Shown here: piece by piece, positions 1 through 64,000 of the stretch | How positions within the stretch are numbered: position 1 is the first letter of the stretch | How the letters are laid out: every line of letters starts with the position of its first letter | Assembly: GCF_027925025.1 (NCBI RefSeq) | Contig: NZ_AP027058.1 | Coordinates: forward strand, 1,736,001 to 1,800,000 | Source: Limnohabitans sp. MORI2 | GTDB taxonomy: Bacteria; Pseudomonadota; Gammaproteobacteria; Burkholderiales; Burkholderiaceae_C | Direction: 5' to 3' | DNA length: 64,000 bases | The notes under the pieces: generated by a model | What the model was told of the DNA's origin: nothing | What the model saw: the letters and a program-made list of their open reading frames with translations, nothing else | Database searches by the model: none | Made by a program: the position numbers and the translations under genes

Positions 1-914
1 ACGGCGTTGTCAGTGCGCTTGATCCACTCGGGCGTTTCTAAGCGCATCACTTTGGCCACATCGGCGGGGTCCATCGCGACCCAACCGTGGGCTTGCAAAT
101 ACACCTCGGCGCGGCAGTGTTGCGCGCCTTTCAAGCTAGCGGGGTTGCCCGACAACTCTTTGTAGCCAAAGGCCGAAGGCACCAAGCGAATGCCGTACAC
201 ATCGCGTGCGGGCACGCCCACCGAGCGGCACAGGCCCACAAACAAGGCGTTGATGTCGGCGCACTTGCCGCCCAAGTTCCCCGTCTCCAGCATGGTTTTG
301 ATGTCGCCCTCGCCGCAGCCGCGTGTCTTGGGTTCACGCCATGCGTTGGCCACGACCCAGTCGTAAATGGCGCGTGCTTTTTGCGCGTCGGTCTTGGCGC
401 CTTGCGTGGCTTTGAGGGCCGTAGTGCGCACAATGCCGTCGGTGGGCAACAACTTGGTGGGGCGGGTGTAGTAGTACAAGGTACCTGCGTCTTCACGCGT
501 GAAGGCATGCGCAGAAGGCTTGCTGATGTCCACGAAACGGCTTTGGGTTTGCACACGGCTGGTCACTTCGACAAACGGGGTCACGCCAGCGGCGAACTCG
601 GTGTAGAGCATACGAGCACCGTCTGTGCCGTCACTGGTCATGCGTGAGGTGCCGTTGCTGCTGAAATTACTTTCTAACGAACGTTGCCAATCCGAGTTGA
701 TGCTGGGCACGGGCAACCACACACGAGAGGCTGCATTTTTGACATCGGCCAAGTCCACGCGGGTAGTGATTTCAAACGTGCGCCACTGGCCCGCTTGTGG
801 CTCGAAACGGCGAGCGGCTGGAGAAGATGTTTGGGCCAAGGCAAAGCCAGGCACACCACTGAGGGCGCACGCAGCTGCGGCCCCCTTGAGAAGGGAACGA
901 CGCACGAGAGTCAT
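1..914 (-). CDS. Transglutaminase-like secreted protein (C-terminus outside window)
   Basis: Partial gene running off the left edge; 304 residues are visible from the ATG at 914. The N-terminus carries a twin-arginine-like leader (RRSLLKG) and a hydrophobic stretch ending near FALAQ, so export by Tat or Sec is likely. Residues about 170-285 are a transglutaminase-like fold of the cysteine-protease type: Cys218 in GGKCADINALF, His266 in QHCRAEVYL and Asp282 in AMDPADV form the expected Cys-His-Asp triad. Proteins of this kind are usually peptidases or amidases; the substrate cannot be told. It ends in this window inside or just after the catalytic domain, so any C-terminal part is unseen. Confidence 0.8.
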   Translation of the reverse strand, partial: MTLVRRSLLKGAAAACALSGVPGFALAQTSSPAARRFEPQAGQWRTFEITTRVDLADVKNAASRVWLPVPSINSDWQRSLESNFSSNGTSRMTSDGTDGARMLYTEFAAGVTPFVEVTSRVQTQSRFVDISKPSAHAFTREDAGTLYYYTRPTKLLPTDGIVRTTALKATQGAKTDAQKARAIYDWVVANAWREPKTRGCGEGDIKTMLETGNLGGKCADINALFVGLCRSVGVPARDVYGIRLVPSAFGYKELSGNPASLKGAQHCRAEVYLQAHGWVAMDPADVAKVMRLETPEWIKRTDNA

Positions 915-1009
915 GAAAGAGAGCTCCGAATAAATGAAGAGACCTGTCGGCACATACCTAGATGCCCCGAAGGCAGGTCACGATGCGCAGAACACGCAAA
1001 GCGGATGGA

Positions 1010-1609
1010 TTATGGCTTGTGCGGTGCAGGCTTGGCAGCGGCGTTCGGGGCGGAGGTGTTTTGGCGTAGATCGGCCAGCCATGCATTGGCTTGTGCCCCA
1101 CTCCAATCTACGTCACCCATGATGCGCCAGCGGGCTGGGCCATTGGGCGCGATGAGGATGGTGGTGGGATACACCGTCACGCCCCAGCGTTTGGCGAGTT
1201 CACCTTTGGCATCAGAGATGACAGGAAACGTCAGGCCCGTGCTTTGCATGTAACGCGCCGCGCGTGCAGCGGGTTCACGCACATTGATAGTAAGCACCAC
1301 GGTTTGGCTATCGCTGATGTCATGCAAAGTTTGCAGCGTGGGCAACTCGTCTTTGCACGGGGCGCACCATGTGGCCCAAAAGTTGAGCACCACCACTTTG
1401 CCTAATAGCTCTGTGGTGTTCCATGTTTTGCCTTGCAAATCGACAGCGTCAAGTGCTGGCGTAGCCACTTTGGCGGGCCATGTGGTTTTGTCAAACTGCG
1501 CCCATGCGTTGGATGCGAAAAAGCTCGTCCCCAACAACGCCAAGAGCACGCCAAGAAAAAGGCCCAACACGGGTTGGGCCTTTGTTTGCACGATGGTGCG
1601 TGAGTTCAT
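1010..1609 (-). CDS. TlpA/ResA-type thiol-disulfide oxidoreductase
   Basis: A 199-residue periplasmic thioredoxin-fold protein. Residues about 12-37 are a hydrophobic signal or anchor ending in NAWAQ; the thioredoxin fold follows with the redox motif WCAPC (Cys82 and Cys85) and a cis-proline-type segment VYPTTILI. TlpA/ResA proteins reduce disulfides outside the cytoplasm, often during cytochrome c or oxidase maturation. The ATG at 1609 lies six bases past the alaS stop; an in-frame TTG at 1618 overlaps that stop and is less likely. The gene should be co-transcribed with alaS, but a terminator-like hairpin sits inside its signal-peptide codons. The C-terminus is Ala/Pro/Lys-rich. Confidence 0.85.
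   Translation of the reverse strand: MNSRTIVQTKAQPVLGLFLGVLLALLGTSFFASNAWAQFDKTTWPAKVATPALDAVDLQGKTWNTTELLGKVVVLNFWATWCAPCKDELPTLQTLHDISDSQTVVLTINVREPAARAARYMQSTGLTFPVISDAKGELAKRWGVTVYPTTILIAPNGPARWRIMGDVDWSGAQANAWLADLRQNTSAPNAAAKPAPHKP
1556..1583 (-). terminator. Terminator-like hairpin inside the start of the tlpA-like gene
   Basis: An 11-bp perfect stem (1558-1568 pairing with 1573-1583) with a 4-base loop, followed on the minus strand by five T. It lies downstream of the alaS stop but within codons 9-18 of the following tlpA-like gene. It could end part of the alaS transcripts, or act as an attenuator relieved when ribosomes translate the leader. Confidence 0.6.
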
Positions 1610-1614
1610 TTGAA

Positions 1615-4239
1615 TCAAACGCGCTCAGCCACCCATGCTTGCACGCTGGCCAGCGCTTTGGGCAAGGCTGCGGCATCGCTGCCACCGGCCATGGCCATGT
1701 CGGGCTTGCCGCCGCCTTTGCCGCCCACTTGTTGAGCGACAAAGTTGGCCATTTCACCCGCTTTGACTTTGGCGGTGTGGTCAGCTGTCACGCCTGCGGC
1801 GATGTTGACTTTCTCGCCATCCACCGCAGCCAACACGATGACCGCAGACTTCATCTTGTCTTTGAGCTTGTCCATGGTGTCGCGCAAGGTTTTCACGTCT
1901 GCGCCTTCGAGCTTGGCCACCAAGAGCTTGACGCCCTTCACATCCACCGCTTGCGTCATCAACTCGTCGCTTTGCGCAGAAGCCACTTTGCCTTTGAGGG
2001 CAGAGACTTCTTTTTCGAGTGTTTTGATTTGCTCCAACACTTGGGCCAAACGTGCGTTGAGCTCTGTCGGTGGCGCTTTGAGTGCGCCAGCGGCTTGAGC
2101 CACGGAGTCTTCGAGCGATTGCAAATAAGCCAGCGCGTTGGCGCCTGTAACAGCTTCAATACGGCGCACACCAGCGGCCACACCACCTTCGGCCACGACT
2201 TTGAACAAGCCAATGTCGCCCGTGGCTTTGACGTGCGTACCACCGCACAACTCGCGGCTAGAGCCGATGTCGAGCACGCGCACGGTCTCGCCGTACTTCT
2301 CACCGAACAACATCATCGCGCCTGTTTTCTGAGCGGACTCGATGTCCATCACACGGGCTTGCGCCGCAGCGTTAGCCAAAATTTCGGCGTTGACCTTCGC
2401 TTCGATCTCGCGAATCTGCGCATCAGTCACAGGGGCGTTGTGCGCAAAGTCAAAGCGTGTGCGCTCGGCATTCACCAAGCTGCCTTTTTGTTGCACATGA
2501 TCGCCCAGCACTTCACGCAAGGCTTTGTGCATCAAGTGGGTGGCGCTGTGGTTGCGCACGGTAGCGGCACGCACGGCCATATCCACTTGAGCATCCACAT
2601 GGTCACCCACGGCCAAGGTGCCTTGGGTGAGCGTGCCGTGGTGGCCGTACACATCGGCTTTGATCTTCGAGGTGTCTTCCACCGCGAACTTGGCTGAGCC
2701 GCTGACCAACACGCCTCGGTCGCCCACTTGGCCACCGCTTTCGGCATAGAAAGGTGTGGTGTCCAACACCACCACGCCGCTTTGGCCATTTTTCAATTCA
2801 GCCACGGAGTTGCCGTCCACATACACAGCCAACACTTTGGCCGTGGCTTTGAGCTCGTCGTAGCCCACAAACGCATTGCCTGCGCCGGTGTATTCCAAAG
2901 CCTTGTCCATCTTGAACTTGCCTGCGGCGCGGGCTTGGCTCTTTTGTTTTTCCATGGCGGCGGCAAAGCCTGCTTCGTCCACGGTCAGGTTGCGCTCGCG
3001 GCACACGTCGGCCGACAAGTCGAGCGGGAAACCGTAGGTGTCGTGCAGCTTGAAGGCCACTTCGCCTGGCAACACTTTGACGCCGCCTTCCAGGGCACTG
3101 TCCAAAATTTGCATGCCCACTTCGAGGGTTTCGAAGAAGCGTTCTTCTTCGGCCTTCAACACCGACGCAATGCGCTCGGCTTGGCTGGCCATATTGGGGT
3201 AGGCATCGCCCATGAGCTTGACCAAGTCAGGCACGAGCTTGTGGAAAAACGGTTTTTTCTGACCCAACAAATACCCGTGGCGAATGGCGCGGCGAATGAT
3301 GCGGCGTTGCACATAGCCACGGCCTTCGTTGCTGGGCACCACGCCATCGCTCACCAAGAACGAAGTGGCACGGATGTGGTCGGCAATCACGCGCAGGCTC
3401 TTGTGGCCCAAGTCTTTACAACCTGTTTCACGTGCGGCGGCTTTGATGAGCGCATCGAACAAGTCAATTTCGTAGTTGCTGTGCACGTGCTGCAAGATGG
3501 CGGCCAAGCGCTCGAGGCCCATGCCCGTGTCCACGCAAGGTGCGGGCAAGCGAGTGACGCTGCCGTCTTCGGCCATGTTGAACTGCATGAACACGTTGTT
3601 CCAAATTTCAATGAAGCGGTCGCCGTCTTCGTCGGGGCTGCCGGGAGGGCCACCAGGAATTTCAGGGCCGTGGTCGTAGAAAATTTCAGAGCAAGGGCCG
3701 CAAGGGCCGGTGTCGGCCATCATCCAGAAGTTGTCGCTCTTGTAGCGGCCGCCTTTGTTGTCGCCAATGCGAATCACGCGCTCAGGTGGCAGGCCAATTT
3801 CCTTGGTCCAAATGTCGTAGGCCTCGTCGTCCTCTTGGTAGACGGTGGCCAGCAAGCGGTCGGCGGGCAGCTTGTAAACCTCGGTCAACAACTCCCAAGC
3901 CCACTTGAGCGATTCACGTTTGAAGTAGTCGCCAAACGACCAGTTGCCCAACATCTCGAAGAAGGTGTGGTGGCGGGCGGTGTAGCCCACGTTTTCCAAG
4001 TCGTTGTGTTTGCCACCGGCGCGCAAGCAGGCTTGCACCGAGGCGGCGCGCACGTACGAGCGTTTGTCGGTGCCCAAGAACACGTCTTTGAACTGAACCA
4101 TGCCCGAGTTGGTGAACATCAAGGTGGGGTCGTTGCCCGGCACCAAGGGGCTGGAAGCCACGACCGTGTGGCCTTTGGACTCGAAAAAGTCCAAGAATGT
4201 TTTACGAATGTCTGCGACGGTGAATTGTTTTTGGGTCAT
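1615..4239 (-). CDS. alaS: Alanyl-tRNA synthetase
   Basis: Charges tRNA-Ala with alanine in the cytoplasm. The 874-residue product is full length for the family (about 875). Visible parts in order: class II catalytic core with the motif 2 region [18 protein letters not shown], the tRNA-recognition domain, the editing domain with its zinc ligands in [11 protein letters not shown] and CGGTHV, then the C-terminal oligomerisation/C-Ala domain ending in AWVAERV. The ATG at 4239 was preferred to an in-frame TTG two codons upstream because the family starts close to the first helix ([14 protein letters not shown]). A tlpA-like gene follows six bases downstream. Confidence 0.98.
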
Positions 4240-4345
4240 CCTCAAATTATAAGTTTCACGCGCCCCCGCCCCTTTTGAATCACCTAGGTGTCAGGGGCCG
4301 TAGCCCGTGCGCGTTATGCTTTGCCCCATTGTTTTGGAGACCCAC

Positions 4346-5824
4346 ATGGACATAAAGACATCACCGCTCTCGCTCTTAAATGACCCCACCCTGCTCAAGA
4401 CCGATGCCTTGATCAACGGCCAATGGGTCAAAGGCGCCAGCCGCTTTGATGTGCATGACCCCGCCACCGGCCAAAAACTCGCCGATGTGGCCAACCTAGG
4501 CCCTGCTGATGCCACCGCCGCCATTGACGCTGCCAACGCCGCATGGCCCGCATGGCGCAACAAAACCGGCAAAGAACGCAGCATCTTGCTGCGCAAGTGG
4601 TTTGACCTGCTCATGGCCAACCAGGAAGACTTAGGCCGCTTGATGACCGCCGAGCAAGGCAAGCCGTTTGCCGAAGCCAAAGGCGAAGTGGCCTATGGCG
4701 CGAGCTTTGTGGAGTGGTTTGCCGAAGAAGCCAAGCGCGTCAATGGCGAAACCCTGCCCCAGTTTGACAACAACCGCCGCTTGATGGTCTTGAAGCAACC
4801 CATCGGCGTGTGCGCCGCCATCACGCCGTGGAACTTCCCGCTGGCCATGATCACCCGCAAAGTGGCCCCAGCTTTGGCGGCGGGCTGCCCCGTGGTCATC
4901 AAGCCCGCCGAGCTCACTCCCCTTACCGCATTGGCTGCGGCAGAGCTGGCGGTGCGTGCGGGCATTCCGGCAGGGGTGATCAACATCCTCACCGCCGACA
5001 GCGACAACAGCATTGCCGTGGGCAAAGTGTTTTGCGCCAGCGATGTGGTGCGCCACATCAGCTTTACGGGCTCTACCGAGGTGGGCCGCATCCTCATGGC
5101 TCAATCAGCCCCCACAGTGAAAAAGCTGTCGCTGGAGCTGGGCGGCAACGCGCCCTTCATCGTGTTTGACGATGCCGACATTGACAGCGCCGTGGAAGGC
5201 GCCATGGCCAGCAAATACCGCAACGCCGGCCAAACCTGTGTGTGCGCCAACCGCATTTACGTGCAAGACGGCGTGTACGACGAGTTTGTTCAAAAATTTG
5301 CCAACAAAGTGAAGTCGCTCAAAGTGGGCAACGGCTTTGACGCCGATGTGGTGCAAGGCCCGCTCATTGAGCCAGCGGCGCTTGAAAAAGTGGAGCGCCA
5401 TGTGCAAGACGCGATTGCCAAAGGTGGCAAGGTGCTGGCCGGTGGTCACAAACTGCAAGGTCAATTTTTTGAACCCACCGTGATTGCCGACGCACGCGCA
5501 GACATGATGTGCGCCCGTGAGGAAACCTTTGGCCCCTTTGCGCCTGTGTTCCGCTTTCACAAAGAACAAGAAGCCATTGACGCAGCCAACCACACCGAGT
5601 TTGGCTTGGCCAGCTATTTCTACAGCCGCGACATTGGCCGCATCTACCGCGTGAGCGAAGCGCTGGAGTACGGCATGGTGGGTATCAACGTGGGCATCAT
5701 CGCCACCGAGCATGTGCCGTTTGGTGGTGTCAAGCAGTCTGGCTTAGGACGCGAAGGTTCTAAACATGGCATGGAGGAATACCTCGAAATGAAGTATTTG
5801 TGCTTGGGCGACATCCTCAAATAA
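4346..5824 (+). CDS. gabD: NAD(P)-dependent succinate-semialdehyde dehydrogenase
   Basis: Oxidises succinate semialdehyde to succinate, the last step of GABA and 4-hydroxybutyrate breakdown. The 492 residues match the aldehyde dehydrogenase superfamily throughout: NAD-binding segment with ITPWNFPLAMITRK, FTGSTEVGR, general base Glu264 in LELGGNAPF, and nucleophile Cys298 in NAGQTCVCANR. The second cysteine in QTCVC is typical of SSADH and is linked to redox control in some members. The ATG at 4346 follows a GGAG ribosome-binding site; the open frame extends 13 codons further but has no better start. Glutarate-semialdehyde dehydrogenase (DavD) is the main alternative. No gabT neighbour is visible. 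Confidence 0.9.
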   Translation: MDIKTSPLSLLNDPTLLKTDALINGQWVKGASRFDVHDPATGQKLADVANLGPADATAAIDAANAAWPAWRNKTGKERSILLRKWFDLLMANQEDLGRLMTAEQGKPFAEAKGEVAYGASFVEWFAEEAKRVNGETLPQFDNNRRLMVLKQPIGVCAAITPWNFPLAMITRKVAPALAAGCPVVIKPAELTPLTALAAAELAVRAGIPAGVINILTADSDNSIAVGKVFCASDVVRHISFTGSTEVGRILMAQSAPTVKKLSLELGGNAPFIVFDDADIDSAVEGAMASKYRNAGQTCVCANRIYVQDGVYDEFVQKFANKVKSLKVGNGFDADVVQGPLIEPAALEKVERHVQDAIAKGGKVLAGGHKLQGQFFEPTVIADARADMMCAREETFGPFAPVFRFHKEQEAIDAANHTEFGLASYFYSRDIGRIYRVSEALEYGMVGINVGIIATEHVPFGGVKQSGLGREGSKHGMEEYLEMKYLCLGDILK

Positions 5825-5839
5825 GTTAAAAAGCCTTTG

Positions 5840-5862
5840 AAAACGTAGGTCTACGTGGTTTT
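5840..5862 (+). terminator. Possible rho-independent terminator after gabD
   Basis: A 6-bp perfect inverted repeat ACGTAG/CTACGT (5843-5848 and 5851-5856), flanked by AAAA on the left and GGTTTT on the right, 20 bases after the gabD stop. The T run is short, so this is a weak or bulged terminator. Confidence 0.4.
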
Positions 5863-5933
5863 ACGGAAATTTCAACAAAATCGGTGTATACAATTCACAG
5901 TAGCTTACCTATGTAAGAAAAGGCATATCTATC

Positions 5934-6281
5934 ATGGAATCTAAACAAATCTATCTGCGCTTTCTCAACCTGATCCACGCATTGGATGGCGGAGCGAATG
6001 CGCCTGCGATGGACTTGGATGCCAAAAAGCTACTCGAAGTGATTGCTGTGCGTCACGCTCAAGAAAAACCTTTGACCGTGACAGATGCCATGGCACTTAA
6101 CAGCATCGCATCTCCCGCCACGATTCACCGAAAACTCGACCAACTGCGCGAACTTGGCATGATCGATACCGTGTTTGAAGGCAAAAACCGTCGCACCAAA
6201 TATTTGGTGCCAACCCCTTGCGCGCACGCCTACTTTGAACAAGTGGGTCAAGTGATGCAACAGGCACTGGCTCAAGCATAA
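5934..6281 (+). CDS. Small winged-helix (MarR-like) DNA-binding protein, unknown targets
   Basis: A 115-residue protein not recognised as any named regulator. Residues about 48-100 form a winged helix-turn-helix: a helix pair around TVTDAMALNSIASPATIHRKLDQL, then LGMIDTVFEGKNRRTKYLVPT as the wing. The N-terminal helices resemble a dimerisation segment. It lacks obvious metal or cysteine sensor residues. It stands alone, with 109 bases upstream holding a possible -10 (TATACA, 5887-5892) and a CTTAC/GTAAG inverted repeat just before the gene that could be its own operator. A strong terminator follows 20 bases after the stop. Confidence 0.75.
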   Translation: MESKQIYLRFLNLIHALDGGANAPAMDLDAKKLLEVIAVRHAQEKPLTVTDAMALNSIASPATIHRKLDQLRELGMIDTVFEGKNRRTKYLVPTPCAHAYFEQVGQVMQQALAQA

Positions 6282-6300
6282 AAAGCCCAGTCCCGTTTGC

Positions 6301-6328
6301 AAAAAGCATCCCTAGTGGATGCTTTTTT
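6301..6328 (+). terminator. Bidirectional rho-independent terminator
   Basis: An 11-bp stem (6301-6311 with 6317-6327), loop of five bases, flanked by A5 on the left and T6 on the right. It lies between the convergent winged-helix gene and the small secreted-protein gene and can serve both strands. Confidence 0.88.
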
Positions 6329-6332
6329 GTTT

Positions 6333-6596
6333 TTAGCGAATGCTGTTTTCGCAGCGCTTTTTGATTTTGTCTGTGGTGATACGACGGCAGTACTTTATGT
6401 CGTTCTCCACTTTGCCCATGCATAAATTCAGCAAATCGTTGCTGCCTATTTTTTGGCAATGCGACTTGTCATTGGTATCGATGGCGCGACAGTAGTTGGC
6501 CTTGTCTTTGTCTTTGATGTCGTTGCAGGCTTGTGCAGATGCCAACATGGGCAACGCCAAAAATGAAGCCATGCATATTTGGATGATTGTTTTCAT
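6333..6596 (-). CDS. Small secreted cysteine-repeat protein, function unknown
   Basis: An 87-residue product with a Sec signal peptide (MKTIIQICMASFLALPML, cleavage near ASAQA) and a small basic/acidic mature part. The ATG at 6596 has a strong GGAGGA ribosome-binding site. The mature protein has six cysteines at residues 24, 36, 47, 59, 70 and 82, so spacings alternate 12, 11, 12, 11, 12. Each cysteine starts a short degenerate unit with a D/N-K-rich middle, giving three repeats of about 23 residues. Even spacing suggests a disulfide-linked helical solenoid. No function is assigned; it sits alone beside tRNA-Gly. Confidence 0.82.
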   Translation of the reverse strand: MKTIIQICMASFLALPMLASAQACNDIKDKDKANYCRAIDTNDKSHCQKIGSNDLLNLCMGKVENDIKYCRRITTDKIKKRCENSIR

Positions 6597-6668
6597 ACTG
6601 TCCTCCGCATCAAAAATCCACATTTGAAATGCTAGTCCAGTTTGACAGCCCCTACAATGAGTGCCGAT

Positions 6669-6742
6669 GCGGGTGTCGTTCAATGGTAGGACTCTTGCTT
6701 CCCAAGCAAATAACGTGGGTTCGATTCCCATCACCCGCTCCA
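6669..6742 (+). tRNA. glyU: tRNA-Gly (anticodon CCC)
   Basis: A 74-base cloverleaf: acceptor GCGGGTG pairs with CACCCGC, the D arm holds TTCAATGGTAG, the anticodon loop TTCCCAA gives anticodon CCC, the T arm carries GGTTCGATTCC, and the CCA end is encoded. It closely resembles E. coli glyU. Its 3-prime end is 26 bases from the first gene of the low-GC sulfosugar island. Confidence 0.96.
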
Positions 6743-6768
6743 ATGAGAAGCTTCGTATAGGATTGCCT

Positions 6769-7548
6769 TCAACTGGCAAACATGTGCATCGCGACAAGCA
6801 GTAAAAAGCCAGCAAATGACTTCTGCAATTTGTCTCGATTTATTACTTGGGACACCCTAGCGCCCCATGCCGCAAAGAAAAGACTACTGGCACTGATGCC
6901 TACAAAGGCTGGCCAATGCACATAGCCCCAAGTATTTGGTAAATTTGGCCCCACAAGGCCCATGCCAACAGCGCCAATCATGGAAATAAAAATCGCCACT
7001 GCTGAACTCACCACCACGGCATCCCTCATATCTGTGCCCCTGGTAACCAAATATGGAACAGTCATTGCGCCACCACTGACACCCAAAAGGGTTGAAATGT
7101 GACCAATCACGACCCCCACGCCAATCAGTTCAGTGGGCTGGGGTGAGACATCTGAAGTTATTCGGACGGGTTGTCGAAGCATTGAAATTGCCATAATGAG
7201 GGCAAAAAATCCAAAGCCTAGTTTGAGCCCTACTGTCGGCAAGCTCGCGACAAGTGACACAGCGAGCACGGCCCCCATACCCACACCAGCTGTGAGCCAC
7301 ACGCCAACACCAGGCCTGATACGTTTTGCACGCCAATGGATCCATGTACTGGTAAGGGAGGTAATGACGATACATGCCAGAGAAGTCGCTACTGCGAAAT
7401 GCATGACATCAGGCCCCAGTAGCGGATCGTCCCTCCAAAGCACATACAAGGTTGGCACGATCACCAAACCACCTCCGACGCCAAAAAGACCAGCTGTGAA
7501 TCCCCCTGCGGCACCTACTAGAAAAAAAATCAATATCAAGCTCATCAT
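6769..7548 (-). CDS. TauE/SafE (TSUP) membrane exporter, probable sulfite exporter of the sulfosugar island
   Basis: A 259-residue integral membrane protein with about eight hydrophobic segments and the TSUP signature repeats AGLFGVGGG near the N-terminus and LLGVSGGAMTVPYL in the second half. Family members export sulfite, sulfoacetate or similar anions. Its ATG at 7548 overlaps the stop of the flavin reductase gene (ATGA), so it is translationally coupled to the desulfonation genes, which release sulfite in the cytoplasm. Export of that sulfite is the natural role, by analogy with sulfo-SMO clusters. The longer open frame to 7587 lies inside the upstream gene and is not favoured. Confidence 0.88.
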   Translation of the reverse strand: MMSLILIFFLVGAAGGFTAGLFGVGGGLVIVPTLYVLWRDDPLLGPDVMHFAVATSLACIVITSLTSTWIHWRAKRIRPGVGVWLTAGVGMGAVLAVSLVASLPTVGLKLGFGFFALIMAISMLRQPVRITSDVSPQPTELIGVGVVIGHISTLLGVSGGAMTVPYLVTRGTDMRDAVVVSSAVAIFISMIGAVGMGLVGPNLPNTWGYVHWPAFVGISASSLFFAAWGARVSQVINRDKLQKSFAGFLLLVAMHMFAS

Positions 7549-8075
7549 GCAGGCAATGGCATGAATTGCCCGAAGGCACTTTGGCAAAAACCTAACACGG
7601 ACTTATCCTGCCATCCAAAATCCGATACGTGACCTATAAGAATCAAGTGGTCGCCAGCTGGAACCAATTCATGCAGCTCGCAATCGAAAAAGGCAACGGC
7701 ATCTGACAGACGTAGACACTGATTTTTTTGACGATTGACCTCTACCCCGATAAAACGTGAGGCCATATCACCCGTTGCAAATTGCCGTGCTAAGCCTTGT
7801 TGATTCGTAGACAAAACACTCACACTGAAACGACCAGAGCGAGTAAAAGCGTCCAAACTAGAGGCCGCTCTACGAATGCTCCATAAAACCAATCGAGGCT
7901 CAAGAGAAACTGATGCAAATGAATTGCAAGTCATTCCCCAGTCTGCCCCCTCCCATCGCGTTGTAACAACCGTCACACCGGTTGCAAAACACGACAACGC
8001 CCTCTTGTAATCAGCTTGGGATTGATCTGGGCGCGGTAAATCAAGAACTGCAAGATCGTCTGTCAAGTGTCTCAT
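7545..8075 (-). CDS. smoA: NAD(P)H:FMN oxidoreductase (flavin reductase), SmoA-like
   Basis: A 176-residue flavin-reductase-like protein (HpaC/RutF type): YKRALSCFATGVTVVTTRW at residues about 23-41, then CNSFASVSLEPRLVLWSI and the FSVSVLSTNQQGLARQFA segment. Such proteins supply free reduced FMN to two-component monooxygenases. Here the partner is the SsuD/SmoC-like monooxygenase two genes upstream. It is third in the order monooxygenase, aldo/keto reductase, flavin reductase, exporter. The symbol follows the Agrobacterium sulfo-SMO pathway and is assigned on context; the fold itself is secure. Confidence 0.85.
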   Translation of the reverse strand: MRHLTDDLAVLDLPRPDQSQADYKRALSCFATGVTVVTTRWEGADWGMTCNSFASVSLEPRLVLWSIRRAASSLDAFTRSGRFSVSVLSTNQQGLARQFATGDMASRFIGVEVNRQKNQCLRLSDAVAFFDCELHELVPAGDHLILIGHVSDFGWQDKSVLGFCQSAFGQFMPLPA

Positions 8076-8107
8076 TGAGTACCTTTATTGAGAGATCATG
8101 AACGGAG

Positions 8108-9019
8108 TTAAGGAACTTCATGGCCGTTGGCCAACTCATACAGCTCAAACCATGTCTGACGATCCATAGACACTTTCAATGCATCAGCAAAATGTCGGAT
8201 CCGATCCACTTGATTGCTGCCCATAATTGGGACAACGCCAACGGGGTGATACATCAACCACGCCATTGCGATGGCCGTGGCATCTACATGATGCGCAAGA
8301 GCAAGCGCAGCCAGTTTTGGAGCCAGTCTTGCAGCTGCAGTCTCAGGTTGGCCGGCTTGGTGATGAAGGCGCCCTCCACCCAGTGGAGACCAAGCCATGA
8401 TGGGCATCCTGTGCTGCTGCGCATGAGCGATTTGGCCATTGGTCAACGCGGATGTACATAAGAGGCTCATTTCAATTTGATTGGTCTGCAATTGATGACG
8501 CATGCACGATTGCAGCAAATCCACATCCCAAGGCATGTAATTGGACACGCCAACGCCGCGAACTTTGCCTGAATCAATCAGCTGATCAAGACAATTCCCC
8601 AAAGCACTCGCATCACACAAGGGATCAGGGCGATGGATGAGGAGCAAATCAATGTTGTCCACACCTATACGCTTTAACGAACGCTCAACACTTTCACGAA
8701 CATGTGCAGCACTTGTGTCGTAATGTTTCACACGTGTTTGCGGCCACTTTCTTGACATCAACATGATGTCTGTCTTAGTAACAATTTCAATTTCATCACG
8801 CAGAGATGGTCTCGCCTTGAGCGCGTCGCCAAACAATTGTTCGCACGCATAGTCACCATAAATATCTGCATGGTCGAATGTCGTGATGCCTTGCGCCAAG
8901 CAGGCATCAATTCGAGCCAAATTAGTCGCCACACTGCAATCTTTAGCCTCAGATAGACGCCATACACCATATGCCATCTGACTGATATGCTGACCGTTAG
9001 GTAATGTGATTCGTTTCAT
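8108..9019 (-). CDS. smoB: Aldo/keto reductase, probable 6-oxo-glucose reductase (SmoB-like)
   Basis: A 303-residue aldo/keto reductase with the complete catalytic tetrad: Asp49 and Tyr54 in TTFDHADIYG, Lys82 in IVTKTD and His129 in LLLIHRPDPL. The NADPH site follows (MAWSPLGGGRL, then IMGSNQVDRIRHFADAL). It is most like the YdhF-type subfamily. In the sulfo-SMO pathway SmoB reduces the 6-oxo-glucose left after desulfonation to glucose, and this gene sits between the monooxygenase and flavin reductase as expected. The ATG at 9019 matches the family N-terminus; the upstream extension is AT-rich leader. The substrate is inferred from context. Confidence 0.85.
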   Translation of the reverse strand: MKRITLPNGQHISQMAYGVWRLSEAKDCSVATNLARIDACLAQGITTFDHADIYGDYACEQLFGDALKARPSLRDEIEIVTKTDIMLMSRKWPQTRVKHYDTSAAHVRESVERSLKRIGVDNIDLLLIHRPDPLCDASALGNCLDQLIDSGKVRGVGVSNYMPWDVDLLQSCMRHQLQTNQIEMSLLCTSALTNGQIAHAQQHRMPIMAWSPLGGGRLHHQAGQPETAAARLAPKLAALALAHHVDATAIAMAWLMYHPVGVVPIMGSNQVDRIRHFADALKVSMDRQTWFELYELANGHEVP

Positions 9020-9068
9020 GATGAATTTAAATTTCCAATTCCAACTAAGACGTTTATTGGAAGGCACC

Positions 9069-10226
9069 CTAGCGACGCGCCCCCACACCTAAGGGCGTCG
9101 CCGGTGTAGTTGAGGGCACACGACCATAGGCTTGAGCCAAAGAGACAGTTTTAAGATGAGGCAAAACCTTGGTTCCAAATTGTTCACACTCATTCAGATG
9201 CGGATAGCCCGAGAAAATAAAGGCACGAATTCCCATCTTCATGTAATCGTGAATTTCAGACAAAACCTGATCGACACTTCCGACTAGTGCAGCACCACAC
9301 CCACTGCGAGCTCGGCCAACACCAGTCCAAAGATGCGGCTCGATATAACCATCTTCGTCGGCGATTTCACGATTCGAACTTTGGAATGCCACGCCTAAGC
9401 TTTTTGCGTCTAGCGCTCGATTTCGAATAGCTTGACCAGCTTGATCATCGAGCTGCGAAACTAACTCTCTGGCGTATTCCCTCGCCTCAGTTTCGGTGTC
9501 ACGAACAATCATGTGTACCCTCAACCCATAGTCCAATACGCGCCCATACTTTTGGGCCTGAGCGTGTACGTCACGCATGCGCTGAGCAAGGGTCTCCTTA
9601 GGCTCTGGCCACATCAAATAGGTGTCGCAATGTGCACCGCACAGCTCTAACGCATCCGGACTGTAGCCACCAAAGTAAAGTAAAGGTCCACCTTGGGTCT
9701 GGTAAGGACGAACTGGATCTGTACTCAAGCCCTTGATTTGATAAATCTGCCCTTCGTAATTGATTTCATCCTGAGTCCAGGCTTGCTTCAAAATTTCGAC
9801 TACTTCCCAGCTACGGCGATAACGATAGGCACTGTCGGCTTGCTCCCCAGGAAAGTCAGAGGAAATCACATTCAAAGTCAGGCGCCCCTCTAGTAAATGA
9901 TCAAGCGTGGCAACCGTTCGAGCAAGCATGGCAGGCTGCAGCTCTCCGCACCGAATAGCTGCCAACATGTTCATTTGCTTGATTTGAGGTGCCATGGCCG
10001 CCACGAAACTCAGGGTGTCCTGTCCCACCTGATAAGACGATGGACACAAAATATTTCGAAAACCTAACTCATCCGCCCTCTTAGCAATGCGACTCGTGTT
10101 CGCCCAGTTGCTTCGGTAATTGCCATCAGGAACACCCAAATATTGAAAGTCATCTGAACAAAGTGGCGCAAACCACGCGATCTCAGCGCCATCAATTGAC
10201 TCACCTTTGACAGGAACAACGCTCAT
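9069..10226 (-). CDS. smoC: FMNH2-dependent sulfonate monooxygenase, probable sulfoquinovose monooxygenase (SmoC-like)
   Basis: A 385-residue luciferase-like (LLM) flavin monooxygenase of the SsuD branch: SsuD-like segments ANTSRIAKRADELGF and LAAIRCGELQPAMLARTVAT, then LEGRLTLNVISSDFPGEQ, and RSWEVVEILKQAW. SsuD enzymes cleave the C-S bond of sulfonates with FMNH2 and O2, releasing an aldehyde and sulfite. The neighbours (flavin reductase, aldo/keto reductase, sulfite exporter, sugar ABC importer, glycosidase) point to sulfoquinovose rather than an alkanesulfonate. The ATG at 10226 has a strong GGAGGGG site. It leads the minus-strand desulfonation operon and is divergent from a GntR regulator. 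An alkanesulfonate role is the alternative. Confidence 0.85.
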   Translation of the reverse strand: MSVVPVKGESIDGAEIAWFAPLCSDDFQYLGVPDGNYRSNWANTSRIAKRADELGFRNILCPSSYQVGQDTLSFVAAMAPQIKQMNMLAAIRCGELQPAMLARTVATLDHLLEGRLTLNVISSDFPGEQADSAYRYRRSWEVVEILKQAWTQDEINYEGQIYQIKGLSTDPVRPYQTQGGPLLYFGGYSPDALELCGAHCDTYLMWPEPKETLAQRMRDVHAQAQKYGRVLDYGLRVHMIVRDTETEAREYARELVSQLDDQAGQAIRNRALDAKSLGVAFQSSNREIADEDGYIEPHLWTGVGRARSGCGAALVGSVDQVLSEIHDYMKMGIRAFIFSGYPHLNECEQFGTKVLPHLKTVSLAQAYGRVPSTTPATPLGVGARR

Positions 10227-10243
10227 AACACCCCTCCAAAAAC

Positions 10244-10271
10244 TATGAATGAATAGTATATGAATTGATAG
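10244..10271. promoter_or_regulatory. Tandem 13-bp near-repeats in the smoC/gntR intergenic region, possible operator
   Basis: TATGAATGAATAG (10244-10256) and TATGAATTGATAG (10259-10271) differ at two positions and start 15 bp apart. They lie 17-45 bases upstream of the smoC-like start, where bound protein would block transcription. A further GACA-TACT-TGTC palindrome (from about 10309) lies immediately before the regulator start codon. The binding protein is unproven; the adjacent GntR regulator is the first candidate. Confidence 0.4.
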
Positions 10272-10323
10272 ACTTTAATTTAAGGGTTTATGCTTAGCAA
10301 CCGTGTTTTGACATACTTGTCTT

Positions 10324-11043
10324 ATGACAACGCCAATTCCAGCTAAACCATTACCGGTCTATTTGCAAATCGCTGAGTTATTAGCACGTCGGATCAAGGC
10401 TGGTCACTGGCGAGAAGATGAACGCTTACCGACTGAGGCAGAACTGTCCACACAATTGAATGTCGCTGTAGGCACATTGCGCAAGTCATTGGCACTGCTC
10501 GCTAAGCAGGGCGTAGTTGAGCGAATTCAAGGATCAGGCACTTACGTCAAAAAAGCGGCAGGCACAGGGCAAATCTATGAGCTCTTTCGCTTGGAACTGA
10601 ATTCAGGACCAGGTTTACCAACCGCATTAATCTTGGATGTCAGCCTTGAACTTCGCCCAGCTGATGTACCCGCTTTTGGGAATGGCAGGAGTACTCACGC
10701 GTGGCGAGTTCGTAGGCTTCGCTCGCTAAGTCACGTGCCAGTTGCATTGGAAGAGATTTGGTTTAACGGAGACCATGTGCAAAATTTGTCAGTGCACACC
10801 TTGGGTGACTCCATGTATCTGTTTTACCAAGAAAATTTTGGCATTTGGATTGCGCGCGTAGAGGATCGTATATCTGTTGACACAGCTCCAATGTGGGCCT
10901 GTCCCCCTTTTGGTATCAGTCCAGGACAGCCGACAGGATTCATTGAGCGTGTGTCACGAACATCAACAAATGAAGTTGCTGAGTTTTCACAAACATGGTT
11001 TGATCCATCTATGTGCTGCTACTCCTCTCGGTTGAGCCAATGA
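10324..11043 (+). CDS. GntR/HutC-family transcriptional regulator
   Basis: A 239-residue regulator. Residues about 10-75 are the GntR winged helix (LPVYLQIAELLARRIKAGHW, then LPTEAELSTQLNVAVGTLRKS, and the wing VERIQGSGTYV). The rest is a UTRA-type ligand domain, the HutC subfamily sensor for small metabolites such as sugars (RVRRLRSLSHVPVALEEIWF). It is divergent from the smoC operon and convergent with glpK six bases away, so it probably controls the sulfosugar genes, with sulfoquinovose, its glycoside or a sugar product as effector. The TTGACA 12 bases before the start is too close to serve as a normal -35. Confidence 0.87.
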   Translation: MTTPIPAKPLPVYLQIAELLARRIKAGHWREDERLPTEAELSTQLNVAVGTLRKSLALLAKQGVVERIQGSGTYVKKAAGTGQIYELFRLELNSGPGLPTALILDVSLELRPADVPAFGNGRSTHAWRVRRLRSLSHVPVALEEIWFNGDHVQNLSVHTLGDSMYLFYQENFGIWIARVEDRISVDTAPMWACPPFGISPGQPTGFIERVSRTSTNEVAEFSQTWFDPSMCCYSSRLSQ

Positions 11044-11049
11044 AACGTT

Positions 11050-12558
11050 TCATTTCAGTTGTGCAACTGCAGACTCCCAACTAGCAAGCCTACTTTGAGC
11101 CTGATCGGAACTCCATTGCGGTTCAAACACGCGCTCAATGCGCATTTGATTGCGCAGCGAGAGAGGGTCCTGAAAAACCTGAATATGCAAGCCCGCCAAT
11201 AAAGCGGCGCCTAACGCTGTGGTTTCCAAGGTTTGAGGGCGCAAGACTGGTATCCCCATCAAATCGGCTTGCATCTGCATGAGTAAATTGTTCGCACAGG
11301 CACCTCCGTCAACTCTCAAAGCCTTGACTTGACAATCCTTCATTCCATGTGCATCACGCTGCATTGCTTGCAAAAGAACAGCACTTTGTAAGGCAATGCT
11401 TTCCAAAGCAGCACGCGCGATATGCGCCACAGTAGTACCCCGTGTCAGACCTTGGATGCTGCCTCTTGCATGCGGTAACCAGTAAGGTGCACCTAACCCT
11501 GTAAATGCAGGGACTAAAACTACACCTTGGGTATCCGGCACGCTGCAGGCCAGTGCTTCAACCTCGCTGCTGTGTTGAATAGCCCTCAGTCCATCACGCA
11601 ACCATTGAACTACAGCCCCCCCCATAAACACACTTCCCTCAAGAGCGTAAGTTAGCCCTGAGTCGGCCCCAAAACTTGTAGCACAAGTCGTGATAAGTCC
11701 ATTGCGACTCGTTAAGGCCTGCTCTCCAGTGTTCATCAGCATGAAACATCCAGTGCCGTAGGTGTTTTTCACATCACCGGGTGAAACACCGGCCTGTCCC
11801 AGAAGCGCAGATTGCTGATCTCCCGCCACCCCTCCAATAACGGGAACATGGCCAGCTCCTAACAAGCCCGGCTGCACGCGACCGAAATCGCCAACCGATG
11901 GCAGAACATGAGGCAAAACTTGGCGAGGAATATCGAACAAAGCTAACAGCTCATCGTCCCATTCACCTGAATGAATATTGAGCAACAAAGTTCTGCTGGC
12001 ATTCGTGATATCAGTTACGTGACTTCTACCCCCTGTCAATTGCCAGATCAGCCATGTATCCACCGTTCCAAACGCCAACTCGCCACGCTGTGCTTTTTCT
12101 CTAGCTCCTGGAACGTTGTTTAGCAACCAGCGCAACTTGGTCGCGGAAAAATAGGGATCTATACGTAAGCCCGTGAGTTCTTGGATGCGTAACTCATGCC
12201 CCTTCGCCTTCAGCTCAAGGCAAAAGCCCTCGGTTCGACGGTCCTGCCAAACAATGGCGTTATAAATTGGTTTCCCTGTATGACGATCCCAAAGCAGAGT
12301 GGTCTCACGCTGATTGGTAATTCCGATTGCAGCAATTTCATTGATAGAAAGTTGACCTTTTTCAAGCACTTGAAGAATGGTTTGAAGCTGACTATTCCAA
12401 AGGTCTTCTGGTCGGTGCTCGACCCAACCAGGCTCAGGGTAAATCTGCTCAAACTCTTGCTGAGCCATGCTGTGCACTACGCCATCCTGGGTAAAAACAA
12501 TGGCACGAGAGCTGGTTGTTCCTTGATCAAGTGCAAGTAAAAAAATAGGCTCGGGCAT
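11050..12558 (-). CDS. glpK: Glycerol kinase
   Basis: Phosphorylates glycerol to sn-glycerol 3-phosphate with ATP. The 502 residues match the FGGY kinase family at full length: phosphate loop LALDQGTTSSRAIVF at the N-terminus, WQDRRTE, the glycerol-site region GTVDTWLIWQLTGG, and the C-terminal ATP segment DGGACANNLLMQMQADLMG. It lies 26 bases downstream of a DeoR-type repressor on the same strand and is divergent from glpD, with no glpF facilitator nearby. In this island it would use glycerol freed from sulfoquinovosyl-glycerol inside the cell, which removes the need for a facilitator. Confidence 0.96.
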   Translation of the reverse strand: MPEPIFLLALDQGTTSSRAIVFTQDGVVHSMAQQEFEQIYPEPGWVEHRPEDLWNSQLQTILQVLEKGQLSINEIAAIGITNQRETTLLWDRHTGKPIYNAIVWQDRRTEGFCLELKAKGHELRIQELTGLRIDPYFSATKLRWLLNNVPGAREKAQRGELAFGTVDTWLIWQLTGGRSHVTDITNASRTLLLNIHSGEWDDELLALFDIPRQVLPHVLPSVGDFGRVQPGLLGAGHVPVIGGVAGDQQSALLGQAGVSPGDVKNTYGTGCFMLMNTGEQALTSRNGLITTCATSFGADSGLTYALEGSVFMGGAVVQWLRDGLRAIQHSSEVEALACSVPDTQGVVLVPAFTGLGAPYWLPHARGSIQGLTRGTTVAHIARAALESIALQSAVLLQAMQRDAHGMKDCQVKALRVDGGACANNLLMQMQADLMGIPVLRPQTLETTALGAALLAGLHIQVFQDPLSLRNQMRIERVFEPQWSSDQAQSRLASWESAVAQLK

Positions 12559-12584
12559 GACAAGGAGTTCCTTCTAAATCAGGT

Positions 12585-13358
12585 TCAATCTGGTGCGATC
12601 ACGCAATTTACATTTTGTTCGTGAAGTAGGCCTTCAAATTCAGGCCCAGGTCTAGCGTCGGTATAAAGCGTATGCACAACATGAATCGGGGCCATTTCGA
12701 TCATTGCCGTGCGCCCAAACTTACTCGCGTCTGCGACTAAGCAAACCTGTCGAGAATTAGCGACGATAGCCCGGGCTACCATGACTTCACGCATATCGAA
12801 ATCACGTAAAGAGCCATCGGCATCAATGCCACTGATGCCAATCAAACCGAAGTCAACCTTAAATTGGCGAATAAACGAAAGTGCCGCTTCACCCACCACG
12901 CCCAAATCTTCAGATCGCACAGCACCACCCGCGACCACTACTTCGCAATTTGGGTTAACAGCCAAGATTTTTGCAACATGCAAGTTATTGGTCACCACAC
13001 GTAAATCACGGTGATGAATTAACTCAGCGGCAACTGCCTCGACTGTGGTGCCGATGTTCATGAATAGGCTCGCGCCAGGAGGGATTGCTGCAGCCACCGA
13101 TCTAGCGATACGTTGTTTAGCTTGCGCGTTGGTGCGCTGACGTTCAACATAGGCGGTGTTTCGCGTGATACTGTCCAGCACGCGAACTCCCCCGTGAAAA
13201 CGTTCCAGCGCACCAGCCTCGCTGAGTCGTTGGATATCACGCCGAACTGTTTGTAACGTAGTTCCCAATTGAACAGCAATCGCTTCGGTTTTCAGCGCGC
13301 CGTGTTCGCGCACCGCTTGCAAGAGTGCCAGCTGCCTAGGATTAAGAGCCCGAGTCAT
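12585..13358 (-). CDS. glpR: DeoR-family repressor, probable glycerol-3-phosphate regulon repressor
   Basis: A 257-residue DeoR-family regulator: N-terminal helix-turn-helix (LNPRQLALLQAVREHG, then TTLQTVRRDIQRLSEAGALERFHGG, the usual DeoR signature) and a C-terminal sugar-phosphate sensor domain (FMNIGTTVEAVAAEL, LRVVTNNLHVA, LIGISGIDADGSL). The GlpR type senses glycerol 3-phosphate. It is encoded immediately ahead of glpK and divergent from glpD, so control of both is likely. The ATG at 13358 is taken because the family begins near NPRQ; an in-frame extension to 13430 would lengthen it by 24 unlikely residues. The effector is inferred. Confidence 0.85.
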   Translation of the reverse strand: MTRALNPRQLALLQAVREHGALKTEAIAVQLGTTLQTVRRDIQRLSEAGALERFHGGVRVLDSITRNTAYVERQRTNAQAKQRIARSVAAAIPPGASLFMNIGTTVEAVAAELIHHRDLRVVTNNLHVAKILAVNPNCEVVVAGGAVRSEDLGVVGEAALSFIRQFKVDFGLIGISGIDADGSLRDFDMREVMVARAIVANSRQVCLVADASKFGRTAMIEMAPIHVVHTLYTDARPGPEFEGLLHEQNVNCVIAPD

Positions 13359-13489
13359 GAGAGCGTTATATCCTTTCAATTCACTCGAATTTCTAGGGAT
13401 TACGAGCATGCTCACCCCCTTCGTTTTCAAGCTATAAACTCACATACGAATCAAAAACAACACAAAAAATTCATCTTTTTTGACTTTTC

Positions 13490-15091
13490 ATGATTAGGCC
13501 TGATCTTAACCAATGGACAGCCTCCCAAAGCTCGCATCACTTCGATGTGGTCGTAGTAGGCGGAGGAGCCACTGGCCTTGGTGTTGCAGTTCAGGCTGCT
13601 TTAGAAGGGCGAAGGATTGCATTGATTGAAGGTCGGGATTTCGCCAGTGGTACATCTTCCCGCTCCACGAAATTGCTTCATGGCGGGGTACGCTATTTGG
13701 CGCAGGGCCAGTTTCGACTTATTCAAGAGGCATTGCGTGAACGCTCGATCATGCTTAAGCTTGCCCCACACTTGGCACAACCGATACCGTTCGTAGTGGC
13801 AGAGCGGAAATGGTCATCTTGGTTAGTTTCAAGTCTTGGACTCAACATTTATCAAATGCTGTCCAGGAATCTCAGTCTCGGACCCACCGCAGGTGTTTCA
13901 TCAAAAGCTCTTCACCAAATTGCACCAACTTTGCCACCAGCGGCAGCTGGCGTACGTTATTGGGACGGTCAATTTGATGATGCCCGCTATGCAATAGCGC
14001 TTGCACAAACCGCCAATGCCGCAGGGGCAATGATTCGCAACCACACGTTGGTCACGAGCTTGCAAAATAACGCAGAGGGTTGGACCCTGGGGCTGAGAGA
14101 CAGCTTCGACGGAACAACCAGCCAAATAAGAACCCGTTGTGTTGTAAATGCAACGGGGGTGTGGGTTGACGATTTGCGGCACCAATTACTAACCTCCCCT
14201 AAAACAAGTGGAGGAGCATCCTCAAGCAAGCATTTATCAGATCGATGGGTACAACCCAGCCAAGGCGTTCATTTGGTGGTCAGTCGCGAGGTATTGCCAT
14301 TGAACGAGGCTGTCTTGGTGCCTCGAACAAGAGATGGACGCGTACTTTTTGCAATTCCTTGGCTGGGATCAATAGTAATTGGCACCACTGACACGCCTCG
14401 AAATGATGCACCGCTGGAACCTCGCCCCTACAGTCATGAATTGAAATTTCTGTTCGAAGAGTCGCATCGACACTTGGGCGTCAAGTTACACATCAGTGAC
14501 ATAAAAAGCGTTTGGGCCGGGTTGCGTCCTTTGGTCAATCGCACATCTGATGAACGCACCACAAGCCAGATCTCTCGTGAGCACTTGATTGTTCGAGAAC
14601 AACCGGGCTTCATCACAGTCACTGGCGGCAAGTGGACCACCTACCGATCAATGGCCGAGTTGGTGATGAAATCCTTGGTCGAGTCAAATGATCTGCCTGC
14701 GTCTTCTGTACATGCGCAGACTCAGAATCACGCACTGAAAGGTGCACCCGCCTTCGCGACTCATCGTCTGAGGGACGCTCCCAGTTTGAATTTGTATGGA
14801 ACAGCTAGCGCGATTATTCAAGACATGACTGGACCCAATGACACCATAGGACTTGGACTCACCGAACACATGGTCAGATACAGTGCCCGAAATGAATGGG
14901 CCGTCACGGTAGAAGACATGCTCGCTCGACGTTGGCGCGCCTTGTTCCTAGATGCTCGAATGGCAAAGGTGATGGCCCCAAAAGTGGCCAGATACCTACA
15001 AGCCGAGACTGGCATCAATCCGCAGTTGCATGATTTCGAAATACTCTGTGACCAATACACTCTTTCCGAGATTTCTCAAGGTCATGATTGA
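13490..15091 (+). CDS. glpD: Aerobic glycerol-3-phosphate dehydrogenase (FAD)
   Basis: Oxidises glycerol 3-phosphate to dihydroxyacetone phosphate and passes electrons to quinone at the inner membrane. The 533 residues begin with the FAD-binding fold (FDVVVVGGGATGLGVAVQAA), the family signature GTSSRSTKLLHGGVRYL, and later WAGLRPLV and TVTGGKWTTYRSMAE, with a C-terminal helical cap. Length fits the family (500-540). Its start region is AT-rich with no clear Shine-Dalgarno, so the exact start is less certain. It is divergent from glpR/glpK and followed 38 bases later by the Gfo/Idh/MocA gene, which links glycerol use to the sulfosugar genes. Confidence 0.94.
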   Translation: MIRPDLNQWTASQSSHHFDVVVVGGGATGLGVAVQAALEGRRIALIEGRDFASGTSSRSTKLLHGGVRYLAQGQFRLIQEALRERSIMLKLAPHLAQPIPFVVAERKWSSWLVSSLGLNIYQMLSRNLSLGPTAGVSSKALHQIAPTLPPAAAGVRYWDGQFDDARYAIALAQTANAAGAMIRNHTLVTSLQNNAEGWTLGLRDSFDGTTSQIRTRCVVNATGVWVDDLRHQLLTSPKTSGGASSSKHLSDRWVQPSQGVHLVVSREVLPLNEAVLVPRTRDGRVLFAIPWLGSIVIGTTDTPRNDAPLEPRPYSHELKFLFEESHRHLGVKLHISDIKSVWAGLRPLVNRTSDERTTSQISREHLIVREQPGFITVTGGKWTTYRSMAELVMKSLVESNDLPASSVHAQTQNHALKGAPAFATHRLRDAPSLNLYGTASAIIQDMTGPNDTIGLGLTEHMVRYSARNEWAVTVEDMLARRWRALFLDARMAKVMAPKVARYLQAETGINPQLHDFEILCDQYTLSEISQGHD

Positions 15092-15129
15092 CTGACTCAG
15101 GAAACAACTTTTGACTTGGAGACAAAGGC

Positions 15130-16278
15130 GTGAATTCAACAGGAAATCAAGCAGTTCGATACGGCATCATCGGTTGCGGCATGATGGGGCAAGAACATCT
15201 GCGCAACATTGCATTGCTGGCTCAAACATCCGTCACCCGCATCTTTGAGCCAGACCCTCATATGACTGAGCTTAGTTTGAGCCTCGCTAGCGGTGCGCAA
15301 CCCGCATCAAGTCTTGAGGACGTCGTCACATCTGAGGATGTAGATTGCCTACTGATCGCGAGCCCAAACTTTCGCCATGCAGAACAATTAAATGCGATTG
15401 CTAAGTTGCGTCCATTACCTTTACTTTTGGAAAAACCTGCATGCACCAGTTTGTCAGAAGTTCAGAATTTAATCCAATTGGGTAAACGTTACCCGCAACC
15501 CATTTGGGTCGCGATGGAATACCGATATATGCCTCCGGTTGCTTCTTTGTCTGCAGAGGTTCACAACCAACTGCACACAGGGCCAGTGAAGATGATCTCG
15601 ATACGTGAACATCGTTTTCCTTTTTTGACCAAAGTCGGGGATTGGAATCGGTTCAACCGTTACACAGGAGGCACCTTGGTTGAGAAGTGTTGCCATTTCT
15701 TCGATCTCATGCGTCACCTCACTCGCAGCGAACCCATTCGAATCTATGCTTCTGCTTCAGTTGCACACAACCATCTAGATGAACACTATCCCGAGGGGAC
15801 GCCTGACATACTTGATCATGCCTACGTTGTGGTGGATTTTCAAAGTGGTCAACGTGCCATGCTAGAACTTTGCATGTTTGCCGAAGGCTCGCGCTACCAA
15901 GAGGAAATCTCAGTGGTAGGTCCCACCGGCAAGGTGGAATGTTTTGTCCCAGGACCTGGTCGCTTCTGGCCTGAACACTTAGGTGCAGCGCCTGTCCCCA
16001 AAGTGATCATCAGCCCTCGCAATCCCAAAGGTCCAAGAGAGCTTGAAGTACCTGTTGACCCTGTCGCACTTGCTGCAGGTGATCACAATGGCTCGACGTT
16101 TTATCAGCATCAGAAATTCAATGCGGTCGTTCGTGGCCAGGGAATGGTGGAGGTAAGTTTGAGAGATGGACTCGCAGCCGTACTCATGGGCTTAGCTGCT
16201 CAAGAATCTGCGCAAACTGGCATGTCTATTGACTTAACCCAAGGCAAATACGCCTGGTCTCAACTGGATGGCTTGTGA
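15130..16278 (+). CDS. Gfo/Idh/MocA-family NAD-dependent protein; candidate NAD-dependent sulfoquinovosidase (SqgA/GH188-like)
   Basis: A 382-residue protein starting at GTG 15130 after a GGAG site. Residues 11-20 (YGIIGCGMMG) are the dinucleotide-binding turn; LLLEKPA (98-104) is the family EKP motif; the C-terminal domain has YRYMPPV, EHRFPFLTKVGDWNRFNRYT and EKCCHFFDLM with His189. Most relatives are sugar or inositol dehydrogenases. A group in sulfoquinovose clusters that lack a classical sulfoquinovosidase (SqgA, CAZy GH188) instead uses NAD as a catalytic cofactor to cleave sulfoquinovosides through transient C3 oxidation. The context here, after glpD and before the sugar importer, fits that. 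The alternative is an ordinary sugar dehydrogenase. Fold certain; activity inferred. Confidence 0.85.
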   Translation: MNSTGNQAVRYGIIGCGMMGQEHLRNIALLAQTSVTRIFEPDPHMTELSLSLASGAQPASSLEDVVTSEDVDCLLIASPNFRHAEQLNAIAKLRPLPLLLEKPACTSLSEVQNLIQLGKRYPQPIWVAMEYRYMPPVASLSAEVHNQLHTGPVKMISIREHRFPFLTKVGDWNRFNRYTGGTLVEKCCHFFDLMRHLTRSEPIRIYASASVAHNHLDEHYPEGTPDILDHAYVVVDFQSGQRAMLELCMFAEGSRYQEEISVVGPTGKVECFVPGPGRFWPEHLGAAPVPKVIISPRNPKGPRELEVPVDPVALAAGDHNGSTFYQHQKFNAVVRGQGMVEVSLRDGLAAVLMGLAAQESAQTGMSIDLTQGKYAWSQLDGL

Positions 16279-16337
16279 TGCTCGTAAGCCGAAAGTCATC
16301 TCACAGCATGAACGCCCGCTGTAGTCGGTCGAAACAA

Positions 16338-17279
16338 CTAAAGCTCGCGCATGAAGCGGGCCGCTTCTCGCCAATCAGCTCGAGTCATGGCGTGTCCACC
16401 CAGACGTTCAACCCATCTGAGTCGATGTGGATGTTCACTCCAGGCTGTCTGCAAGGACTCCACCAAATGCTTCGCGCCGGTCGGATTTGCCCAAAAATCA
16501 TCTTTGGCTTGCAATACACAGAGCCCCCGTGGTGCCAATTGAGTAAGCCAATTGATAGGGGCATCCTCCGCGATAAGACGTTGCTGAAGTTCGACATCAG
16601 TCGCATCAGGCCCACACCAATGGGGAAAACGAGTGACCAAATCAAACAGAGTCTCACAACCTCGATCATGCACTCGAAGCGATGCAGCACCGCCTGTACC
16701 GCTGTTGTTGGCAACTACAGCATCAAATCGGGCATCCAACAGGGCGGCCAAAAGCGCAGCTTTTCCGCCTCGAGAATGACCCACTGCGCCAAGTTTGCCC
16801 CTAACTTCATTGGCACTTCGACTCAAAACATCGGCACAAATCATCAGTCCCCAAGCCCAAACAGACAAGGCAGACCAACTACCCTCTGGCCAGCGGCTGT
16901 GTACCGGCCCTCGGCGTTGGCAGTCAGGGTTATCGAAGGCCAATTCGGTTCGATTAAACCAAGCCAAAGCAACCCCCTCCTGAATCACCGCATCTATAGC
17001 CTCTGCACTAAGAACGTGAGGCCAGCAGCCATCAGGGCTCAAAAGTATGGGAAAAGAACTTTGACCGGTGGGGTACACACAATACATCGTGAAATTCAAC
17101 CAAGCAGGCTCTCCGACCTGAACCTGCCATTCACGCAGCACCCTACGCGATTGTTGCAACTCGTGCAACAAAACTGCGTTTACAGAATCTTCTCGCCCCG
17201 GCAAAGGACCAAAAAATGCATCAATGCCAAGGCGATCCTGTCCAGCTGTCGAAATAATCTTTTTGCTTTCCTTGCTCAT
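16338..17279 (-). CDS. Cytoplasmic alpha/beta-hydrolase (esterase-like), sulfosugar-island associated
   Basis: A 313-residue serine hydrolase without a signal peptide. The nucleophile elbow is GHSRGGKAAL, followed by LDARFDAVVANNSGTGGA, a pattern seen in CE15-like glucuronoyl esterases and related acetyl-esterases. A late acidic stretch VLQAKDDFWANP and His in ERLGGHAMTR supply the rest of a Ser-Asp-His triad. It is the only minus-strand gene between the Gfo/Idh/MocA and binding-protein genes, and divergent from the ABC importer across 67 bases. It could remove acyl or other ester groups from an imported sulfosugar glycoside, or open a sugar lactone. No specific substrate is supported. Confidence 0.82.
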   Translation of the reverse strand: MSKESKKIISTAGQDRLGIDAFFGPLPGREDSVNAVLLHELQQSRRVLREWQVQVGEPAWLNFTMYCVYPTGQSSFPILLSPDGCWPHVLSAEAIDAVIQEGVALAWFNRTELAFDNPDCQRRGPVHSRWPEGSWSALSVWAWGLMICADVLSRSANEVRGKLGAVGHSRGGKAALLAALLDARFDAVVANNSGTGGAASLRVHDRGCETLFDLVTRFPHWCGPDATDVELQQRLIAEDAPINWLTQLAPRGLCVLQAKDDFWANPTGAKHLVESLQTAWSEHPHRLRWVERLGGHAMTRADWREAARFMREL

Positions 17280-17346
17280 TCAAACAAACCATAAGAGCGT
17301 TTCAACGCCAGTCGCTTTATTATCAAACCATTCACAGGAGACACTC

Positions 17347-18618
17347 ATGAAAAATATTCGAATCAATCAATTGGCCTTGGCACTTGGCCTTGCAACGCTG
17401 TGCAGTTTCGCCCAAGCTGGCGATGTTCGCGTCATGTGCTATCAAGATGGCATCGAATGCGATGTCACTGCGGAATTAGCAAAGCGTTTTGAGTCCCAAA
17501 ATCCTGGGACAAAAATCATCATTGACACCGTCCCCTATAAAACGATTGTTGAGCAATTGCCCGTTCAGCTTGCGGCAGGCCAAGGACCCGATATTGCCCG
17601 AGTTACTGATCTCGGCGGCTTATCAAAGTTTTACTTAGATATTTCTAAAGACATCAAAAACCGCAAGAGCCTCGATCAAAACTTCAGCGCCACAGCGCCT
17701 TGGTTAGCGCCCACCGCAGGAGACAAGGGCGTTTATGGGTTCATGTCGCAGCTGACCATGACTGGGCCGTTTGTCAATAAAACTTTGTTTGATCAAGCCA
17801 AAGTCGCATTACCAGGGCCTAAAGCCACATGGGATGAGTGGGTAGAAGCATCGCGCAAAGTAGCCAAGACCACCGAAACCAAAGCCGCAATGGCTTGGGA
17901 TAGGTCAGGCCACCGTTTTGCAGGGCCAGCCATCAGTTATGGCGCCAAAATTTTTGATGCTAGCGGCAATCCCGTGATTGATGCTGGCTACAAAAATGCT
18001 GTGAACAAATTTGTAGGTTGGCACAAAGACGGCACGATGATGCGTGAAGTATGGGCTGGCTCTGGCGGCTCTACTTATGCCTCATCCATCGATGAATTTA
18101 TCAACGGTAATGTCGTCATGGTCCTAGCAGGAAGCTGGCAAATTGGCAATCTTCAAAAGAAAGTCGGTAACAAATTCGACTGGGTTGCAGTCCCTAACCC
18201 TTGCGGCTCAACTGCTTGCTCTGGCATACCAGGTGGCGCTGCATGGGTGGCACTGAAAACCAGCAAATCTCCAAAAGAAACCGCCGCTTTCCTTGAATTC
18301 ATGGCGTCAGAGTCAGCTTATGCTGAATTTACAGCGCGGACCAATAACATTCCAGCGCATGCAGGTCTCGCAAAGAAAGGGGTCAATTACGCTTCAGCTG
18401 ATCCTGCATCAAAGGCGGCACTGGGAGTGTTCAGCGCTGGCGTCGCAAACCTGTCTCCTGTTGCTTATCAATTCCAAGGATACAAATTCAACCGAGCCAT
18501 CATGTTGCCAACTGTGACTCGTGTCACCCAAGCTATTGTGGGCGAGATGAATTCCGACGAAGCCATCAACAAGATCGTGGCGGACATGCAAGACGCCGTC
18601 AAGCAAGCGCAGAAATAA
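17347..18618 (+). CDS. ABC transporter sugar-binding protein (candidate SmoF-like, sulfoquinovosyl-glycerol)
   Basis: A 423-residue periplasmic binding protein (extracellular solute-binding family 1, MalE-like) with signal peptide MKNIRINQLALALGLATLCS, cleavage near FAQA. The start at 17347 has a GGAG site. Characteristic parts: KRFESQNPGTKIIIDTVPYK, AGQGPDIARV, DRSGHRFAGPAISYGAKIF, and VLAGSWQIGNL. Two close cysteine pairs (CYQDGIEC near the mature N-terminus and CGSTAC) may form disulfides. It heads a four-gene importer plus glycosidase operon. In sulfo-SMO clusters the equivalent protein, SmoF, binds sulfoquinovosyl-glycerol; the same ligand is inferred here. Confidence 0.9.
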   Translation: MKNIRINQLALALGLATLCSFAQAGDVRVMCYQDGIECDVTAELAKRFESQNPGTKIIIDTVPYKTIVEQLPVQLAAGQGPDIARVTDLGGLSKFYLDISKDIKNRKSLDQNFSATAPWLAPTAGDKGVYGFMSQLTMTGPFVNKTLFDQAKVALPGPKATWDEWVEASRKVAKTTETKAAMAWDRSGHRFAGPAISYGAKIFDASGNPVIDAGYKNAVNKFVGWHKDGTMMREVWAGSGGSTYASSIDEFINGNVVMVLAGSWQIGNLQKKVGNKFDWVAVPNPCGSTACSGIPGGAAWVALKTSKSPKETAAFLEFMASESAYAEFTARTNNIPAHAGLAKKGVNYASADPASKAALGVFSAGVANLSPVAYQFQGYKFNRAIMLPTVTRVTQAIVGEMNSDEAINKIVADMQDAVKQAQK

Positions 18619-18650
18619 AGATCTAAAACATTTCATTTAGTCAGCCAAGC

Positions 18651-18680
18651 GGGCAGAAGCTATTCGCTTCTGCCCCTTTT
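18651..18680 (+). terminator. Intercistronic hairpin between binding-protein and permease genes
   Basis: A perfect 10-bp stem (18651-18660 with 18666-18675), loop TATTC, followed by CTTTT. Such hairpins after binding-protein genes usually stabilise the upstream mRNA or end most transcripts, so the binding protein is made in excess over the membrane parts. Confidence 0.7.
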
Positions 18681-18696
18681 GGTAAGCCATATTTTT

Positions 18697-19674
18697 ATGA
18701 AATTACTGGGTTTACTCCTAAACTTGCTAGAACCCATCTTTGCCATGGGCCAGCGTTTACTTGGCATCCATCGCTTAGGATGGTTTTTCGTCGCCCCAAA
18801 TTTATTGGTATTCGGTATTTTTTGTTTCTTACCAATCCTAATTAACCTGATTTACGCCACGACTGGCGGCGTCAATTTAATCCCGACTCAACGTCCGTTT
18901 ACTGGTCTTGAAAACTTTCAAATTCTTTTTGAATGCCGAGACTACTTGGATGTTTCATCTTGTCGCAAAGACGTGTTTTGGCGAGCCATCTTCAACACTT
19001 TAAAGTTTAGTTTTTTTCAAGTTGGACTGATGGTTTTGTTCGCCCTCATCACTGCCTTAGTTCTGAACAAAAAGATCCTAGGCCGAGGCTTCTGGCGGGG
19101 TGTTTTCTTTTATCCAGTCTTGTTATCACCCGTCGTGGTCGCGCTCATTTGGAAATGGTTGTTACAAAGCCAAGGAGCCTTCAATGCTGGGTTGGTTGCA
19201 CTTGACCTTGCACCCGTTGAATGGCTGACCCAAGCCAAGCCAGCTTTCTTTTGGGCCATCTTCATTTCCATTTGGGCACATATGGGTTTTTACACGCTCA
19301 TTCTGCTTGCAGGGTTACAAGCAATTCCCAAAGACCTCTACGAAGCTGCACAAATGGACCGTGCTAGCCCATGGCGTACTCTCAGAAAGATCACACTCCC
19401 CTTGCTGATGCCTAATTTAATTGTGGTCTTAGTACTTGCCGCCATTCGCGCAATTCAAATCTTCGATGAGGTATTCGTACTCACAGGGGGTGGGCCTGGC
19501 TCAGCCACCACATTTATCGTGCAGTTCATTTACCAAACTGGCTTTGCAGAACAGATTCACTTGTACGGGCTTGCAGCGGCGGCATCCTTGGCTTTGGCAG
19601 CTTTTCTAATTGTGCTCACACTCGCGCAACTTCGCCTAACTCGTGCCCAAGAATTGGGCCCCAAGGGTAAATGA
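18697..19674 (+). CDS. Sugar ABC transporter permease (MalF-like)
   Basis: A 325-residue inner-membrane permease with about six membrane segments. The cytoplasmic EAA loop, which docks the ATPase, is YEAAQMDRASPWRTLRKITLPLLMP near residues 230-255. Family: carbohydrate permease of the MalF/UgpA type. The ATG at 18697 follows the hairpin that separates it from the binding-protein gene; an in-frame TTG at 18679 lies in that hairpin's T-rich tail and is rejected. The stop is one base from the next permease start. It likely corresponds to SmoG or SmoH of the Agrobacterium cluster; the letters cannot be told apart here. Confidence 0.9.
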   Translation: MKLLGLLLNLLEPIFAMGQRLLGIHRLGWFFVAPNLLVFGIFCFLPILINLIYATTGGVNLIPTQRPFTGLENFQILFECRDYLDVSSCRKDVFWRAIFNTLKFSFFQVGLMVLFALITALVLNKKILGRGFWRGVFFYPVLLSPVVVALIWKWLLQSQGAFNAGLVALDLAPVEWLTQAKPAFFWAIFISIWAHMGFYTLILLAGLQAIPKDLYEAAQMDRASPWRTLRKITLPLLMPNLIVVLVLAAIRAIQIFDEVFVLTGGGPGSATTFIVQFIYQTGFAEQIHLYGLAAAASLALAAFLIVLTLAQLRLTRAQELGPKGK

Positions 19675-19675
19675 C

Positions 19676-20725
19676 ATGAAAATCTTAGAATTTTTACTTC
19701 GCACCCGAGGTCGCCGTAAGCTGCATTGGACCGACACTCTGAGCTATGCCTATTTACTCTTGGGGTTGGTCACAATGTTTGCCCCTGTTTTATGGCTTGT
19801 TTTATCGTCATTTAAATCTGAGGCTGCTATAGCCCAGTTCCCCCCAACCCTGCTGCCTTATGCTCAGAAGACTGTGGAAGTGAGTGGGTACAACCATCCG
19901 TTGCCCTTGTTCAACGTGAACCTAGACGATGGCACAAGCAAAACTCTGGCCCAAGCGAGCCGCATGGGTATATCAGCCATGATGGTAGATCCCGACTCGC
20001 CTGAACAACGTATTCAGGTAAACATCAAACAACGACAGCCTGTCAACGAAATCAAGTGGGCCTGGAACAATTACACCGACTTGTTTAGGAAGTTCGCTTT
20101 TGGAACTTACCTGTGGAATAGCGTTTTCATCACCTTGGTTGCAACGCTGTTAACACTCCTGTTTAATTCAATGGCTGCTTTTGCTCTCTCAAAATATCGC
20201 TTCACTGGTCAAAAGGTTGTGTTTCTATTAATCATTGCCACCCTGATGATCCCACCCACCATCATCTTGGTACCAGTATTTTTAGTGATCAATCAAATCG
20301 GATTACTTAACTCACTGTGGGGCGTGATTTTGCCCGCTGTAGCAACACCCACTGGCGTATTTCTGCTTCGCCAATACATGCTCACAATTCCGGACGAACT
20401 CATCGAGGCAGCGCGTATGGATCACGCCAGTGAATGGCGCATTTATTGGCGGATTATTCTTCCCCTTTCTGCGCCTGCACTTGCCGTGCTGGCAATTTTT
20501 TCAGTGATGTGGCGATGGAATGACTTCTTGCTGCCACTGATCGTGCTCTCGCAAAACGAACATTTCACTCTACAACTCGCGTTGAATTCATTTCAAGGTG
20601 AACTCAATACGCAGTGGCACTATTTACTTGCGATGACGGTGATCACTTTGTTACCTGTCACTTTGGTCTTTGCTTTCTTGCAACGACACATCACAACTGG
20701 TATCGCCAGTGCAGGTGTTAAATAA
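19676..20725 (+). CDS. Sugar ABC transporter permease (MalG-like)
   Basis: A 349-residue inner-membrane permease. After the first membrane segment (residues about 25-45) there is an unusually long periplasmic stretch of roughly 90 residues (about 47-135) before the five-helix core, then the EAA loop ELIEAARMDHASEWRIYWRIILPL. That layout fits the MalG/CUT1 class. The ATG at 19676 starts one base after the stop of the preceding permease, so translation is coupled. The pair forms the channel of the importer. Confidence 0.9.
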   Translation: MKILEFLLRTRGRRKLHWTDTLSYAYLLLGLVTMFAPVLWLVLSSFKSEAAIAQFPPTLLPYAQKTVEVSGYNHPLPLFNVNLDDGTSKTLAQASRMGISAMMVDPDSPEQRIQVNIKQRQPVNEIKWAWNNYTDLFRKFAFGTYLWNSVFITLVATLLTLLFNSMAAFALSKYRFTGQKVVFLLIIATLMIPPTIILVPVFLVINQIGLLNSLWGVILPAVATPTGVFLLRQYMLTIPDELIEAARMDHASEWRIYWRIILPLSAPALAVLAIFSVMWRWNDFLLPLIVLSQNEHFTLQLALNSFQGELNTQWHYLLAMTVITLLPVTLVFAFLQRHITTGIASAGVK

Positions 20726-20748
20726 CTTTTTCATACTAGGTATTTCAC

Positions 20749-21789
20749 GTGTCTACTCTTGAACTTCACGCCATACGCAAAACCTTTGATCAGACACCCG
20801 TCATTCATGGTGTCGACCTGCATGTTGAACATGGAGAATTCATAGTTTTTGTCGGGCCTTCGGGTTGCGGGAAATCCACACTCCTGCGACTCATTGCAGG
20901 TCTAGATGAACCAACTGATGGGCTATTGCGTATCGATGGCGAACAGGTCAATCATCTTGGTGCCGCTGATCGTGGTTGTGCGATGGTCTTTCAGTCCTAT
21001 GCGCTTTACCCTCATATGACGGTTTATGCCAACATGGCATTTGGCCTTGAAAATGCGAAAGTCCCCAACAAAGAAATTGAGCAAAAAGTCCAAGAAGCGG
21101 CAGTCATGTTGCGCCTTGAACACTTGCTTGATCGACGCCCCACACAACTTTCTGGCGGCCAGCGTCAGCGGGTTGCGATTGGTCGGGCTATCGTCAGAAA
21201 TCCAAAGATTTTTTTGTTTGACGAGCCTTTGTCAAATTTAGATGCTGAACTACGGGTATCCATGCGTTCAGAGCTTCGCGAACTTCACCGTCGGTTAGGT
21301 GTGACGATGATCTATGTGACACATGATCAAGTCGAAGCAATGACTATGGCGGATCGAATCGTTGTTTTACGTGCCGGACGCGTGGAACAAGTCGGAACGC
21401 CAGAGTCCCTCTACCAAAAACCGTGCAATGTATTTGTAGCTGGATTTATTGGTAGCCCTCGGATGAATTTATTCAGTTATCGGGTGACATCAGGTTGTCC
21501 ATCATTAAGCGCTTTGCTGCCAGCAGGCATACACCAAGTTGGCGTTCGCCCAGAGCATTGGATTCCCGCAGACGCATCTGATGGGCTAGCGATGACAGTC
21601 TTGTCTTCAGAATACCTTGGCGCTCAACGACTAGTTGTCGCTGAACTTGAAGACAAAACACGTGTGGAGCTACTAGTAGATGCGGGTCTGCAGATGCCTA
21701 TCAGGGAGCTTGTACACCTCAAAGCTCACCCCGATCACATACATGCTTTTGACGATCAAGGGCAACGCATTAATTCGGAGACGAAATGA
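20749..21789 (+). CDS. Sugar ABC transporter ATP-binding protein (MalK/UgpC-like)
   Basis: A 346-residue ATPase starting at GTG 20749. Walker A is GPSGCGKST, the signature is [10 protein letters not shown], Walker B is [11 protein letters not shown] and the switch is [12 protein letters not shown]. Residues beyond about 235 are an MOI/TOBE-type regulatory domain as in MalK. It powers the import complex encoded just upstream. Its stop overlaps the start of the GH31 gene (ATGA), tying sugar uptake to glycoside hydrolysis. It probably corresponds to SmoE. Confidence 0.93.
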
Positions 21790-23948
21790 CCCCCGTTCAA
21801 TCAGAGGCATGGCAAGTCCATCCTGGCAATTCGCAAAGTGATGCTCATGCGAAATTAGCGGGTGGCGATCGATTGGATATGGTGTTTCTGTCAGACACAA
21901 TGGCGCGGGTTTACTGGCATCCTTCGAGCGGTTTTCGTGAACCACGCACATGGGCCATCGCGCCCACACACGACCATCGGGTTCAAGATGTTCCGTGGGA
22001 GGGCCGCTCACGATCGAGCCTCGAAGGTTTTGAAAGACCAAGCATCATCCACACTTCAGAACACACGATCAGCACTAGACGACTCAAAGCGAGTTTTGAA
22101 GGAGGAAACGGATTGCCAGTTCGTGTCATTTGGCGAGATGCACAATCAGACCAAGTGATCTTGCAAGACCGTGTGACCTCAGCCTACTTGCATGAAAAAA
22201 GAACGGGGCTTGTTCGCCACAGTGTCGTGCGAGACCCCAACGAATACTTCTTCGGCCTAGGTGACAAAACTGGCCCGCTCAATTTGCATGGCAGGCGATT
22301 GCGTTGCATGGGTCAGGATGCCATCGGATACGACGCTCACTCAGGTGATCCACTCTATAAACACTGGCCGTTTGTCATCACTCGAACTATTGATGGTTTG
22401 TGGACAGGCATTTACTACGATACGTTGTCTGCCTGCACATTTGACCTAGGTTGTGAACATGACAATTACCACGGACTGTTTCGCAGCGTTGACATCGACG
22501 ACGGAGACTTGGATTACTACTTCATGCTGGGAACAACCCCAGCAGAGGTGGTGGCTCAGTTTGTTCAATTGATCGGAGGCAGCCACTTACCCCCCCGATG
22601 GACCTTGGGTTTCGCACAAACAGCAATGGGCTTGGCTGACGCGCCGGATGCTCAAGATCAACTGGATGCATTCATCGACGAATGTCAACGCCACAAAGTT
22701 CCTATCTCTGCTTTTCACTATGGTTCTGGCTATTCGAGTAGGGGAAAACAGCGTTATGTTTTTACTTGGAATCGCTCTAAGTTTCCTGACCCCAAACGGC
22801 TGAATGAAAAGTTTCGTGGCGCCAACCTTAAACTGGTGGCCAATTTGAAACCCTGCCTCTTAGATGACCATCCAGCCTACTCGAAATTGGCAAAAGAGCA
22901 TGCTTTTATCGAGCATGAAAACACGCACCAACCTGTGGTTGAACCCTACTGGGATGGGCAAGGGTCACACCTCGATTTCACTCGACCAAACGCAGTTAAG
23001 TGGTGGCAAGAACAACTAAGAAGCCAAATTTTGGATTACGGCATTCAAGTAGGTTGGAACGATAACAACGAATACGCCATTGCAGCTGAAGATGCGTTCA
23101 GTGCAGGCTGGGGGAAAGCTATCCCGATGCACCGAAGTCGCCCTTTGCATGCATTGCTGATGACGAGAGCGAGCTTCGAGGCGCAACGTGAAGACCTCAT
23201 TGCCAATCCAGACCGTGACCATCTTTTTACTGTGACACGTGCAGGCCCTCCGGGTATCCAGCGCTATGCTCAAACTTGGTCGGGGGATAACACCACTAGC
23301 TGGAAAACGCTCAAATGGAATATCCGAACAGGCTTGCAAATGAGCCTATCTGGCATGTTCAACGTGGGGCACGATGTAGGCGGTTTTTTTGGCCCCGTGC
23401 CTGATCCCGAGCTGTTTCTTCGCTGGGTTCAAGCCTGTGCGCTGAATCCTCGCATGGTAATGAACTCTTGGAAAGAAGGAAACGTCAGCAATCTGCCTTG
23501 GATGCATCCAGAGGTGACTGATGCAATTCGCAGCACCATTGAGTTGCGATATCGACTCATGCCTTATCTCTGGGCTTGCTTTGAAGCAGCTTGCTCCACT
23601 CATCAACCTATCATTCGGCCAACATTTTTTGATTTTCCAGACGATCAAAATTGCTTGAATGACTGCGATGAATTCATGTTAGGCGAGGCCCTTTTAGTAG
23701 CCCCGGTAGTGGGGCCTGGCGCAAACACCCGAAAACTCTATCTACCCAAACTTCCAGATGGACAGCGGTGGTTCAATTTCCACACGCGAGAAGCATACCC
23801 AAGTGGTTCAATAGCTGAACTAGATGCCCCAATGTCCCTTCTTCCGCTTCTTGTACGAGAGGGCAAGTCCATTGAGGTGTCAGCTCCAAAACCAGGGGCC
23901 GTGGCACACCACGATGACCCCGTAGTAGAGGTTTTACGCTTCAACTGA
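21786..23948 (+). CDS. GH31 family alpha-glycosidase (not obviously the classical sulfoquinovosidase subgroup)
   Basis: A 720-residue GH31 enzyme with no signal peptide, so cytoplasmic. The N-terminal beta-sandwich is followed by the (beta/alpha)8 barrel; the nucleophile is Asp426 in GWNDNNEY and the acid/base Asp501 in [10 protein letters not shown], with the downstream [10 protein letters not shown] motif. The WNDNNE surroundings fit GH31 alpha-glucosidase subgroups. From memory, YihQ/SmoI sulfoquinovosidases have a different nucleophile context and sulfonate-binding Arg/Trp residues that I cannot place here. It is last in the importer operon (ATGA overlap). It may cleave sulfoquinovosyl-glycerol, or a co-imported alpha-glucoside such as glucosylglycerol. 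Confidence 0.9.
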
Positions 23949-23954
23949 TGGCGG

Positions 23955-23978
23955 ATGAGTTTGCATCTGCAAATTCAT
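23955..23978. terminator. Imperfect hairpin between convergent GH31 and scoB genes
   Basis: An 11-bp inverted repeat with one G-T pair (23955-23965 and 23968-23978) and a tight loop fills the 39-base convergent gap. No T run follows on either strand, so it is a weak terminator candidate. Confidence 0.35.
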
Positions 23979-23987
23979 TTCCATCCA

Positions 23988-24629
23988 TCAAAAGACCAGC
24001 TTTACACCAGTTTTCGATTGGATGAATTCTGGGGTTACCCCTTCTGCCAACTCAACGACCTTCAAGCCTTCAGGGGTTACATCCATCACCCCTAAATCAG
24101 TGATGATGCGATCCACCACGCCCACGCCTGTCAAAGGCAAGGTGCACTGATGCAAGATTTTCAAATCTTCGGTGCCATCTTTTTTCTTGGCCACGTGTTC
24201 CATCAACACGATCACGCGCTTGACGCCCGCGACCAAATCCATCGCGCCGCCCATGCCTTTGATCATCTTGCCGGGGATCATCCAGTTGGCCAAATCGCCC
24301 TTCTCGCTCACTTGCATCGCGCCAAGGATTGAGAGGTTGATCTTGCCGCCACGGATCATGGCAAACGATTGATCGCTGCCAAAAATAGCCGAGCCTTTGA
24401 TGGTGGTCACGGTTTGTTTGCCTGCGTTGATAAGGTCAGCGTCGACTTCATCTTCATAGGGGAACGGGCCAATGCCGAGCATGCCGTTTTCGCTTTGCAG
24501 CCACACTTCCACGTGATCGGGCACATGGTTAGCCACCAGCGTAGGGATGCCGATGCCCAGGTTCACATAAAAACCGTCTTGCAGTTCGCTTGCCGCGCGT
24601 GCGGCCATTTCGTCTTGAGTCCAAGCCAT
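23988..24629 (-). CDS. scoB: 3-oxoacid CoA-transferase subunit B
   Basis: Small subunit of succinyl-CoA:3-ketoacid CoA-transferase, which moves CoA between succinyl-CoA and acetoacetate. The 213 residues show [13 protein letters not shown] and the catalytic glutamate Glu47 in [14 protein letters not shown], then [17 protein letters not shown]. It is encoded 12 bases downstream of subunit A. The GC content returns to the high flank level here, so this marks the end of the sulfosugar island. Confidence 0.95.
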
Positions 24630-24641
24630 GATGGTGTGTCC

Positions 24642-25343
24642 TTATTTGCGGTCGCGGGTGGTGCGCTTTTCAATGCGCTTCTCGGGCGTGGGGTTGTGCA
24701 CGATGCGGTGCACATAAATGCCAGGCAAGTGAATGTCGTCGGGGGCCAACTCGCCCGTGGCCACAATGCGCTCAACTTCGACCACGCAAATCTTGCCAGC
24801 AGTGGCGGCTGCGGGGTTGAAGTTGCGCGCGGTCATGTTGAAGCGCAGGTTGCCTGAGCGGTCAGCCACATCGGCCTTGATGAGCGACACCTCGGGCACC
24901 AAGGAGTGCTCCATCACGTAGGTTTCGCCATTGAATTCGCGCAACTCTTTGCCTTCGGCCACCACAGTGCCCACACCGGTTTTGGTGAAGAAGGCGGGAA
25001 TGCCTGCACCGCCCGCGCGCAGCTTTTCAGCCAGCGTGCCTTGGGGCGTGAATTCGAGCTCCAACTCGCCAGAGAGGTATTGGCGTTCGAACTCTTTGTT
25101 CTCGCCCACGTAGCTGGAAATCATTTTTTTGATTTGGCGGGTTTCGAGCAACTTGCCCAAACCAAAGCCGTCCACGCCAGCGTTGTTAGAAACCACGGTC
25201 AAGTCCTTCACGCCCGTGTCGCGCAAGGCGTCAATCAAGGCTTCAGGAATGCCACACAAGCCAAAACCACCCACAGCCATCAGCTGGCCGTCGGCCACGA
25301 TGTCTTTGAGTGCTTCAGCAGCAGAAGGGAAAACTTTGTTCAA
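24642..25343 (-). CDS. scoA: 3-oxoacid CoA-transferase subunit A
   Basis: A 233-residue CoA-transferase subunit with the CoA-binding signature ([20 protein letters not shown]), [11 protein letters not shown] and the C-terminal RTTRDRK. The start is TTG at 25343: it gives the family N-terminus [15 protein letters not shown] and has a GGAG site nine bases upstream; no ATG fits. With scoB it links ketone-body or polyhydroxybutyrate metabolism to the TCA cycle. It is divergent from a PAS-LuxR regulator across a large inverted repeat, which is a likely control point. Confidence 0.94.
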
Positions 25344-25374
25344 GGGATGCTCCAGTCAAAGTACAACAGAATGC

Positions 25375-25416
25375 GCTTACGATACTACGTATTGAGATAC
25401 GTAGTTTTTCGTAAGC
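25375..25416. promoter_or_regulatory. Two-tier inverted repeat between scoA and the PAS-LuxR gene
   Basis: Inner arms ACTACGTAT (25384-25392) and ATACGTAGT (25397-25405) around TGAG, nested in outer arms GCTTACG (25375-25381) and CGTAAGC (25410-25416). All 16 arm pairs are perfect. It lies 31 bases upstream of scoA and 22 bases upstream of the regulator start, so a bound protein could control both. It is too symmetric to be chance and lacks a terminator T run. Confidence 0.7.
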
Positions 25417-25438
25417 ACAGACCCCCTAGACCCCATCC

Positions 25439-25990
25439 ATGATTGATTACCGCCAAGCCTTTGACCTCGCCCCCGTGGGCTTGGTGCTGTCTCGCAACCG
25501 CCAAATGGTGGATTGCAACCAGCACGTGTGCGACATGTTTGGGGCCACGCGTGAGCAGCTGATTGGTCAGTCGTTTCAAGTGCTTTACCCCAGTGCAGAT
25601 GAATACGAACGCACGGGTGCACGCATCAAACTCAGCCTCAACGCCAAAGGTCTGTACGCAGACGATCGTTTGATGAAGCGCATTGATGGCCGCTTCAAAG
25701 GCGAGCCGTTTTGGTGCCATGTGACGGGCCGGGCGTTGAATTTAGAGTCGCCACATGAGGCTGGCATTTGGAGTTTTGAAGACCTCAGCGCCACGCGCCC
25801 CGTGCGCGCCGAACTGACAGCACGTGAGCGCGAGGTGGCGGCCTTCTTGATGGAGGGCATGACCTCCAAAGAAATCGGCAAAGTGCTTGGCATCAGTCAC
25901 CGCACGGTAGAAATTTACCGCGCCAAACTGATGCGCAAATACAAAGCCTCCACCACCGCAGACCTGGTGCACAAGCTGGTGGTGGGCTGA
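25439..25990 (+). CDS. PAS-domain LuxR-type transcriptional regulator
   Basis: A 183-residue single-chain sensor-regulator. Residues about 1-115 are a PAS domain (LAPVGLVLSRNRQMVDCNQHVCDMF and the RALNLESP region); residues about 122-183 are a LuxR/GerE helix-turn-helix (LTAREREVAAFLMEGMTSKEIGKVLGISHRTVEIYRAKLM). It has no receiver domain, so it should sense a small ligand directly. It is divergent from scoAB. The PAS ligand is unknown; an acyl-CoA metabolite or short-chain acid is a reasonable guess from context only. Confidence 0.87.
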   Translation: MIDYRQAFDLAPVGLVLSRNRQMVDCNQHVCDMFGATREQLIGQSFQVLYPSADEYERTGARIKLSLNAKGLYADDRLMKRIDGRFKGEPFWCHVTGRALNLESPHEAGIWSFEDLSATRPVRAELTAREREVAAFLMEGMTSKEIGKVLGISHRTVEIYRAKLMRKYKASTTADLVHKLVVG

Positions 25991-25998
25991 ACGCCTGC

Positions 25999-26397
25999 TT
26001 AGGATTGAGGCGCGTCCACCACTTCTGCAGCGGCGCGAAAGCCTTCGACGGCTGTCGGCACACCACAGTAAATCGCCGCATGCAACAACACCTCTTGCAA
26101 CTCTTCTTTGGTTGCCCCGTTGTTCAACGCACCGCGCACATGCCCTTTGAGTTCATGTGATCTTCCCAATGCGGTCAGCATGGCCACCGTGATGAGGCTG
26201 CGGGTTTTCAAATCCAACACACCGCGCTGCCATGTGTCACCCCAAGCAGCACGCGTGATGTGGTGCTGCATGGGCTCAGTGAAGTCGGTCATGCCACCAA
26301 ATGCCTTGTCGACAAATGGCTTACCCATGACTTGGGTACGCATGGCCAAACCTTTTTGAAACGCCTCATCCGAGGGCAACGATTTTTTGTCTGTCAT
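25999..26397 (-). CDS. Carboxymuconolactone decarboxylase-family protein
   Basis: A 132-residue AhpD-fold protein of the carboxymuconolactone decarboxylase family: TRSLITVAMLTALGRSHELKGH and the ending EVLLHAAIYCGVPTAVEGFRAA. PcaC itself acts on 4-carboxymuconolactone in the protocatechuate pathway; no other pca genes are near, so PcaC function is uncertain. The ATG at 26397 gives the typical N-terminus; an extension to 26427 is possible. It is convergent with the PAS-LuxR gene and divergent from another AhpD-fold gene, a pairing that may reflect peroxide defence. Confidence 0.85.
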   Translation of the reverse strand: MTDKKSLPSDEAFQKGLAMRTQVMGKPFVDKAFGGMTDFTEPMQHHITRAAWGDTWQRGVLDLKTRSLITVAMLTALGRSHELKGHVRGALNNGATKEELQEVLLHAAIYCGVPTAVEGFRAAAEVVDAPQS

Positions 26398-26463
26398 CTG
26401 TGTTCCTTCTCCGCAAAATCTTGCCAAGCATAATCGCTGCCAAATTTGAATAACGGAGACTCC

Positions 26464-27048
26464 ATGACCCGCTACCCATTCCCTGACATCGAAGGCTTAC
26501 CCGAAGACCTGCGCGCCAAAATTTTGGAAGTCCAAGAAAAGTCTGGCTTTGTACCCAATGTGTTTTTGGCTTTGGCCCGCCGTCCTGCCGAGTGGCGTGC
26601 GTTCTTTGCCTATCACGATGCGCTGATGATGCCCGAGACCGTGGGCCGCGAGAGCAACCTCTCCAAAGGTGACCGCGAAATGATCGTCACCACCACCAGC
26701 GCAGCCAACAACTGCTTGTACTGCGTGGTGGCGCACGGTGCAATTTTGCGCATCTACGAAAAGAAACCTTTGGTGGCCGACCAAGTGGCCGTGAACTACC
26801 GCAAAGCCGACATCACACCACGCCAACGCGCCATGCTCGACTTCGCCATGAAGGTGTGCCTGCACAGCGACGAAGTGAACGATGACGACTTCACCGCCTT
26901 GCACGCCCACGGCTTCAATGACGAAGACATTTGGGACATTGCCAGCATCACTGCTTTCTTTGGCATGAGCAACCGCATTGCCAGCTTCAGCAGCATGATG
27001 CCCAACCCCGAGTTTTATCTGCTAGGCCGCGTGCCACGCCAAAAATAA
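26464..27048 (+). CDS. AhpD-like peroxidase-related protein
   Basis: A 194-residue AhpD-fold protein. The redox motif is NNCLYCVVAHGAILR: two cysteines three apart plus the partner histidine, as in alkylhydroperoxidase D and the uncharacterised peroxidase-related group. ILEVQEKSGFVPNVFLALARRP near the N-terminus is typical of that group. The ATG at 26464 follows a GGAG site; an earlier in-frame ATG at 26446 is weaker. It is directly followed, with no gap, by a YkgJ-family gene. Confidence 0.87.
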   Translation: MTRYPFPDIEGLPEDLRAKILEVQEKSGFVPNVFLALARRPAEWRAFFAYHDALMMPETVGRESNLSKGDREMIVTTTSAANNCLYCVVAHGAILRIYEKKPLVADQVAVNYRKADITPRQRAMLDFAMKVCLHSDEVNDDDFTALHAHGFNDEDIWDIASITAFFGMSNRIASFSSMMPNPEFYLLGRVPRQK

Positions 27049-27303
27049 ATGGACTGTCGCGCCGCTTGCGGGGCTTGCTGCATTGCCCCGTCCATCACCA
27101 GCCCACTGCCTGGCATGCCACATGGCAAACCGGCAGGTGTGCCCTGTGCACAGTTGATGGATGACATGCGCTGCGCGGTGTTCGGCAGGCCTGAGCGGCC
27201 TGCGTTTTGCGGCGGTTTAAAACCTTCAGCCGAGATGTGCGGCACTTCGCGTGAGGAGGCCATCGTGTGGCTCTCACGCTTAGACGCACTCACTGCGCCT
27301 TGA
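27049..27303 (+). CDS. YkgJ-family cysteine-cluster protein
   Basis: An 84-residue protein starting on the base after the AhpD-like stop. It carries the YkgJ/UPF0153 cysteine pattern: [14 protein letters not shown] at the N-terminus, then [27 protein letters not shown] and MCG. The cysteines are thought to bind zinc or an iron-sulfur cluster; function unknown. Zero-gap placement suggests co-translation with the AhpD-like gene. Confidence 0.85.
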
Positions 27304-27306
27304 GAA

Positions 27307-27729
27307 TCAAGGCGTGACCAAAGCCCGCACCCAGTCGGGCAGTTCAATCGATTTTTGCTTAGGAAAGTCGACCCAAATCGTGGTCGCACCGCCAGCGGCG
27401 TAAATCGTGCCGGGGTTGCTGGCCGACTCCATCGTGGTCCAGGTTTCAAACGTGGTGCGTGCTGGGTCGCTGACATAGAGCTTGAGCAGCACATCACCTG
27501 GGTATTCAAGCTGTTTGTAGAAATTACAAAACGCATTGACGATCACCGGCCCCTGCCCTTCGGGCGAAGGCTGGGCATTGTTCTTGGCCAGCCACTCCAC
27601 ACGGATGATTTCAAGGTAACGAAAGTACAGCGTGTTGTTCACATGCCCCATCGCATCCATGTCGCCCCAGCGAATGGGAACGGTCATTTCGTAAACGAGT
27701 TTTTTGTTTTCAGGTATTTCGTATTTCAT
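27307..27729 (-). CDS. Acyl-CoA thioesterase (4HBT / hot-dog fold)
   Basis: A 140-residue hot-dog thioesterase: PIRWGDMDAMGHVNNTLYFRYLE carries the conserved catalytic Asp and His/Asn of the YbgC/4-hydroxybenzoyl-CoA thioesterase type. It hydrolyses an acyl-CoA, chain length unknown. Its start overlaps the stop of the SDR gene (ATGA at 27726-27729), so the two are coupled and probably act in one acyl-CoA pathway. Confidence 0.88.
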   Translation of the reverse strand: MKYEIPENKKLVYEMTVPIRWGDMDAMGHVNNTLYFRYLEIIRVEWLAKNNAQPSPEGQGPVIVNAFCNFYKQLEYPGDVLLKLYVSDPARTTFETWTTMESASNPGTIYAAGGATTIWVDFPKQKSIELPDWVRALVTP

Positions 27730-28508
27730 ACTGCAAAGCCGTCATCGGCTGAAATGATGGAACCATTGATAAAGCCACTTTCTGCACTGGCCAGCAACAC
27801 CAACAAGGCGTCCAGATCTTGCGGGTTGCCGATACGCTTACGCGGCAACATGCTGACCAGCTTTTGTCCTTGCTCCGTTTGCCAATGGTGGTGATTGATT
27901 TCAGTGTCGATGTAGCCAGGGCAAATCGCATTCACATTGATGCCAAAACGGCCCCACTCCATGGCCAGCACTTTGGTCATTTGAATCACAGCAGCTTTGC
28001 TCATGCAATACGGGCCAATTTGCGGCAACACGCGCAAGCCAGCGACAGAGGCGATGTTGATGATGCGTCCACCCGTGTAAGTGCCAGGCGCAGCCCCCTT
28101 GGCACGGGCCAACATGCGCTTGCCCACCTCTTGGGCCACGAAGAACGAGCCTTTCACGTTGGTGTTGAAGGTGAAGTCAAAGTCTTCTTCCGTCACGTCT
28201 TGCACGCGTTGGGTGGTGCTCACGCCCGAGTTATTCACCAATATGTCAATGCTGCCCACCTCGGTCTCGGCATGAGCCACGGCCGACTGGATGCTGCTCA
28301 ACGTGGTCACGTCTAGGCTCACCACATGGGCGTCGCCGCCTTCGGCTTGAATCTCGGCACGCAACTCTTTGAGCTTGTCCATGCGGCGGCTAGCCAACAC
28401 CACAGCGGCACCCGCACGTGACAGGGTTTTGGCAAATTGAGCCCCCAAACCACTTGATGCGCCGGTGACCAAAGCCACGCGGCCCGACAAATCTAGGCTG
28501 TACGCCAT
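27726..28508 (-). CDS. Short-chain dehydrogenase/reductase (SDR)
   Basis: A 260-residue classical SDR: cofactor turn TGASSGLGAQFAKTL, NNSGV, catalytic serine in INIASVAGLRV and the YCMSK motif (Tyr-x-x-x-Lys), followed by PGYIDTEI. Usual substrates are 3-hydroxyacyl or small secondary alcohols. It leads a two-gene unit with the thioesterase and is divergent from ETF-ubiquinone oxidoreductase, suggesting a beta-oxidation-like role. Substrate unknown. Confidence 0.9.
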   Translation of the reverse strand: MAYSLDLSGRVALVTGASSGLGAQFAKTLSRAGAAVVLASRRMDKLKELRAEIQAEGGDAHVVSLDVTTLSSIQSAVAHAETEVGSIDILVNNSGVSTTQRVQDVTEEDFDFTFNTNVKGSFFVAQEVGKRMLARAKGAAPGTYTGGRIINIASVAGLRVLPQIGPYCMSKAAVIQMTKVLAMEWGRFGINVNAICPGYIDTEINHHHWQTEQGQKLVSMLPRKRIGNPQDLDALLVLLASAESGFINGSIISADDGFAV

Positions 28509-28572
28509 GTTGACCTCCAGATTGTTGAGTTATTTCATTATGACAAGTGCGTCTATGGCAGGCCCTAAAATC

Positions 28573-28605
28573 TGTCTCACCTCTGACAACAAACAGAATG
28601 AGACA
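28573..28605 (+). promoter_or_regulatory. Inverted repeat just upstream of the ETF-QO start
   Basis: TGTCTCA (28573-28579) and TGAGACA (28599-28605) separated by 19 bases, ending six bases before the ATG at 28612. It could be an operator or a hairpin that hides the ribosome-binding site. No family is assigned. Confidence 0.35.
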
Positions 28606-28611
28606 ACGCAC

Positions 28612-30297
28612 ATGACACAAGAAGAAATCCTCGCCCAGTTTGGTCCCCGCGAAGCCATGGAATACGACGTGGTCGTGGTCGGTGGCGGCCCTGGCGGTCT
28701 GGCCACGGCCATTCGCATCAAGCAACTCGCTGCCGAAAAAGGCAACGATATGTCAGTGGTCGTCCTCGAAAAAGGCTCAGAGCCCGGCGCACACATTTTG
28801 TCGGGCGCGGTGATGGACCCGAAGGCCATGACCGAACTCATCCCCGACTGGAAAGAACTCGGCTGCCCACTGAATCAAGAAGTCACGGGCGACGATGTGT
28901 TGTTCCTCAGCGAAACCGATGCCCAACGCACGCCAGACTGGCTGCTACCCCGCAACTTGCACAACGACGGTTGCTATGTGGTGTCGCTCAGCAATGTGGT
29001 CAAGTGGATGGCAGCGCACGCTGAATCCATCGGCGTGGAAATTTTCCCTGGCTTCACGGCGGCTGAAGTGCTTTACAACGACGACGGCAGTGTGAAAGGC
29101 GTCGCCACTGGCAACCTCGGCATTGGCAAAGACGGCGAGCCCACTGACAACTTCCAGCTCGGCATGGAGCTGCACGCCAAGTACACCATCTTCGCCGAAG
29201 GCGCCCGTGGCCATTTGGGCAAGCAAGTGATTGCCAAATACAACTTGACCGAGGGCAAAGACCCACAAAGCTACGCCATCGGCATCAAAGAACTGTGGGA
29301 AGTGGACCCATCCAAAGCCAAGCCTGGCTTGGTGGTGCACACCTCTGGCTGGCCCATGCAAGACGACGCGTTTGGCGGCGGCTTTTTGTACCACCTCGAA
29401 GACAACAAAGTCACCCTCGGTTTTGTGCTCGGCCTCGACTACAAAAACCCATGGCTCAGCCCCTTTGAAGAAATGCAACGCTGGAAAACACACCCAGCCA
29501 TTGCAGCTCACCTCGAAGGTGCGAAACGCATTGGTTACGGCGCACGCGCCATCAACAACGGCACGCCACAAGCCTTGCCCAAAACCGTGTTCCCCGGTGG
29601 CGCACTGATTGGTTGCGATGCAGGCTACTTGAACGCAGCCCGCATCAAAGGCAGCCACGCCGCCATCAAGAGCGGCATGCTCGCTGCAGATGCAGCGTAT
29701 GAAGCTGTGTCGGCAGGTCGCGCCAACGATGAACTCAGCGCCTACCCCGCCGCATTTGAAAAGAGCTGGCTCAGCAAAGAGCTCAACCAATACCGCAACT
29801 TCAAACTGTGGTTCAAAAAAGGCAAGCTCGTCGGCATGGTGATGACCGGCATCGAACACTGGCTCTTGCCCAAGCTCGGCGTCGACAACCCACCATGGAC
29901 ACTGCATGCCACCAAGCCCGACCATGTGAACTTGGAGCCTGCAGCGCAGCACGCGCAAATCAACTACCCCAAGCCCGATGGCAAGCTCACGTTTGACCGC
30001 TTGAGCAGCGTGTTCATCAGCAACACCAACCACGAAGAAAACCAACCCGCGCACTTGACGCTCAAAGACGCGTCGGTGCCCGTCAACATCAACCTCGCCA
30101 AGTTCGCAGGCCCCGAGAGCCGCTATTGCCCCGCCGGTGTGTACGAGTACGTGAAGAACGACGACAACTCTGACCGCCTGCAAATCAACGCACAAAACTG
30201 CGTGCATTGCAAAACCTGCGACATCAAAGACCCCACCCAAAACATCGTGTGGGTCACACCCGAAGGCGGTGGCGGCCCCAACTACAGCGGCATGTAA
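28612..30297 (+). CDS. Electron-transfer flavoprotein-ubiquinone oxidoreductase
   Basis: A 561-residue membrane-associated FAD/4Fe-4S protein that moves electrons from ETF (etfAB, 58743-60449) to ubiquinone. FAD motif DVVVVGGGPGGLATAIRIK near residue 20; quinone-binding middle domain; cluster cysteines at the C-terminus in CPAGVYEYV and NCVHCKTCDIKDP; ending GGGPNYSGM as in the family. The ATG at 28612 was chosen because the protein family starts just before the FAD motif; the open frame upstream is spurious. gcvH follows five bases later. Confidence 0.95.
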   Translation: MTQEEILAQFGPREAMEYDVVVVGGGPGGLATAIRIKQLAAEKGNDMSVVVLEKGSEPGAHILSGAVMDPKAMTELIPDWKELGCPLNQEVTGDDVLFLSETDAQRTPDWLLPRNLHNDGCYVVSLSNVVKWMAAHAESIGVEIFPGFTAAEVLYNDDGSVKGVATGNLGIGKDGEPTDNFQLGMELHAKYTIFAEGARGHLGKQVIAKYNLTEGKDPQSYAIGIKELWEVDPSKAKPGLVVHTSGWPMQDDAFGGGFLYHLEDNKVTLGFVLGLDYKNPWLSPFEEMQRWKTHPAIAAHLEGAKRIGYGARAINNGTPQALPKTVFPGGALIGCDAGYLNAARIKGSHAAIKSGMLAADAAYEAVSAGRANDELSAYPAAFEKSWLSKELNQYRNFKLWFKKGKLVGMVMTGIEHWLLPKLGVDNPPWTLHATKPDHVNLEPAAQHAQINYPKPDGKLTFDRLSSVFISNTNHEENQPAHLTLKDASVPVNINLAKFAGPESRYCPAGVYEYVKNDDNSDRLQINAQNCVHCKTCDIKDPTQNIVWVTPEGGGGPNYSGM

Positions 30298-30302
30298 AGA
30301 CT

Positions 30303-30665
30303 ATGAACAAATATCACGCAGAACACACGTGGGTGCGCATCGAAGGCGACACCGCCTTGGTGGGCATCACCCAACACGCACAAGACACGCTGGGCGACAT
30401 CGTGTTTGTCGACTTCGCCCCCGTGGGTACCACCGCAGCGCAAGGCACCGTGGCCGGTGTGGTCGAGTCGGTCAAAGCCGCCGCCGATGTGCACATGCCT
30501 GCAACTGTGGAAATCCTTGAACACAACGAAGCCTTGCGAGCCGATCCCTCACTGGCCAACAGCGACCCCGAGGGTGCAGGCTGGTTTTACAAAGTCAAGC
30601 TCAACAATGCAGCGGAGCTGGATGGACTGATGGATGATGCGGCATATCAAGGCATCACGGGTTAA
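30303..30665 (+). CDS. gcvH: Glycine cleavage system H protein (orphan)
   Basis: A 120-residue lipoyl carrier. Lys58 in ESVKAAADVHMP is the lipoylation site; HTWVRI and GDIVFVDFAPVG are family motifs. In the glycine cleavage complex it shuttles the aminomethyl group between GcvP, GcvT and GcvL. Here no gcvT or gcvP is adjacent; instead it lies five bases after ETF-QO. It may serve a distant glycine cleavage system, or act as a lipoyl-relay or other H-like protein. Confidence 0.92.
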   Translation: MNKYHAEHTWVRIEGDTALVGITQHAQDTLGDIVFVDFAPVGTTAAQGTVAGVVESVKAAADVHMPATVEILEHNEALRADPSLANSDPEGAGWFYKVKLNNAAELDGLMDDAAYQGITG

Positions 30666-30684
30666 TCCCCACGATCCAAACAAC

Positions 30685-30712
30685 AAGGCTGCTCACAGAG
30701 CAGCCTTTTTTA
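30685..30712 (+). terminator. Rho-independent terminator after gcvH
   Basis: A 10-bp perfect stem (30685-30694 with 30698-30707), loop ACA, followed by a T run. It ends the ETF-QO/gcvH unit. Confidence 0.9.
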
Positions 30713-30734
30713 TTGCGGAATCACTTAGCTCACA

Positions 30735-31508
30735 TCAGTGCAAAAACAAAGAAAAAAGTTGGTTCTTGAAGTGAATCCCGAGTCTTGCAAAGGCACGGTT
30801 GCGATAAGTTTTAACGGTCGCCAAGGACAGCCCTAAATCGCTGGCAATGCCATCCTGCGTCATGCCTGTGAGCAAACGCGCGCACACATCGAGTTCTCGC
30901 TCTGTCAATGAAGGGTTGTAGGCCATGAGCTTGGCAATCCAATGGTTCACATCACGGCCAGCGCCTGCCGCCTGCGGCGTGGACAAGGCAATTTGCTTTT
31001 GCACAAGCGTGAGCAGCACCGGCGCTAAAGAGGCGAGGTTTGACAAATGCGCATCTGTGAAGGGACGCTGATGGACATGGCGGTAGAAGTTAATCGCAAA
31101 AACCGAGGCAGCCTCTTGTTGAATGACCGACAAACGCTCTTTCATACCGTGCGGCTCATAAACCAGTGCCTTATGCTGAGCTGGAATTTCTTTGTCAGTG
31201 ATATGGCACAACAAGGCATGACCACTCTCCATCACAGGCGCAGCCAGGGTTTGATCGTTCTTTTGCGGACCAGACAAATAAGCATTCCAGCAGGCCTGGG
31301 TATGGTCAGCCACGCCCAAGCTAGCCGACATGAAACGGGTGGGTACGCACTGGCGACCAGTTCGGTAAATGGAGTACGACGCAGCGGGCACCACGTCTTG
31401 CAGGTGCGGTAGAAATTGAGCCTCAAAATCGTTTTGGCCCATCAATCCAATCAAGCCATCCAGTGCATGGACATGCGCGGATGGCGAGTGCAAATTCCAT
31501 TGACGCAT
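30735..31508 (-). CDS. LuxR-family transcriptional regulator
   Basis: A 257-residue regulator with a C-terminal LuxR helix-turn-helix (LTERELDVCARLLTGMTQDGIASDLGLSLATVKTYRNRAFARLGI). The N-terminal 180 residues look like a sensor domain of unknown ligand (hydrophobic core FAINFYRHVHQRPFTDAHLSNLASLAPVLL). No receiver domain or phosphorylation site is evident. It is divergent from the DUF3237/Bug gene pair and may control it. Confidence 0.82.
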   Translation of the reverse strand: MRQWNLHSPSAHVHALDGLIGLMGQNDFEAQFLPHLQDVVPAASYSIYRTGRQCVPTRFMSASLGVADHTQACWNAYLSGPQKNDQTLAAPVMESGHALLCHITDKEIPAQHKALVYEPHGMKERLSVIQQEAASVFAINFYRHVHQRPFTDAHLSNLASLAPVLLTLVQKQIALSTPQAAGAGRDVNHWIAKLMAYNPSLTERELDVCARLLTGMTQDGIASDLGLSLATVKTYRNRAFARLGIHFKNQLFSLFLH

Positions 31509-31588
31509 TTTGAATAATGAGTTGCCTTTGTGCTTGTCATCCTAAGGGATGACAACGGGTTAGACCTATTGGGATTACCCTGTGACGC

Positions 31589-32056
31589 ATGTCTGATTTA
31601 CCCACCCCCAACCTCAAGTTTTTCGCAGATTTGTCTGTCGAAGTTGCCAAGCCCATTGAAGTGGGCCAAACCATTCACGGCACGCGTCGACTCATCTCTA
31701 TTCTTGGCGGCACGGTCCAAGGCGATGGCTGGACCGCACGCGTGCTGCCGGGCGGCGCAGATTTCCAGCTGATCGTGAATGCGCAAATGGCCGAGCTAGA
31801 TGCACGCTACGCCCTAGAGACAGACGCTGGCGATGTGATTTACGTCCAAAACCACGCCATCCGCACCGCCTCACCCGAGGTGATGGCCAAACTCATCAAA
31901 GGTGAAGTGGTGAACCCCGAATCGGTTTACTTCCGCTGCACGCCCCGCTTTGAAACCGCATCTCCTGCTCTGTCATGGATCAGCGAACGTTTGTTCATTG
32001 GTACCGGGGCACGGCACCCAGACCGTGTGGTCATGCGCTTCTTTGAAGTCTGTTGA
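31589..32056 (+). CDS. DUF3237-family protein
   Basis: A 155-residue protein of the DUF3237 beta-barrel family: TIHGTRRLISILGGTVQGDGW, LPGGADFQLI and YFRCTPRFETASPALSWISERLFIGTGAR are the typical segments. Function unknown. It sits 47 bases ahead of a Bug-type binding protein and divergent from a LuxR regulator, suggesting a role in uptake or breakdown of a carboxylate or aromatic acid. Confidence 0.85.
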   Translation: MSDLPTPNLKFFADLSVEVAKPIEVGQTIHGTRRLISILGGTVQGDGWTARVLPGGADFQLIVNAQMAELDARYALETDAGDVIYVQNHAIRTASPEVMAKLIKGEVVNPESVYFRCTPRFETASPALSWISERLFIGTGARHPDRVVMRFFEVC

Positions 32057-32103
32057 TCGCACCTACTTTTTCCAAATTAAAACAAACCCCTAAGGAGACA
32101 CAC

Positions 32104-33093
32104 ATGAAACCACAATTCACACGTCGCAGCTTGATCATCGGCATGGGCTTGGCGGCCTTAGGCGCGAGCATGGGCGCATCGGCAGAACCCAACTACCCCA
32201 CCCGCCCCGTCCGCATCATTGTGGGCTTCCCCGCAGGCACAGGCCCAGACATCGTGGCACGTTTGGTCGCTCAAAAGCTATCCGAAGGCTGGAACAACAT
32301 GGGCGTGATTGTGGACAACAAGCCCGGCGCAGGTGGCCTCATCGCAGCGAGCGAAGCCGCCCGTGCCGCCCCCGATGGCTACACCTTGATGCTGGGCGAA
32401 ACAGGCCAGCTCAGCATTGCACCCAGCAGCTACAACAAGCTGCCCTATGACCCCGCCAAAGACTTCGCACCTATCAGCCAAGTGGTCAGCGCCGACTTTG
32501 TGCTCTTGGTCAACCCGCAAAAAGTTCCTGCCAAAAACGTGAAGGAATTCGTGAGCTGGACGCAGCAACAAAAAGGCCTCTTCATGGCCACCTTTGGTGC
32601 GGGCACGCCCGGCCACTTCGGCGCGTTCATGTTTGGTGATGCCGTGAAACTCAAGCCCGAAGCCGTGCACTACAAGAGCACAGCCGATGCGCTGGGCGGT
32701 TTGTTCAGCGGTGATGTGCAAGGCGTGTTCGCCAGCGTGGGTTTGGCTGCACCTAACGTGAAGGCGGGCAAGCTTGTGGCATTGGGTAGCACTGGTGCAA
32801 CCCGCACAGGCGCATTGCCCGATGTGCCCACCATCAAGGAGCAGGGTTACAACAACCTCGAGTTCTCATCATGGTTTGGCATCGTCGCTCCATCGAAAGT
32901 GCCTGCAGACATTCAAGCCAAGCTGAGTGCCGACGTTCAAAAAGCGGTGAAGTCTGCTGACACCAAAGCCAAGCTGGAAGAATCCGGCTTTCGCGTGACG
33001 GGCACCAACAAAGATGAGTTTGCGCGCATCATTGCTGCTGACACTGTGACGTGGGGAAAAGCCGTTGCGGCAACAGGCTTCAAGGCTGACTGA
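32104..33093 (+). CDS. Bug-family (TctC) tripartite tricarboxylate transporter binding protein
   Basis: A 329-residue periplasmic binding protein. The leader has RRSLIIG and ends at ASAEP; the mature part shows the Bug signatures YPTRPVRIIVGFPAGTGPDIVAR, NKPGAGGLIAASEAARAAPDGYT and VPTIKEQGY. A GGAG site precedes the ATG. Bug proteins bind carboxylates, amino acids or aromatic acids and are strongly expanded in Burkholderiales. No TctA/TctB membrane partners are adjacent, so it may be an orphan or signalling binding protein. Its last 14 bases overlap the convergent AHSA1 gene. Confidence 0.92.
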   Translation: MKPQFTRRSLIIGMGLAALGASMGASAEPNYPTRPVRIIVGFPAGTGPDIVARLVAQKLSEGWNNMGVIVDNKPGAGGLIAASEAARAAPDGYTLMLGETGQLSIAPSSYNKLPYDPAKDFAPISQVVSADFVLLVNPQKVPAKNVKEFVSWTQQQKGLFMATFGAGTPGHFGAFMFGDAVKLKPEAVHYKSTADALGGLFSGDVQGVFASVGLAAPNVKAGKLVALGSTGATRTGALPDVPTIKEQGYNNLEFSSWFGIVAPSKVPADIQAKLSADVQKAVKSADTKAKLEESGFRVTGTNKDEFARIIAADTVTWGKAVAATGFKAD

Positions 33094-33517
33094 TCAGCGC
33101 TCGCGTCAGCCGATCGAGGTTTTGCCCATTGGCTGGCTCAACCATCGCTTTGACGGTTTGTGCGATTTGCGTGTCATCAAACACTTGTTGCCAACGCAAA
33201 TGCGTGCCGTCTGTAACTTGGGTCAGTTGCACAGTGAGCGTGAAAAAGGGCTGGCAATCGTGACGAATCACCACACGCGATGCAGGCTCCAGTTCAGTGA
33301 ACACATTTTGATTCGGGTAGCGCGCGCCATCTGGCCCCATCATCACAAAAGTCCAACGCCCACCTTCTTTGAATTCAAAGGTTTGAAATTCGTTGGTGAA
33401 CCCCTCTGGGCCCCACCAAGTGGCCAGCAAATCTGACGACGCAAATGCGTTGTACACCGCTTGAGGCGAGAACGGCAGTGTTCTCTCGGTGCGAAAGCTT
33501 GCATCATTACTCATCAT
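33080..33517 (-). CDS. SRPBCC/AHSA1-family protein
   Basis: A 145-residue START-like hydrophobic-pocket protein: FRTERTLPFSPQAVYNAFASSD at the start, LLATWWGPEGFTNEFQTFEFKEGG, then FVMMGPDGA and the C-terminal helix. Family members bind hydrophobic ligands or modulate Hsp90; function here unknown. Two ATGs (33517, 33514) compete, with no clear ribosome-binding site for either. It overlaps the end of the Bug gene. Confidence 0.8.
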   Translation of the reverse strand: MMSNDASFRTERTLPFSPQAVYNAFASSDLLATWWGPEGFTNEFQTFEFKEGGRWTFVMMGPDGARYPNQNVFTELEPASRVVIRHDCQPFFTLTVQLTQVTDGTHLRWQQVFDDTQIAQTVKAMVEPANGQNLDRLTRALISQP

Positions 33518-33526
33518 CAAGTGACG

Positions 33527-34717
33527 TTACAAGGCCTTCGCCAAGCGTGCAATGCCTTCGTTGATTTTGTCCACATCCGCCGTGGCAAAGCTCAAACGAA
33601 TGGCGGTGGTGTCTGGATTGCTTGCAAAGAACGGCGCACCGGGCACAAAGGCCACGCCTTGCTCAATCGCACGTTTGGCGAGTTCGCTGCCATCTTTCAC
33701 TTTGCCACCTGCACCGGTGAGGTTGGCCCAGAAAAAGAGGCCGCCTTGTGGTTGGGTAAACGTCAATGCATCGCCCAGCTCGCGCTTCAGGGCATCGCCC
33801 ATCGCTTTGGCACGTTCGGCATACACACTGCGCACATGCGCCAAGGTGGCGGGCATGCGGCCTGCTTTGAGGTAGTGCGCGGCGGTGGCTTGTGCAAAGG
33901 TGGAAGTGTGCGCATCGCTGAACTGCTTGCACATGGTGGCGCGGGCCAACAACTCGGGCGGGGCAATCATCCAGCCCACACGCAGACCGGGTGACAAGAC
34001 TTTGCTGAGCGAACCGCAGTGAATCAACCACTCGCGGCTGCCTGGCACTTGGTCACTCAAAGCGAGCAATGAAGGTGGCGGGGCATCGCCAAAGTACAAG
34101 TCGCCATAAGGGTCGTCTTCGACCACCACGGTTTTGTATTTCACGGCGAGTTCGAGTACGCGCAAACGGCGCTCTAGGTTGAGCGTGGCACCACTCGGGT
34201 TGCCGAACGTAGGAATGAGGTACACCAGTTTTGGCTTGTGTTGCACCATCATTTCTTCGAGCTTGTCCACCTGCACGCCATGCGCGTCAATGGGCACGCC
34301 CACCACTTGGGGGCCGTACAAACGGAAGCACTGAATGGTAGCCAAAAATGTGGGGCCTTCCACCAAGGCCACATCGCTGGGGTTGAGCAAAGTCTTGGCA
34401 ATCAAGTCCAACGCTTGTTGGCTGCCTGTGGTGACGATGAGGCCGTTGGCATCTAAGCCTTTCACGCCTTTGCTGGCCATGAAGGCAGCGAGTTGTTCGC
34501 GCAGTGGTTGGTAGCCCTCGGTCGCACCGTATTGCAGCGCAGCGCCTGGCTCTTGGGTCAATGCCGCTTCGCTGGCTGCGCGGATGCCGTCCACATCAAA
34601 CATGGCGCTGTCGGGAAAGCCACCCGCAAAGCTGATGATGCCGGGCTTGCCCAGCAGTTTGAACAGTTCGCGGATGGCAGAGGTTTCAACATTGTTGAGG
34701 CGGTCAGCAAATTGCAT
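33527..34717 (-). CDS. PLP-dependent aminotransferase class I/II (LysN / MocR-catalytic type)
   Basis: A 396-residue aminotransferase: GKPGIISFAGGFPDSAMFDV, TTGSQQALDLIAKTLLNP, IPTFGNPSGATLNLERR, the DDPYGDLYF aspartate and PLP-lysine region HCGSLSKVLSPGLRVGW. This is the 2-aminoadipate transaminase-like group; substrates include aromatic and branched-chain amino acids. The ATG at 34717 gives MQFADRLNNVETS, typical for the family; the upstream extension has no homology-like features. It is divergent from nth across 18 bases, so their promoters overlap. Confidence 0.87.
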   Translation of the reverse strand: MQFADRLNNVETSAIRELFKLLGKPGIISFAGGFPDSAMFDVDGIRAASEAALTQEPGAALQYGATEGYQPLREQLAAFMASKGVKGLDANGLIVTTGSQQALDLIAKTLLNPSDVALVEGPTFLATIQCFRLYGPQVVGVPIDAHGVQVDKLEEMMVQHKPKLVYLIPTFGNPSGATLNLERRLRVLELAVKYKTVVVEDDPYGDLYFGDAPPPSLLALSDQVPGSREWLIHCGSLSKVLSPGLRVGWMIAPPELLARATMCKQFSDAHTSTFAQATAAHYLKAGRMPATLAHVRSVYAERAKAMGDALKRELGDALTFTQPQGGLFFWANLTGAGGKVKDGSELAKRAIEQGVAFVPGAPFFASNPDTTAIRLSFATADVDKINEGIARLAKAL

Positions 34718-34735
34718 GATGGGGATAATGAGCGA

Positions 34736-35374
34736 ATGAAAATACAGCACATTGAGCCTTTTTTTGCGACGCTGAAAGCAGCCAATCCGCAGCCCAATAC
34801 CGAGTTGGAATATACCAGCGTGTTCGAGCTGCTGGCCGCTGTGCTGCTGAGCGCACAGGCCACCGATGTGGGCGTGAACAAGGCCACACGCCGCTTGTTT
34901 CCAGCGGCCAACACGCCGCAACAAATTTTGAATTTGGGCTTAGAGGGCTTGGAGCGCTACATCCAAACCATTGGCCTGTACCGCAGCAAGGCCAAGCACC
35001 TGATGCAAACCTGCCGCATCTTGGTGGACCAACACGCGGGCGCGGTGCCTCGCACGCGTGAAGCCCTAGAAGCCCTGCCAGGCGTGGGCCGCAAAACAGC
35101 CAACGTGGTGCTCAACGTCGCCTTTGGCGAACCGACCATGGCAGTGGACACGCACATCTTTCGCGTGGGGAACAGAACAGGGCTGGCGAAAGGTAAAACG
35201 CCTTACGAGGTGGAAATGCAGTTGATGAAACGCGTGCCTGCCGATTATTTGGTGGACGCACATCACTGGCTCATCTTGCATGGTCGCTATGTGTGCCAAG
35301 CACGCAAGCCACTGTGCTGGCAATGTGGTGTGTCTGAGTTTTGTAGCTTCAAGCCCAAAACGCCTCGACCTTGA
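34736..35374 (+). CDS. nth: Endonuclease III (DNA glycosylase/AP lyase)
   Basis: Removes oxidised pyrimidines from DNA and nicks the abasic site. The 212-residue protein has Lys120 in LPGVGRKTANVVLN and Asp138 in VDTHIFR as the catalytic pair, and the 4Fe-4S cysteines at 187, 194, 197 and 203 (C-x6-C-x2-C-x5-C), the same numbering as in E. coli Nth. The ATG at 34736 is chosen on that alignment. Confidence 0.97.
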   Translation: MKIQHIEPFFATLKAANPQPNTELEYTSVFELLAAVLLSAQATDVGVNKATRRLFPAANTPQQILNLGLEGLERYIQTIGLYRSKAKHLMQTCRILVDQHAGAVPRTREALEALPGVGRKTANVVLNVAFGEPTMAVDTHIFRVGNRTGLAKGKTPYEVEMQLMKRVPADYLVDAHHWLILHGRYVCQARKPLCWQCGVSEFCSFKPKTPRP

Positions 35375-35397
35375 GGGGCGTCATGCGCTTGAGCACC

Positions 35398-36864
35398 TCA
35401 AGCAATCAAGCTGTGCAACACCTCAGCGTTCATGTGTTGGTCGAGGTAATCGGCCAAGCCTTCAAACACGGTGTCTAGCGTGGGCGTTTGTGCACCAAAC
35501 AACGCATGCAGCACTGCGGGGTCTTCAAACAGGCCATGCAAATAGGTGCCCATCACATTGCCTGCATCGTTTTGCCAAGCCAACGTTGGCATCACCTCGT
35601 GCGCCACTTGCCCCGCCGCCAGCATGGCGCTGTGCGCGTGGGTTTGACCGTGGTGAATTTCGTAGCCACTCACTTGCACGCCCGACAACGCCGACCATGC
35701 GCCGCGCAACGCGCCAAACTGCGCCTGCGTGCGTTGGACGGTTTTATCTGTCGCAAACTGCGTGACCACTGGCAAGAGCCCCAAGCCAGCGGCATTGCCG
35801 TCGATGCCGTGGGTGTCAATCAAGGCCTCGCCCAACATTTGCAAACCACCGCACACGCCGAGCACCGCCCCACCCTGCGCGGCGTGCTGGGCAATGGCGG
35901 CATCTAGACCGTTTGTACGCAACCAAGCCAAGTCACTGCTGGTGTGCTTTGAGCCGGGCAAGATGACCCAATCGGTGGCCTGCAAACCCGCGAGGTCAGC
36001 AGGACTACGCGCCCACAGCAGGCGCACACCAGGCACATTCTTTAATGGTTGAAATTCGTCAAGGTTGCTGATGCGTGGGTAAGCAACGACGGCGACTGTT
36101 TTGCTCACCACACCGGTGGCGCGACTGCGGTCATCAAACACCCCATCTTCTTCGGGCAGACCGTGTTGCCACCACATGGGCAGCACACCCACTGTAGGAA
36201 CACCTGTGCGTGCTTGCAGCATCTCAGGTGCGGGCGGAAGCAGTGATGCATCGCCACGAAACTTATTGAGCACAAAACCAGTGATACGTGCCTGGTCTTC
36301 TGGGGGCAATAAGGCCCATGTGCCGTAGAGATGGGCAAACGCACCGCCTTTGTCGATGTCGGTCACCAGCAGGCAACGCGCATCACCATGACGCGCCACG
36401 CGGAGGTTGACGATGTCGCTGGTCATGAGGTTTATTTCTGCGGGAGAGCCAGCGCCCTCAATTACCACCACGTCATTTTCAGCACGTAACGCGTCAAGCG
36501 ATGCAGCGATATGTGGCCACACTTTTTCGCTGCGACCGCGCCAAGGTGTATTCGTCAGCTCGTTGTTCACCTCGCCTAACAACACCACTTGGCTGTGCGT
36601 GTCGGCTTCGGGTTTGAGCAGCAAAGGGTTCATGCGTACATCTGGCTCGGCTTTGGCTGCGAGTGCTTGGAAGTATTGGGCAGAGCCCACTTCGCCAAGA
36701 CCGTTGTGTGAGGCCACCACGCGCGCGTTGTTGCTCATGTTTTGTGCTTTGAAAGGGGCCACCTTCAACCCTTGACGCGCGTACCAGCGGCACAGCGCTG
36801 TGGTGAGCCAGCTTTTACCTGCGCCACTGGATGTCCCCAACACCATCACACACTTGGCCGTCAT
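35398..36864 (-). CDS. cobQ: Cobyric acid synthase
   Basis: Amidates adenosylcobyrinic acid a,c-diamide at four side chains to give adenosylcobyric acid, using glutamine and ATP. The 488 residues have the synthase domain (GTSSGAGKSWLTTALCRW P-loop, KAQNMSNNARV) and the glutaminase domain with nucleophile cysteine in VLGVCGGLQMLG and late GTYLHGLFED. The ATG at 36864 fits the family; the frame upstream reaches into the btuD intergenic region. It is last in the riboswitch-led cobalamin operon, so uptake and salvage are expressed together. Confidence 0.95.
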   Translation of the reverse strand: MTAKCVMVLGTSSGAGKSWLTTALCRWYARQGLKVAPFKAQNMSNNARVVASHNGLGEVGSAQYFQALAAKAEPDVRMNPLLLKPEADTHSQVVLLGEVNNELTNTPWRGRSEKVWPHIAASLDALRAENDVVVIEGAGSPAEINLMTSDIVNLRVARHGDARCLLVTDIDKGGAFAHLYGTWALLPPEDQARITGFVLNKFRGDASLLPPAPEMLQARTGVPTVGVLPMWWQHGLPEEDGVFDDRSRATGVVSKTVAVVAYPRISNLDEFQPLKNVPGVRLLWARSPADLAGLQATDWVILPGSKHTSSDLAWLRTNGLDAAIAQHAAQGGAVLGVCGGLQMLGEALIDTHGIDGNAAGLGLLPVVTQFATDKTVQRTQAQFGALRGAWSALSGVQVSGYEIHHGQTHAHSAMLAAGQVAHEVMPTLAWQNDAGNVMGTYLHGLFEDPAVLHALFGAQTPTLDTVFEGLADYLDQHMNAEVLHSLIA

Positions 36865-36881
36865 GGCAAATCCTTTGGGTT

Positions 36882-37655
36882 TTAAAGCTTGGGCACCGCC
36901 ACCCACTGACCATTCAGCGAATGGATAGCAATGCGGTTGTCAAACACGGCTTCAACAGCGCGGTGCGTTTCCGCGTCGGTACACGCACCTTGATGGACCA
37001 CACGACCAGCTTGCATCACCACCATGTCATCGGCATGCAGGGCCATGCCGACTTCGTGTAACACACTGATGACGGTGGTGTGTTGCGAGGTGAGACAGCG
37101 CACTTGTTCTAGCCAATCCACTTGGTGAGGTGGATCAAGGTTAGCAAGTGGTTCATCCATCAACATCACTTGCGCTTGCACGGCCATGGCACGTGCCAGC
37201 AGCACGCGCTGACGCTCCCCGCCCGAGAGCTGAGCAATAGAGCGTTCACGCCAGTCCCAAGCTTGGGTGGCTTTCAGCGCAGTCTCTACCACCGCATGGT
37301 CGTTCTCATTGGGCGCAGCCAACCAATCTTGATGCGGCATTCGCCCGAGCATGACCACATCCCATACGCGCAAATCGTCAGACGTTGATTCGTTTTGGCC
37401 TAGCCACGACAACTGCTGCGCGCGCTCTTTGCGGTTCATGGCCACGAGCTCTTGGTCGAATAAAAAGATGCGGCCACTGACTGGCAACAACCCTGCCATG
37501 GCTTTGAGCAAAGTGGACTTGCCCGCGCCGTTGGGTCCGACGATGCTGGTCCAACGCCCCGCCGCAAACGACATGTCAATGCCGTGCAACACCTCTTGCC
37601 CTGCAAGAGACACATGCACATCGCGCAAACGCAAAGCCATCAGCGGCGCATTCAT
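36882..37655 (-). CDS. btuD: Cobalamin ABC transporter ATP-binding protein
   Basis: A 257-residue FepC/BtuD-type ATPase: Walker A GPNGAGKST, signature LSGGERQRVLLARA, Walker B VMLMDEPLANLDP, switch VISVLHEVGMAL. Its ATG at 37655 overlaps the btuC stop (ATGA). With BtuC and BtuF it imports cobalamin across the inner membrane. Haem or siderophore systems use similar ATPases, but the riboswitch and cobQ make cobalamin the likely substrate. Confidence 0.92.
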   Translation of the reverse strand: MNAPLMALRLRDVHVSLAGQEVLHGIDMSFAAGRWTSIVGPNGAGKSTLLKAMAGLLPVSGRIFLFDQELVAMNRKERAQQLSWLGQNESTSDDLRVWDVVMLGRMPHQDWLAAPNENDHAVVETALKATQAWDWRERSIAQLSGGERQRVLLARAMAVQAQVMLMDEPLANLDPPHQVDWLEQVRCLTSQHTTVISVLHEVGMALHADDMVVMQAGRVVHQGACTDAETHRAVEAVFDNRIAIHSLNGQWVAVPKL

Positions 37656-38665
37656 CGTGCTGCCCTCGCCGTTTGGCTGCGATACATCAACCACAGCAAA
37701 TAGCCACCACCCAAGACAGCGGTCAAGACCCCCACAGGCATCTCTTGCGGTGACAACAACAGTCGTGCCAACAAATCAGCAAACAGCAGCAGAACACCGC
37801 CCATCAAGGTGGACAACAACACAACCCAGTTGTGTTTGGCGTTCACCAAAGAGCGCACCAGGTGCGGCGCAGCCAAGCCCACAAAGGCCACCAAGCCCGT
37901 TTGCGCCACAGCCGTCCCCGTTGCCAATGCCAACACACACACCAGCGCCACACGCACAGGTGCGAGTGGCACCCCCAAGCTCAAGGCAGTCGACTCGCCC
38001 AAGCTCAAAGCGTCCAACACACGGCTCAGGACAAAGGCACTCGTCACACAAAGCAGCAACACACCCAACATCAACACACAAGCATTCCAAGCGATGAAAC
38101 TGGTGGAACCCAACAAAAAGCCTTGCATGCCCTGCAACACATCAGGACGCAAGAGCGTGATGAGCGATGCCAACGCACCCAACACCACACCCACAATCAC
38201 GCCAGCCAATAACAAACGCAAAGTGTGTTGCACGCCACGCGCCAACACAAGCGTGAGCAACACGGCCAGTACCGCGCCCACAAACGCTGCGCCTGTCAAA
38301 CCCAAACGCACCAAAAACTCTGTCGCAAACGGGTTGCCGCCAAACAGTGCCAACGCCACAGCCACACCCAGCGACGCACCGGATGCACTACCCAACAAAT
38401 ACGGATCAGCCAAGGGATTGCGAAACAAGCCTTGCGCTAGTGCACCGGCCAACCCGAGTAACGCACCTGCAGCACAAGCGCCCACACTGCGTGGCAAACG
38501 GATATCCCACACGATTTGCCATGCGGTGTCGTCTTGCAGGGCGGCAAACCAGCTTTCAAACCCTGTGCTGCCTACCGCGCTGCCAAGGGCGATGCCCAGT
38601 GCGCTTAACGCCAACAAACAAAGCGCCACCAGCACAGGCGACCAACGCACGCTGTGAACTGTCAT
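37652..38665 (-). CDS. btuC: Cobalamin ABC transporter permease (FecCD family)
   Basis: A 337-residue permease with about ten membrane helices; family markers include RLPRSVGACAAGALLGLAGALAQGLFRNPLADPYLLGSASGA and VGLAAPHLVRSL. The start overlaps the btuF stop and its end overlaps the btuD start. It forms the channel of the BtuCDF importer. Confidence 0.93.
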   Translation of the reverse strand: MTVHSVRWSPVLVALCLLALSALGIALGSAVGSTGFESWFAALQDDTAWQIVWDIRLPRSVGACAAGALLGLAGALAQGLFRNPLADPYLLGSASGASLGVAVALALFGGNPFATEFLVRLGLTGAAFVGAVLAVLLTLVLARGVQHTLRLLLAGVIVGVVLGALASLITLLRPDVLQGMQGFLLGSTSFIAWNACVLMLGVLLLCVTSAFVLSRVLDALSLGESTALSLGVPLAPVRVALVCVLALATGTAVAQTGLVAFVGLAAPHLVRSLVNAKHNWVVLLSTLMGGVLLLFADLLARLLLSPQEMPVGVLTAVLGGGYLLWLMYRSQTARAAR

Positions 38666-39576
38666 GGCTGACCTCTCAACTTGTCATTGACTTTGCTTGC
38701 ATCGCTTTTGTCAATCAGACATTTCGCCATCAAACGCGCGGCCTCGTCCATACGCGGACCAGCACGCACCAACACATCCGACTCTTCCGATTTGAAATGG
38801 CACACGCGCTGCGTGCGCATGACGCGCATGTTTTGCCATCCGGGGCGCGTGGTCATGTCCGCAAAGTTGCTATCACCCACCATGATGATGTCGGGCTGCG
38901 CACGCACCACAAACTCTGGATTGATTTTGGGAAACGGCCCTAGCGATGCAGGCAAGATGTTGCCCGCACCCAAGCGTTGCAACGTCTCGCCAATGAACGA
39001 CGATTCACTGGCACCATACGGCGCAGCGCTGACTTCAAAGTACACGCGTTGGCCTTTGGCTTTTGCAGGCACTGATTGCGCAGCCGCATTCACGGCTGCA
39101 TCGATATGACGCCAAACGCGATCACTCTCAGCCACTGACACATCCAAAGCTTGTGCCACGATGCGCATGACGCGTTGCACATCGGCATGTGAGCGTGGCT
39201 CTAGCGCCAATACGGTTAAGCCCAAAGCTGCAAAGCGTTCAGCGCCCCGCGCTGAGGTTGCCATCAAGACCAAATCTGGCTTGGCGGCGACCACGCTTTC
39301 AATGTTCGGATCAATGCCACCACCCATACGCGGTAACTTGGCAATGCTCTCGGGCCAGTTGGAATAACGATCCACGCCCACTAGCTTTTGGCACTGTCCT
39401 AATGCACACACTGTCTCAGTGAGTGAAGGTAACAGACTGACGATGCGTTGCACAGGCTTGGCAATGGTCACTTCCACTTGGCGGTCATCGCGCAACACCA
39501 TGGCTTGGGCGATGCTGCCGAACGCCATTAGCGCAACCAGCGCAAACCCGCGAATCGACTTGATACCGTTAAGCAT
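38662..39576 (-). CDS. btuF: Cobalamin-binding periplasmic protein (BtuF-like)
   Basis: A 304-residue binding protein with signal peptide (ALVALMAFGSIAQA) and the helical-backbone metal-receptor fold: PVQRIVSLLPSLTETVCALG, VGVDRYSNWPESI, PDLVLM and the C-terminal PDIIMVGDSNFAD. It receives cobalamin from BtuB/TonB and delivers it to BtuCD. It overlaps the preceding signal-less paralogue by eight bases. Confidence 0.88.
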   Translation of the reverse strand: MLNGIKSIRGFALVALMAFGSIAQAMVLRDDRQVEVTIAKPVQRIVSLLPSLTETVCALGQCQKLVGVDRYSNWPESIAKLPRMGGGIDPNIESVVAAKPDLVLMATSARGAERFAALGLTVLALEPRSHADVQRVMRIVAQALDVSVAESDRVWRHIDAAVNAAAQSVPAKAKGQRVYFEVSAAPYGASESSFIGETLQRLGAGNILPASLGPFPKINPEFVVRAQPDIIMVGDSNFADMTTRPGWQNMRVMRTQRVCHFKSEESDVLVRAGPRMDEAARLMAKCLIDKSDASKVNDKLRGQP

Positions 39577-40372
39577 GCGTTGCCTCCCACTGCTGAATGA
39601 TGCGATGCAACTGTGCTACGCCATCAGTCAAGGCCGCAGGGCCTGGCTGCAAAATATCCGCCGACTTGATTTCAAAAATTTGCTTGTTTCGAACCGCAGG
39701 CACATCGGCCCAGCCTTCACGTGCCGCTGCTTTTTCAGGGCGAAACTTTTTACCGCACAGCGAGCCAATGATGATGTCGGGCGCGCGCTCCACAATGGTT
39801 TGACCGTTGGCAATGATGCGATCTTTGCCCATGGGCATTTGGGCTAGTTCAGGAAAACAATCATCTCCCCCTGCAATGCCAATCAACTCAGACACCCAAC
39901 GAATGCCACTGATGTGCGGCTCATCCCATTCTTCAAAATACACCTTGGGACGGCGCTTGAATGTAGCTGCCGTTTGTTGAATGGCGTCCAACTGTGCACG
40001 CATCTGCTTCAAGCGCTGCAAACCTTGCTCGGCCTGCCCCACCATTGCCGCCACTTGGTAGAGCATCGAAAAAATCTCATCCACACTGCGTTGGTTGAAC
40101 ACCGTGACCTGCACGCCGGCACGGATGAGCAAGGCCGCGATGTCAGCCTGCAAATCAGAAAACCCAAACACGCAATCGGGCTTGAGCGCCAAGATCTTGT
40201 CAATCTTGGCGCTCAAGAATGCGCTCACTTTGGGTTTCTCATCACGCGCACGACGCGGGCGCACGGTGTACCCCGAGATACCCACAATGCGCGCCTCTTC
40301 CCCCAGCATGTACAGCCACTCTGTCGTTTCCTCGGTGAGGCAGACGATGCGTTGGGGGAAAAGATCAAGCAT
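39569..40372 (-). CDS. BtuF-like cobalamin-binding protein without signal peptide
   Basis: A 267-residue protein of the same helical-backbone fold (PQRIVCLTEETTEWLYMLGE, VGISGYTVRP, PDCVFGFSDLQAD, APDIIIGSLCG), but it starts only six residues before the fold and has no leader. Just five bases separate it from the btuB stop, leaving no room for an exported form. So it is predicted cytoplasmic, unlike classical BtuF. It might handle cobalamin inside the cell, compete for BtuCD, or be exported by another route. Confidence 0.82.
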   Translation of the reverse strand: MLDLFPQRIVCLTEETTEWLYMLGEEARIVGISGYTVRPRRARDEKPKVSAFLSAKIDKILALKPDCVFGFSDLQADIAALLIRAGVQVTVFNQRSVDEIFSMLYQVAAMVGQAEQGLQRLKQMRAQLDAIQQTAATFKRRPKVYFEEWDEPHISGIRWVSELIGIAGGDDCFPELAQMPMGKDRIIANGQTIVERAPDIIIGSLCGKKFRPEKAAAREGWADVPAVRNKQIFEIKSADILQPGPAALTDGVAQLHRIIQQWEATHA

Positions 40373-40377
40373 TGACG

Positions 40378-42303
40378 TTACTTGGGTTGGTATTGCAAGG
40401 TGGCGTAGATACCGCGGCCTGGGGTGTTAAACCCATATGCCAATTGATACTGGCGATCAAACACGTTCTCCAGTTTCACGCGCGCAGTCCATTCGTTGTC
40501 GATTCTCTTGCTTGCATAGAGTGTCCACAATGTATAGCCTGCTAGCGTATTCGCTGTTGCACCATCTGCGCGCGAACCAGAGGCATAAACCTTCGCGCCT
40601 ACGTCATACATCTGAATAGATCGTGAGAAATCAAGTGACCCATATTCACGTGCACGACGAGCCATTGGCTTATCGTCGCTCACGTTCCATGGATCTTGAC
40701 GCACATATGAAGCCTTCAAACTGTGACCACCCCAAACAACACGCGCGGAAGCCTCAACCCCTTCATTTTGAGTCTTCCCGATATTTGACAAGGCGTAATC
40801 AGGTGCACCACCGTATGCAATGGCATCTTTGGTTTGCGTTTGGAAATAAACAACACGAGCAAACGTTCGATCCGAGGAATAGCTCACACCGGCTTCTTTA
40901 CTTGTATGAGTTTCGGGCTTGATGGTCGCTGAACTAGCGATTTCAGCTGTACCCGGCGCTCTAAACCCTGTTGAAATCGTCGAAGTCAACCGCCAGCTTT
41001 GGTTTAGTTGGTAGCCTGCACCCAGCAGTCCCGATGTCGCACTGGGTTTACTGTTGCTGTCTGAGCCATATTGGTTATGCGACACATCTAATGTGTCTTT
41101 TCTAAGATTGGCCTGCAAACTCAACTTATCAATGGTTGCTGTTGCTCCACCGAAGTAACCATGCGATTCACGTTTCAATGAATATGGGCTATTGCCTTCA
41201 GCTGAAAGTTTCTCGCTCTCAAAATCCGCACCAAATACGGTTTTAACCGCAGGTGTTAATTGGTAAGTGTTGAACCAACGCGCGGCATTTTGCGTGCCTT
41301 CAATTAAACCGTTTTGCCACGATTCGCCATACCCACTGAAGTAACGGGTGCCATTCTTGAAATCTTCATATTTCAAAGTTGATTGCGAAACATCTATGGT
41401 GCTCAACCAATCATCAGTTACGGCTTTTTTGGCATAAATACCAAATGAGTTTGTTTTCTTTTTAAACTTTTGAACATCGGTTGCAACATCACCAATGACA
41501 CCATTAGATGGGTCCGCAGCTTCACCGCTATCTGTATTCACTTGTGCAGTACTCGTCGTAAAACGTGTCCCCAGTGTCAAGCTCGATTCAATTTTTTTCT
41601 CAAACTTTCCTGAAAAATACTCATTGGTATAGCCATCATTATCTGGATTGACACGCGGATTAATCTTCGAATCCATTGAGGATGTTCCTCTGTAGTGGTT
41701 ACGCCCAGCATTGAGATCAAACCTTGAATCGTCATTGGAACCCGAATAGCCAACAGAAAGATTAGCCGTACCAAGAGAGCCATATGTCGCACTACCGTAT
41801 GCTGATGGATTACCCTGTCCTTGGCGAGTCAACACATTAATGACTCCACCCACCGCTGCGTTACCGTACAACGCACTGGCATTACCCCTCAAAACTTCAA
41901 CGCGCTCAACTTGTTGCAATGGAATATCCGTAATTTGCAAGTTCCCATAAGGATCAACTTGAGAGCGAACGCCGTCAATCAGAATCACTAAATTAGTACT
42001 ATTTTGACCGCGCAAGAAAAATGAAGTCGTTGAACCAGGACCACCTGTACGACCAAACTCAACACCTGCCTCGCCTTGAATCAAATCAGCCAAGCTAGCT
42101 GCTTGTGATTTTTCAATCTCTTGTCGCGTAATCACCGAGACCGAAGACAAAACTTCCGACAAAGGCTGCTCCATACGCGTCGCAGAAATCACCACCGGAT
42201 TAACTTCAATCCCCTGAGCCTGCACAGACGCAGTAACGGCCAAAGCCAACACAGAAAGCGCAGGCGTAAAGACGTGCGCACGAATACGAATAGATTTCTT
42301 CAT
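40378..42303 (-). CDS. btuB: TonB-dependent cobalamin receptor
   Basis: A 641-residue outer-membrane receptor. Signal peptide to about residue 29 (TASVQA), TonB-box-like NPVVISATR, plug domain (LADLIQGEAGVEFGRTGG, VILIDGVRSQVDPYG, VERVEVLRGNASALYGNAAVGGVINVLT) and a 22-strand barrel ending LENVFDRQYQLAYGFNTPG. BtuB-type by context: a cobalamin riboswitch lies directly upstream and BtuFCD genes follow. It is the first gene of the operon. Confidence 0.93.
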   Translation of the reverse strand: MKKSIRIRAHVFTPALSVLALAVTASVQAQGIEVNPVVISATRMEQPLSEVLSSVSVITRQEIEKSQAASLADLIQGEAGVEFGRTGGPGSTTSFFLRGQNSTNLVILIDGVRSQVDPYGNLQITDIPLQQVERVEVLRGNASALYGNAAVGGVINVLTRQGQGNPSAYGSATYGSLGTANLSVGYSGSNDDSRFDLNAGRNHYRGTSSMDSKINPRVNPDNDGYTNEYFSGKFEKKIESSLTLGTRFTTSTAQVNTDSGEAADPSNGVIGDVATDVQKFKKKTNSFGIYAKKAVTDDWLSTIDVSQSTLKYEDFKNGTRYFSGYGESWQNGLIEGTQNAARWFNTYQLTPAVKTVFGADFESEKLSAEGNSPYSLKRESHGYFGGATATIDKLSLQANLRKDTLDVSHNQYGSDSNSKPSATSGLLGAGYQLNQSWRLTSTISTGFRAPGTAEIASSATIKPETHTSKEAGVSYSSDRTFARVVYFQTQTKDAIAYGGAPDYALSNIGKTQNEGVEASARVVWGGHSLKASYVRQDPWNVSDDKPMARRAREYGSLDFSRSIQMYDVGAKVYASGSRADGATANTLAGYTLWTLYASKRIDNEWTARVKLENVFDRQYQLAYGFNTPGRGIYATLQYQPK

Positions 42304-42363
42304 GATTTAAATACCAACTGGATGTGCTCTCACCGCCTTCCCCGACAGTGCTTGAGCGATTTA

Positions 42364-42387
42364 GCGGCGCGTTTTAAGGCGCACCGC
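42364..42387 (-). promoter_or_regulatory. Expression-platform hairpin candidate of the cobalamin riboswitch
   Basis: GCGGTGCG and CGCGCCGC arms (7 Watson-Crick pairs and one G-U) with an eight-base loop, directly 3-prime of the aptamer on the minus strand and 61 bases upstream of btuB. It has no strong T run, so it may act on translation or with Rho rather than as an intrinsic terminator. Confidence 0.45.
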
Positions 42388-42608
42388 CACCTTGTTGGCC
42401 GGTATCCGGGCTGGCGGAGACTACCTCTGTCGCCTTCCCAAGCGCTTGTTCAAGGCGCTCAGTGGCTTGTGTGACAGAAGCGGAGCAGTAATGCTCGTCC
42501 GCTTGACCGTTGCGGGGGCAGCGCAGGTTAGGTGTTGTCGCGCTTGGCGACACAACCCTCCTGCTTCCCGTTGAACTGAGGCGTGTGAACCACACCTCGA
42601 GCACCAAC
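42388..42608 (-). ncRNA. Cobalamin riboswitch (btuB leader)
   Basis: On the minus strand this leader has the conserved cobalamin aptamer blocks in the right order: GGGAAGCAGGAGGGTTG (42569-42553), GCTGCCCCCGCAACGGT (42523-42507), the B12 box AGCCACTG (42467-42460), GGGAAGGCG (42439-42431) and AGCCCGGATACCGGCC (42413-42398), with closing arms GTTGG and CCAAC at the ends. It should switch off btuB and the downstream cob/btu genes when adenosylcobalamin is plentiful. This accounts for the 355-base stretch without a protein gene. Confidence 0.95.
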
Positions 42609-42658
42609 ATTGATAATTTTAACGATTTACCTTTCAGCCACCTTAAAATCGTGCGGCC

Positions 42659-42880
42659 ATGCCACAAACATCCCTGATCGATCAAATTGCCCAGCGTGTC
42701 GAGCATTTATTGCTGCGTCACGAAGAGTTGCAACGCACCAATGCCTTGTTAGCGACTCAAGTCCAAGAACTCACACACGAGCGTGATTTGCTCAAATCAC
42801 GCTTGGGCGCAGCTCGCCACCGCATTGATGCATTGATAGATCGCCTACCTCAAGGCGCCGAAGCCAAGGACAACGCATGA
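42659..42880 (+). CDS. ZapB-like / TIGR02449 coiled-coil cell-division protein
   Basis: A 73-residue, almost entirely coiled-coil protein: LIDQIAQRVEHLLLRHEELQRTNALLATQVQELTHERDLLKSRL. It matches the small coiled-coil protein that precedes zapA in many beta- and gammaproteobacteria. Its stop overlaps the zapA start (ATGA), so both are coupled; a role with ZapA at the FtsZ ring is inferred. Confidence 0.87.
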   Translation: MPQTSLIDQIAQRVEHLLLRHEELQRTNALLATQVQELTHERDLLKSRLGAARHRIDALIDRLPQGAEAKDNA

Positions 42881-43182
42881 AACAGATCGAAGTTCAAATC
42901 ATGGGCCAAGGCTATGTGTTGGGCTGCCCCGAAGGCGGTGAAACACGCTTGGGCGAAGCTGTGGCCAAGGTGGATGAGGCCATGTGCAAAATCCGCGATG
43001 CTGGCAAGATCAAGGCCCGCGACCGTATTGCGGTGTTAGCAGCCCTCAACTTGGCATTTGACTTGACCGATCGCCCTGCCGCAGCAGCAGTCAGTGGCGA
43101 CAGCAGCACCTCCAGCACCGACCTGCACAATCTGTTGCAGCGCATGGATGCGGTGCTCGCACGCGACAACCAACTCATCTAA
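42877..43182 (+). CDS. zapA: Cell division protein ZapA
   Basis: A 101-residue FtsZ-ring stabiliser: KQIEVQIMGQGYVLGCPEGGE (N-terminal sheet), then KVDEAMCKIRDAGKIKARDRIAVLAALNLAFDL and a C-terminal helix LHNLLQRMDAVLARD. ZapA tetramers crosslink FtsZ filaments. The gene is followed by 6S RNA, the order seen in many proteobacteria. Confidence 0.93.
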   Translation: MKQIEVQIMGQGYVLGCPEGGETRLGEAVAKVDEAMCKIRDAGKIKARDRIAVLAALNLAFDLTDRPAAAAVSGDSSTSSTDLHNLLQRMDAVLARDNQLI

Positions 43183-43189
43183 GCGCGCC

Positions 43190-43195
43190 TACAAT
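43190..43195 (+). promoter_or_regulatory. -10 element of the 6S RNA promoter
   Basis: TACAAT, six bases before the predicted 5-prime end of 6S RNA at 43202. No good -35 is seen, as is common for strongly activated small-RNA promoters with upstream elements; this is inference from position. Confidence 0.55.
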
Positions 43196-43201
43196 CAGCG
43201 C

Positions 43202-43373
43202 GTCTGCAAGCCCTTGGGGCTTTATATTTCCTTGAACCAATGCTCATTGAGCTCGGGCTTGGAACATCGGTCGATGAGCGTGATCGTCTCGCGTCAGATG
43301 AACCCAACGTTGACCTGACCTCGCCCACCTGAACCCCCGGTTCAGGATGACGGCCTTGAGGATCCTTGCAGAC
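43202..43373 (+). ncRNA. ssrS: 6S RNA
   Basis: A 172-base RNA whose ends pair perfectly (GTCTGCAAG at 43202 with CTTGCAGAC ending at 43373), giving the long closing stem of 6S RNA; CCTGAA/TTCAGG arms (about 43328-43346) add an internal stem near the central bubble. Placement directly after zapA is the conserved 6S location. 6S RNA binds sigma70 RNA polymerase and shifts transcription in stationary phase. Boundaries come from pairing, not from data. Confidence 0.8.
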
Positions 43374-43402
43374 ACCTTCTATCTTCTAAGGCTTGCACTC
43401 GC

Positions 43403-44218
43403 ATGGACCTCCAACCGCAACTCATCATCGAACTCGCCCTGCTGGGCACTTGCACTGGTTTTTTAGCAGGCTTGCTTGGCATTGGCGGCGGCATGGTGAT
43501 GGTCCCCTTCATCACATTCATGCTCACGCAGCGCGGTGTCGATGCTGACTTGGCGGTCAAAATGGCCATTGCCACATCGATGGCCACCATCATCTTCACT
43601 TCCGTCTCTAGTGTGCGCGCTCACCACAAGCGTGGCGCGGTGCGTTGGGATTTGGTCAAAGGTCTGGCACCCGGCATTGTGTTGGGCAGCATGATTGGCA
43701 GCTTGGGCGTGTTCGCCTTGCTCAAAGGCGCATACCTGGCCATCTTCTTTGGCTTGTTTGTGGGTTTCTCAGCCACGCAAATGTTCTTAGACAAAAAACC
43801 AGCTCCCTCACGCCAAGTGCCTGCTACCGCAGGCCTCATAGGCGCGGGTGGTGTGATTGGTTTTATCTCTGGGCTGGTGGGTGCAGGTGGCGGCTTTATC
43901 AGCGTGCCGTTCATGACCTGGTGCAATGTGGCCATTCACAACGCGGTGGCCACCAGCGCAGCTTTGGGTTTTCCGATTGCCGTGGCCAACGTGGCGGGCT
44001 ACATCATCAGCGGTTTGTCCGTACAAGGCTTACCCGACGATGCATTTGGGTTCATCTGGATTCCCGCCCTGGTGGTGATTGCGGCGTGCAGCGTGCTCAC
44101 TGCCCCCCTAGGCGCCAAGGCCGCGCACATGTTGCCCGTGAAAAAACTCAAGCGCGTGTTTGCCAGCGTGTTGTATGTGCTCGCGGCTTATATGTTTTAC
44201 AAAGGCATCAGCAGTTGA
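43403..44218 (+). CDS. TauE/SafE (TSUP) membrane protein
   Basis: A 271-residue membrane protein with two TSUP repeats (AGLLGIGGGMVMVPF and SGLVGAGGGFISVPF), about eight helices. Substrate unknown: sulfite, thiosulfate or other anions. It follows 6S RNA and is convergent with a DsbD_2/SafE gene. It is only a distant relative of the TSUP protein in the sulfosugar island (6769-7548) and has the higher flank GC, so it is a native copy. Confidence 0.87.
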   Translation: MDLQPQLIIELALLGTCTGFLAGLLGIGGGMVMVPFITFMLTQRGVDADLAVKMAIATSMATIIFTSVSSVRAHHKRGAVRWDLVKGLAPGIVLGSMIGSLGVFALLKGAYLAIFFGLFVGFSATQMFLDKKPAPSRQVPATAGLIGAGGVIGFISGLVGAGGGFISVPFMTWCNVAIHNAVATSAALGFPIAVANVAGYIISGLSVQGLPDDAFGFIWIPALVVIAACSVLTAPLGAKAAHMLPVKKLKRVFASVLYVLAAYMFYKGISS

Positions 44219-44932
44219 TCATTGAGGCACCAAGCACCAAGGTGCTTGGTACTCCACGAGGCCCATCCACAAGATCCAACCTGAGCTGACAGCCAAAGCC
44301 AACCCTGCCAAGCGCACGCCCCATGCACCATTACCTGTGTGCATGACTTGCCCCGCTCGCAAGCGCAACCAAATCCAAGGCCCCACGGTCAACACCACCG
44401 CGCTGCCTAACGCAAACAGCGCCATCACTGCAGCACCTTCGATGGGGCTATTGCTCAACGCAGCCACGAGCAGCGCACCATAGAGCAAACCACAGGGCAT
44501 CAACGCCCACAGGGCACCAAGCACCACGGCTCCCCCATGACGTAATTTGAGATGGGCCGTCATGCTTTGCACACGACGCCAAATGCCGCGTCCCACATCT
44601 TCTAACCAAATGGGCTGCTCACCACGCCAGAGCAACAACCCGCCCACCATGAAGGCGACGATGTGCAACAACGTCCACAAAGGGCGAAATACCGCTGACT
44701 GAGTACTCAGCCAGCCCACACCTTGCATGGTGCTGGCAGCCACTGCACCCAAAGCGCTGTAGCCGATGACGCGCCCGAGTTGAAATAAGAGCATGGCTGA
44801 CACACCCTGCCCGCCCGTTTGTTTTTGGGCCGCACGACCAATGCCTGCACACGCCGCACCGCACATGGCCAAACAGTGCGGCCCACCCGCGAGCCCCATG
44901 AGGAGTGCGGTGAGAGCCAGAGTTGTGTTCAT
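44219..44932 (-). CDS. SafE/DsbD_2-type membrane protein of the cbb3 neighbourhood
   Basis: A 237-residue membrane protein with about six helices and the motif GPHCLAMCGAACAG at the N-terminus, typical of the DsbD_2 (PF13386) group often annotated TauE/SafE. The cysteines suggest metal or redox handling. It overlaps hemN by one base (TGATG) and lies in the anaerobic/microaerobic block, where such genes often go with cbb3 oxidase assembly and copper delivery. That role is inference. Confidence 0.82.
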   Translation of the reverse strand: MNTTLALTALLMGLAGGPHCLAMCGAACAGIGRAAQKQTGGQGVSAMLLFQLGRVIGYSALGAVAASTMQGVGWLSTQSAVFRPLWTLLHIVAFMVGGLLLWRGEQPIWLEDVGRGIWRRVQSMTAHLKLRHGGAVVLGALWALMPCGLLYGALLVAALSNSPIEGAAVMALFALGSAVVLTVGPWIWLRLRAGQVMHTGNGAWGVRLAGLALAVSSGWILWMGLVEYQAPWCLVPQ

Positions 44933-46320
44933 CAGATGATTTTAGAGAACCTAGCTCGGTTCTTGTCAGCCTGCAGGTATTTGTCAAACACCATGGCGAC
45001 GCCACGCACAAAAAACCAGCCCAGCTCAGTCACGTGAATACCGGTGTCATCGATGGTCAACAAGCCCTGTTCTTGCATCGTCGCCAAGGCCTCCATCTCG
45101 GGGGCGAAGTACTGCTTGAAGTCGACCAAATGCGACAACTCCACCGATTCAAACAGCACACTACCCTGACACATCAACGCCATGATGACGGTGCGACGCA
45201 CCAAGTCATCACGCGAGAGCGCCATGCCACGGGCCACGGGCAAACGGCCTTGGTTGAGCAAGTCGTAATACTCGTCCAAGGTCTTCACATTTTGGCTGAA
45301 GGTGGGGCCCACGCGACCGATTGATGAGACGCCCAAAGCAATCAAGTCGCAATCGGGCTGCGTGCTGTAGCCTTGGAAATTTCGGTGCAAACGGCCTTGG
45401 CGTTTGGCCACAGCCAGCGCATCGTTGGGCAAAGCAAAGTGGTCCATGCCCACATACACATAACCCGCCTCCACCAACACGCGCATCGCGCTGGACAACA
45501 TAACCAGTTTAGACGCGGCAGGCGGCAAATCTTGCGTGTGGATACGGCGTTGCGGCTTGAAGCGCTCCGGCAAGTGCGCATACGCATACAAGGCAATGCG
45601 GTCAGGGCGCAACTGGGTGATTTTTTCAAGCGTGCGTTCAAACGTTTCTGGCGTTTGCATAGGCAAACCATAAATCAAATCGGCATTGACAGATTCAAAA
45701 CCCAACTCTCGAGCCGCAGCCACCAAGTCAAACACCTGTTCAGCAGGTTGAATACGGTGCACCGCTTTTTGCACGGCAGGCTCAAAGTCTTGCACGCCAA
45801 AGCTCAAGCGGTTAAAGCCCTGCTCTGCCAAATGCGCCAAGCGTTCACGCGTGACGGTGCGCGGATCAATCTCGACCGAGTATTCACCGCCAGGCGCAAA
45901 CTGAAAATTGCGACGCAGCATGGCCATCAGCTGAGCCAACTCGGCATCATTCAAAAACGTGGGACTGCCACCACCCAAGTGCAATTGCGACACCACTTGG
46001 CCTTGACCCAAGTGCGCAATGTTCAGATCCACCTCACGCTCAAGGTAGCGCAAATATTCAGCGCCGCGCTCGTAGTGCTTGGTGATGATTTTGTTGCACG
46101 CGCAGTAGTAGCAAAGTGACTCACAAAACGGAATGTGCACGTACAGGGACAAGGGGTACGCTTTGGTGCCCACGCCATCGCGTCGTTGCTCTAACGCTTG
46201 CAAATAGTCTGCCTCGCCAAATGCTTCCACAAATCGATCAGCCGTCGGGTATGAGGTGTAACGAGGCCCTGCCACGTCATAGCGCTGCAAGAGTTCTGGG
46301 TTCAAGACAAGAGAATGCAT
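44932..46320 (-). CDS. hemN: Oxygen-independent coproporphyrinogen III oxidase
   Basis: A 462-residue radical SAM enzyme converting coproporphyrinogen III to protoporphyrinogen IX without O2. The 4Fe-4S motif is HIPFCESLCYYCACN (C-x3-C-x2-C plus the HemN-type fourth cysteine), followed by LHLGGGSPTFL and EIDPRTVT. The ATG at 46320 gives the usual start MHSLVLNPELLQRYD. An FNR site at 46374-46387 lies at class II distance from a -10, so it is FNR-activated under low oxygen. Confidence 0.95.
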   Translation of the reverse strand: MHSLVLNPELLQRYDVAGPRYTSYPTADRFVEAFGEADYLQALEQRRDGVGTKAYPLSLYVHIPFCESLCYYCACNKIITKHYERGAEYLRYLEREVDLNIAHLGQGQVVSQLHLGGGSPTFLNDAELAQLMAMLRRNFQFAPGGEYSVEIDPRTVTRERLAHLAEQGFNRLSFGVQDFEPAVQKAVHRIQPAEQVFDLVAAARELGFESVNADLIYGLPMQTPETFERTLEKITQLRPDRIALYAYAHLPERFKPQRRIHTQDLPPAASKLVMLSSAMRVLVEAGYVYVGMDHFALPNDALAVAKRQGRLHRNFQGYSTQPDCDLIALGVSSIGRVGPTFSQNVKTLDEYYDLLNQGRLPVARGMALSRDDLVRRTVIMALMCQGSVLFESVELSHLVDFKQYFAPEMEALATMQEQGLLTIDDTGIHVTELGWFFVRGVAMVFDKYLQADKNRARFSKII

Positions 46321-46345
46321 AAGTTCACACCTAAATTTGCGCTCC

Positions 46346-46351
46346 ATAATA
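46346..46351 (-). promoter_or_regulatory. -10 element of the FNR-dependent hemN promoter
   Basis: TATTAT on the minus strand, 5 of 6 matches to TATAAT. If the FNR site is centred at -41.5, the start is 46339 and this hexamer falls exactly at -12 to -7. Confidence 0.7.
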
Positions 46352-46373
46352 GAGGCGTCACCGCTGATAAAAG

Positions 46374-46387
46374 TTGACTTGTGTCAA
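46374..46387. promoter_or_regulatory. FNR binding site between hemN and fnr
   Basis: TTGAC-TTGT-GTCAA, a perfect inverted repeat close to the FNR consensus TTGAT-N4-ATCAA. It is placed for class II activation of hemN and lies just upstream of the fnr start, where it would allow autoregulation. It overlaps an in-frame GTG (46381) that might otherwise be taken as the fnr start. Confidence 0.87.
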
Positions 46388-46407
46388 CACAAAGTCCATC
46401 CGTTCCC

Positions 46408-47127
46408 ATGAGTTCTACCAGTATCAAAGTCGCTTGTTCTAACTGCAATTTGCGCGAGCTCTGCATGCCGCTTGGTTTGAATGAAACCGAGATGGAGCGT
46501 GTCGACGAAATGGTAGCAACCCGCCGCAAAGTGGCACGTGGCGACAACCTGTTTAGAAATGGCGATAAGTTCAACGCGCTGTATGCCATCCGAACCGGTT
46601 TTTTTAAAACCCGCATTTCGGCAGAAGATGGTCGCGATCAGGTAACGGGTTTCCAAATGGCCGGCGAGATCATCGGTTTAGACGGCATCGTGAGTGATCA
46701 CCACACGTGTGACGCTGTGGCGCTGGAAGATGCCGAAGTGTGTGTCATGCCTTTTGATCGCATTGAAGATCTCTCGCGTGAAATCACCTCTTTGCAACGC
46801 CATGTGCACAAAATCATGAGCCGTGAAATCGTGCGAGAAAACGGGGTCATGTTGCTCTTAGGCAGCATGCGTGCCGAGGAGCGTTTGGCGGCATTCTTGC
46901 TCAACTTGGTACAACGCCTGCATGCGCGTGGCTTCTCTCAATCGGAGTTGGTGTTGCGCATGACGCGTGAAGAAATTGGCAGCTATTTGGGCCTCAAATT
47001 AGAAACCGTGAGCCGCACATTTTCAAAGTTTGCAGAAGACGGCATTGTCGAAGTCAAGCAACGCCATGTCCGCATCCTGAACCCAGATGGGCTCAAGCTC
47101 ATCGTCAACGCACCCAGCTGTCACTGA
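46408..47127 (+). CDS. fnr: FNR oxygen-sensing transcription regulator
   Basis: A 239-residue Crp/FNR regulator. The 4Fe-4S ligands are Cys10, Cys13, Cys19 (CSNCNLRELC) and Cys112 (EVCVMPFD), the same spacing as E. coli Cys20/23/29/122. The C-terminal helix-turn-helix TREEIGSYLGLKLETVSRTFSKF has the ETVSR recognition residues (E. coli ETISR). It activates hemN and the cbb3 genes when oxygen is low. ATG 46408 is preferred over GTG 46381, which sits in the FNR site. Confidence 0.95.
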   Translation: MSSTSIKVACSNCNLRELCMPLGLNETEMERVDEMVATRRKVARGDNLFRNGDKFNALYAIRTGFFKTRISAEDGRDQVTGFQMAGEIIGLDGIVSDHHTCDAVALEDAEVCVMPFDRIEDLSREITSLQRHVHKIMSREIVRENGVMLLLGSMRAEERLAAFLLNLVQRLHARGFSQSELVLRMTREEIGSYLGLKLETVSRTFSKFAEDGIVEVKQRHVRILNPDGLKLIVNAPSCH

Positions 47128-47148
47128 GCGCAGCGCAAGCCGCAAGGC

Positions 47149-47424
47149 TTAGGGCTTTTTATCAGCATCCACTCTGGGCGTGACCACATGGTTACGCGAT
47201 TGCATCGCAGGTGCCAGCTGCATGTCTTTCTCAGCAGCCAAGGTTTTATTGATATCTAGGCCGCGTTTGTAATAGTCTTCAGCCAGCACAGGATCTGGCG
47301 ACCGAATGGCGATGAACAACGTTACAAAGCCCGCCACAATCACAGCCGCTGGGCCTGCAATGATGAGCCACACGTGACCATATTGCCACCATCGTTTGGT
47401 ATCAGAAGTTTGGTTGCTTGTCAT
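47149..47424 (-). CDS. FixH-like cbb3 assembly protein
   Basis: A 91-residue protein with one N-terminal membrane helix (VWLIIAGPAAVIVAGFVTLFIAI) and the FixH-type DPVLAEDYYKRGLDINKTLA segment; shorter than rhizobial FixH. It lies three bases after ccoG, as in cbb3 assembly operons. Role in oxidase maturation inferred from family and place. Confidence 0.8.
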   Translation of the reverse strand: MTSNQTSDTKRWWQYGHVWLIIAGPAAVIVAGFVTLFIAIRSPDPVLAEDYYKRGLDINKTLAAEKDMQLAPAMQSRNHVVTPRVDADKKP

Positions 47425-47427
47425 GAT

Positions 47428-48876
47428 TTACCTTGGAACGATGAACACAGATTTTTCAACAACCACATCATCCGTGTCGGTTGCCTGAATTTCAAATTGG
47501 ATTTTGTGTGAACCACTTGGGGCTGAGCCGTAAGGAATGTCTGCACGCAACACCACCCAGCGCGCCTGCGCTGGCTCGACCAGCACTTCTTTGTCTGTGG
47601 TGATTTGCAAACCAGTCAAGCCCTTGGCCGACAAACGATAAGTCCTCGCCACTTCGGCGGCGTTCATAATTTGTAAGCGGTACACATTCTCCAGCGTGCC
47701 GCTTTCGGTGATGCGTGACAGGGTCGAGCGATCTCGCACCACGTCCACCTTGAACGGCGTACGCAAACCCAACGACACCAATAAGCTGAGCGTGATTGCC
47801 ACCAAAATCATGGTGTAAATCTGAATGCGTGGGCGCATGACGCGTTGCCAAATTTGCTTAGGCGTCCACTTGTTGTCCAAGGCGTTTTGGGTGGAGTAAC
47901 GCACCAAACCTTTGGCGTAACCCAGCTTATCCATCACGGTATCGCACACATCGGCACAGGCACCACAGCCAATGCACTCGTACTGCAAACCATCACGGAT
48001 ATCAATACCTGTGGGGCACACCTGCACGCACAAGGTGCAGTCCACACAGGCCCCTAAATTCAAGGCAGCAACATCAGCACTCTTCGAGCGTGGGCCGCGT
48101 GGCTCGCCACGTTCAGCGTCATAGGTGACGATGAGCGTGTCGTTGTCAAACATTGCGCTTTGAAAGCGCGCATAGGGGCACATGTATTTGCAAATTTGCT
48201 CACGCATGAAGCCCGCATTGCCATAGGTGGCAAACGCATAAAAGAAAACCCAAAAGAGTTCCCACGAAGACATTTGCGTGAGGAAGAACTCCATCACCAA
48301 CTCACGAATCGGCGTGAAGTAACCCACGAAGGTAAAGCCTGTCCAGATCGAGAGAAAGATCCAAATCAGGTGCTTGTACCATTTCTTGACCAGTTTCTCG
48401 AGTGAGAAATCTGCATCATCCAAGCGCATGCGGGCTGAACGATCGCCCTCGATCTTGCGCTCGATCCACAAAAAGATTTCGCTGTACACCGTTTGTGGGC
48501 AGGCGTAGCCACACCACAAGCGCCCTGCTACGGCGGTAAACAAAAACAGCGCCAAGGCTGAGATCACCAATAAGCCGGTGAGGTAAATGAAGTCCTGCGG
48601 GTACAAGACCAAACCAAAAATATAAAAACGGCGCGAAGTAAGGTCAAACAACACCGCTTGGCGTGTGCCCCACTCAAACCACGGCAAACCGTAAAAAATC
48701 AGCTGCGTCAGGACTACAAAAATCCAACGCCAATAAGCAAAGATACCCTCGACAGAGCGAGGGTAGATTTTTTTAGATGCAGCATAAAGCGAAACCATCG
48801 CCTCGTCCGCAGAGCCCGAAGGCTCTGGAACGATGGGGATGGTTTTGCGCTGCTTAGAGTCGTCAGCAGAATTCAA
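47428..48876 (-). CDS. ccoG: cbb3 oxidase accessory protein CcoG (FixG)
   Basis: A 482-residue polyferredoxin membrane protein with about five helices and two 4Fe-4S binding motifs (CVDCTLCVQVCPTGIDIRDG and CIGCGACADVCDTVMDKLG). CcoG is involved in copper reduction and delivery for cbb3 oxidase. It follows ccoP by six bases and precedes fixH. The C-terminal Ig-like periplasmic domain (ESGTLENVYRLQIMNAAEVARTY) is typical. Confidence 0.94.
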   Translation of the reverse strand: MNSADDSKQRKTIPIVPEPSGSADEAMVSLYAASKKIYPRSVEGIFAYWRWIFVVLTQLIFYGLPWFEWGTRQAVLFDLTSRRFYIFGLVLYPQDFIYLTGLLVISALALFLFTAVAGRLWCGYACPQTVYSEIFLWIERKIEGDRSARMRLDDADFSLEKLVKKWYKHLIWIFLSIWTGFTFVGYFTPIRELVMEFFLTQMSSWELFWVFFYAFATYGNAGFMREQICKYMCPYARFQSAMFDNDTLIVTYDAERGEPRGPRSKSADVAALNLGACVDCTLCVQVCPTGIDIRDGLQYECIGCGACADVCDTVMDKLGYAKGLVRYSTQNALDNKWTPKQIWQRVMRPRIQIYTMILVAITLSLLVSLGLRTPFKVDVVRDRSTLSRITESGTLENVYRLQIMNAAEVARTYRLSAKGLTGLQITTDKEVLVEPAQARWVVLRADIPYGSAPSGSHKIQFEIQATDTDDVVVEKSVFIVPR

Positions 48877-48882
48877 AGCAAA

Positions 48883-49800
48883 TTACTTCGTGGCAGCAGG
48901 TTTGTTAGAGAAGCCCCAAACATAAGCAGTCAACACGTGGATTTGTGACTCTGTCAAACGGCCTTCTTGTGCAGGCATTTGGTTCACTTTACCGTTGTTG
49001 ATCATGGCGGTGATGGCCTCTTCGCCCCAACCGTGCAACCAGATCTTGTCAGTCAGGTTGGCAGAACCCACCGCTTGCATACCAGCGCCATCAGGGCCGT
49101 GACATGCAGCACATGCACCGAACTTGCCTTTACCCAAAGCGGCACGCACAGAGTCGTGTGGGCTACCAGACAAGCTCATCACGTAGTGAGACACGTTGCG
49201 CACATCGTCAGGTGTACCCACGGCAGCAGCCATAGGAGGCATTTGACCAATGCGACCTTTGGTGATGGTCTCTTTGATCTTGTCGGTTGTGCCGCCGTGC
49301 AACCAGTCCTTGTCGGTCAAGTTGGGGAAGCCTTTTGAACCGCGTGCATCAGAGCCGTGGCACTGTGCGCAGTTGTTCATGAACAAACGCTCGCCCACAG
49401 CCATGGCCTTGGGGTCTTGAGACAGTTGCTCTGGTGTTTGTGCATTGAAAGCCGCATACAGTGGCTCCAACTCTTGGTTGGCTTTGGCCACTTCAGCTTC
49501 GTATTGACCGGCTGAGCTCCAGCCCAATTTGCCAGCAAAGCTACCCAAACCTGGGTATGCCAAACCGTACACCACAGCAAACACCATGGTGATGATGAAC
49601 AACCACAACCACCAACGTGGCAACGGATTGTTCATTTCGCGCAAATCACCGTCCCACACGTGGCCAGTGGTACCGTCTTCTTCGTGTGCAGACACCTTGA
49701 CTTTGGCCGAGAACCACAGCAAAAACGCGCAGTACACGATACCCAAAATTGCAATGGCAGATACGAAGATCGACCAAAAATTACTTGTGAAATCACTCAT
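48883..49800 (-). CDS. ccoP: cbb3 oxidase dihaem cytochrome c subunit
   Basis: A 305-residue membrane-anchored cytochrome c. Two haem c sites: CAQCHGSDARG and CAACHGPDGAG. Two N-terminal helices are visible (FWSIFVSAIAILGIVYCAFLLWF and WWLWLFIITMVFAVVYGLAY). It passes electrons to CcoN. It is followed closely by ccoG. Confidence 0.96.
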   Translation of the reverse strand: MSDFTSNFWSIFVSAIAILGIVYCAFLLWFSAKVKVSAHEEDGTTGHVWDGDLREMNNPLPRWWLWLFIITMVFAVVYGLAYPGLGSFAGKLGWSSAGQYEAEVAKANQELEPLYAAFNAQTPEQLSQDPKAMAVGERLFMNNCAQCHGSDARGSKGFPNLTDKDWLHGGTTDKIKETITKGRIGQMPPMAAAVGTPDDVRNVSHYVMSLSGSPHDSVRAALGKGKFGACAACHGPDGAGMQAVGSANLTDKIWLHGWGEEAITAMINNGKVNQMPAQEGRLTESQIHVLTAYVWGFSNKPAATK

Positions 49801-49831
49801 GATTCGATTCCTTTACAAAGACCTCTAGGCC

Positions 49832-49975
49832 TTAGTCTTGATCGAGGGGCAGCTTCGAGGCTGCCTCAAAATCTTCTTTGTTACGTCGAGAAAAAGCCCA
49901 GACCATGATGCCGACAAACACAGCAAATGACAGCACCGTGGTGATGACTCGCAGATCGTTGACATCCATGGTCAT
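49832..49975 (-). CDS. ccoQ: cbb3 oxidase subunit CcoQ (47 aa)
   Basis: A short gene with one hydrophobic helix (VLSFAVFVGIMVWAFSRRN) and a charged tail ending KLPLDQD. Length and position (between ccoO and ccoP) fit CcoQ/FixQ, which stabilises the complex. The start is ATG 49975 (MVMDVND) or 49969. It falls below most gene-length cutoffs and could easily be missed. Confidence 0.9.
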   Translation of the reverse strand: MTMDVNDLRVITTVLSFAVFVGIMVWAFSRRNKEDFEAASKLPLDQD

Positions 49976-49981
49976 GTCTCC

Positions 49982-50608
49982 TTATTTGAGCGCGAGACCC
50001 AAGCCTTGGAGGTAAGCAATCACAGCTTCAAGTTCAGTTTTACCTGTCACATCTTCCGCTGCTTTAGCGATTTCTTCATCCGTATAAGGCACGCCCACTT
50101 TACGCAAAGCGCTCATGTTGGCAGGCACTTGTGCAGCGTTCACCACGTTCTTAGCCAACCATGGGTATTCAGGCATGTTGGACTCAGGCACCACATCGCG
50201 TGGATTGTTCAAGTGAACACGGTGCCATTCGTCGCTGTACTTGCCGCCCACGCGAGCCAAGTCTGGACCGGTGCGCTTGCTGCCCCATTGGAAGGGGTGG
50301 TCATACACAGACTCGCCAGCCACTGAGTAGTGACCGTAACGCAGTGTTTCTGCGCGGAAGGGACGAATCATTTGTGAATGGCAGTTGTAGCAACCTTCGC
50401 GGATGTACACATCGCGACCAGCCAACTGCAATGCGGTGTAAGGCTTGACGCCCGTCACAGGTTCAGTGGTGGATTTTTGGAAGAACAAAGGCACGATCTC
50501 GACCAAGCCGCCGAAAGCTACAGCGATCAAGATCAACACGATCATCAAAAAGTTGCTGGTCTCCACACGTGCGTGTGACAAGCCGCCTTGGGAATGGTTA
50601 TCAGACAT
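49982..50608 (-). CDS. ccoO: cbb3 oxidase monohaem cytochrome c subunit
   Basis: A 208-residue membrane cytochrome with the haem site [12 protein letters not shown] and an N-terminal helix ([24 protein letters not shown]). It accepts electrons from the bc1 complex or cytochromes and hands them to CcoN. Ten bases separate it from ccoN. Confidence 0.96.
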
Positions 50609-50618
50609 TTATTTCTCC

Positions 50619-52046
50619 TCAGGCGTGTGCAGGTGCTGGAATGGCAACGGTGGCTGCTTGACCGTTGGTCGCAGTTTTCACAACGTTCCACAACATGATG
50701 ATCATGCCGCTCAGGTACAGCAAGCCGCCGCACACACGAATCACGTAGAACGGATAAGTGGCTTTGACAGACTCCACGAAGGTGTAAGTCAATGTGCCGT
50801 CCGCATTGATAGCGCGCCACATCAAACCTTGCATCACACCGGCAATCCACATGGCAGCGATGTACAACACGATACCGATGGTGGCCAACCAGAAGTGCAC
50901 TTCGATGGCTTTGACGCTGAACATTTCCTTGCGGCCAAACAACTTAGGCACCAAGTAATAGATAGACCCCATGGACACCAAGCCCACCCAGCCCAAAGCA
51001 CCAGAGTGCACGTGGCCCACGGTCCAATCGGTGTAGTGAGACAAAGCGTTCACTGTCTTGATGGCCATCATGGGACCTTCGAACGTGGACATACCGTAGA
51101 ACGACAAGGACACGATCAAGAAGCGCAAGATAGGGTCGTCACGCAGTTTGTGCCATGCGCCAGACAAGGTCATGATGCCGTTGATCATGCCGCCCCAGCT
51201 AGGAGCCAACAACACCAAAGAGAACACCATACCCAAAGACTGAGTCCAGTCAGGCAACGCGGTGTAGTGCAAGTGGTGAGGACCCGCCCACATGTAAGTG
51301 AAGATCAAAGCCCAGAAGTGGACGATGGACAAACGGTAAGAGTAAACAGGGCGACCAGCTTGCTTGGGGATGAAGTAGTACATCATGCCCAAGAAGCCAG
51401 CGGTCAAGAAGAAGCCCACGGCATTGTGGCCGTACCACCACTGCACCATGGCGTCTTGTGCGCCAGCGTATGCAGAGTAAGACTTCATCATGCCAGCAGG
51501 AATCGCTGCGCTATTGACGATGTGCAACAAAGCCACCGCAATAATGAAGGCACCGTAGAACCAGTTGGCCACATAAATGTGTTTGATCTTGCGTGTACCG
51601 ACGGTGCCGAAGAACACCACAGCGTACGCAACCCACACCACAGCGATCAAGATGTCGATGGGCCACTCGAGTTCAGCGTATTCCTTACCTTGGGTAAAAC
51701 CCAAAGGCAAGCTCACAGCCGCAGCCAAGATGACCAACTGCCAACCCCAGAAGGTGAAGGAAGCGAGCTTAGGCAAGAACAAAGCGGTGTGGCAAGTGCG
51801 CTGCACCACGTAGTAACTGGTCGCAAACAGCGCAGAACCGCCGAACGCAAAAATCACCGCATTGGTGTGCAACGGACGCAGACGACCGTAAGTCAACCAA
51901 GGGATACCAAAGTTAAGTTCAGGCCAAGCAAGCTGCGATGCGACGATAACGCCCACCAACATGCCCACAACGCCCCAAACCACCGCCATGATGGAAAACT
52001 GCCGTACAACGGTATCGTTGTAAACAGCGTGCTCTGATGTGTTCAT
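50619..52046 (-). CDS. ccoN: cbb3 oxidase catalytic subunit I
   Basis: A 475-residue oxygen-reducing subunit with about 12 helices. Haem/Cu ligands: [54 protein letters not shown] and the late [11 protein letters not shown]. cbb3 oxidases have high oxygen affinity and work at low oxygen. Its FNR-dependent promoter lies immediately upstream within the end of ccoS. Confidence 0.97.
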
Positions 52047-52070
52047 CGGTCACCTTTCATTTTTCAAACC

Positions 52071-52076
52071 AGTATC
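52071..52076 (-). promoter_or_regulatory. -10 element of the FNR-dependent ccoN promoter
   Basis: GATACT on the minus strand, 4 of 6 matches to TATAAT, at exactly -12 to -7 if the FNR site at 52099-52112 is at -41.5 (start 52064, 18 bases before ccoN). Confidence 0.65.
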
Positions 52077-52098
52077 CTCAAATAACTCAAAAAAGTTA

Positions 52099-52112
52099 TT
52101 GATTCAAATCAA
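52099..52112. promoter_or_regulatory. FNR binding site upstream of ccoN
   Basis: TTGAT-TCAA-ATCAA, an exact consensus match, overlapping the ccoS stop codon. It is at class II spacing from the ccoN -10, so ccoNOQP-GH is expected to be switched on at low oxygen independently of ccoIS. Confidence 0.9.
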
Positions 52113-52246
52113 TCGTCTCGAAGAATACGCTCGCCTTCTTGCTCTACGCTGTCAAATTGGCCTCTATGGATGGCCCACCAGAGGCCTCCCAAGATGAAAA
52201 GAACCAAAAGCACCGACAGCGGGATCAACAAATACAAGATATCCAT
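52109..52246 (-). CDS. ccoS: cbb3 oxidase assembly protein CcoS (45 aa)
   Basis: A 45-residue protein with one helix (ILYLLIPLSVLLVLFILGGLW) and a charged tail, as in CcoS/FixS. CcoS is needed to insert cofactors into cbb3 oxidase. It overlaps the ccoI stop (TGATG), so translation is coupled. The longer reading frame to 52384 lies inside ccoI and is not used. Confidence 0.9.
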   Translation of the reverse strand: MDILYLLIPLSVLLVLFILGGLWWAIHRGQFDSVEQEGERILRDD

Positions 52247-54501
52247 CAAAATCCTTTGGTGAGTCGCAAAGAGTTCAACACAACCCACAACGAGCTCAGC
52301 GCCATACCCAAGCCAGCCAACCATGCGGGCAACAACCCGACCACAGCCAATGGCACGCACAAGGCGTTGTAGACGGCAGCCCACACCAAGTTTTGCTTGA
52401 CCACCCTGAGGGTGTGTCTGGCCAACTTGACACTTTGCGCCACCACCAACAAGCTGCCCCCCATCAGCACCAAGTCCGATTTGGACTGCGCCAAGGGCAC
52501 CGCATTGCCAAACGCCATGGACACATGGGCACCTGCCAAAACGGGACCATCATTGAGGCCATCACCCACCATCGCCACCCGCGCGCCTTGCGACTGCGCA
52601 GCTTGCATGCGTGAGAGCTTGTCTTGCGGTGTACACGCCCCAAAAGCCTGGGCAATACCCACTTCTTGGGCCACATGCTGAGCTGATTCGGGCCTGTCAC
52701 CCGACAGCAGCCATACATCGACATTCAAACTTTTCAGCGCTTGCACGGTCTGCACCGCGTCATCGCGAACATCTTCGGACAGCCGCCAGCTCGCCAACCA
52801 CTCGTTTTCAGTACACAAGTGTACTTGGCAAAGACTGGCTTTATCGGGTATTCCCTTGGTTTTTGGCGCACAAAACTTGGCAGAACCCAAGCGCAGCAAA
52901 CCATCCAGCTGCCCCTCTAAGCCAAGACCAATCATTTCGTTTACATCTTGTGCATCGAGTGCATCCCCCTGCCCTGACGCGTCGTGCGCTTTGACCAAGG
53001 CACGTGACAAAGGATGCAAGGAATGCTTGGCCAATGCCGCGGCCAAGCGCAAGGCGTATTCGGGGGATATGCCCTCAGCCGTCATCACCTGCGTGATGCG
53101 CTGACCGTCTTGCGTGAGCGTGCCCGTCTTGTCAAAAATCAAAGTGTCAATCTCAGCCAACGACTCCAAGGCTTGCAGATTGCGCACCAAAACACCGTGA
53201 CGTGCCAAATTACCAGCAGCAGCCAACATGGCTGCGGGCGTGGCCAAAGACAAGGCGCAGGGACACGTCACCACCAACACAGCCACCGCAATCATCAAGG
53301 CATGCCCCGGATTGGTGGGCCACCAATACACGGCCGAAAGCACTGCCAACACCAACACGCCTATCAAAAACGGTTTGGCAATGCGATCGGCCAACTGCGC
53401 CAAGCGTGGTTTTTGCAAGGAAGCGTTTTCCATCAACGACACGATTTGCGAGAACTGCGTGCCCTCGCCCACCTGCACCACACGCACAGTGACGATGCCG
53501 CTCAGGTTGTGGCTACCTGCCACCACCGTGTCACCCTCACCACGCGATTGCGGGTGCGACTCTCCCGTGAGCAAAGCCTCATCGGTCAGCGTCTGCCCTT
53601 GCAAAATGACACCGTCGGCCGGAAAGCTCTCCGCGGGCGATACACGAATCACATCTCCCACCATCACACGTCGAACAGCCACACGCTCAAAATCGCCGTT
53701 GGGCAACTGGCGTTCCACGCTGTCGGGCAAACGGTTCATCAAGGCTTCTAAGGCACCTGCTGTGCGGTCGCGCACGCGTAGCTCTAGCCAACGCCCTGTG
53801 AGCAAGAAGAACACAAACATGGTGAGCGAGTCGTAATACACCTCCGCACCAAAAATACCGTTCGGTTCGAACGTGGCCACCGAACTGAGCAAGAACGTGA
53901 TCACCATGCCCAAGGCCACTGGCAAATCCATGCTCACTTGACGTGCGCGAATGTCACGCAGGGCGTTGCTAAAAAATGGTCCGCACGAAAACAAGACCAC
54001 GGGCAAGGTCAGCACCCACGAGGCCCAGCGCAGCAAAAACACCATGTCAGCTGTGATGTCTCCCTCTTGCGCCACGTAGGCTGGGTAGGCATACATCATC
54101 ACCTGCATCATGCAAAAGCCAGCAACCAACCAGCGCCACAAGGCACGTCGACCTTCTTCATGGCGGGCTTGGCGCAAACTGCTGTCGGCTGCAGGCAACG
54201 CGCCGTAGCCCACTTTGTGGATGGCAGCCATCCACGCCGAAGGTTTGACTTGGCGCTCCGACCACACCACTTTGGCGCGATGCGTTGCGGCATTGACTTC
54301 GGCCGACTGCACGCCAGGCACTGACATGAGCGCCGCTTCCACTGTGAATGCGCAGGCGGCACAGTGCATGCCTTGAATGACCACATGGGAATCCCAGCAG
54401 TCATTGGCTTGAGGGTTTTGTTTATTTTTGTGCTGCTGACTGAATCGCAACCACTCTTGGCGGTCGTCAAGCAGTTCAACCATCGATGAATCTGGATGCA
54501 T
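52246..54501 (-). CDS. ccoI: Copper-transporting P1B-type ATPase for cbb3 assembly (CcoI/FixI)
   Basis: A 751-residue P-type ATPase. An N-terminal heavy-metal domain has GMHCAACAF; the membrane metal site is VVTCPCALSLATP; the phosphorylation motif is DKTGTLTQDG; TGES and GDGLNDGPVLA are present. FixI/CcoI exports copper to the periplasm for CcoN. A further N-terminal segment of about 40 residues precedes the metal domain, as in FixI. It is divergent from uspA. Confidence 0.95.
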   Translation of the reverse strand: MHPDSSMVELLDDRQEWLRFSQQHKNKQNPQANDCWDSHVVIQGMHCAACAFTVEAALMSVPGVQSAEVNAATHRAKVVWSERQVKPSAWMAAIHKVGYGALPAADSSLRQARHEEGRRALWRWLVAGFCMMQVMMYAYPAYVAQEGDITADMVFLLRWASWVLTLPVVLFSCGPFFSNALRDIRARQVSMDLPVALGMVITFLLSSVATFEPNGIFGAEVYYDSLTMFVFFLLTGRWLELRVRDRTAGALEALMNRLPDSVERQLPNGDFERVAVRRVMVGDVIRVSPAESFPADGVILQGQTLTDEALLTGESHPQSRGEGDTVVAGSHNLSGIVTVRVVQVGEGTQFSQIVSLMENASLQKPRLAQLADRIAKPFLIGVLVLAVLSAVYWWPTNPGHALMIAVAVLVVTCPCALSLATPAAMLAAAGNLARHGVLVRNLQALESLAEIDTLIFDKTGTLTQDGQRITQVMTAEGISPEYALRLAAALAKHSLHPLSRALVKAHDASGQGDALDAQDVNEMIGLGLEGQLDGLLRLGSAKFCAPKTKGIPDKASLCQVHLCTENEWLASWRLSEDVRDDAVQTVQALKSLNVDVWLLSGDRPESAQHVAQEVGIAQAFGACTPQDKLSRMQAAQSQGARVAMVGDGLNDGPVLAGAHVSMAFGNAVPLAQSKSDLVLMGGSLLVVAQSVKLARHTLRVVKQNLVWAAVYNALCVPLAVVGLLPAWLAGLGMALSSLWVVLNSLRLTKGF

Positions 54502-54536
54502 AGGTATGTAGCCTAACGGCTGGGTCTAACTTAGAC

Positions 54537-54550
54537 TTGACGTGTATCAA
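54537..54550. promoter_or_regulatory. FNR binding site upstream of uspA
   Basis: TTGAC-GTGT-ATCAA, one base off the perfect consensus. With class II geometry the start would be about 54585; a TAAGCT at 54572-54577 lies one base from the ideal -10 place. It is 36 bases from the ccoI start, so it may serve both directions but fits uspA better. Confidence 0.75.
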
Positions 54551-54608
54551 CACGGGTTTTGATACATGGGTTAAGCTAAACCATCAAAATCAACAAGAGG
54601 AGCAGTTT

Positions 54609-55052
54609 ATGTACAAACGCATTTTGGTCGCGACAGATGGTTCTACCTTGTCCAAAAAAGCCATCAACAGCGCCATTGAATTGGCGGCCTTGAGTGGCGC
54701 TGAGCTGATTGCAGTCAAGGTTACCCCACGTTACCCACAAAGTTACTTCGAAGGCTCCTTGCCATTGACGGCATCAGAAGTTTCCAAAATTGAAAAAGGC
54801 TGGACAGACGGCGCACAAAAAGTGTTGGACGCTGTCGTGAAATCCGCCAAAGCCAAAGGTGTGAACACCAAAGCCGTGGTTGTCAAATCCGACATCGTGT
54901 CTGACGCACTGATCGCTGCTGCCAAAAAACACAAGGCCGATTTGATCGTCATGGCCTCACACGGCCGCCGTGGCATCAAGCGCTTGCTGTTGGGCAGCGA
55001 GACACAACAGGTGTTGACACACGCCAACGTACCGGTGTTGGTGCTGCGTTAA
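54609..55052 (+). CDS. Universal stress protein A family
   Basis: A 147-residue UspA: KRILVATDGSTLSKKAINSA at the N-terminus and the ATP-binding motif GRRGIKRLLLGSETQQVLTHANVPVLVLR at the C-terminus (G-2x-G-9x-G(S/T) type). The ATG at 54609 follows a GGAG site. An FNR-type site upstream suggests induction at low oxygen, consistent with its place in the cbb3 block. Confidence 0.9.
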   Translation: MYKRILVATDGSTLSKKAINSAIELAALSGAELIAVKVTPRYPQSYFEGSLPLTASEVSKIEKGWTDGAQKVLDAVVKSAKAKGVNTKAVVVKSDIVSDALIAAAKKHKADLIVMASHGRRGIKRLLLGSETQQVLTHANVPVLVLR

Positions 55053-55072
55053 TCACCTCACGCTGCACACTC

Positions 55073-55099
55073 AAAAGCCGCTCACTGAGCGGCTTTCCT
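55073..55099. terminator. Bidirectional terminator between uspA and nitronate monooxygenase
   Basis: A 10-bp stem (55074-55083 with 55087-55096), loop ACT, with A-rich and T-rich flanks. It can end both the uspA transcript and the convergent minus-strand transcript. Confidence 0.75.
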
Positions 55100-55101
55100 A
55101 T

Positions 55102-56055
55102 TTAAGCGCTCACGCGTTGCTTCGCCGCTTGGTACTCACGCTTCAAACGCGCCACCAACTCTGCGGCAGGGACCACGGCTTTGACCACACCAATGCCTTG
55201 GCCGCAGCCCCAAATGTCTTTCCAAGCTTTTTGTGCGCCGCCCCCAAAGTTCATCTTGCTCGGATCGCTCTCGGGTAGGTTGGCAGGATCAAGACCTGCC
55301 TTGCGAATCGACGGGGCCAAGTAGTTGCCGTGCACACCGGTGAACAAATTGCTCAACACAATGTCATCCGATGTGGCGTCTACCACCGCCTGTTTGTATT
55401 CCTCTGCTGCTCTGGCCTCTTCGGTCGCAATGAAAGCGGAGCCAATGTAGGCAAAGTCTGCGCCCATGGCTTGCGCAGCCAAGATGGCCCCGCCCGTGGC
55501 AATGGAGCCACTCAAAGCCAAGGGACCATCAAACCACTCGCGAATTTCTTGAATCAAAGCAAATGGGCTCTTCACGCCTGCATGCCCCCCAGCGCCAGCT
55601 GCCACGGCAATCAAACCATCAGCGCCTTTTTCTATCGCCTTTTTGGCAAAGGTGTTGTTGATGACATCGTGCATCACGATGCCACCGTAGCTGTGCGCAG
55701 CGGCATTCACATCCTCACGCGCCCCGAGCGACGTGATGATGATGGGCACCTTGTACTTCACACACATGGCCATGTCGTGCTCTAAGCGGTCATTGCTTTT
55801 GTGGACGATTTGATTGATGGCAAATGGTGCTGCGGGTTGGTCGGGGTGATCGCGGTTGTGCGCGGCCAAGGCCTCCGTGATTTCAATCAACCACTCCTCC
55901 AGTTGCTCAGCAGGGCGTGCATTCAGCGCGGGCATCGATCCCACCACCCCCGCCTTGCACTGCGCAATCACCAGCTTAGGTGTGCTGAGAATGAACATGG
56001 GCGAAGCAATGACTGGAAATTTGAGTGCATCGAAAACGGCAGGGAGTTTAGACAT
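55102..56055 (-). CDS. Nitronate monooxygenase / 2-nitropropane dioxygenase-like
   Basis: A 317-residue FMN TIM-barrel protein: FPVIASPMFILSTPKLVIAQCKAG, GADGLIAVAAGAGGHAG, and SGSIATGGAILAAQAMGADFAYIGSAFIAT (FMN phosphate site). It oxidises nitronates and similar compounds. The ATG at 56055 (MSKLPAVF) fits the family; the extension to 56070 is not needed. Confidence 0.9.
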   Translation of the reverse strand: MSKLPAVFDALKFPVIASPMFILSTPKLVIAQCKAGVVGSMPALNARPAEQLEEWLIEITEALAAHNRDHPDQPAAPFAINQIVHKSNDRLEHDMAMCVKYKVPIIITSLGAREDVNAAAHSYGGIVMHDVINNTFAKKAIEKGADGLIAVAAGAGGHAGVKSPFALIQEIREWFDGPLALSGSIATGGAILAAQAMGADFAYIGSAFIATEEARAAEEYKQAVVDATSDDIVLSNLFTGVHGNYLAPSIRKAGLDPANLPESDPSKMNFGGGAQKAWKDIWGCGQGIGVVKAVVPAAELVARLKREYQAAKQRVSA

Positions 56056-56082
56056 GCGTCGCGCTTTCAAAAAGTAATGTGC

Positions 56083-56877
56083 CTAGGGCACAGGGTGTTT
56101 GATCCAAGCTGAGATTTGGGCTACCGCCTCGGACTCCATCTCAATGTAGCCATGGTAGTGAAAAGCCTCACACGGTGGGCCTGTGGGGTTTTGCCCGCCA
56201 TCGACTTCCATGTATTTCTTAACGGGAGCCGCCGTGAGCTTGCCCATCAATCGTGCGGCCAAATACGGCGGCGTGATTTTGCAACTGTCTTTGGCATGTT
56301 GATGTACCAGTACTGGGACGCTCAATTTATCTAAAGGCAAGTCCGACACTGAACCACCGAATTGGTGACCACTCAAAGTGGCGGTCAACACCACACCTTG
56401 AATGGAAAAACCCAGATCAATCCCTGCGGCTGCGGCACTGATGGTGCCTTGGCTCGTGCCCACCAACCAAATAGGCGCAGGGCTGCGCGTGCGAATGTCT
56501 TGCAGCACCGCTCGCACATCCGCAAAGTGCTCAGGCGACTGACGAAACACTGGGTTGAGTTTGGGCATATCGCTGGGATTGCCCATCAAAGCCACGTTGA
56601 AACCCGCCTTGGCAAATTCGTCGCGGCTGCGAATCAAGAAGTTGCCCGACTTAGGCTCGCCATCGCGGTAGCCAATGCCGCCCGTGCCGCCTGAAAAAAG
56701 CACCACAGTGGCTGCAGCACCGTCACGCGGCATCCACCAGTAACCGGTGGTGACCTCGGGGCGTGTGCTCACCGACATCAATCGATCCGCCGCCCAAGCA
56801 GGTGCAAGCAAACATGCCAGCACGCAGCCCACACAAGCGGCACGAAGAAGACTTCGAATGCGAGCGAGGCCGCGCAT
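56083..56877 (-). CDS. Secreted alpha/beta-hydrolase
   Basis: A 264-residue exported hydrolase: signal peptide ending in APAWA, LFSGGTGGIGY near the start, nucleophile elbow VGTSQGTIS, and a late His in EAFHYHGYI. It has the Ser-His hydrolase layout but no recognised substrate. It lies nine bases after the acyl-CoA dehydrogenase gene on the same strand, suggesting they are co-transcribed. Confidence 0.82.
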   Translation of the reverse strand: MRGLARIRSLLRAACVGCVLACLLAPAWAADRLMSVSTRPEVTTGYWWMPRDGAAATVVLFSGGTGGIGYRDGEPKSGNFLIRSRDEFAKAGFNVALMGNPSDMPKLNPVFRQSPEHFADVRAVLQDIRTRSPAPIWLVGTSQGTISAAAAGIDLGFSIQGVVLTATLSGHQFGGSVSDLPLDKLSVPVLVHQHAKDSCKITPPYLAARLMGKLTAAPVKKYMEVDGGQNPTGPPCEAFHYHGYIEMESEAVAQISAWIKHPVP

Positions 56878-56886
56878 GGCTTGGTT

Positions 56887-58677
56887 TTAGAACGCGTCGA
56901 GCGCCAACTCAGTCACGCTGTCCGCACCGTCCACGATGCTGTCGCGCATGCCTGGCACTTTGGTCAAGATGTGGTCGGCATAGAAACGCGCCGTGGTGAT
57001 TTTGGATTGCATGAACACCGCGTCGTTGCCTTTGGCCAGTTCAGCCTCAGCCACCAACAACGCACGTGCCATTTGCCAGCCTGCCACCAAGTTGCCGGTG
57101 AGCATGAGGTAGGGCACGCTGCCAGCAAACACGGCATTGGGGCTGGCTTTGGCGCCTGCCACCACGAAGTCGACGACATCCAAGAAAGCTTCGCGGGCTG
57201 CTTTCAAACGTGCGGCCATCGCCTTGGCGTTGGCACTGCCGCTCTTTAACAAGTCAGCCTCGGTGTTGGCGATTTGCGCTGCAATGCCTTTGGCGGTTTG
57301 ACCACCGTCACGACCTGTTTTCCGGCCAATCAAGTCGTTGGCTTGAATGGCAGTCGTGCCTTCGTAAATCGTCAAAATTTTGGAATCGCGGTAGTACTGT
57401 GCCGCACCTGTTTCTTCAATGAAGCCCATGCCGCCGTGCACTTGCACGCCAAGGCTGGTGACTTCCAAACTCATCTCGGTGCTGAAGCCTTTGACCAAAG
57501 GCACCAAGAACTCATAGAACGCCAAGTTCTCTTTGCGGGTGTCAGCATCTGGATGGTGGTGCGATGCGTCGTACGCAGCAGCAGCCACAGTAGCCATCGC
57601 ACGGCAGCCTTCGGTGTAGGCGCGCATGGTCATCAACATGCGGCGCACATCTGGGTGGTGAATGATGGGGGCGCTGGTCTTCATGCTGCCGTCCACAGGG
57701 CGGCTTTGCACGCGGTCGCGCGAGAACGTCACTGCCTTTTGGTACGCACGCTCGGCAATGGAGATGCCTTGCACGCCCACAGCGTAACGCGCGGCGTTCA
57801 TCATGATGAACATGTATTCGAGGCCACGGTTTTCTTCACCGACGAGGTAACCAATCGCACCACCATGGTCGCCATACTGCAACACGGCTGTGGGGCTGGC
57901 TTTGATGCCCATCTTGTGCTCGATGCTCACGCAGTGCACATCGTTGCGTGCGCCCAATGAGCCATCTTTGTTCACCATGAACTTAGGCACCACAAACAAG
58001 CTGATGCCCTTCACGCCTTCGGGAGCGCCTTGCACACGGGCCAACACCAAGTGAATGATGTTCTCAGCCATGTCGTGCTCACCGTAGGTGATGAAAATCT
58101 TGGTGCCAAACACTTTGTAAGTGCCATCAGGCAAAGGCTCGGCACGGCTGCGCACAGCGGCCAAGTCAGAGCCCGCTTGTGGCTCGGTCAAGTTCATCGT
58201 GCCGGTCCACTCGCCGGAGATGAGCTTCTCGAGGTACGTGGCTTTCAGTTCGTCAGAGCCTGCTGTGAGCAGGGCCTCAATCGCGCCATCGGTCAACATG
58301 GGACACAAGGCAAAACTCATGTTGGCCGAGTTGAGCATTTCGCCGCACGCCGCGCCAATGGTCTTGGGCAAGCCTTGGCCGCCGAAGTCACCAGGATGCT
58401 GCAAGCTTTGCCAACCGCCTTCGCAATACTGTTGGTAGGCTTCTTTGAAGCCGGGCGTGGTGGTGACATGGCCATCTTTGAAAGACGATGGGTTTTTGTC
58501 GCCTTCCCAGTTCAAAGGCGCCAACACGTCTTGGGTCAGCTTGGCACTTTCTTCCAACACAGCTTGGGCAGTTTCCACACCCATGTCTTCAAACGCAGGA
58601 ATTTGGGCCACTTGGTTGAGACCAGCCAAGTGCTCCATGTTGAACAGCATGTCTTTGACGGGGGCGATGTAACTCAT
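56887..58677 (-). CDS. Long acyl-CoA dehydrogenase (DmdC-like length)
   Basis: A 596-residue FAD acyl-CoA dehydrogenase, longer than the usual 380: GTMNLTEPQAGSDLAAVRSRA (FAD/substrate), KIFITYGEHD, and ILTIYEGTTAIQANDLIGRKTGRDGG near the C-terminus with an extra C-terminal helical domain. This is the class that includes DmdC (3-methylmercaptopropionyl-CoA dehydrogenase); a general acyl-CoA role is as likely. Electrons would go to EtfAB, encoded just upstream, and then ETF-QO. Confidence 0.9.
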   Translation of the reverse strand: MSYIAPVKDMLFNMEHLAGLNQVAQIPAFEDMGVETAQAVLEESAKLTQDVLAPLNWEGDKNPSSFKDGHVTTTPGFKEAYQQYCEGGWQSLQHPGDFGGQGLPKTIGAACGEMLNSANMSFALCPMLTDGAIEALLTAGSDELKATYLEKLISGEWTGTMNLTEPQAGSDLAAVRSRAEPLPDGTYKVFGTKIFITYGEHDMAENIIHLVLARVQGAPEGVKGISLFVVPKFMVNKDGSLGARNDVHCVSIEHKMGIKASPTAVLQYGDHGGAIGYLVGEENRGLEYMFIMMNAARYAVGVQGISIAERAYQKAVTFSRDRVQSRPVDGSMKTSAPIIHHPDVRRMLMTMRAYTEGCRAMATVAAAAYDASHHHPDADTRKENLAFYEFLVPLVKGFSTEMSLEVTSLGVQVHGGMGFIEETGAAQYYRDSKILTIYEGTTAIQANDLIGRKTGRDGGQTAKGIAAQIANTEADLLKSGSANAKAMAARLKAAREAFLDVVDFVVAGAKASPNAVFAGSVPYLMLTGNLVAGWQMARALLVAEAELAKGNDAVFMQSKITTARFYADHILTKVPGMRDSIVDGADSVTELALDAF

Positions 58678-58705
58678 GTTCTATGTCTCCAAAAATTGGT
58701 CAAGA

Positions 58706-58731
58706 AAAAAGCACCCCGCAGAGTGCTTTTT
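58706..58731 (-). terminator. Rho-independent terminator after etfA
   Basis: A 9-bp stem (58706-58714 with 58723-58731) followed on the minus strand by a T run. It separates the etfBA unit from the acyl-CoA dehydrogenase gene, so the latter needs its own promoter or read-through. Confidence 0.8.
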
Positions 58732-58742
58732 AAAACGTGTGA

Positions 58743-59675
58743 TTAAAGGGCTGACACCAGCTCAGGCACAGCGGTGAAGAGGTCGGCCTCCAAACCGAAG
58801 TCCGCCACGCTGAAGATGGGGGCTTCTGGGTCTTTGTTGATCGCCACGATCACCTTGGAATCTTTCATGCCCGCCAAGTGCTGAATCGCACCGCTGATGC
58901 CGCAGGCCACATACAACTGGGGCGCGACGATCTTGCCGGTTTGACCCACTTGCAAGTCGTTGGCGGCATAGCCTGCATCCACCGCAGCGCGGCTCGCACC
59001 AATGGCCGCACCGAGTTTGTCGGCGAGTGGCGTCATGACTTCATTGAACTTCTCTGAGCTACCCAAAGCACGGCCACCCGACACAATGATCTTGGCGGCG
59101 GTCAGCTCAGGACGGTCGCTCTTGGTCACTTCGCGGCCCACAAAGCTGCTCTTGCCTGAATCGGCTGCGGCTGCTGCGGTTTCGACAGCAGCAGAACCAC
59201 CTGTGGCAGCGGCTGCATCAAAACCTGTGGTGCGCACAGTGATGACTTTCACCGCATCGGCGCTTTGCACGGTGGCAATGGCGTTACCGGCGTAGATGGG
59301 GCGCTCAAACGTGTCAGGGCTGTCCACCTTGGTGATGTCGCTGATCTGGCCCACATCCAACTTAGCAGCCACGCGAGGGGCAACGTTTTTGCCGTTGGCA
59401 GTCGCAGGGAACAAGATGTGGGTGTAGTTGCTAACAATGGACAAGACTTGCGCTGCCACGTTCTCAGCCAAACCTGCTTCAAGGCTTGCACCGTCGGCGT
59501 GAATCACTTTGCTCACGCCTGCAATTTGCGCTGCAGCGGCTGCAGCGGCACCTGCGTTGTGGCCAGCCACCAACACATGCACATCAGCGCCAATGGCTGC
59601 TGCGGCTGTGACGGTGTTCAAGGTTGCGCCTTTGATGCTGGCGTTGTCGTGTTCTGCAATAACGAGGGATGTCAT
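58743..59675 (-). CDS. etfA: Electron transfer flavoprotein alpha subunit
   Basis: A 310-residue FAD-binding ETF subunit: N-terminal part (VIAEHDNASIKGATLNTVTAA) and the C-terminal FAD motif (GRALGSSEKFNEVMTPLADKLGAAIGASRAAVDAGYA, VGQTGKIVAPQLYVACGISGAIQH). It takes electrons from acyl-CoA dehydrogenases and passes them to ETF-QO. Confidence 0.96.
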   Translation of the reverse strand: MTSLVIAEHDNASIKGATLNTVTAAAAIGADVHVLVAGHNAGAAAAAAAQIAGVSKVIHADGASLEAGLAENVAAQVLSIVSNYTHILFPATANGKNVAPRVAAKLDVGQISDITKVDSPDTFERPIYAGNAIATVQSADAVKVITVRTTGFDAAAATGGSAAVETAAAAADSGKSSFVGREVTKSDRPELTAAKIIVSGGRALGSSEKFNEVMTPLADKLGAAIGASRAAVDAGYAANDLQVGQTGKIVAPQLYVACGISGAIQHLAGMKDSKVIVAINKDPEAPIFSVADFGLEADLFTAVPELVSAL

Positions 59676-59699
59676 GTTGTTTCTTCCTGCGTTTTTAAA

Positions 59700-60449
59700 T
59701 TAGATAACTTTGGCAACGTTCTTGAGCTTGTCCACCAAGGTCGCCACATCTGGCACCTTGATGCCCGCGCTGCGCTTGGCAGGCTCGACCACTTTGAGGG
59801 TCTTGATGCGAGGCGCCACATCCACGCCCAAGTCTTCGGGCTTGAAGGTGTCGAGCTGTTTTTTCTTGGCCTTCATGATGTTGGGCAAGGTCACATAGCG
59901 AGGCTCGTTCAAGCGCAAGTCGGTGGTCACCACGGCTGGCAAGTTCACAGAGACAGTTTCCAAACCGCCATCCACCTCGCGGGTCACGCTGGCTTTGTCG
60001 GCGCTCAGTTCAACTTTAGAAGCAAAGGTCGCTTGCGGCATGTCAGTCAAAGCCGCCAACATTTGGCCAGTTTGGTTGCAGTCGTCGTCAATCGCTTGTT
60101 TGCCCAAGATCACCAAGCCGGGTTGCTCTTTGTCCACCAAAGCTTTGAGCAGTTTGGCCACAGCCAAGGGTTGCAGCTCTTCAGCGGTTTCCACCAAGAT
60201 GCCACGATCCGCACCAATGGCCATCGCGGTGCGCAAAGTTTCTTGGCACTGCGCCACGCCGCAAGACACAGCAATCACTTCAGTGACCACGCCCTTTTCT
60301 TTGAGGCGCACAGCTTCTTCCACCGCAATCTCATCAAACGGGTTCATGCTCATTTTGACGTTGGCAATGTCAACGCCTGAGTTGTCCGACTTCACGCGGA
60401 CCTTGACGTTGTAGTCCACCACGCGTTTGACAGCGACCAAAACTTTCAT
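59700..60449 (-). CDS. etfB: Electron transfer flavoprotein beta subunit
   Basis: A 249-residue AMP-binding ETF subunit: [58 protein letters not shown], and [20 protein letters not shown]. It leads the etfBA pair, with a 16-bp palindrome in its promoter region. Confidence 0.96.
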
Positions 60450-60484
60450 GGCAAAAGCTCCAATTTTTAGAATTAAACAGATTG

Positions 60485-60500
60485 ACGTTTACGTAAACGT
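60485..60500. promoter_or_regulatory. 16-bp perfect palindrome upstream of etfB, possible MerR/LiuR-type operator
   Basis: ACGTTTACGTAAACGT lies 36 bases upstream of the etfB start. On the minus strand TTACGT and TTTAAT hexamers flank it 19 bases apart, the long spacer typical of MerR-family promoters. LiuR, a MerR regulator of branched-chain and acyl-CoA genes in proteobacteria, has similar operators; assignment is inference. Confidence 0.55.
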
Positions 60501-60571
60501 AACATTGTAGTTAGCAAACCGACTTTTTGATAGAACGACCGTGCTTTTTTAGGGAAGTCCCTAGGAAAAAC

Positions 60572-61816
60572 TCATGCCGGATGGCGCAAAACCACCTCTT
60601 GAGGGGAATGCACCAGCATCACCCCGTCAGCACGTAAAGCGCTCAAAGCCGCAATATTGACACGCGAACGCGTCAGCGATTGGCCATTGACGGGGTCTTC
60701 CATCCAAAAATTCAGGTTGAATCGTAAGCCTTGGGGCGCCACCTCGCCTAGCAAAGCCTGAGGCGCGGGCTGAGACAACACCCATTCGACACCCAAGGCC
60801 GCTCGAACCAGCAAATCTTGCACACGTTCGACATCACTTTCCAAACCCACCCAAAACGTGCAGGTTTGCAGCAAGTGGCGGCTTTCCAAGGACAAGTTCT
60901 CCACACGTTGCGTCAAAAGCAACTCGTTAGGCACCACTGATTCGCTGCCATTGCTCGCACGCACCAAGGTATAGCGCGTCTTGATGTCGGTCACACGGCC
61001 TTCAAAGCCATCTACGCGCACAAAGTCGCCAATACGCAGCGAGCGTTCCAGCAAGATGACAAAACCACTCACATAGTTGGCCGCGAGTTTTTGCAAGCCA
61101 AAACCAATCCCCACGCCCAAGGCTCCACCCAAGACAGAAAGTGCCGTGAGGTCAAACCCCAGAGAAGACAAGGCAAACAAAGTGCCAATGACCAACAACA
61201 ACACGCGCAACGCGTTGGCGGCCACTTTGCGCATCGACAAATCGTCAAACGCACGGTTGAGCACACGTTGTTCCAGCGTCGCTGACAGCCACAGCGCCAG
61301 CACCAACACCAAGCTCGAGGTGAACACCACCTCCAACACATGCGTCACGCTCACATGGGTCTTGCCAAGGGTGAACTGCAAGCCATCGAGCTCATCGACC
61401 ATCGGCCCCCACCAGCCCGTGACCCACAGCACCGCCAAGCCCCACGCCAGCCAAGACACCACTTGTTCTAGGATGCGCGCCCAACGCGAATGAGGAAACA
61501 CCGCCGCCAACACACGGGCAATCAAGCGAATCAACACCAACGACACCAGCACCGGCAAAGCCACCTTGAGCACCGACACACGCTGGGTCTTCATGAGCAC
61601 CAGTTTCAAGCCATAGGTCAGCACGAGCGCCAAGCTGGGAAACAACAAGCCGTCCACCAAGCGACGGCCAAACAAAATCGAACCACGCGCCGTGGATTGC
61701 CGACCCAAGGCCCAGCTCACCCCCCAAGCCAAGGCCAAACACAACACCAAACCGGCGAGCTCTAACACGATTGCTGGACTCTGCAGGTCCAGCAACAACT
61801 CTTGCAATTCATTCAT
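60572..61816 (-). CDS. MscS-family mechanosensitive ion channel
   Basis: A 414-residue inner-membrane channel with five or more N-terminal helices, the pore helix and MscS core (LGVGIGFGLQKLAANYVSGFVILLERSLRIGDFVRVDGFEG), and the beta/alpha-beta C-terminal domain (VPNELLLTQRVENLSL). It opens under membrane tension to release solutes. It is four bases before the HDAC-family gene on the same strand (co-transcribed). Confidence 0.92.
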   Translation of the reverse strand: MNELQELLLDLQSPAIVLELAGLVLCLALAWGVSWALGRQSTARGSILFGRRLVDGLLFPSLALVLTYGLKLVLMKTQRVSVLKVALPVLVSLVLIRLIARVLAAVFPHSRWARILEQVVSWLAWGLAVLWVTGWWGPMVDELDGLQFTLGKTHVSVTHVLEVVFTSSLVLVLALWLSATLEQRVLNRAFDDLSMRKVAANALRVLLLVIGTLFALSSLGFDLTALSVLGGALGVGIGFGLQKLAANYVSGFVILLERSLRIGDFVRVDGFEGRVTDIKTRYTLVRASNGSESVVPNELLLTQRVENLSLESRHLLQTCTFWVGLESDVERVQDLLVRAALGVEWVLSQPAPQALLGEVAPQGLRFNLNFWMEDPVNGQSLTRSRVNIAALSALRADGVMLVHSPQEVVLRHPA

Positions 61817-61819
61817 GGA

Positions 61820-62773
61820 TTAAATATCGGCTAATACGCGCACATGCGCTTCCACGCTGCGACTCAGCGAGCTCAAATCGTACCCGCCTTCGAGGCAAGA
61901 CACGATGCGCCCTTGTGCATGACGTGCGGCAATGTCGCGCAGCCGGTGGGTGATCCAAGCGTAGTCTTGCTCGACCAAGCCCATCTGCCCCATGTCGTCT
62001 TCGCGGTGCGCATCAAAACCCGCGCTGATGAAAATCATCTCAGGTTTGAATTCTTCAAGGCGGGGCACCCAATAGGTCTCAATCAACTCGCGAACCTCCA
62101 TGCCCTTGGTATATGCAGGCACAGGAATGTTCACCATATTGGCGGCAGGGTTCTCGGTGCCGCTGTGGGGATAAAACGGGTGCTGAAAAAAACTGACCAT
62201 CAACACGCGATCATCGCCACTCAAAATGTCTTCGGTGCCGTTGCCGTGGTGCACATCAAAGTCCACCACCGCAACACGCTTCAACCCGTGACGCTCCAGC
62301 GCGTACTTGGCCGCAATGGCGATGTTGTTGAAAAAGCAAAAGCCGCCTGCCTTGGCACGTTCTGCATGGTGCCCAGGTGGGCGAATCGCACAAAACGCAT
62401 TGCTCAATTCACCGGCAATCACAGCATCGGTGGCAGCCACCGCCGCGCCTGCTGACGCCAATGCGGCTTTCCAGGTGAAACTGTTGATGCTGGTGTCTGC
62501 ATCCAAGTGCCCGTAAGCGGGGCCACCTGCAGCCATGTCTTCTACCAATTGGTCGGAGAGCCCACGCAATGAGGCGATGTACATGCGGTCATGCGCCAGC
62601 TCAATGTCCGCCAACGGCGCTTCGGGCGCTTCCATGGGGGTCAGACCTAAATCGACGCCACTGATGAGCAATCGGTCTTGAATGGCGCTGAGCCGCTCGG
62701 GACATTCGGGATGTCCTTCACCCATCTCGTGCTTCAAGCACAGCGGGTGTGTGTAATAGCCTGTTTTACTCAT
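61820..62773 (-). CDS. Histone deacetylase-family protein (acetylpolyamine amidohydrolase-like)
   Basis: A 317-residue zinc amidohydrolase: RPPGHHAER, VDFDVHHGNGTEDIL, SAGFDAHREDDMG and LEGGYDLSSLSRSVEAHV give the Asp/His zinc and catalytic residues. Bacterial members deacetylate polyamines, acetoin-related or other small amides. Substrate unknown. It is divergent from mltB. Confidence 0.92.
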   Translation of the reverse strand: MSKTGYYTHPLCLKHEMGEGHPECPERLSAIQDRLLISGVDLGLTPMEAPEAPLADIELAHDRMYIASLRGLSDQLVEDMAAGGPAYGHLDADTSINSFTWKAALASAGAAVAATDAVIAGELSNAFCAIRPPGHHAERAKAGGFCFFNNIAIAAKYALERHGLKRVAVVDFDVHHGNGTEDILSGDDRVLMVSFFQHPFYPHSGTENPAANMVNIPVPAYTKGMEVRELIETYWVPRLEEFKPEMIFISAGFDAHREDDMGQMGLVEQDYAWITHRLRDIAARHAQGRIVSCLEGGYDLSSLSRSVEAHVRVLADI

Positions 62774-62871
62774 CGCGTGTCTGCCTCAATCTTCTTGAAG
62801 TCAGCTTACCATGTAGGCCTTGCTTTTTCCCTTGCAAATCCTGCGTGAAAACACATACAGCCCCGTTTCAT

Positions 62872-63999
62872 ATGGCTTTGCAGCCAACTCTTGCGTTACG
62901 TCAAATCACCACCGGCTTGTTGCTAATGGCTGCATTGACGGCGACCGCCTCCACCAAACCGCATGCGAAAGCTCACAAATCAGCCGCCCACAAAGTGGCT
63001 GCGCACAAAGCATCGACCAAAGGCCCGGCCTTTGGGAAAACGACAACAGCCTTAGCCCTGGCCGATGAGCTGGCCCAACAATACGACTTGCCCAAAACAT
63101 GGGTACGCGAACAAATCAGCCAAGCCCAGCACCTCAAAGGCGTGCCCAAAATGGTCATGCCGCCGTCTGTGCCTACCGCCAAAAACTGGCGCGCTTACCG
63201 CGAGCGTTTCATCGAAAGCCGCCGCATCGAGGCCGGCACACAGTTTTGGCAAACCTACCAAAGCGCCTTAGCCCGCGCCGAGCAAACCTATGGTGTTCCT
63301 GCCGAAATGGTGGTGGGCATCATCGGCGTCGAAACCTTTTACGGTCAAAACATGGGCAACTATCGCGTGCTTGATGCGCTGACCACCCTCACCCTCAACT
63401 TCCCCAGCGCACACCCACGCGCCGCTGAACGACAAGCGTTTTTCAAATCAGAGCTGGGGCACTTCTTGGTGCAAGCGCACAAGCAAGGCGATGCAAATGC
63501 CACCGGCAGTTTTGCAGGCGCCATGGGCTGGCCGCAGTTCATGCCATCGAGCATTGCCAAATTTGCGGTGGACTTTGATGGCGATGGCCGCATCGATTTG
63601 CGCAACAGCCCTGTAGACGCGATTGGTTCGGTGGCCAATTACTTCAAAGCCTTTGGTTGGCAAACGGGCATGCCCACGCACTACCCCGTCAGCTTTGATG
63701 AAGCGCGTTTGGATAAACCCACCTTGCTCGCGCCCGACATCTTGCCCTCATTCAGCGTGAGCAACTTCACTGCCAAAGGCGCGGTACTGGACGAACAAGC
63801 GCAAAAGCACAACGGACAACTGGCGTTGGTGGAGTTGTTCAATGGCGATGAGCCCCCCAGCTATGTGGCGGGCACCGATAACTTTTATGTGGTGACACGA
63901 TACAACTGGAGCAGTTACTACGCCCTAGCGGTGATTGAGTTGGGGCAAGCGGTGAAAGCAAATCGTGCGTTGACGTCTATCCAGTCCAGCGCACGCTAA
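62872..63999 (+). CDS. mltB: Membrane-bound lytic murein transglycosylase B
   Basis: A 375-residue GH103 lytic transglycosylase: signal peptide with TTGLLLMAALTATAS, then a Lys/His/Ala-rich linker, ISQAQHLKGVPKMVMPP, catalytic Glu in VGIIGVETFYGQNMGNYRVLDALTTL, and GAMGWPQFMPSSIAKFAVDFDGDG. It cuts peptidoglycan with formation of 1,6-anhydro-muramic ends. No lipobox cysteine is seen, so it may be soluble, unlike E. coli MltB. The stop is the last codon of the window (63997-63999). Confidence 0.94.
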   Translation: MALQPTLALRQITTGLLLMAALTATASTKPHAKAHKSAAHKVAAHKASTKGPAFGKTTTALALADELAQQYDLPKTWVREQISQAQHLKGVPKMVMPPSVPTAKNWRAYRERFIESRRIEAGTQFWQTYQSALARAEQTYGVPAEMVVGIIGVETFYGQNMGNYRVLDALTTLTLNFPSAHPRAAERQAFFKSELGHFLVQAHKQGDANATGSFAGAMGWPQFMPSSIAKFAVDFDGDGRIDLRNSPVDAIGSVANYFKAFGWQTGMPTHYPVSFDEARLDKPTLLAPDILPSFSVSNFTAKGAVLDEQAQKHNGQLALVELFNGDEPPSYVAGTDNFYVVTRYNWSSYYALAVIELGQAVKANRALTSIQSSAR

Positions 64000-64000
64000 A

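Follow-up and report, generated by a model that had tools for sequence, protein, structure and literature searches.

Between a tRNA-Gly gene and pcaIJ in a Limnohabitans-type genome, positions 6769-23948 of the window (the whole 64 kb stretch of DNA that was analysed) carry genes of the sulfo-SMO type together with glycerol genes and a sugar importer, which raises the question whether this island is one dedicated system for sulfoquinovosyl-glycerol (SQGro) or was put together from separate parts. The preliminary description had read the block as one complete oxidative sulfoquinovose (SQ) set with glycerol salvage. The gene families it named were all recovered where it had placed them, together with a GntR/UTRA regulator and a CE15-like hydrolase that it had left unnamed:

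6669..6742, + strand, tRNA-Gly (CCC), left flank
6769-7587, - strand, TauE/SafE-type exporter, putative sulfite exporter (PF01925, 151 bits)
7545-8075, - strand, flavin reductase, SmoA-like by position (PF01613, 129 bits)
8108-9088, - strand, aldo/keto reductase, SmoB-like (best PDB chains 7bbz/7bby, 344 bits)
9069-10226, - strand, predicted FMNH2-dependent sulfoquinovose monooxygenase (SMO), SmoC-like (72%/71% identity to 7olf/7oh2)
10248..10267, + strand, operator-like direct repeat AATGAATAGTATATGAATTG in the smo/gntR gap, candidate regulator site
10324-11043, + strand, GntR/UTRA regulator, SmoD-like by position (PF00392, PF07702)
11050-12558, - strand, glycerol kinase GlpK (TIGR01311, 687 bits, passing the cut-off of 590)
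12585-13430, - strand, DeoR/GlpR-type regulator (PRK10906, 261 bits, below the cut-off of 331)
13490-15091, + strand, GlpD-type glycerol-3-phosphate dehydrogenase (PRK12266, 299 bits, below the cut-off of 360)
15130-16278, + strand, predicted GH188 NAD-dependent sulfoquinovosidase (SQase), SqgA-like, a Gfo/Idh/MocA protein (8zn9 491 bits, 8qc3 366 bits)
16338-17279, - strand, CE15-like alpha/beta hydrolase (PF22244, 72 bits; CE15-type PDB chains up to 84 bits)
17347-18618, + strand, ABC sugar-binding protein, not SmoF-like (PF13416/PF01547)
18679-19674, + strand, ABC permease 1 (PF00528)
19643-20725, + strand, ABC permease 2 (PF00528)
20749-21789, + strand, ABC ATPase, UgpC type (PRK11650, 451 bits, passing the cut-off of 432)
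21786-23948, + strand, GH31 alpha-glycosidase (PF01055, 265 bits), its start overlapping the ATPase stop
23988..25343, - strand, pcaJ/pcaI-type CoA transferase subunits, right flank

The sulfo-SMO half of the island is solid at the level of sequence comparison. The monooxygenase, present as the only copy found in the genome, scores 640 bits to 7olf and 633 to 7oh2 and at most 203 to other alkanesulfonate monooxygenase chains, which rules out an SsuD/MsuD identity and bears out its earlier assignment as SmoC-like. In a tree it groups with the SMO rows, and two SsuD-type rows could not be placed, their terminal branches being 6 and 10 changes per column long. The next-best PDB chains for the SmoB-like reductase, YdhF and putative reductases, score 207-214 bits, and its homology runs from residue 24 on, so the true start is probably near 9019. 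SmoB and SmoC are thus encoded together, the combination by which sulfo-SMO is recognized in PMC13372026, and by family the cluster also holds a flavin reductase (PF01613) and a sulfite-export gene (PF01925). The flavin reductase gene adjoins the aldo/keto reductase gene in several relatives, the GntR gene is divergent to that for SMO in relatives, and G061, G405 and L003 each have a TauE gene in their smo cluster (about 62%).

Two glycoside-cleaving enzymes had been proposed, and only one of them has the features of an SQase. The GH188 protein keeps the equivalents of all eight placeable active-site residues K107, Y136, R166, L170, K172, E189, H193 and H321 named in PMC10755693, where Arg166, Leu170 and Lys172 are described as binding the sulfonate. 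Glu163 of the same source cannot be placed exactly, a conserved Glu lying one position on. The GH188 protein is therefore a credible SQase as judged from its sequence. An open reading frame on the + strand opposite the CE15-like gene (16275-17294) has no Pfam or NCBIfam match and is probably spurious.

The second enzyme belongs to GH31. The sulfonate-binding signature of the GH31 SQase YihQ, which we take to be Gln262, Gln288, Arg301, Trp304 and Tyr508, reads Q/Q/R/W/Y in YihQ itself and K/E/R/W/Y in SmoI of the rhizobial locus L076. It is absent from the island protein, with Arg301 ambiguous by one column, and a classical YihQ/SmoI-type SQase is thereby ruled out. A fold search did not separate SQase from alpha-glucosidase, and the substrate is probably another, non-sulfonated glycosyl-glycerol. 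The neighbours of such GH31 genes in further genomes are mixed, with aldose epimerase and SMP-30-type genes in one setting and DHDPS-, TctC- and RraA-type genes in another.

The importer also departs from the known system. The open reading frame of the binding protein opens at 17224, with the likely start at 17347. This protein gives no match to the SmoF chain 7nbz at E 0.001. Against the SmoF reference of L076, a protein that reaches 699 bits to 7nbz, it aligns at 22.8% over 206 aa (E 0.025). The structure model of the binding protein is weak (mean pLDDT 65, 12 sequences), and a fold search with it retrieves sugar-binding chains and MBP fusions with similar Z; a SmoF chain is not among the best 50 fold matches, which excludes nothing. 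The claim of one complete sulfo-SMO set stands for the SMO half and is not supported for the whole block, whose importer is not SmoF-like and whose GH31 enzyme is without the signature.

The right half is moreover found alone, which also tells against treating the block as one sulfo-SMO set. Genome G082 (locus L239) has glpK-glpR/glpD-binding protein-permease-permease-ATPase-GH31 in the same order and on the same strands as the island, with no match to SMO or GH188 and without the CE15-like gene, and G190 has a related importer-GH31-glp set, also with no SMO or GH188 match. Conversely, the core of the island is present in G061 with no glp gene in the 39 kb examined. Such genes are found together in other genomes, so chance grouping is not an issue. 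The searches covered 61 genomes of the genus and 399 of the family, drawn from larger groups.

GlpD and the GlpR-type protein miss the curated equivalog cut-offs, PRK12266 and PRK10906 still being the best family for each; a protein above the GlpD cut-off turns up in 1 of 14 control genomes and in none of the 61 genus genomes. The GlpR-like protein shows 79% to that of G082. The island holds the only glpK detected in the genome and the only full-length glpD, and no MIP aquaporin was found in the genome, which fits an intracellular release of glycerol. The GlpK tree unites the proteins of the window, G082 and L003 (100/100) and, in a second clade, those of G003 and G028 (100/100), and G190 lies elsewhere, suggesting more than one origin of the linkage to the importer-GH31 unit.

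The island looks like foreign DNA that was acquired horizontally, and we infer the direction of transfer. This reading rests on an empty site in relatives, where a tRNA-Gly lies near pcaJ without the island in 7 of the 29 loci examined, and on a step in GC content, 49.5% in the island against 56.8% in the left and 55.2% in the right flank. A tRNA-targeted integrative island would be expected to have an integrase and, at its far border, a repeat of the tRNA end; the repeat common to both borders is 9 bp only, and there is no integrase among the island genes. Rfam found nothing besides tRNA, and the promoter and terminator scans did not rise above shuffles. The repeat AATGAATAGTATATGAATTG has its sole match within 3 mismatches in the window in the smo/gntR gap, and is present in that gap in 10 of 12 loci examined, from which the matrix was built. 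It also occurs upstream of the importers of six other smo-bearing genomes and is missing before the importer of the window, which suggests rewired control. A GlpR operator common to the window and G082 was sought, and only matches of at most 10 bases were obtained.

On the gene content, homology, site residues, synteny and insertion site, the island is probably a horizontally acquired composite for SQGro use, in which a sulfo-SMO/GH188 module appears to have been joined to a distinct glycoside cassette, glpK-glpR/glpD-importer-GH31. All activities, the substrates of the importer and the GH31 enzyme, and the regulation are predictions in the following scheme. The ABC importer of this freshwater bacterium would take up SQGro, the headgroup of plant and algal sulfolipid with its glycerol, and GH188 would split it into SQ and glycerol. 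SMO and the flavin reductase would convert SQ to 6-dehydroglucose and sulfite, the SmoB-like reductase would form glucose from 6-dehydroglucose, and a host glucokinase (a glucokinase-family gene is present, 342 bits) would phosphorylate it. Sulfite would leave via TauE, and GlpK and GlpD would route the glycerol to glycolysis. No sulfolipase was recognized among the island genes, and SQDG itself would thus need other enzymes.

It is less probable, and on balance unlikely, that the island is a single dedicated SQGro system in which the GH31 enzyme is a new-branch SQase with a different mode of sulfonate binding. GH188 and GH31 would then be redundant or differ in aglycone, and the importer-GH31-glp sets that occur without SMO would harvest the glycerol half of SQGro only. 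GH31 orthologues do co-occur with SMO (11 of 13 SMO-positive against 10 of 386 SMO-negative genomes, by a Fisher test that ignores relatedness), and in G183 the gene is flanked by TRAP transporter genes on one side and a TauE-type gene on the other; both observations would agree with a substrate that is sulfonated or acidic. In G061 and L016 a weak copy of the smo/gntR repeat precedes the importer-GH31 operon, at a score of 10.7 that 0.2% of random 86-bp window stretches reach. That the glp genes came to lie beside sulfo-SMO through a cargo-collecting insertion site, with glycerol from elsewhere and no functional coupling, is quite improbable: glpK and smo are on different contigs in 4 of the 7 full-length SMO-positive genus genomes (G011, G023, G042 and G051) and glpK is also matched in 23 of the 53 genus genomes that have no SMO, but it is matched in 8 of 8 with SMO, one of these an SMO fragment (Fisher test, p 0.005, relatedness ignored), GH188 starts 38 nt after glpD in the window, and GH188 adjoins glpD in L003 and glpK of the other clade in G003 and G028.

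Compared with the Agrobacterium sulfo-SMO cluster (smoA-smoI, for which L076 stands in), the island shares SMO, the SmoB-like reductase, the flavin reductase and the divergent GntR gene. It lacks the SmoF-type binding protein and the classical GH31 SQase, and has GH188, glpKRD, the CE15-like gene and TauE in addition. The earlier statement that the Agrobacterium clusters are without a dedicated glpRKD set agrees with glpK or glpD being found in 0 of 70 non-beta smo loci within the stretches examined (80 loci kept of 502). In the GH188 (SqgA) clusters of PMC10755693, GH188 also lies in an SMO cluster and has the eight residues kept in the island. As described in the available text of that source these clusters have no GH31 SQase, which the island does not contradict; its non-classical GH31 gene and the joined glycerol genes are extra. 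The combination had been called unusual for a betaproteobacterium, and this has to be softened, as sulfo-SMO is tabulated for alpha/beta-proteobacteria (PMC12890257) and the sulfo-SFT cluster of Eubacterium rectale already contains a glycerol kinase, proposed to act on glycerol from SQGro (PMC11968277). That cluster belongs to another pathway and another phylum, uses the GH31 SQase SftG, and in the available text of PMC11968277 the kinase alone is named, with no mention of glpR or glpD. The enzymes of the island are each of a known kind, and it is the joining of the pieces that is unusual. Literature searches gave no published description of the importer-GH31-glpKRD cassette of G082, nothing joining Limnohabitans with sulfoquinovose or with glycerol kinase, and nothing on bacterial galactosylglycerol with glycerol kinase and an ABC transporter; glucosylglycerol gave no lead.

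SQ is a large pool of both sulfur and carbon, put at about 10 billion tons a year (PMC10755693). At the MF station of the labelling study PMC13372026, SQ gave 13C label in a sequence variant of the Comamonadaceae. The island is a concrete candidate route for both halves of SQGro in a small genome of 2.65 Mb. GH31 proteins of its type are at risk of being misread as SQases in surveys, and the substrate of the importer-GH31-glp cassette is directly testable. Tentatively, the right half might be an unrecognized glycosyl-glycerol uptake system of freshwater Comamonadaceae with a shared importer, in which GH31 would act on a neutral headgroup, glucosyl- or galactosyl-glycerol, and GH188 on the sulfonated one, with import under GlpR-type control and not under the sulfosugar regulator. 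If so, glycerol 3-phosphate would signal phototroph membrane debris, and the island would be a kit for scavenging thylakoid headgroups.

The genome is 2.65 Mb in a single contig, of which the window constitutes bases 1736001–1800000, and 15 genes lie between tRNA-Gly (6669–6742) and pcaJ/pcaI (23988–25343). The GC content of the island block is 49.5%, compared to 56.8% in the left flank and 55.2% in the right. The pcaI region was compared in 30 loci, namely the window and the 29 best-scoring genus relatives, with 1.5 kb flanks of which several end at contig ends; a tRNA-Gly(CCC) is close to pcaJ in seven of the 29, and the remaining 22 are uninformative on an empty site in either direction. 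The spacing from the tRNA to the end of pcaJ is 63–77 bp in four empty sites (L104–L107), about 80 bp in L117 according to the locus coordinates, and 547 bp in two (L110, L118), as against 17.3 kb in the window. In six empty-site genomes (G041, G059, G033, G052, G030 and G047) the search for glpK gave no match and matches to the GlpD model are short or absent; in G042 the site is empty, yet SMO, glpK and glpD are present elsewhere in the genome. The sole repeat of at least 9 bases common to both island borders is CTTCAACTG, at 6767 and 23939, and may be due to chance. A second low-GC stretch (48.1%) is found at 40001–42000, with a 641-aa ORF at 40378–42303 on the minus strand.

All functions of the island are assigned from homology and position. 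The monooxygenase had been expected to be SmoC-like and not of the SsuD/MsuD type, and this is borne out by 640 and 633 bits, with 72 and 71% identity, to chains 7olf and 7oh2, with at most 203 bits to other alkanesulfonate monooxygenase chains. Their PDB names are methanesulfonate sulfonatase and alkanesulfonate monooxygenase, respectively, and we take both chains to be SmoC. The aldo/keto reductase scores 344 bits to 7bbz/7bby, presumably SmoB, and 207–214 to the next chains. The genome also has a glucokinase-family gene. The pathway is described in PMC9594981 and sulfo-SMO (sulfo-ASMO) is tabulated for alpha- and betaproteobacteria in PMC12890257.

The GH188 protein, a candidate NAD-dependent sulfoquinovosidase, matches 8zn9 at 491 bits and 8qc3/8qc2, the SqgA structures of PMC10755693, at 366; that paper places GH188 in sulfo-SMO and other clusters without a GH31 sulfoquinovosidase. 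The paper names Lys107, Tyr136, Arg166, Leu170, Lys172, Glu189, His193, His321 and also Glu163; the first eight are all identical in the window when aligned to ArSqgA. The anchor puts Val at position 163 of ArSqgA and Arg at its counterpart in the window, followed by Glu in both, and this Glu is taken as the published Glu163. All matches that reach 300 aa and 50% identity carry the same nine letters (91/91), and below 50% identity the sole change is Tyr for Leu170 (18/18), the variant of PMC11465081; these counts cover the loci compared, with some genes counted again from overlapping loci. A second GH188 group, 40–42% identical and fitting the published Tyr variant, occurs in 18 family genomes (L153–L170), all of them absent from the list of SMO matches, with an ABC permease match nearby in 13.

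The preliminary description read the whole island as one sulfo-SMO set, and this holds for the SMO and GH188 half. Three results run against it for the rest. Firstly, the GH31 protein keeps both catalytic Asp residues, and in the alignment of 15 orthologues Phe takes the place of YihQ Tyr508 and the equivalents of Gln262, Gln288 and Trp304 are unmatched; it scores 225 bits to maltase-glucoamylase, 215 to 6jr6 (named dextranase in the fold-search listing) and 83 to YihQ. Secondly, the sugar-binding protein gave no match to SmoF, while the SmoF of the rhizobial reference locus L076 matches the SmoF chain at 699 bits. Thirdly, among 399 family genomes, G082 has the gene order of the window, glpK-glpR|glpD-SBP-perm-perm-ATP-GH31 (79% identity in glpR, 69% in GH31), and in G190 glpR and glpK adjoin importer-GH31; these genomes, 99 and 87% complete, are absent from both the SMO and the GH188 match lists. 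G061 has GH188, the CE15-like gene, importer, GH31, SMO operon and TauE, and over the 39 kb read it shows no glp gene. Binding proteins from betaproteobacterial loci with and without smo are intermixed. Against a clean split of the modules counts that a GH31 with 60% identity or more, partial in two cases, is found in 11/13 SMO-positive versus 10/386 SMO-negative family genomes; the SMO-positive G011, G089 and G124 have it on a contig separate from smo.

The GH31 orthologue of G183 is flanked by TRAP transporter genes (DctP, DctQ, DctM) on one side and a TauE-type exporter gene on the other (L241, 5690–12273), with no island-type importer on the 18 kb contig. The orthologues in G100:C288 and G214:C32 have one internal stop each and are either broken copies or sequencing errors. 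G003 has two importer kinds in one region (L096, L097), the island type with glpR-glpK-GH188-GH31 and the SmoF type beyond gntR. In the window a ten-pair hairpin (18651–18675) separates the binding-protein and first permease genes; hairpins in this position are often seen with overproduction of the binding protein. The CE15-like hydrolase (16338–17279; also L243, L250, L171 and L003) has no obvious leader, and its gene points away from that of the binding protein whether or not smo is linked; the names shown for the 120 of 352 relatives listed are hypothetical protein, dienelactone hydrolase, glucuronyl-esterase-domain protein or a carboxylesterase. A putative action on acylated headgroups is conceivable.

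A repeat, AATGAATrGTAtATGAATTg, is common to 10 of the 12 gaps read between the divergent smo and gntR genes, and a matrix was built from these 10, leaving out L006 and L008. For background, 3,000 stretches of 86 bp were drawn at random from the window; their 99th percentile is 7.1, and 0.2% score 10.7 or more. This background comes from one genome and includes the true site, and its stretches are shorter than some of the tested gaps. Before SmoF-type importers or GH188 the scores are 20.6 in G011, 18.7 and 14.9 in G405, 14.2 in G003 and 11.8 in G042, and before the island-type importer 10.7 in G061 and in L016. The window gives -1.6 for the importer, -2.8 for glpD-GH188, -6.0 for GH188|CE15-like and 9.0 for glpR|glpD; the scores in other genomes are -1.8 (the importer of L003), -10.3 (G082), -7.2 (the separate importer of G011), 4.3 (G190) and -7.9 (glpK-GH188 of G003), and the gap that precedes the binding-protein gene gives 5.4 in G003 and 9.8 in G028. 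Two of these values, 9.0 and 9.8, lie above the 99th percentile and make the picture less clear-cut. By its matrix score the window importer gap is clearly without a repeat site, from which we infer that import and the sulfoquinovosidase gene would answer to a different regulator, perhaps the DeoR/GlpR protein as a candidate; no GlpR site was identified.

The single glpK and the single full-length glpD of the genome are both inside the island. GlpK is above its curated cut-off; GlpR and GlpD have these as best-matching families, yet fall below theirs. The MIP family gave no match in this genome, with matches in 8/14 genomes in a control search. Of the 61 genus genomes, seven have a full-length SMO and one (G035) a fragment, and glpK is matched in 8/8 of these versus 23/53 without SMO (Fisher p 0.005, relatedness ignored); glpK and smo share a contig in G000, G003 and G028 and are on different contigs in G011, G023, G042 and G051. 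At least 502 smo-encoding stretches were found and 80 examined, with flanks of up to 10 kb, several of them truncated; glpK with glpD is found in L003 only, a pond Comamonadaceae MAG and one of 10 betaproteobacterial loci, and in 0/70 of the others, consistent with the preliminary description, by which Agrobacterium sulfo-SMO clusters are not known to include a dedicated glpRKD set. The idea of built-in glycerol salvage has a precedent, since the E. rectale sulfoquinovose cluster encodes a glycerol kinase (PMC11968277). A cluster that joins glpK, glpR and glpD to sulfo-SMO genes was not met in the literature search, nor was the importer-GH31-glp cassette; the search covered mainly open-access papers and, beyond those cited here, listings. 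In the GlpK tree the window, G082 and L003 form one group (100/100), G003 and G028 another (100/100), and G190 is placed with G050, near G011; these placements suggest that glpK was joined to the importer-GH31 unit on more than one occasion.
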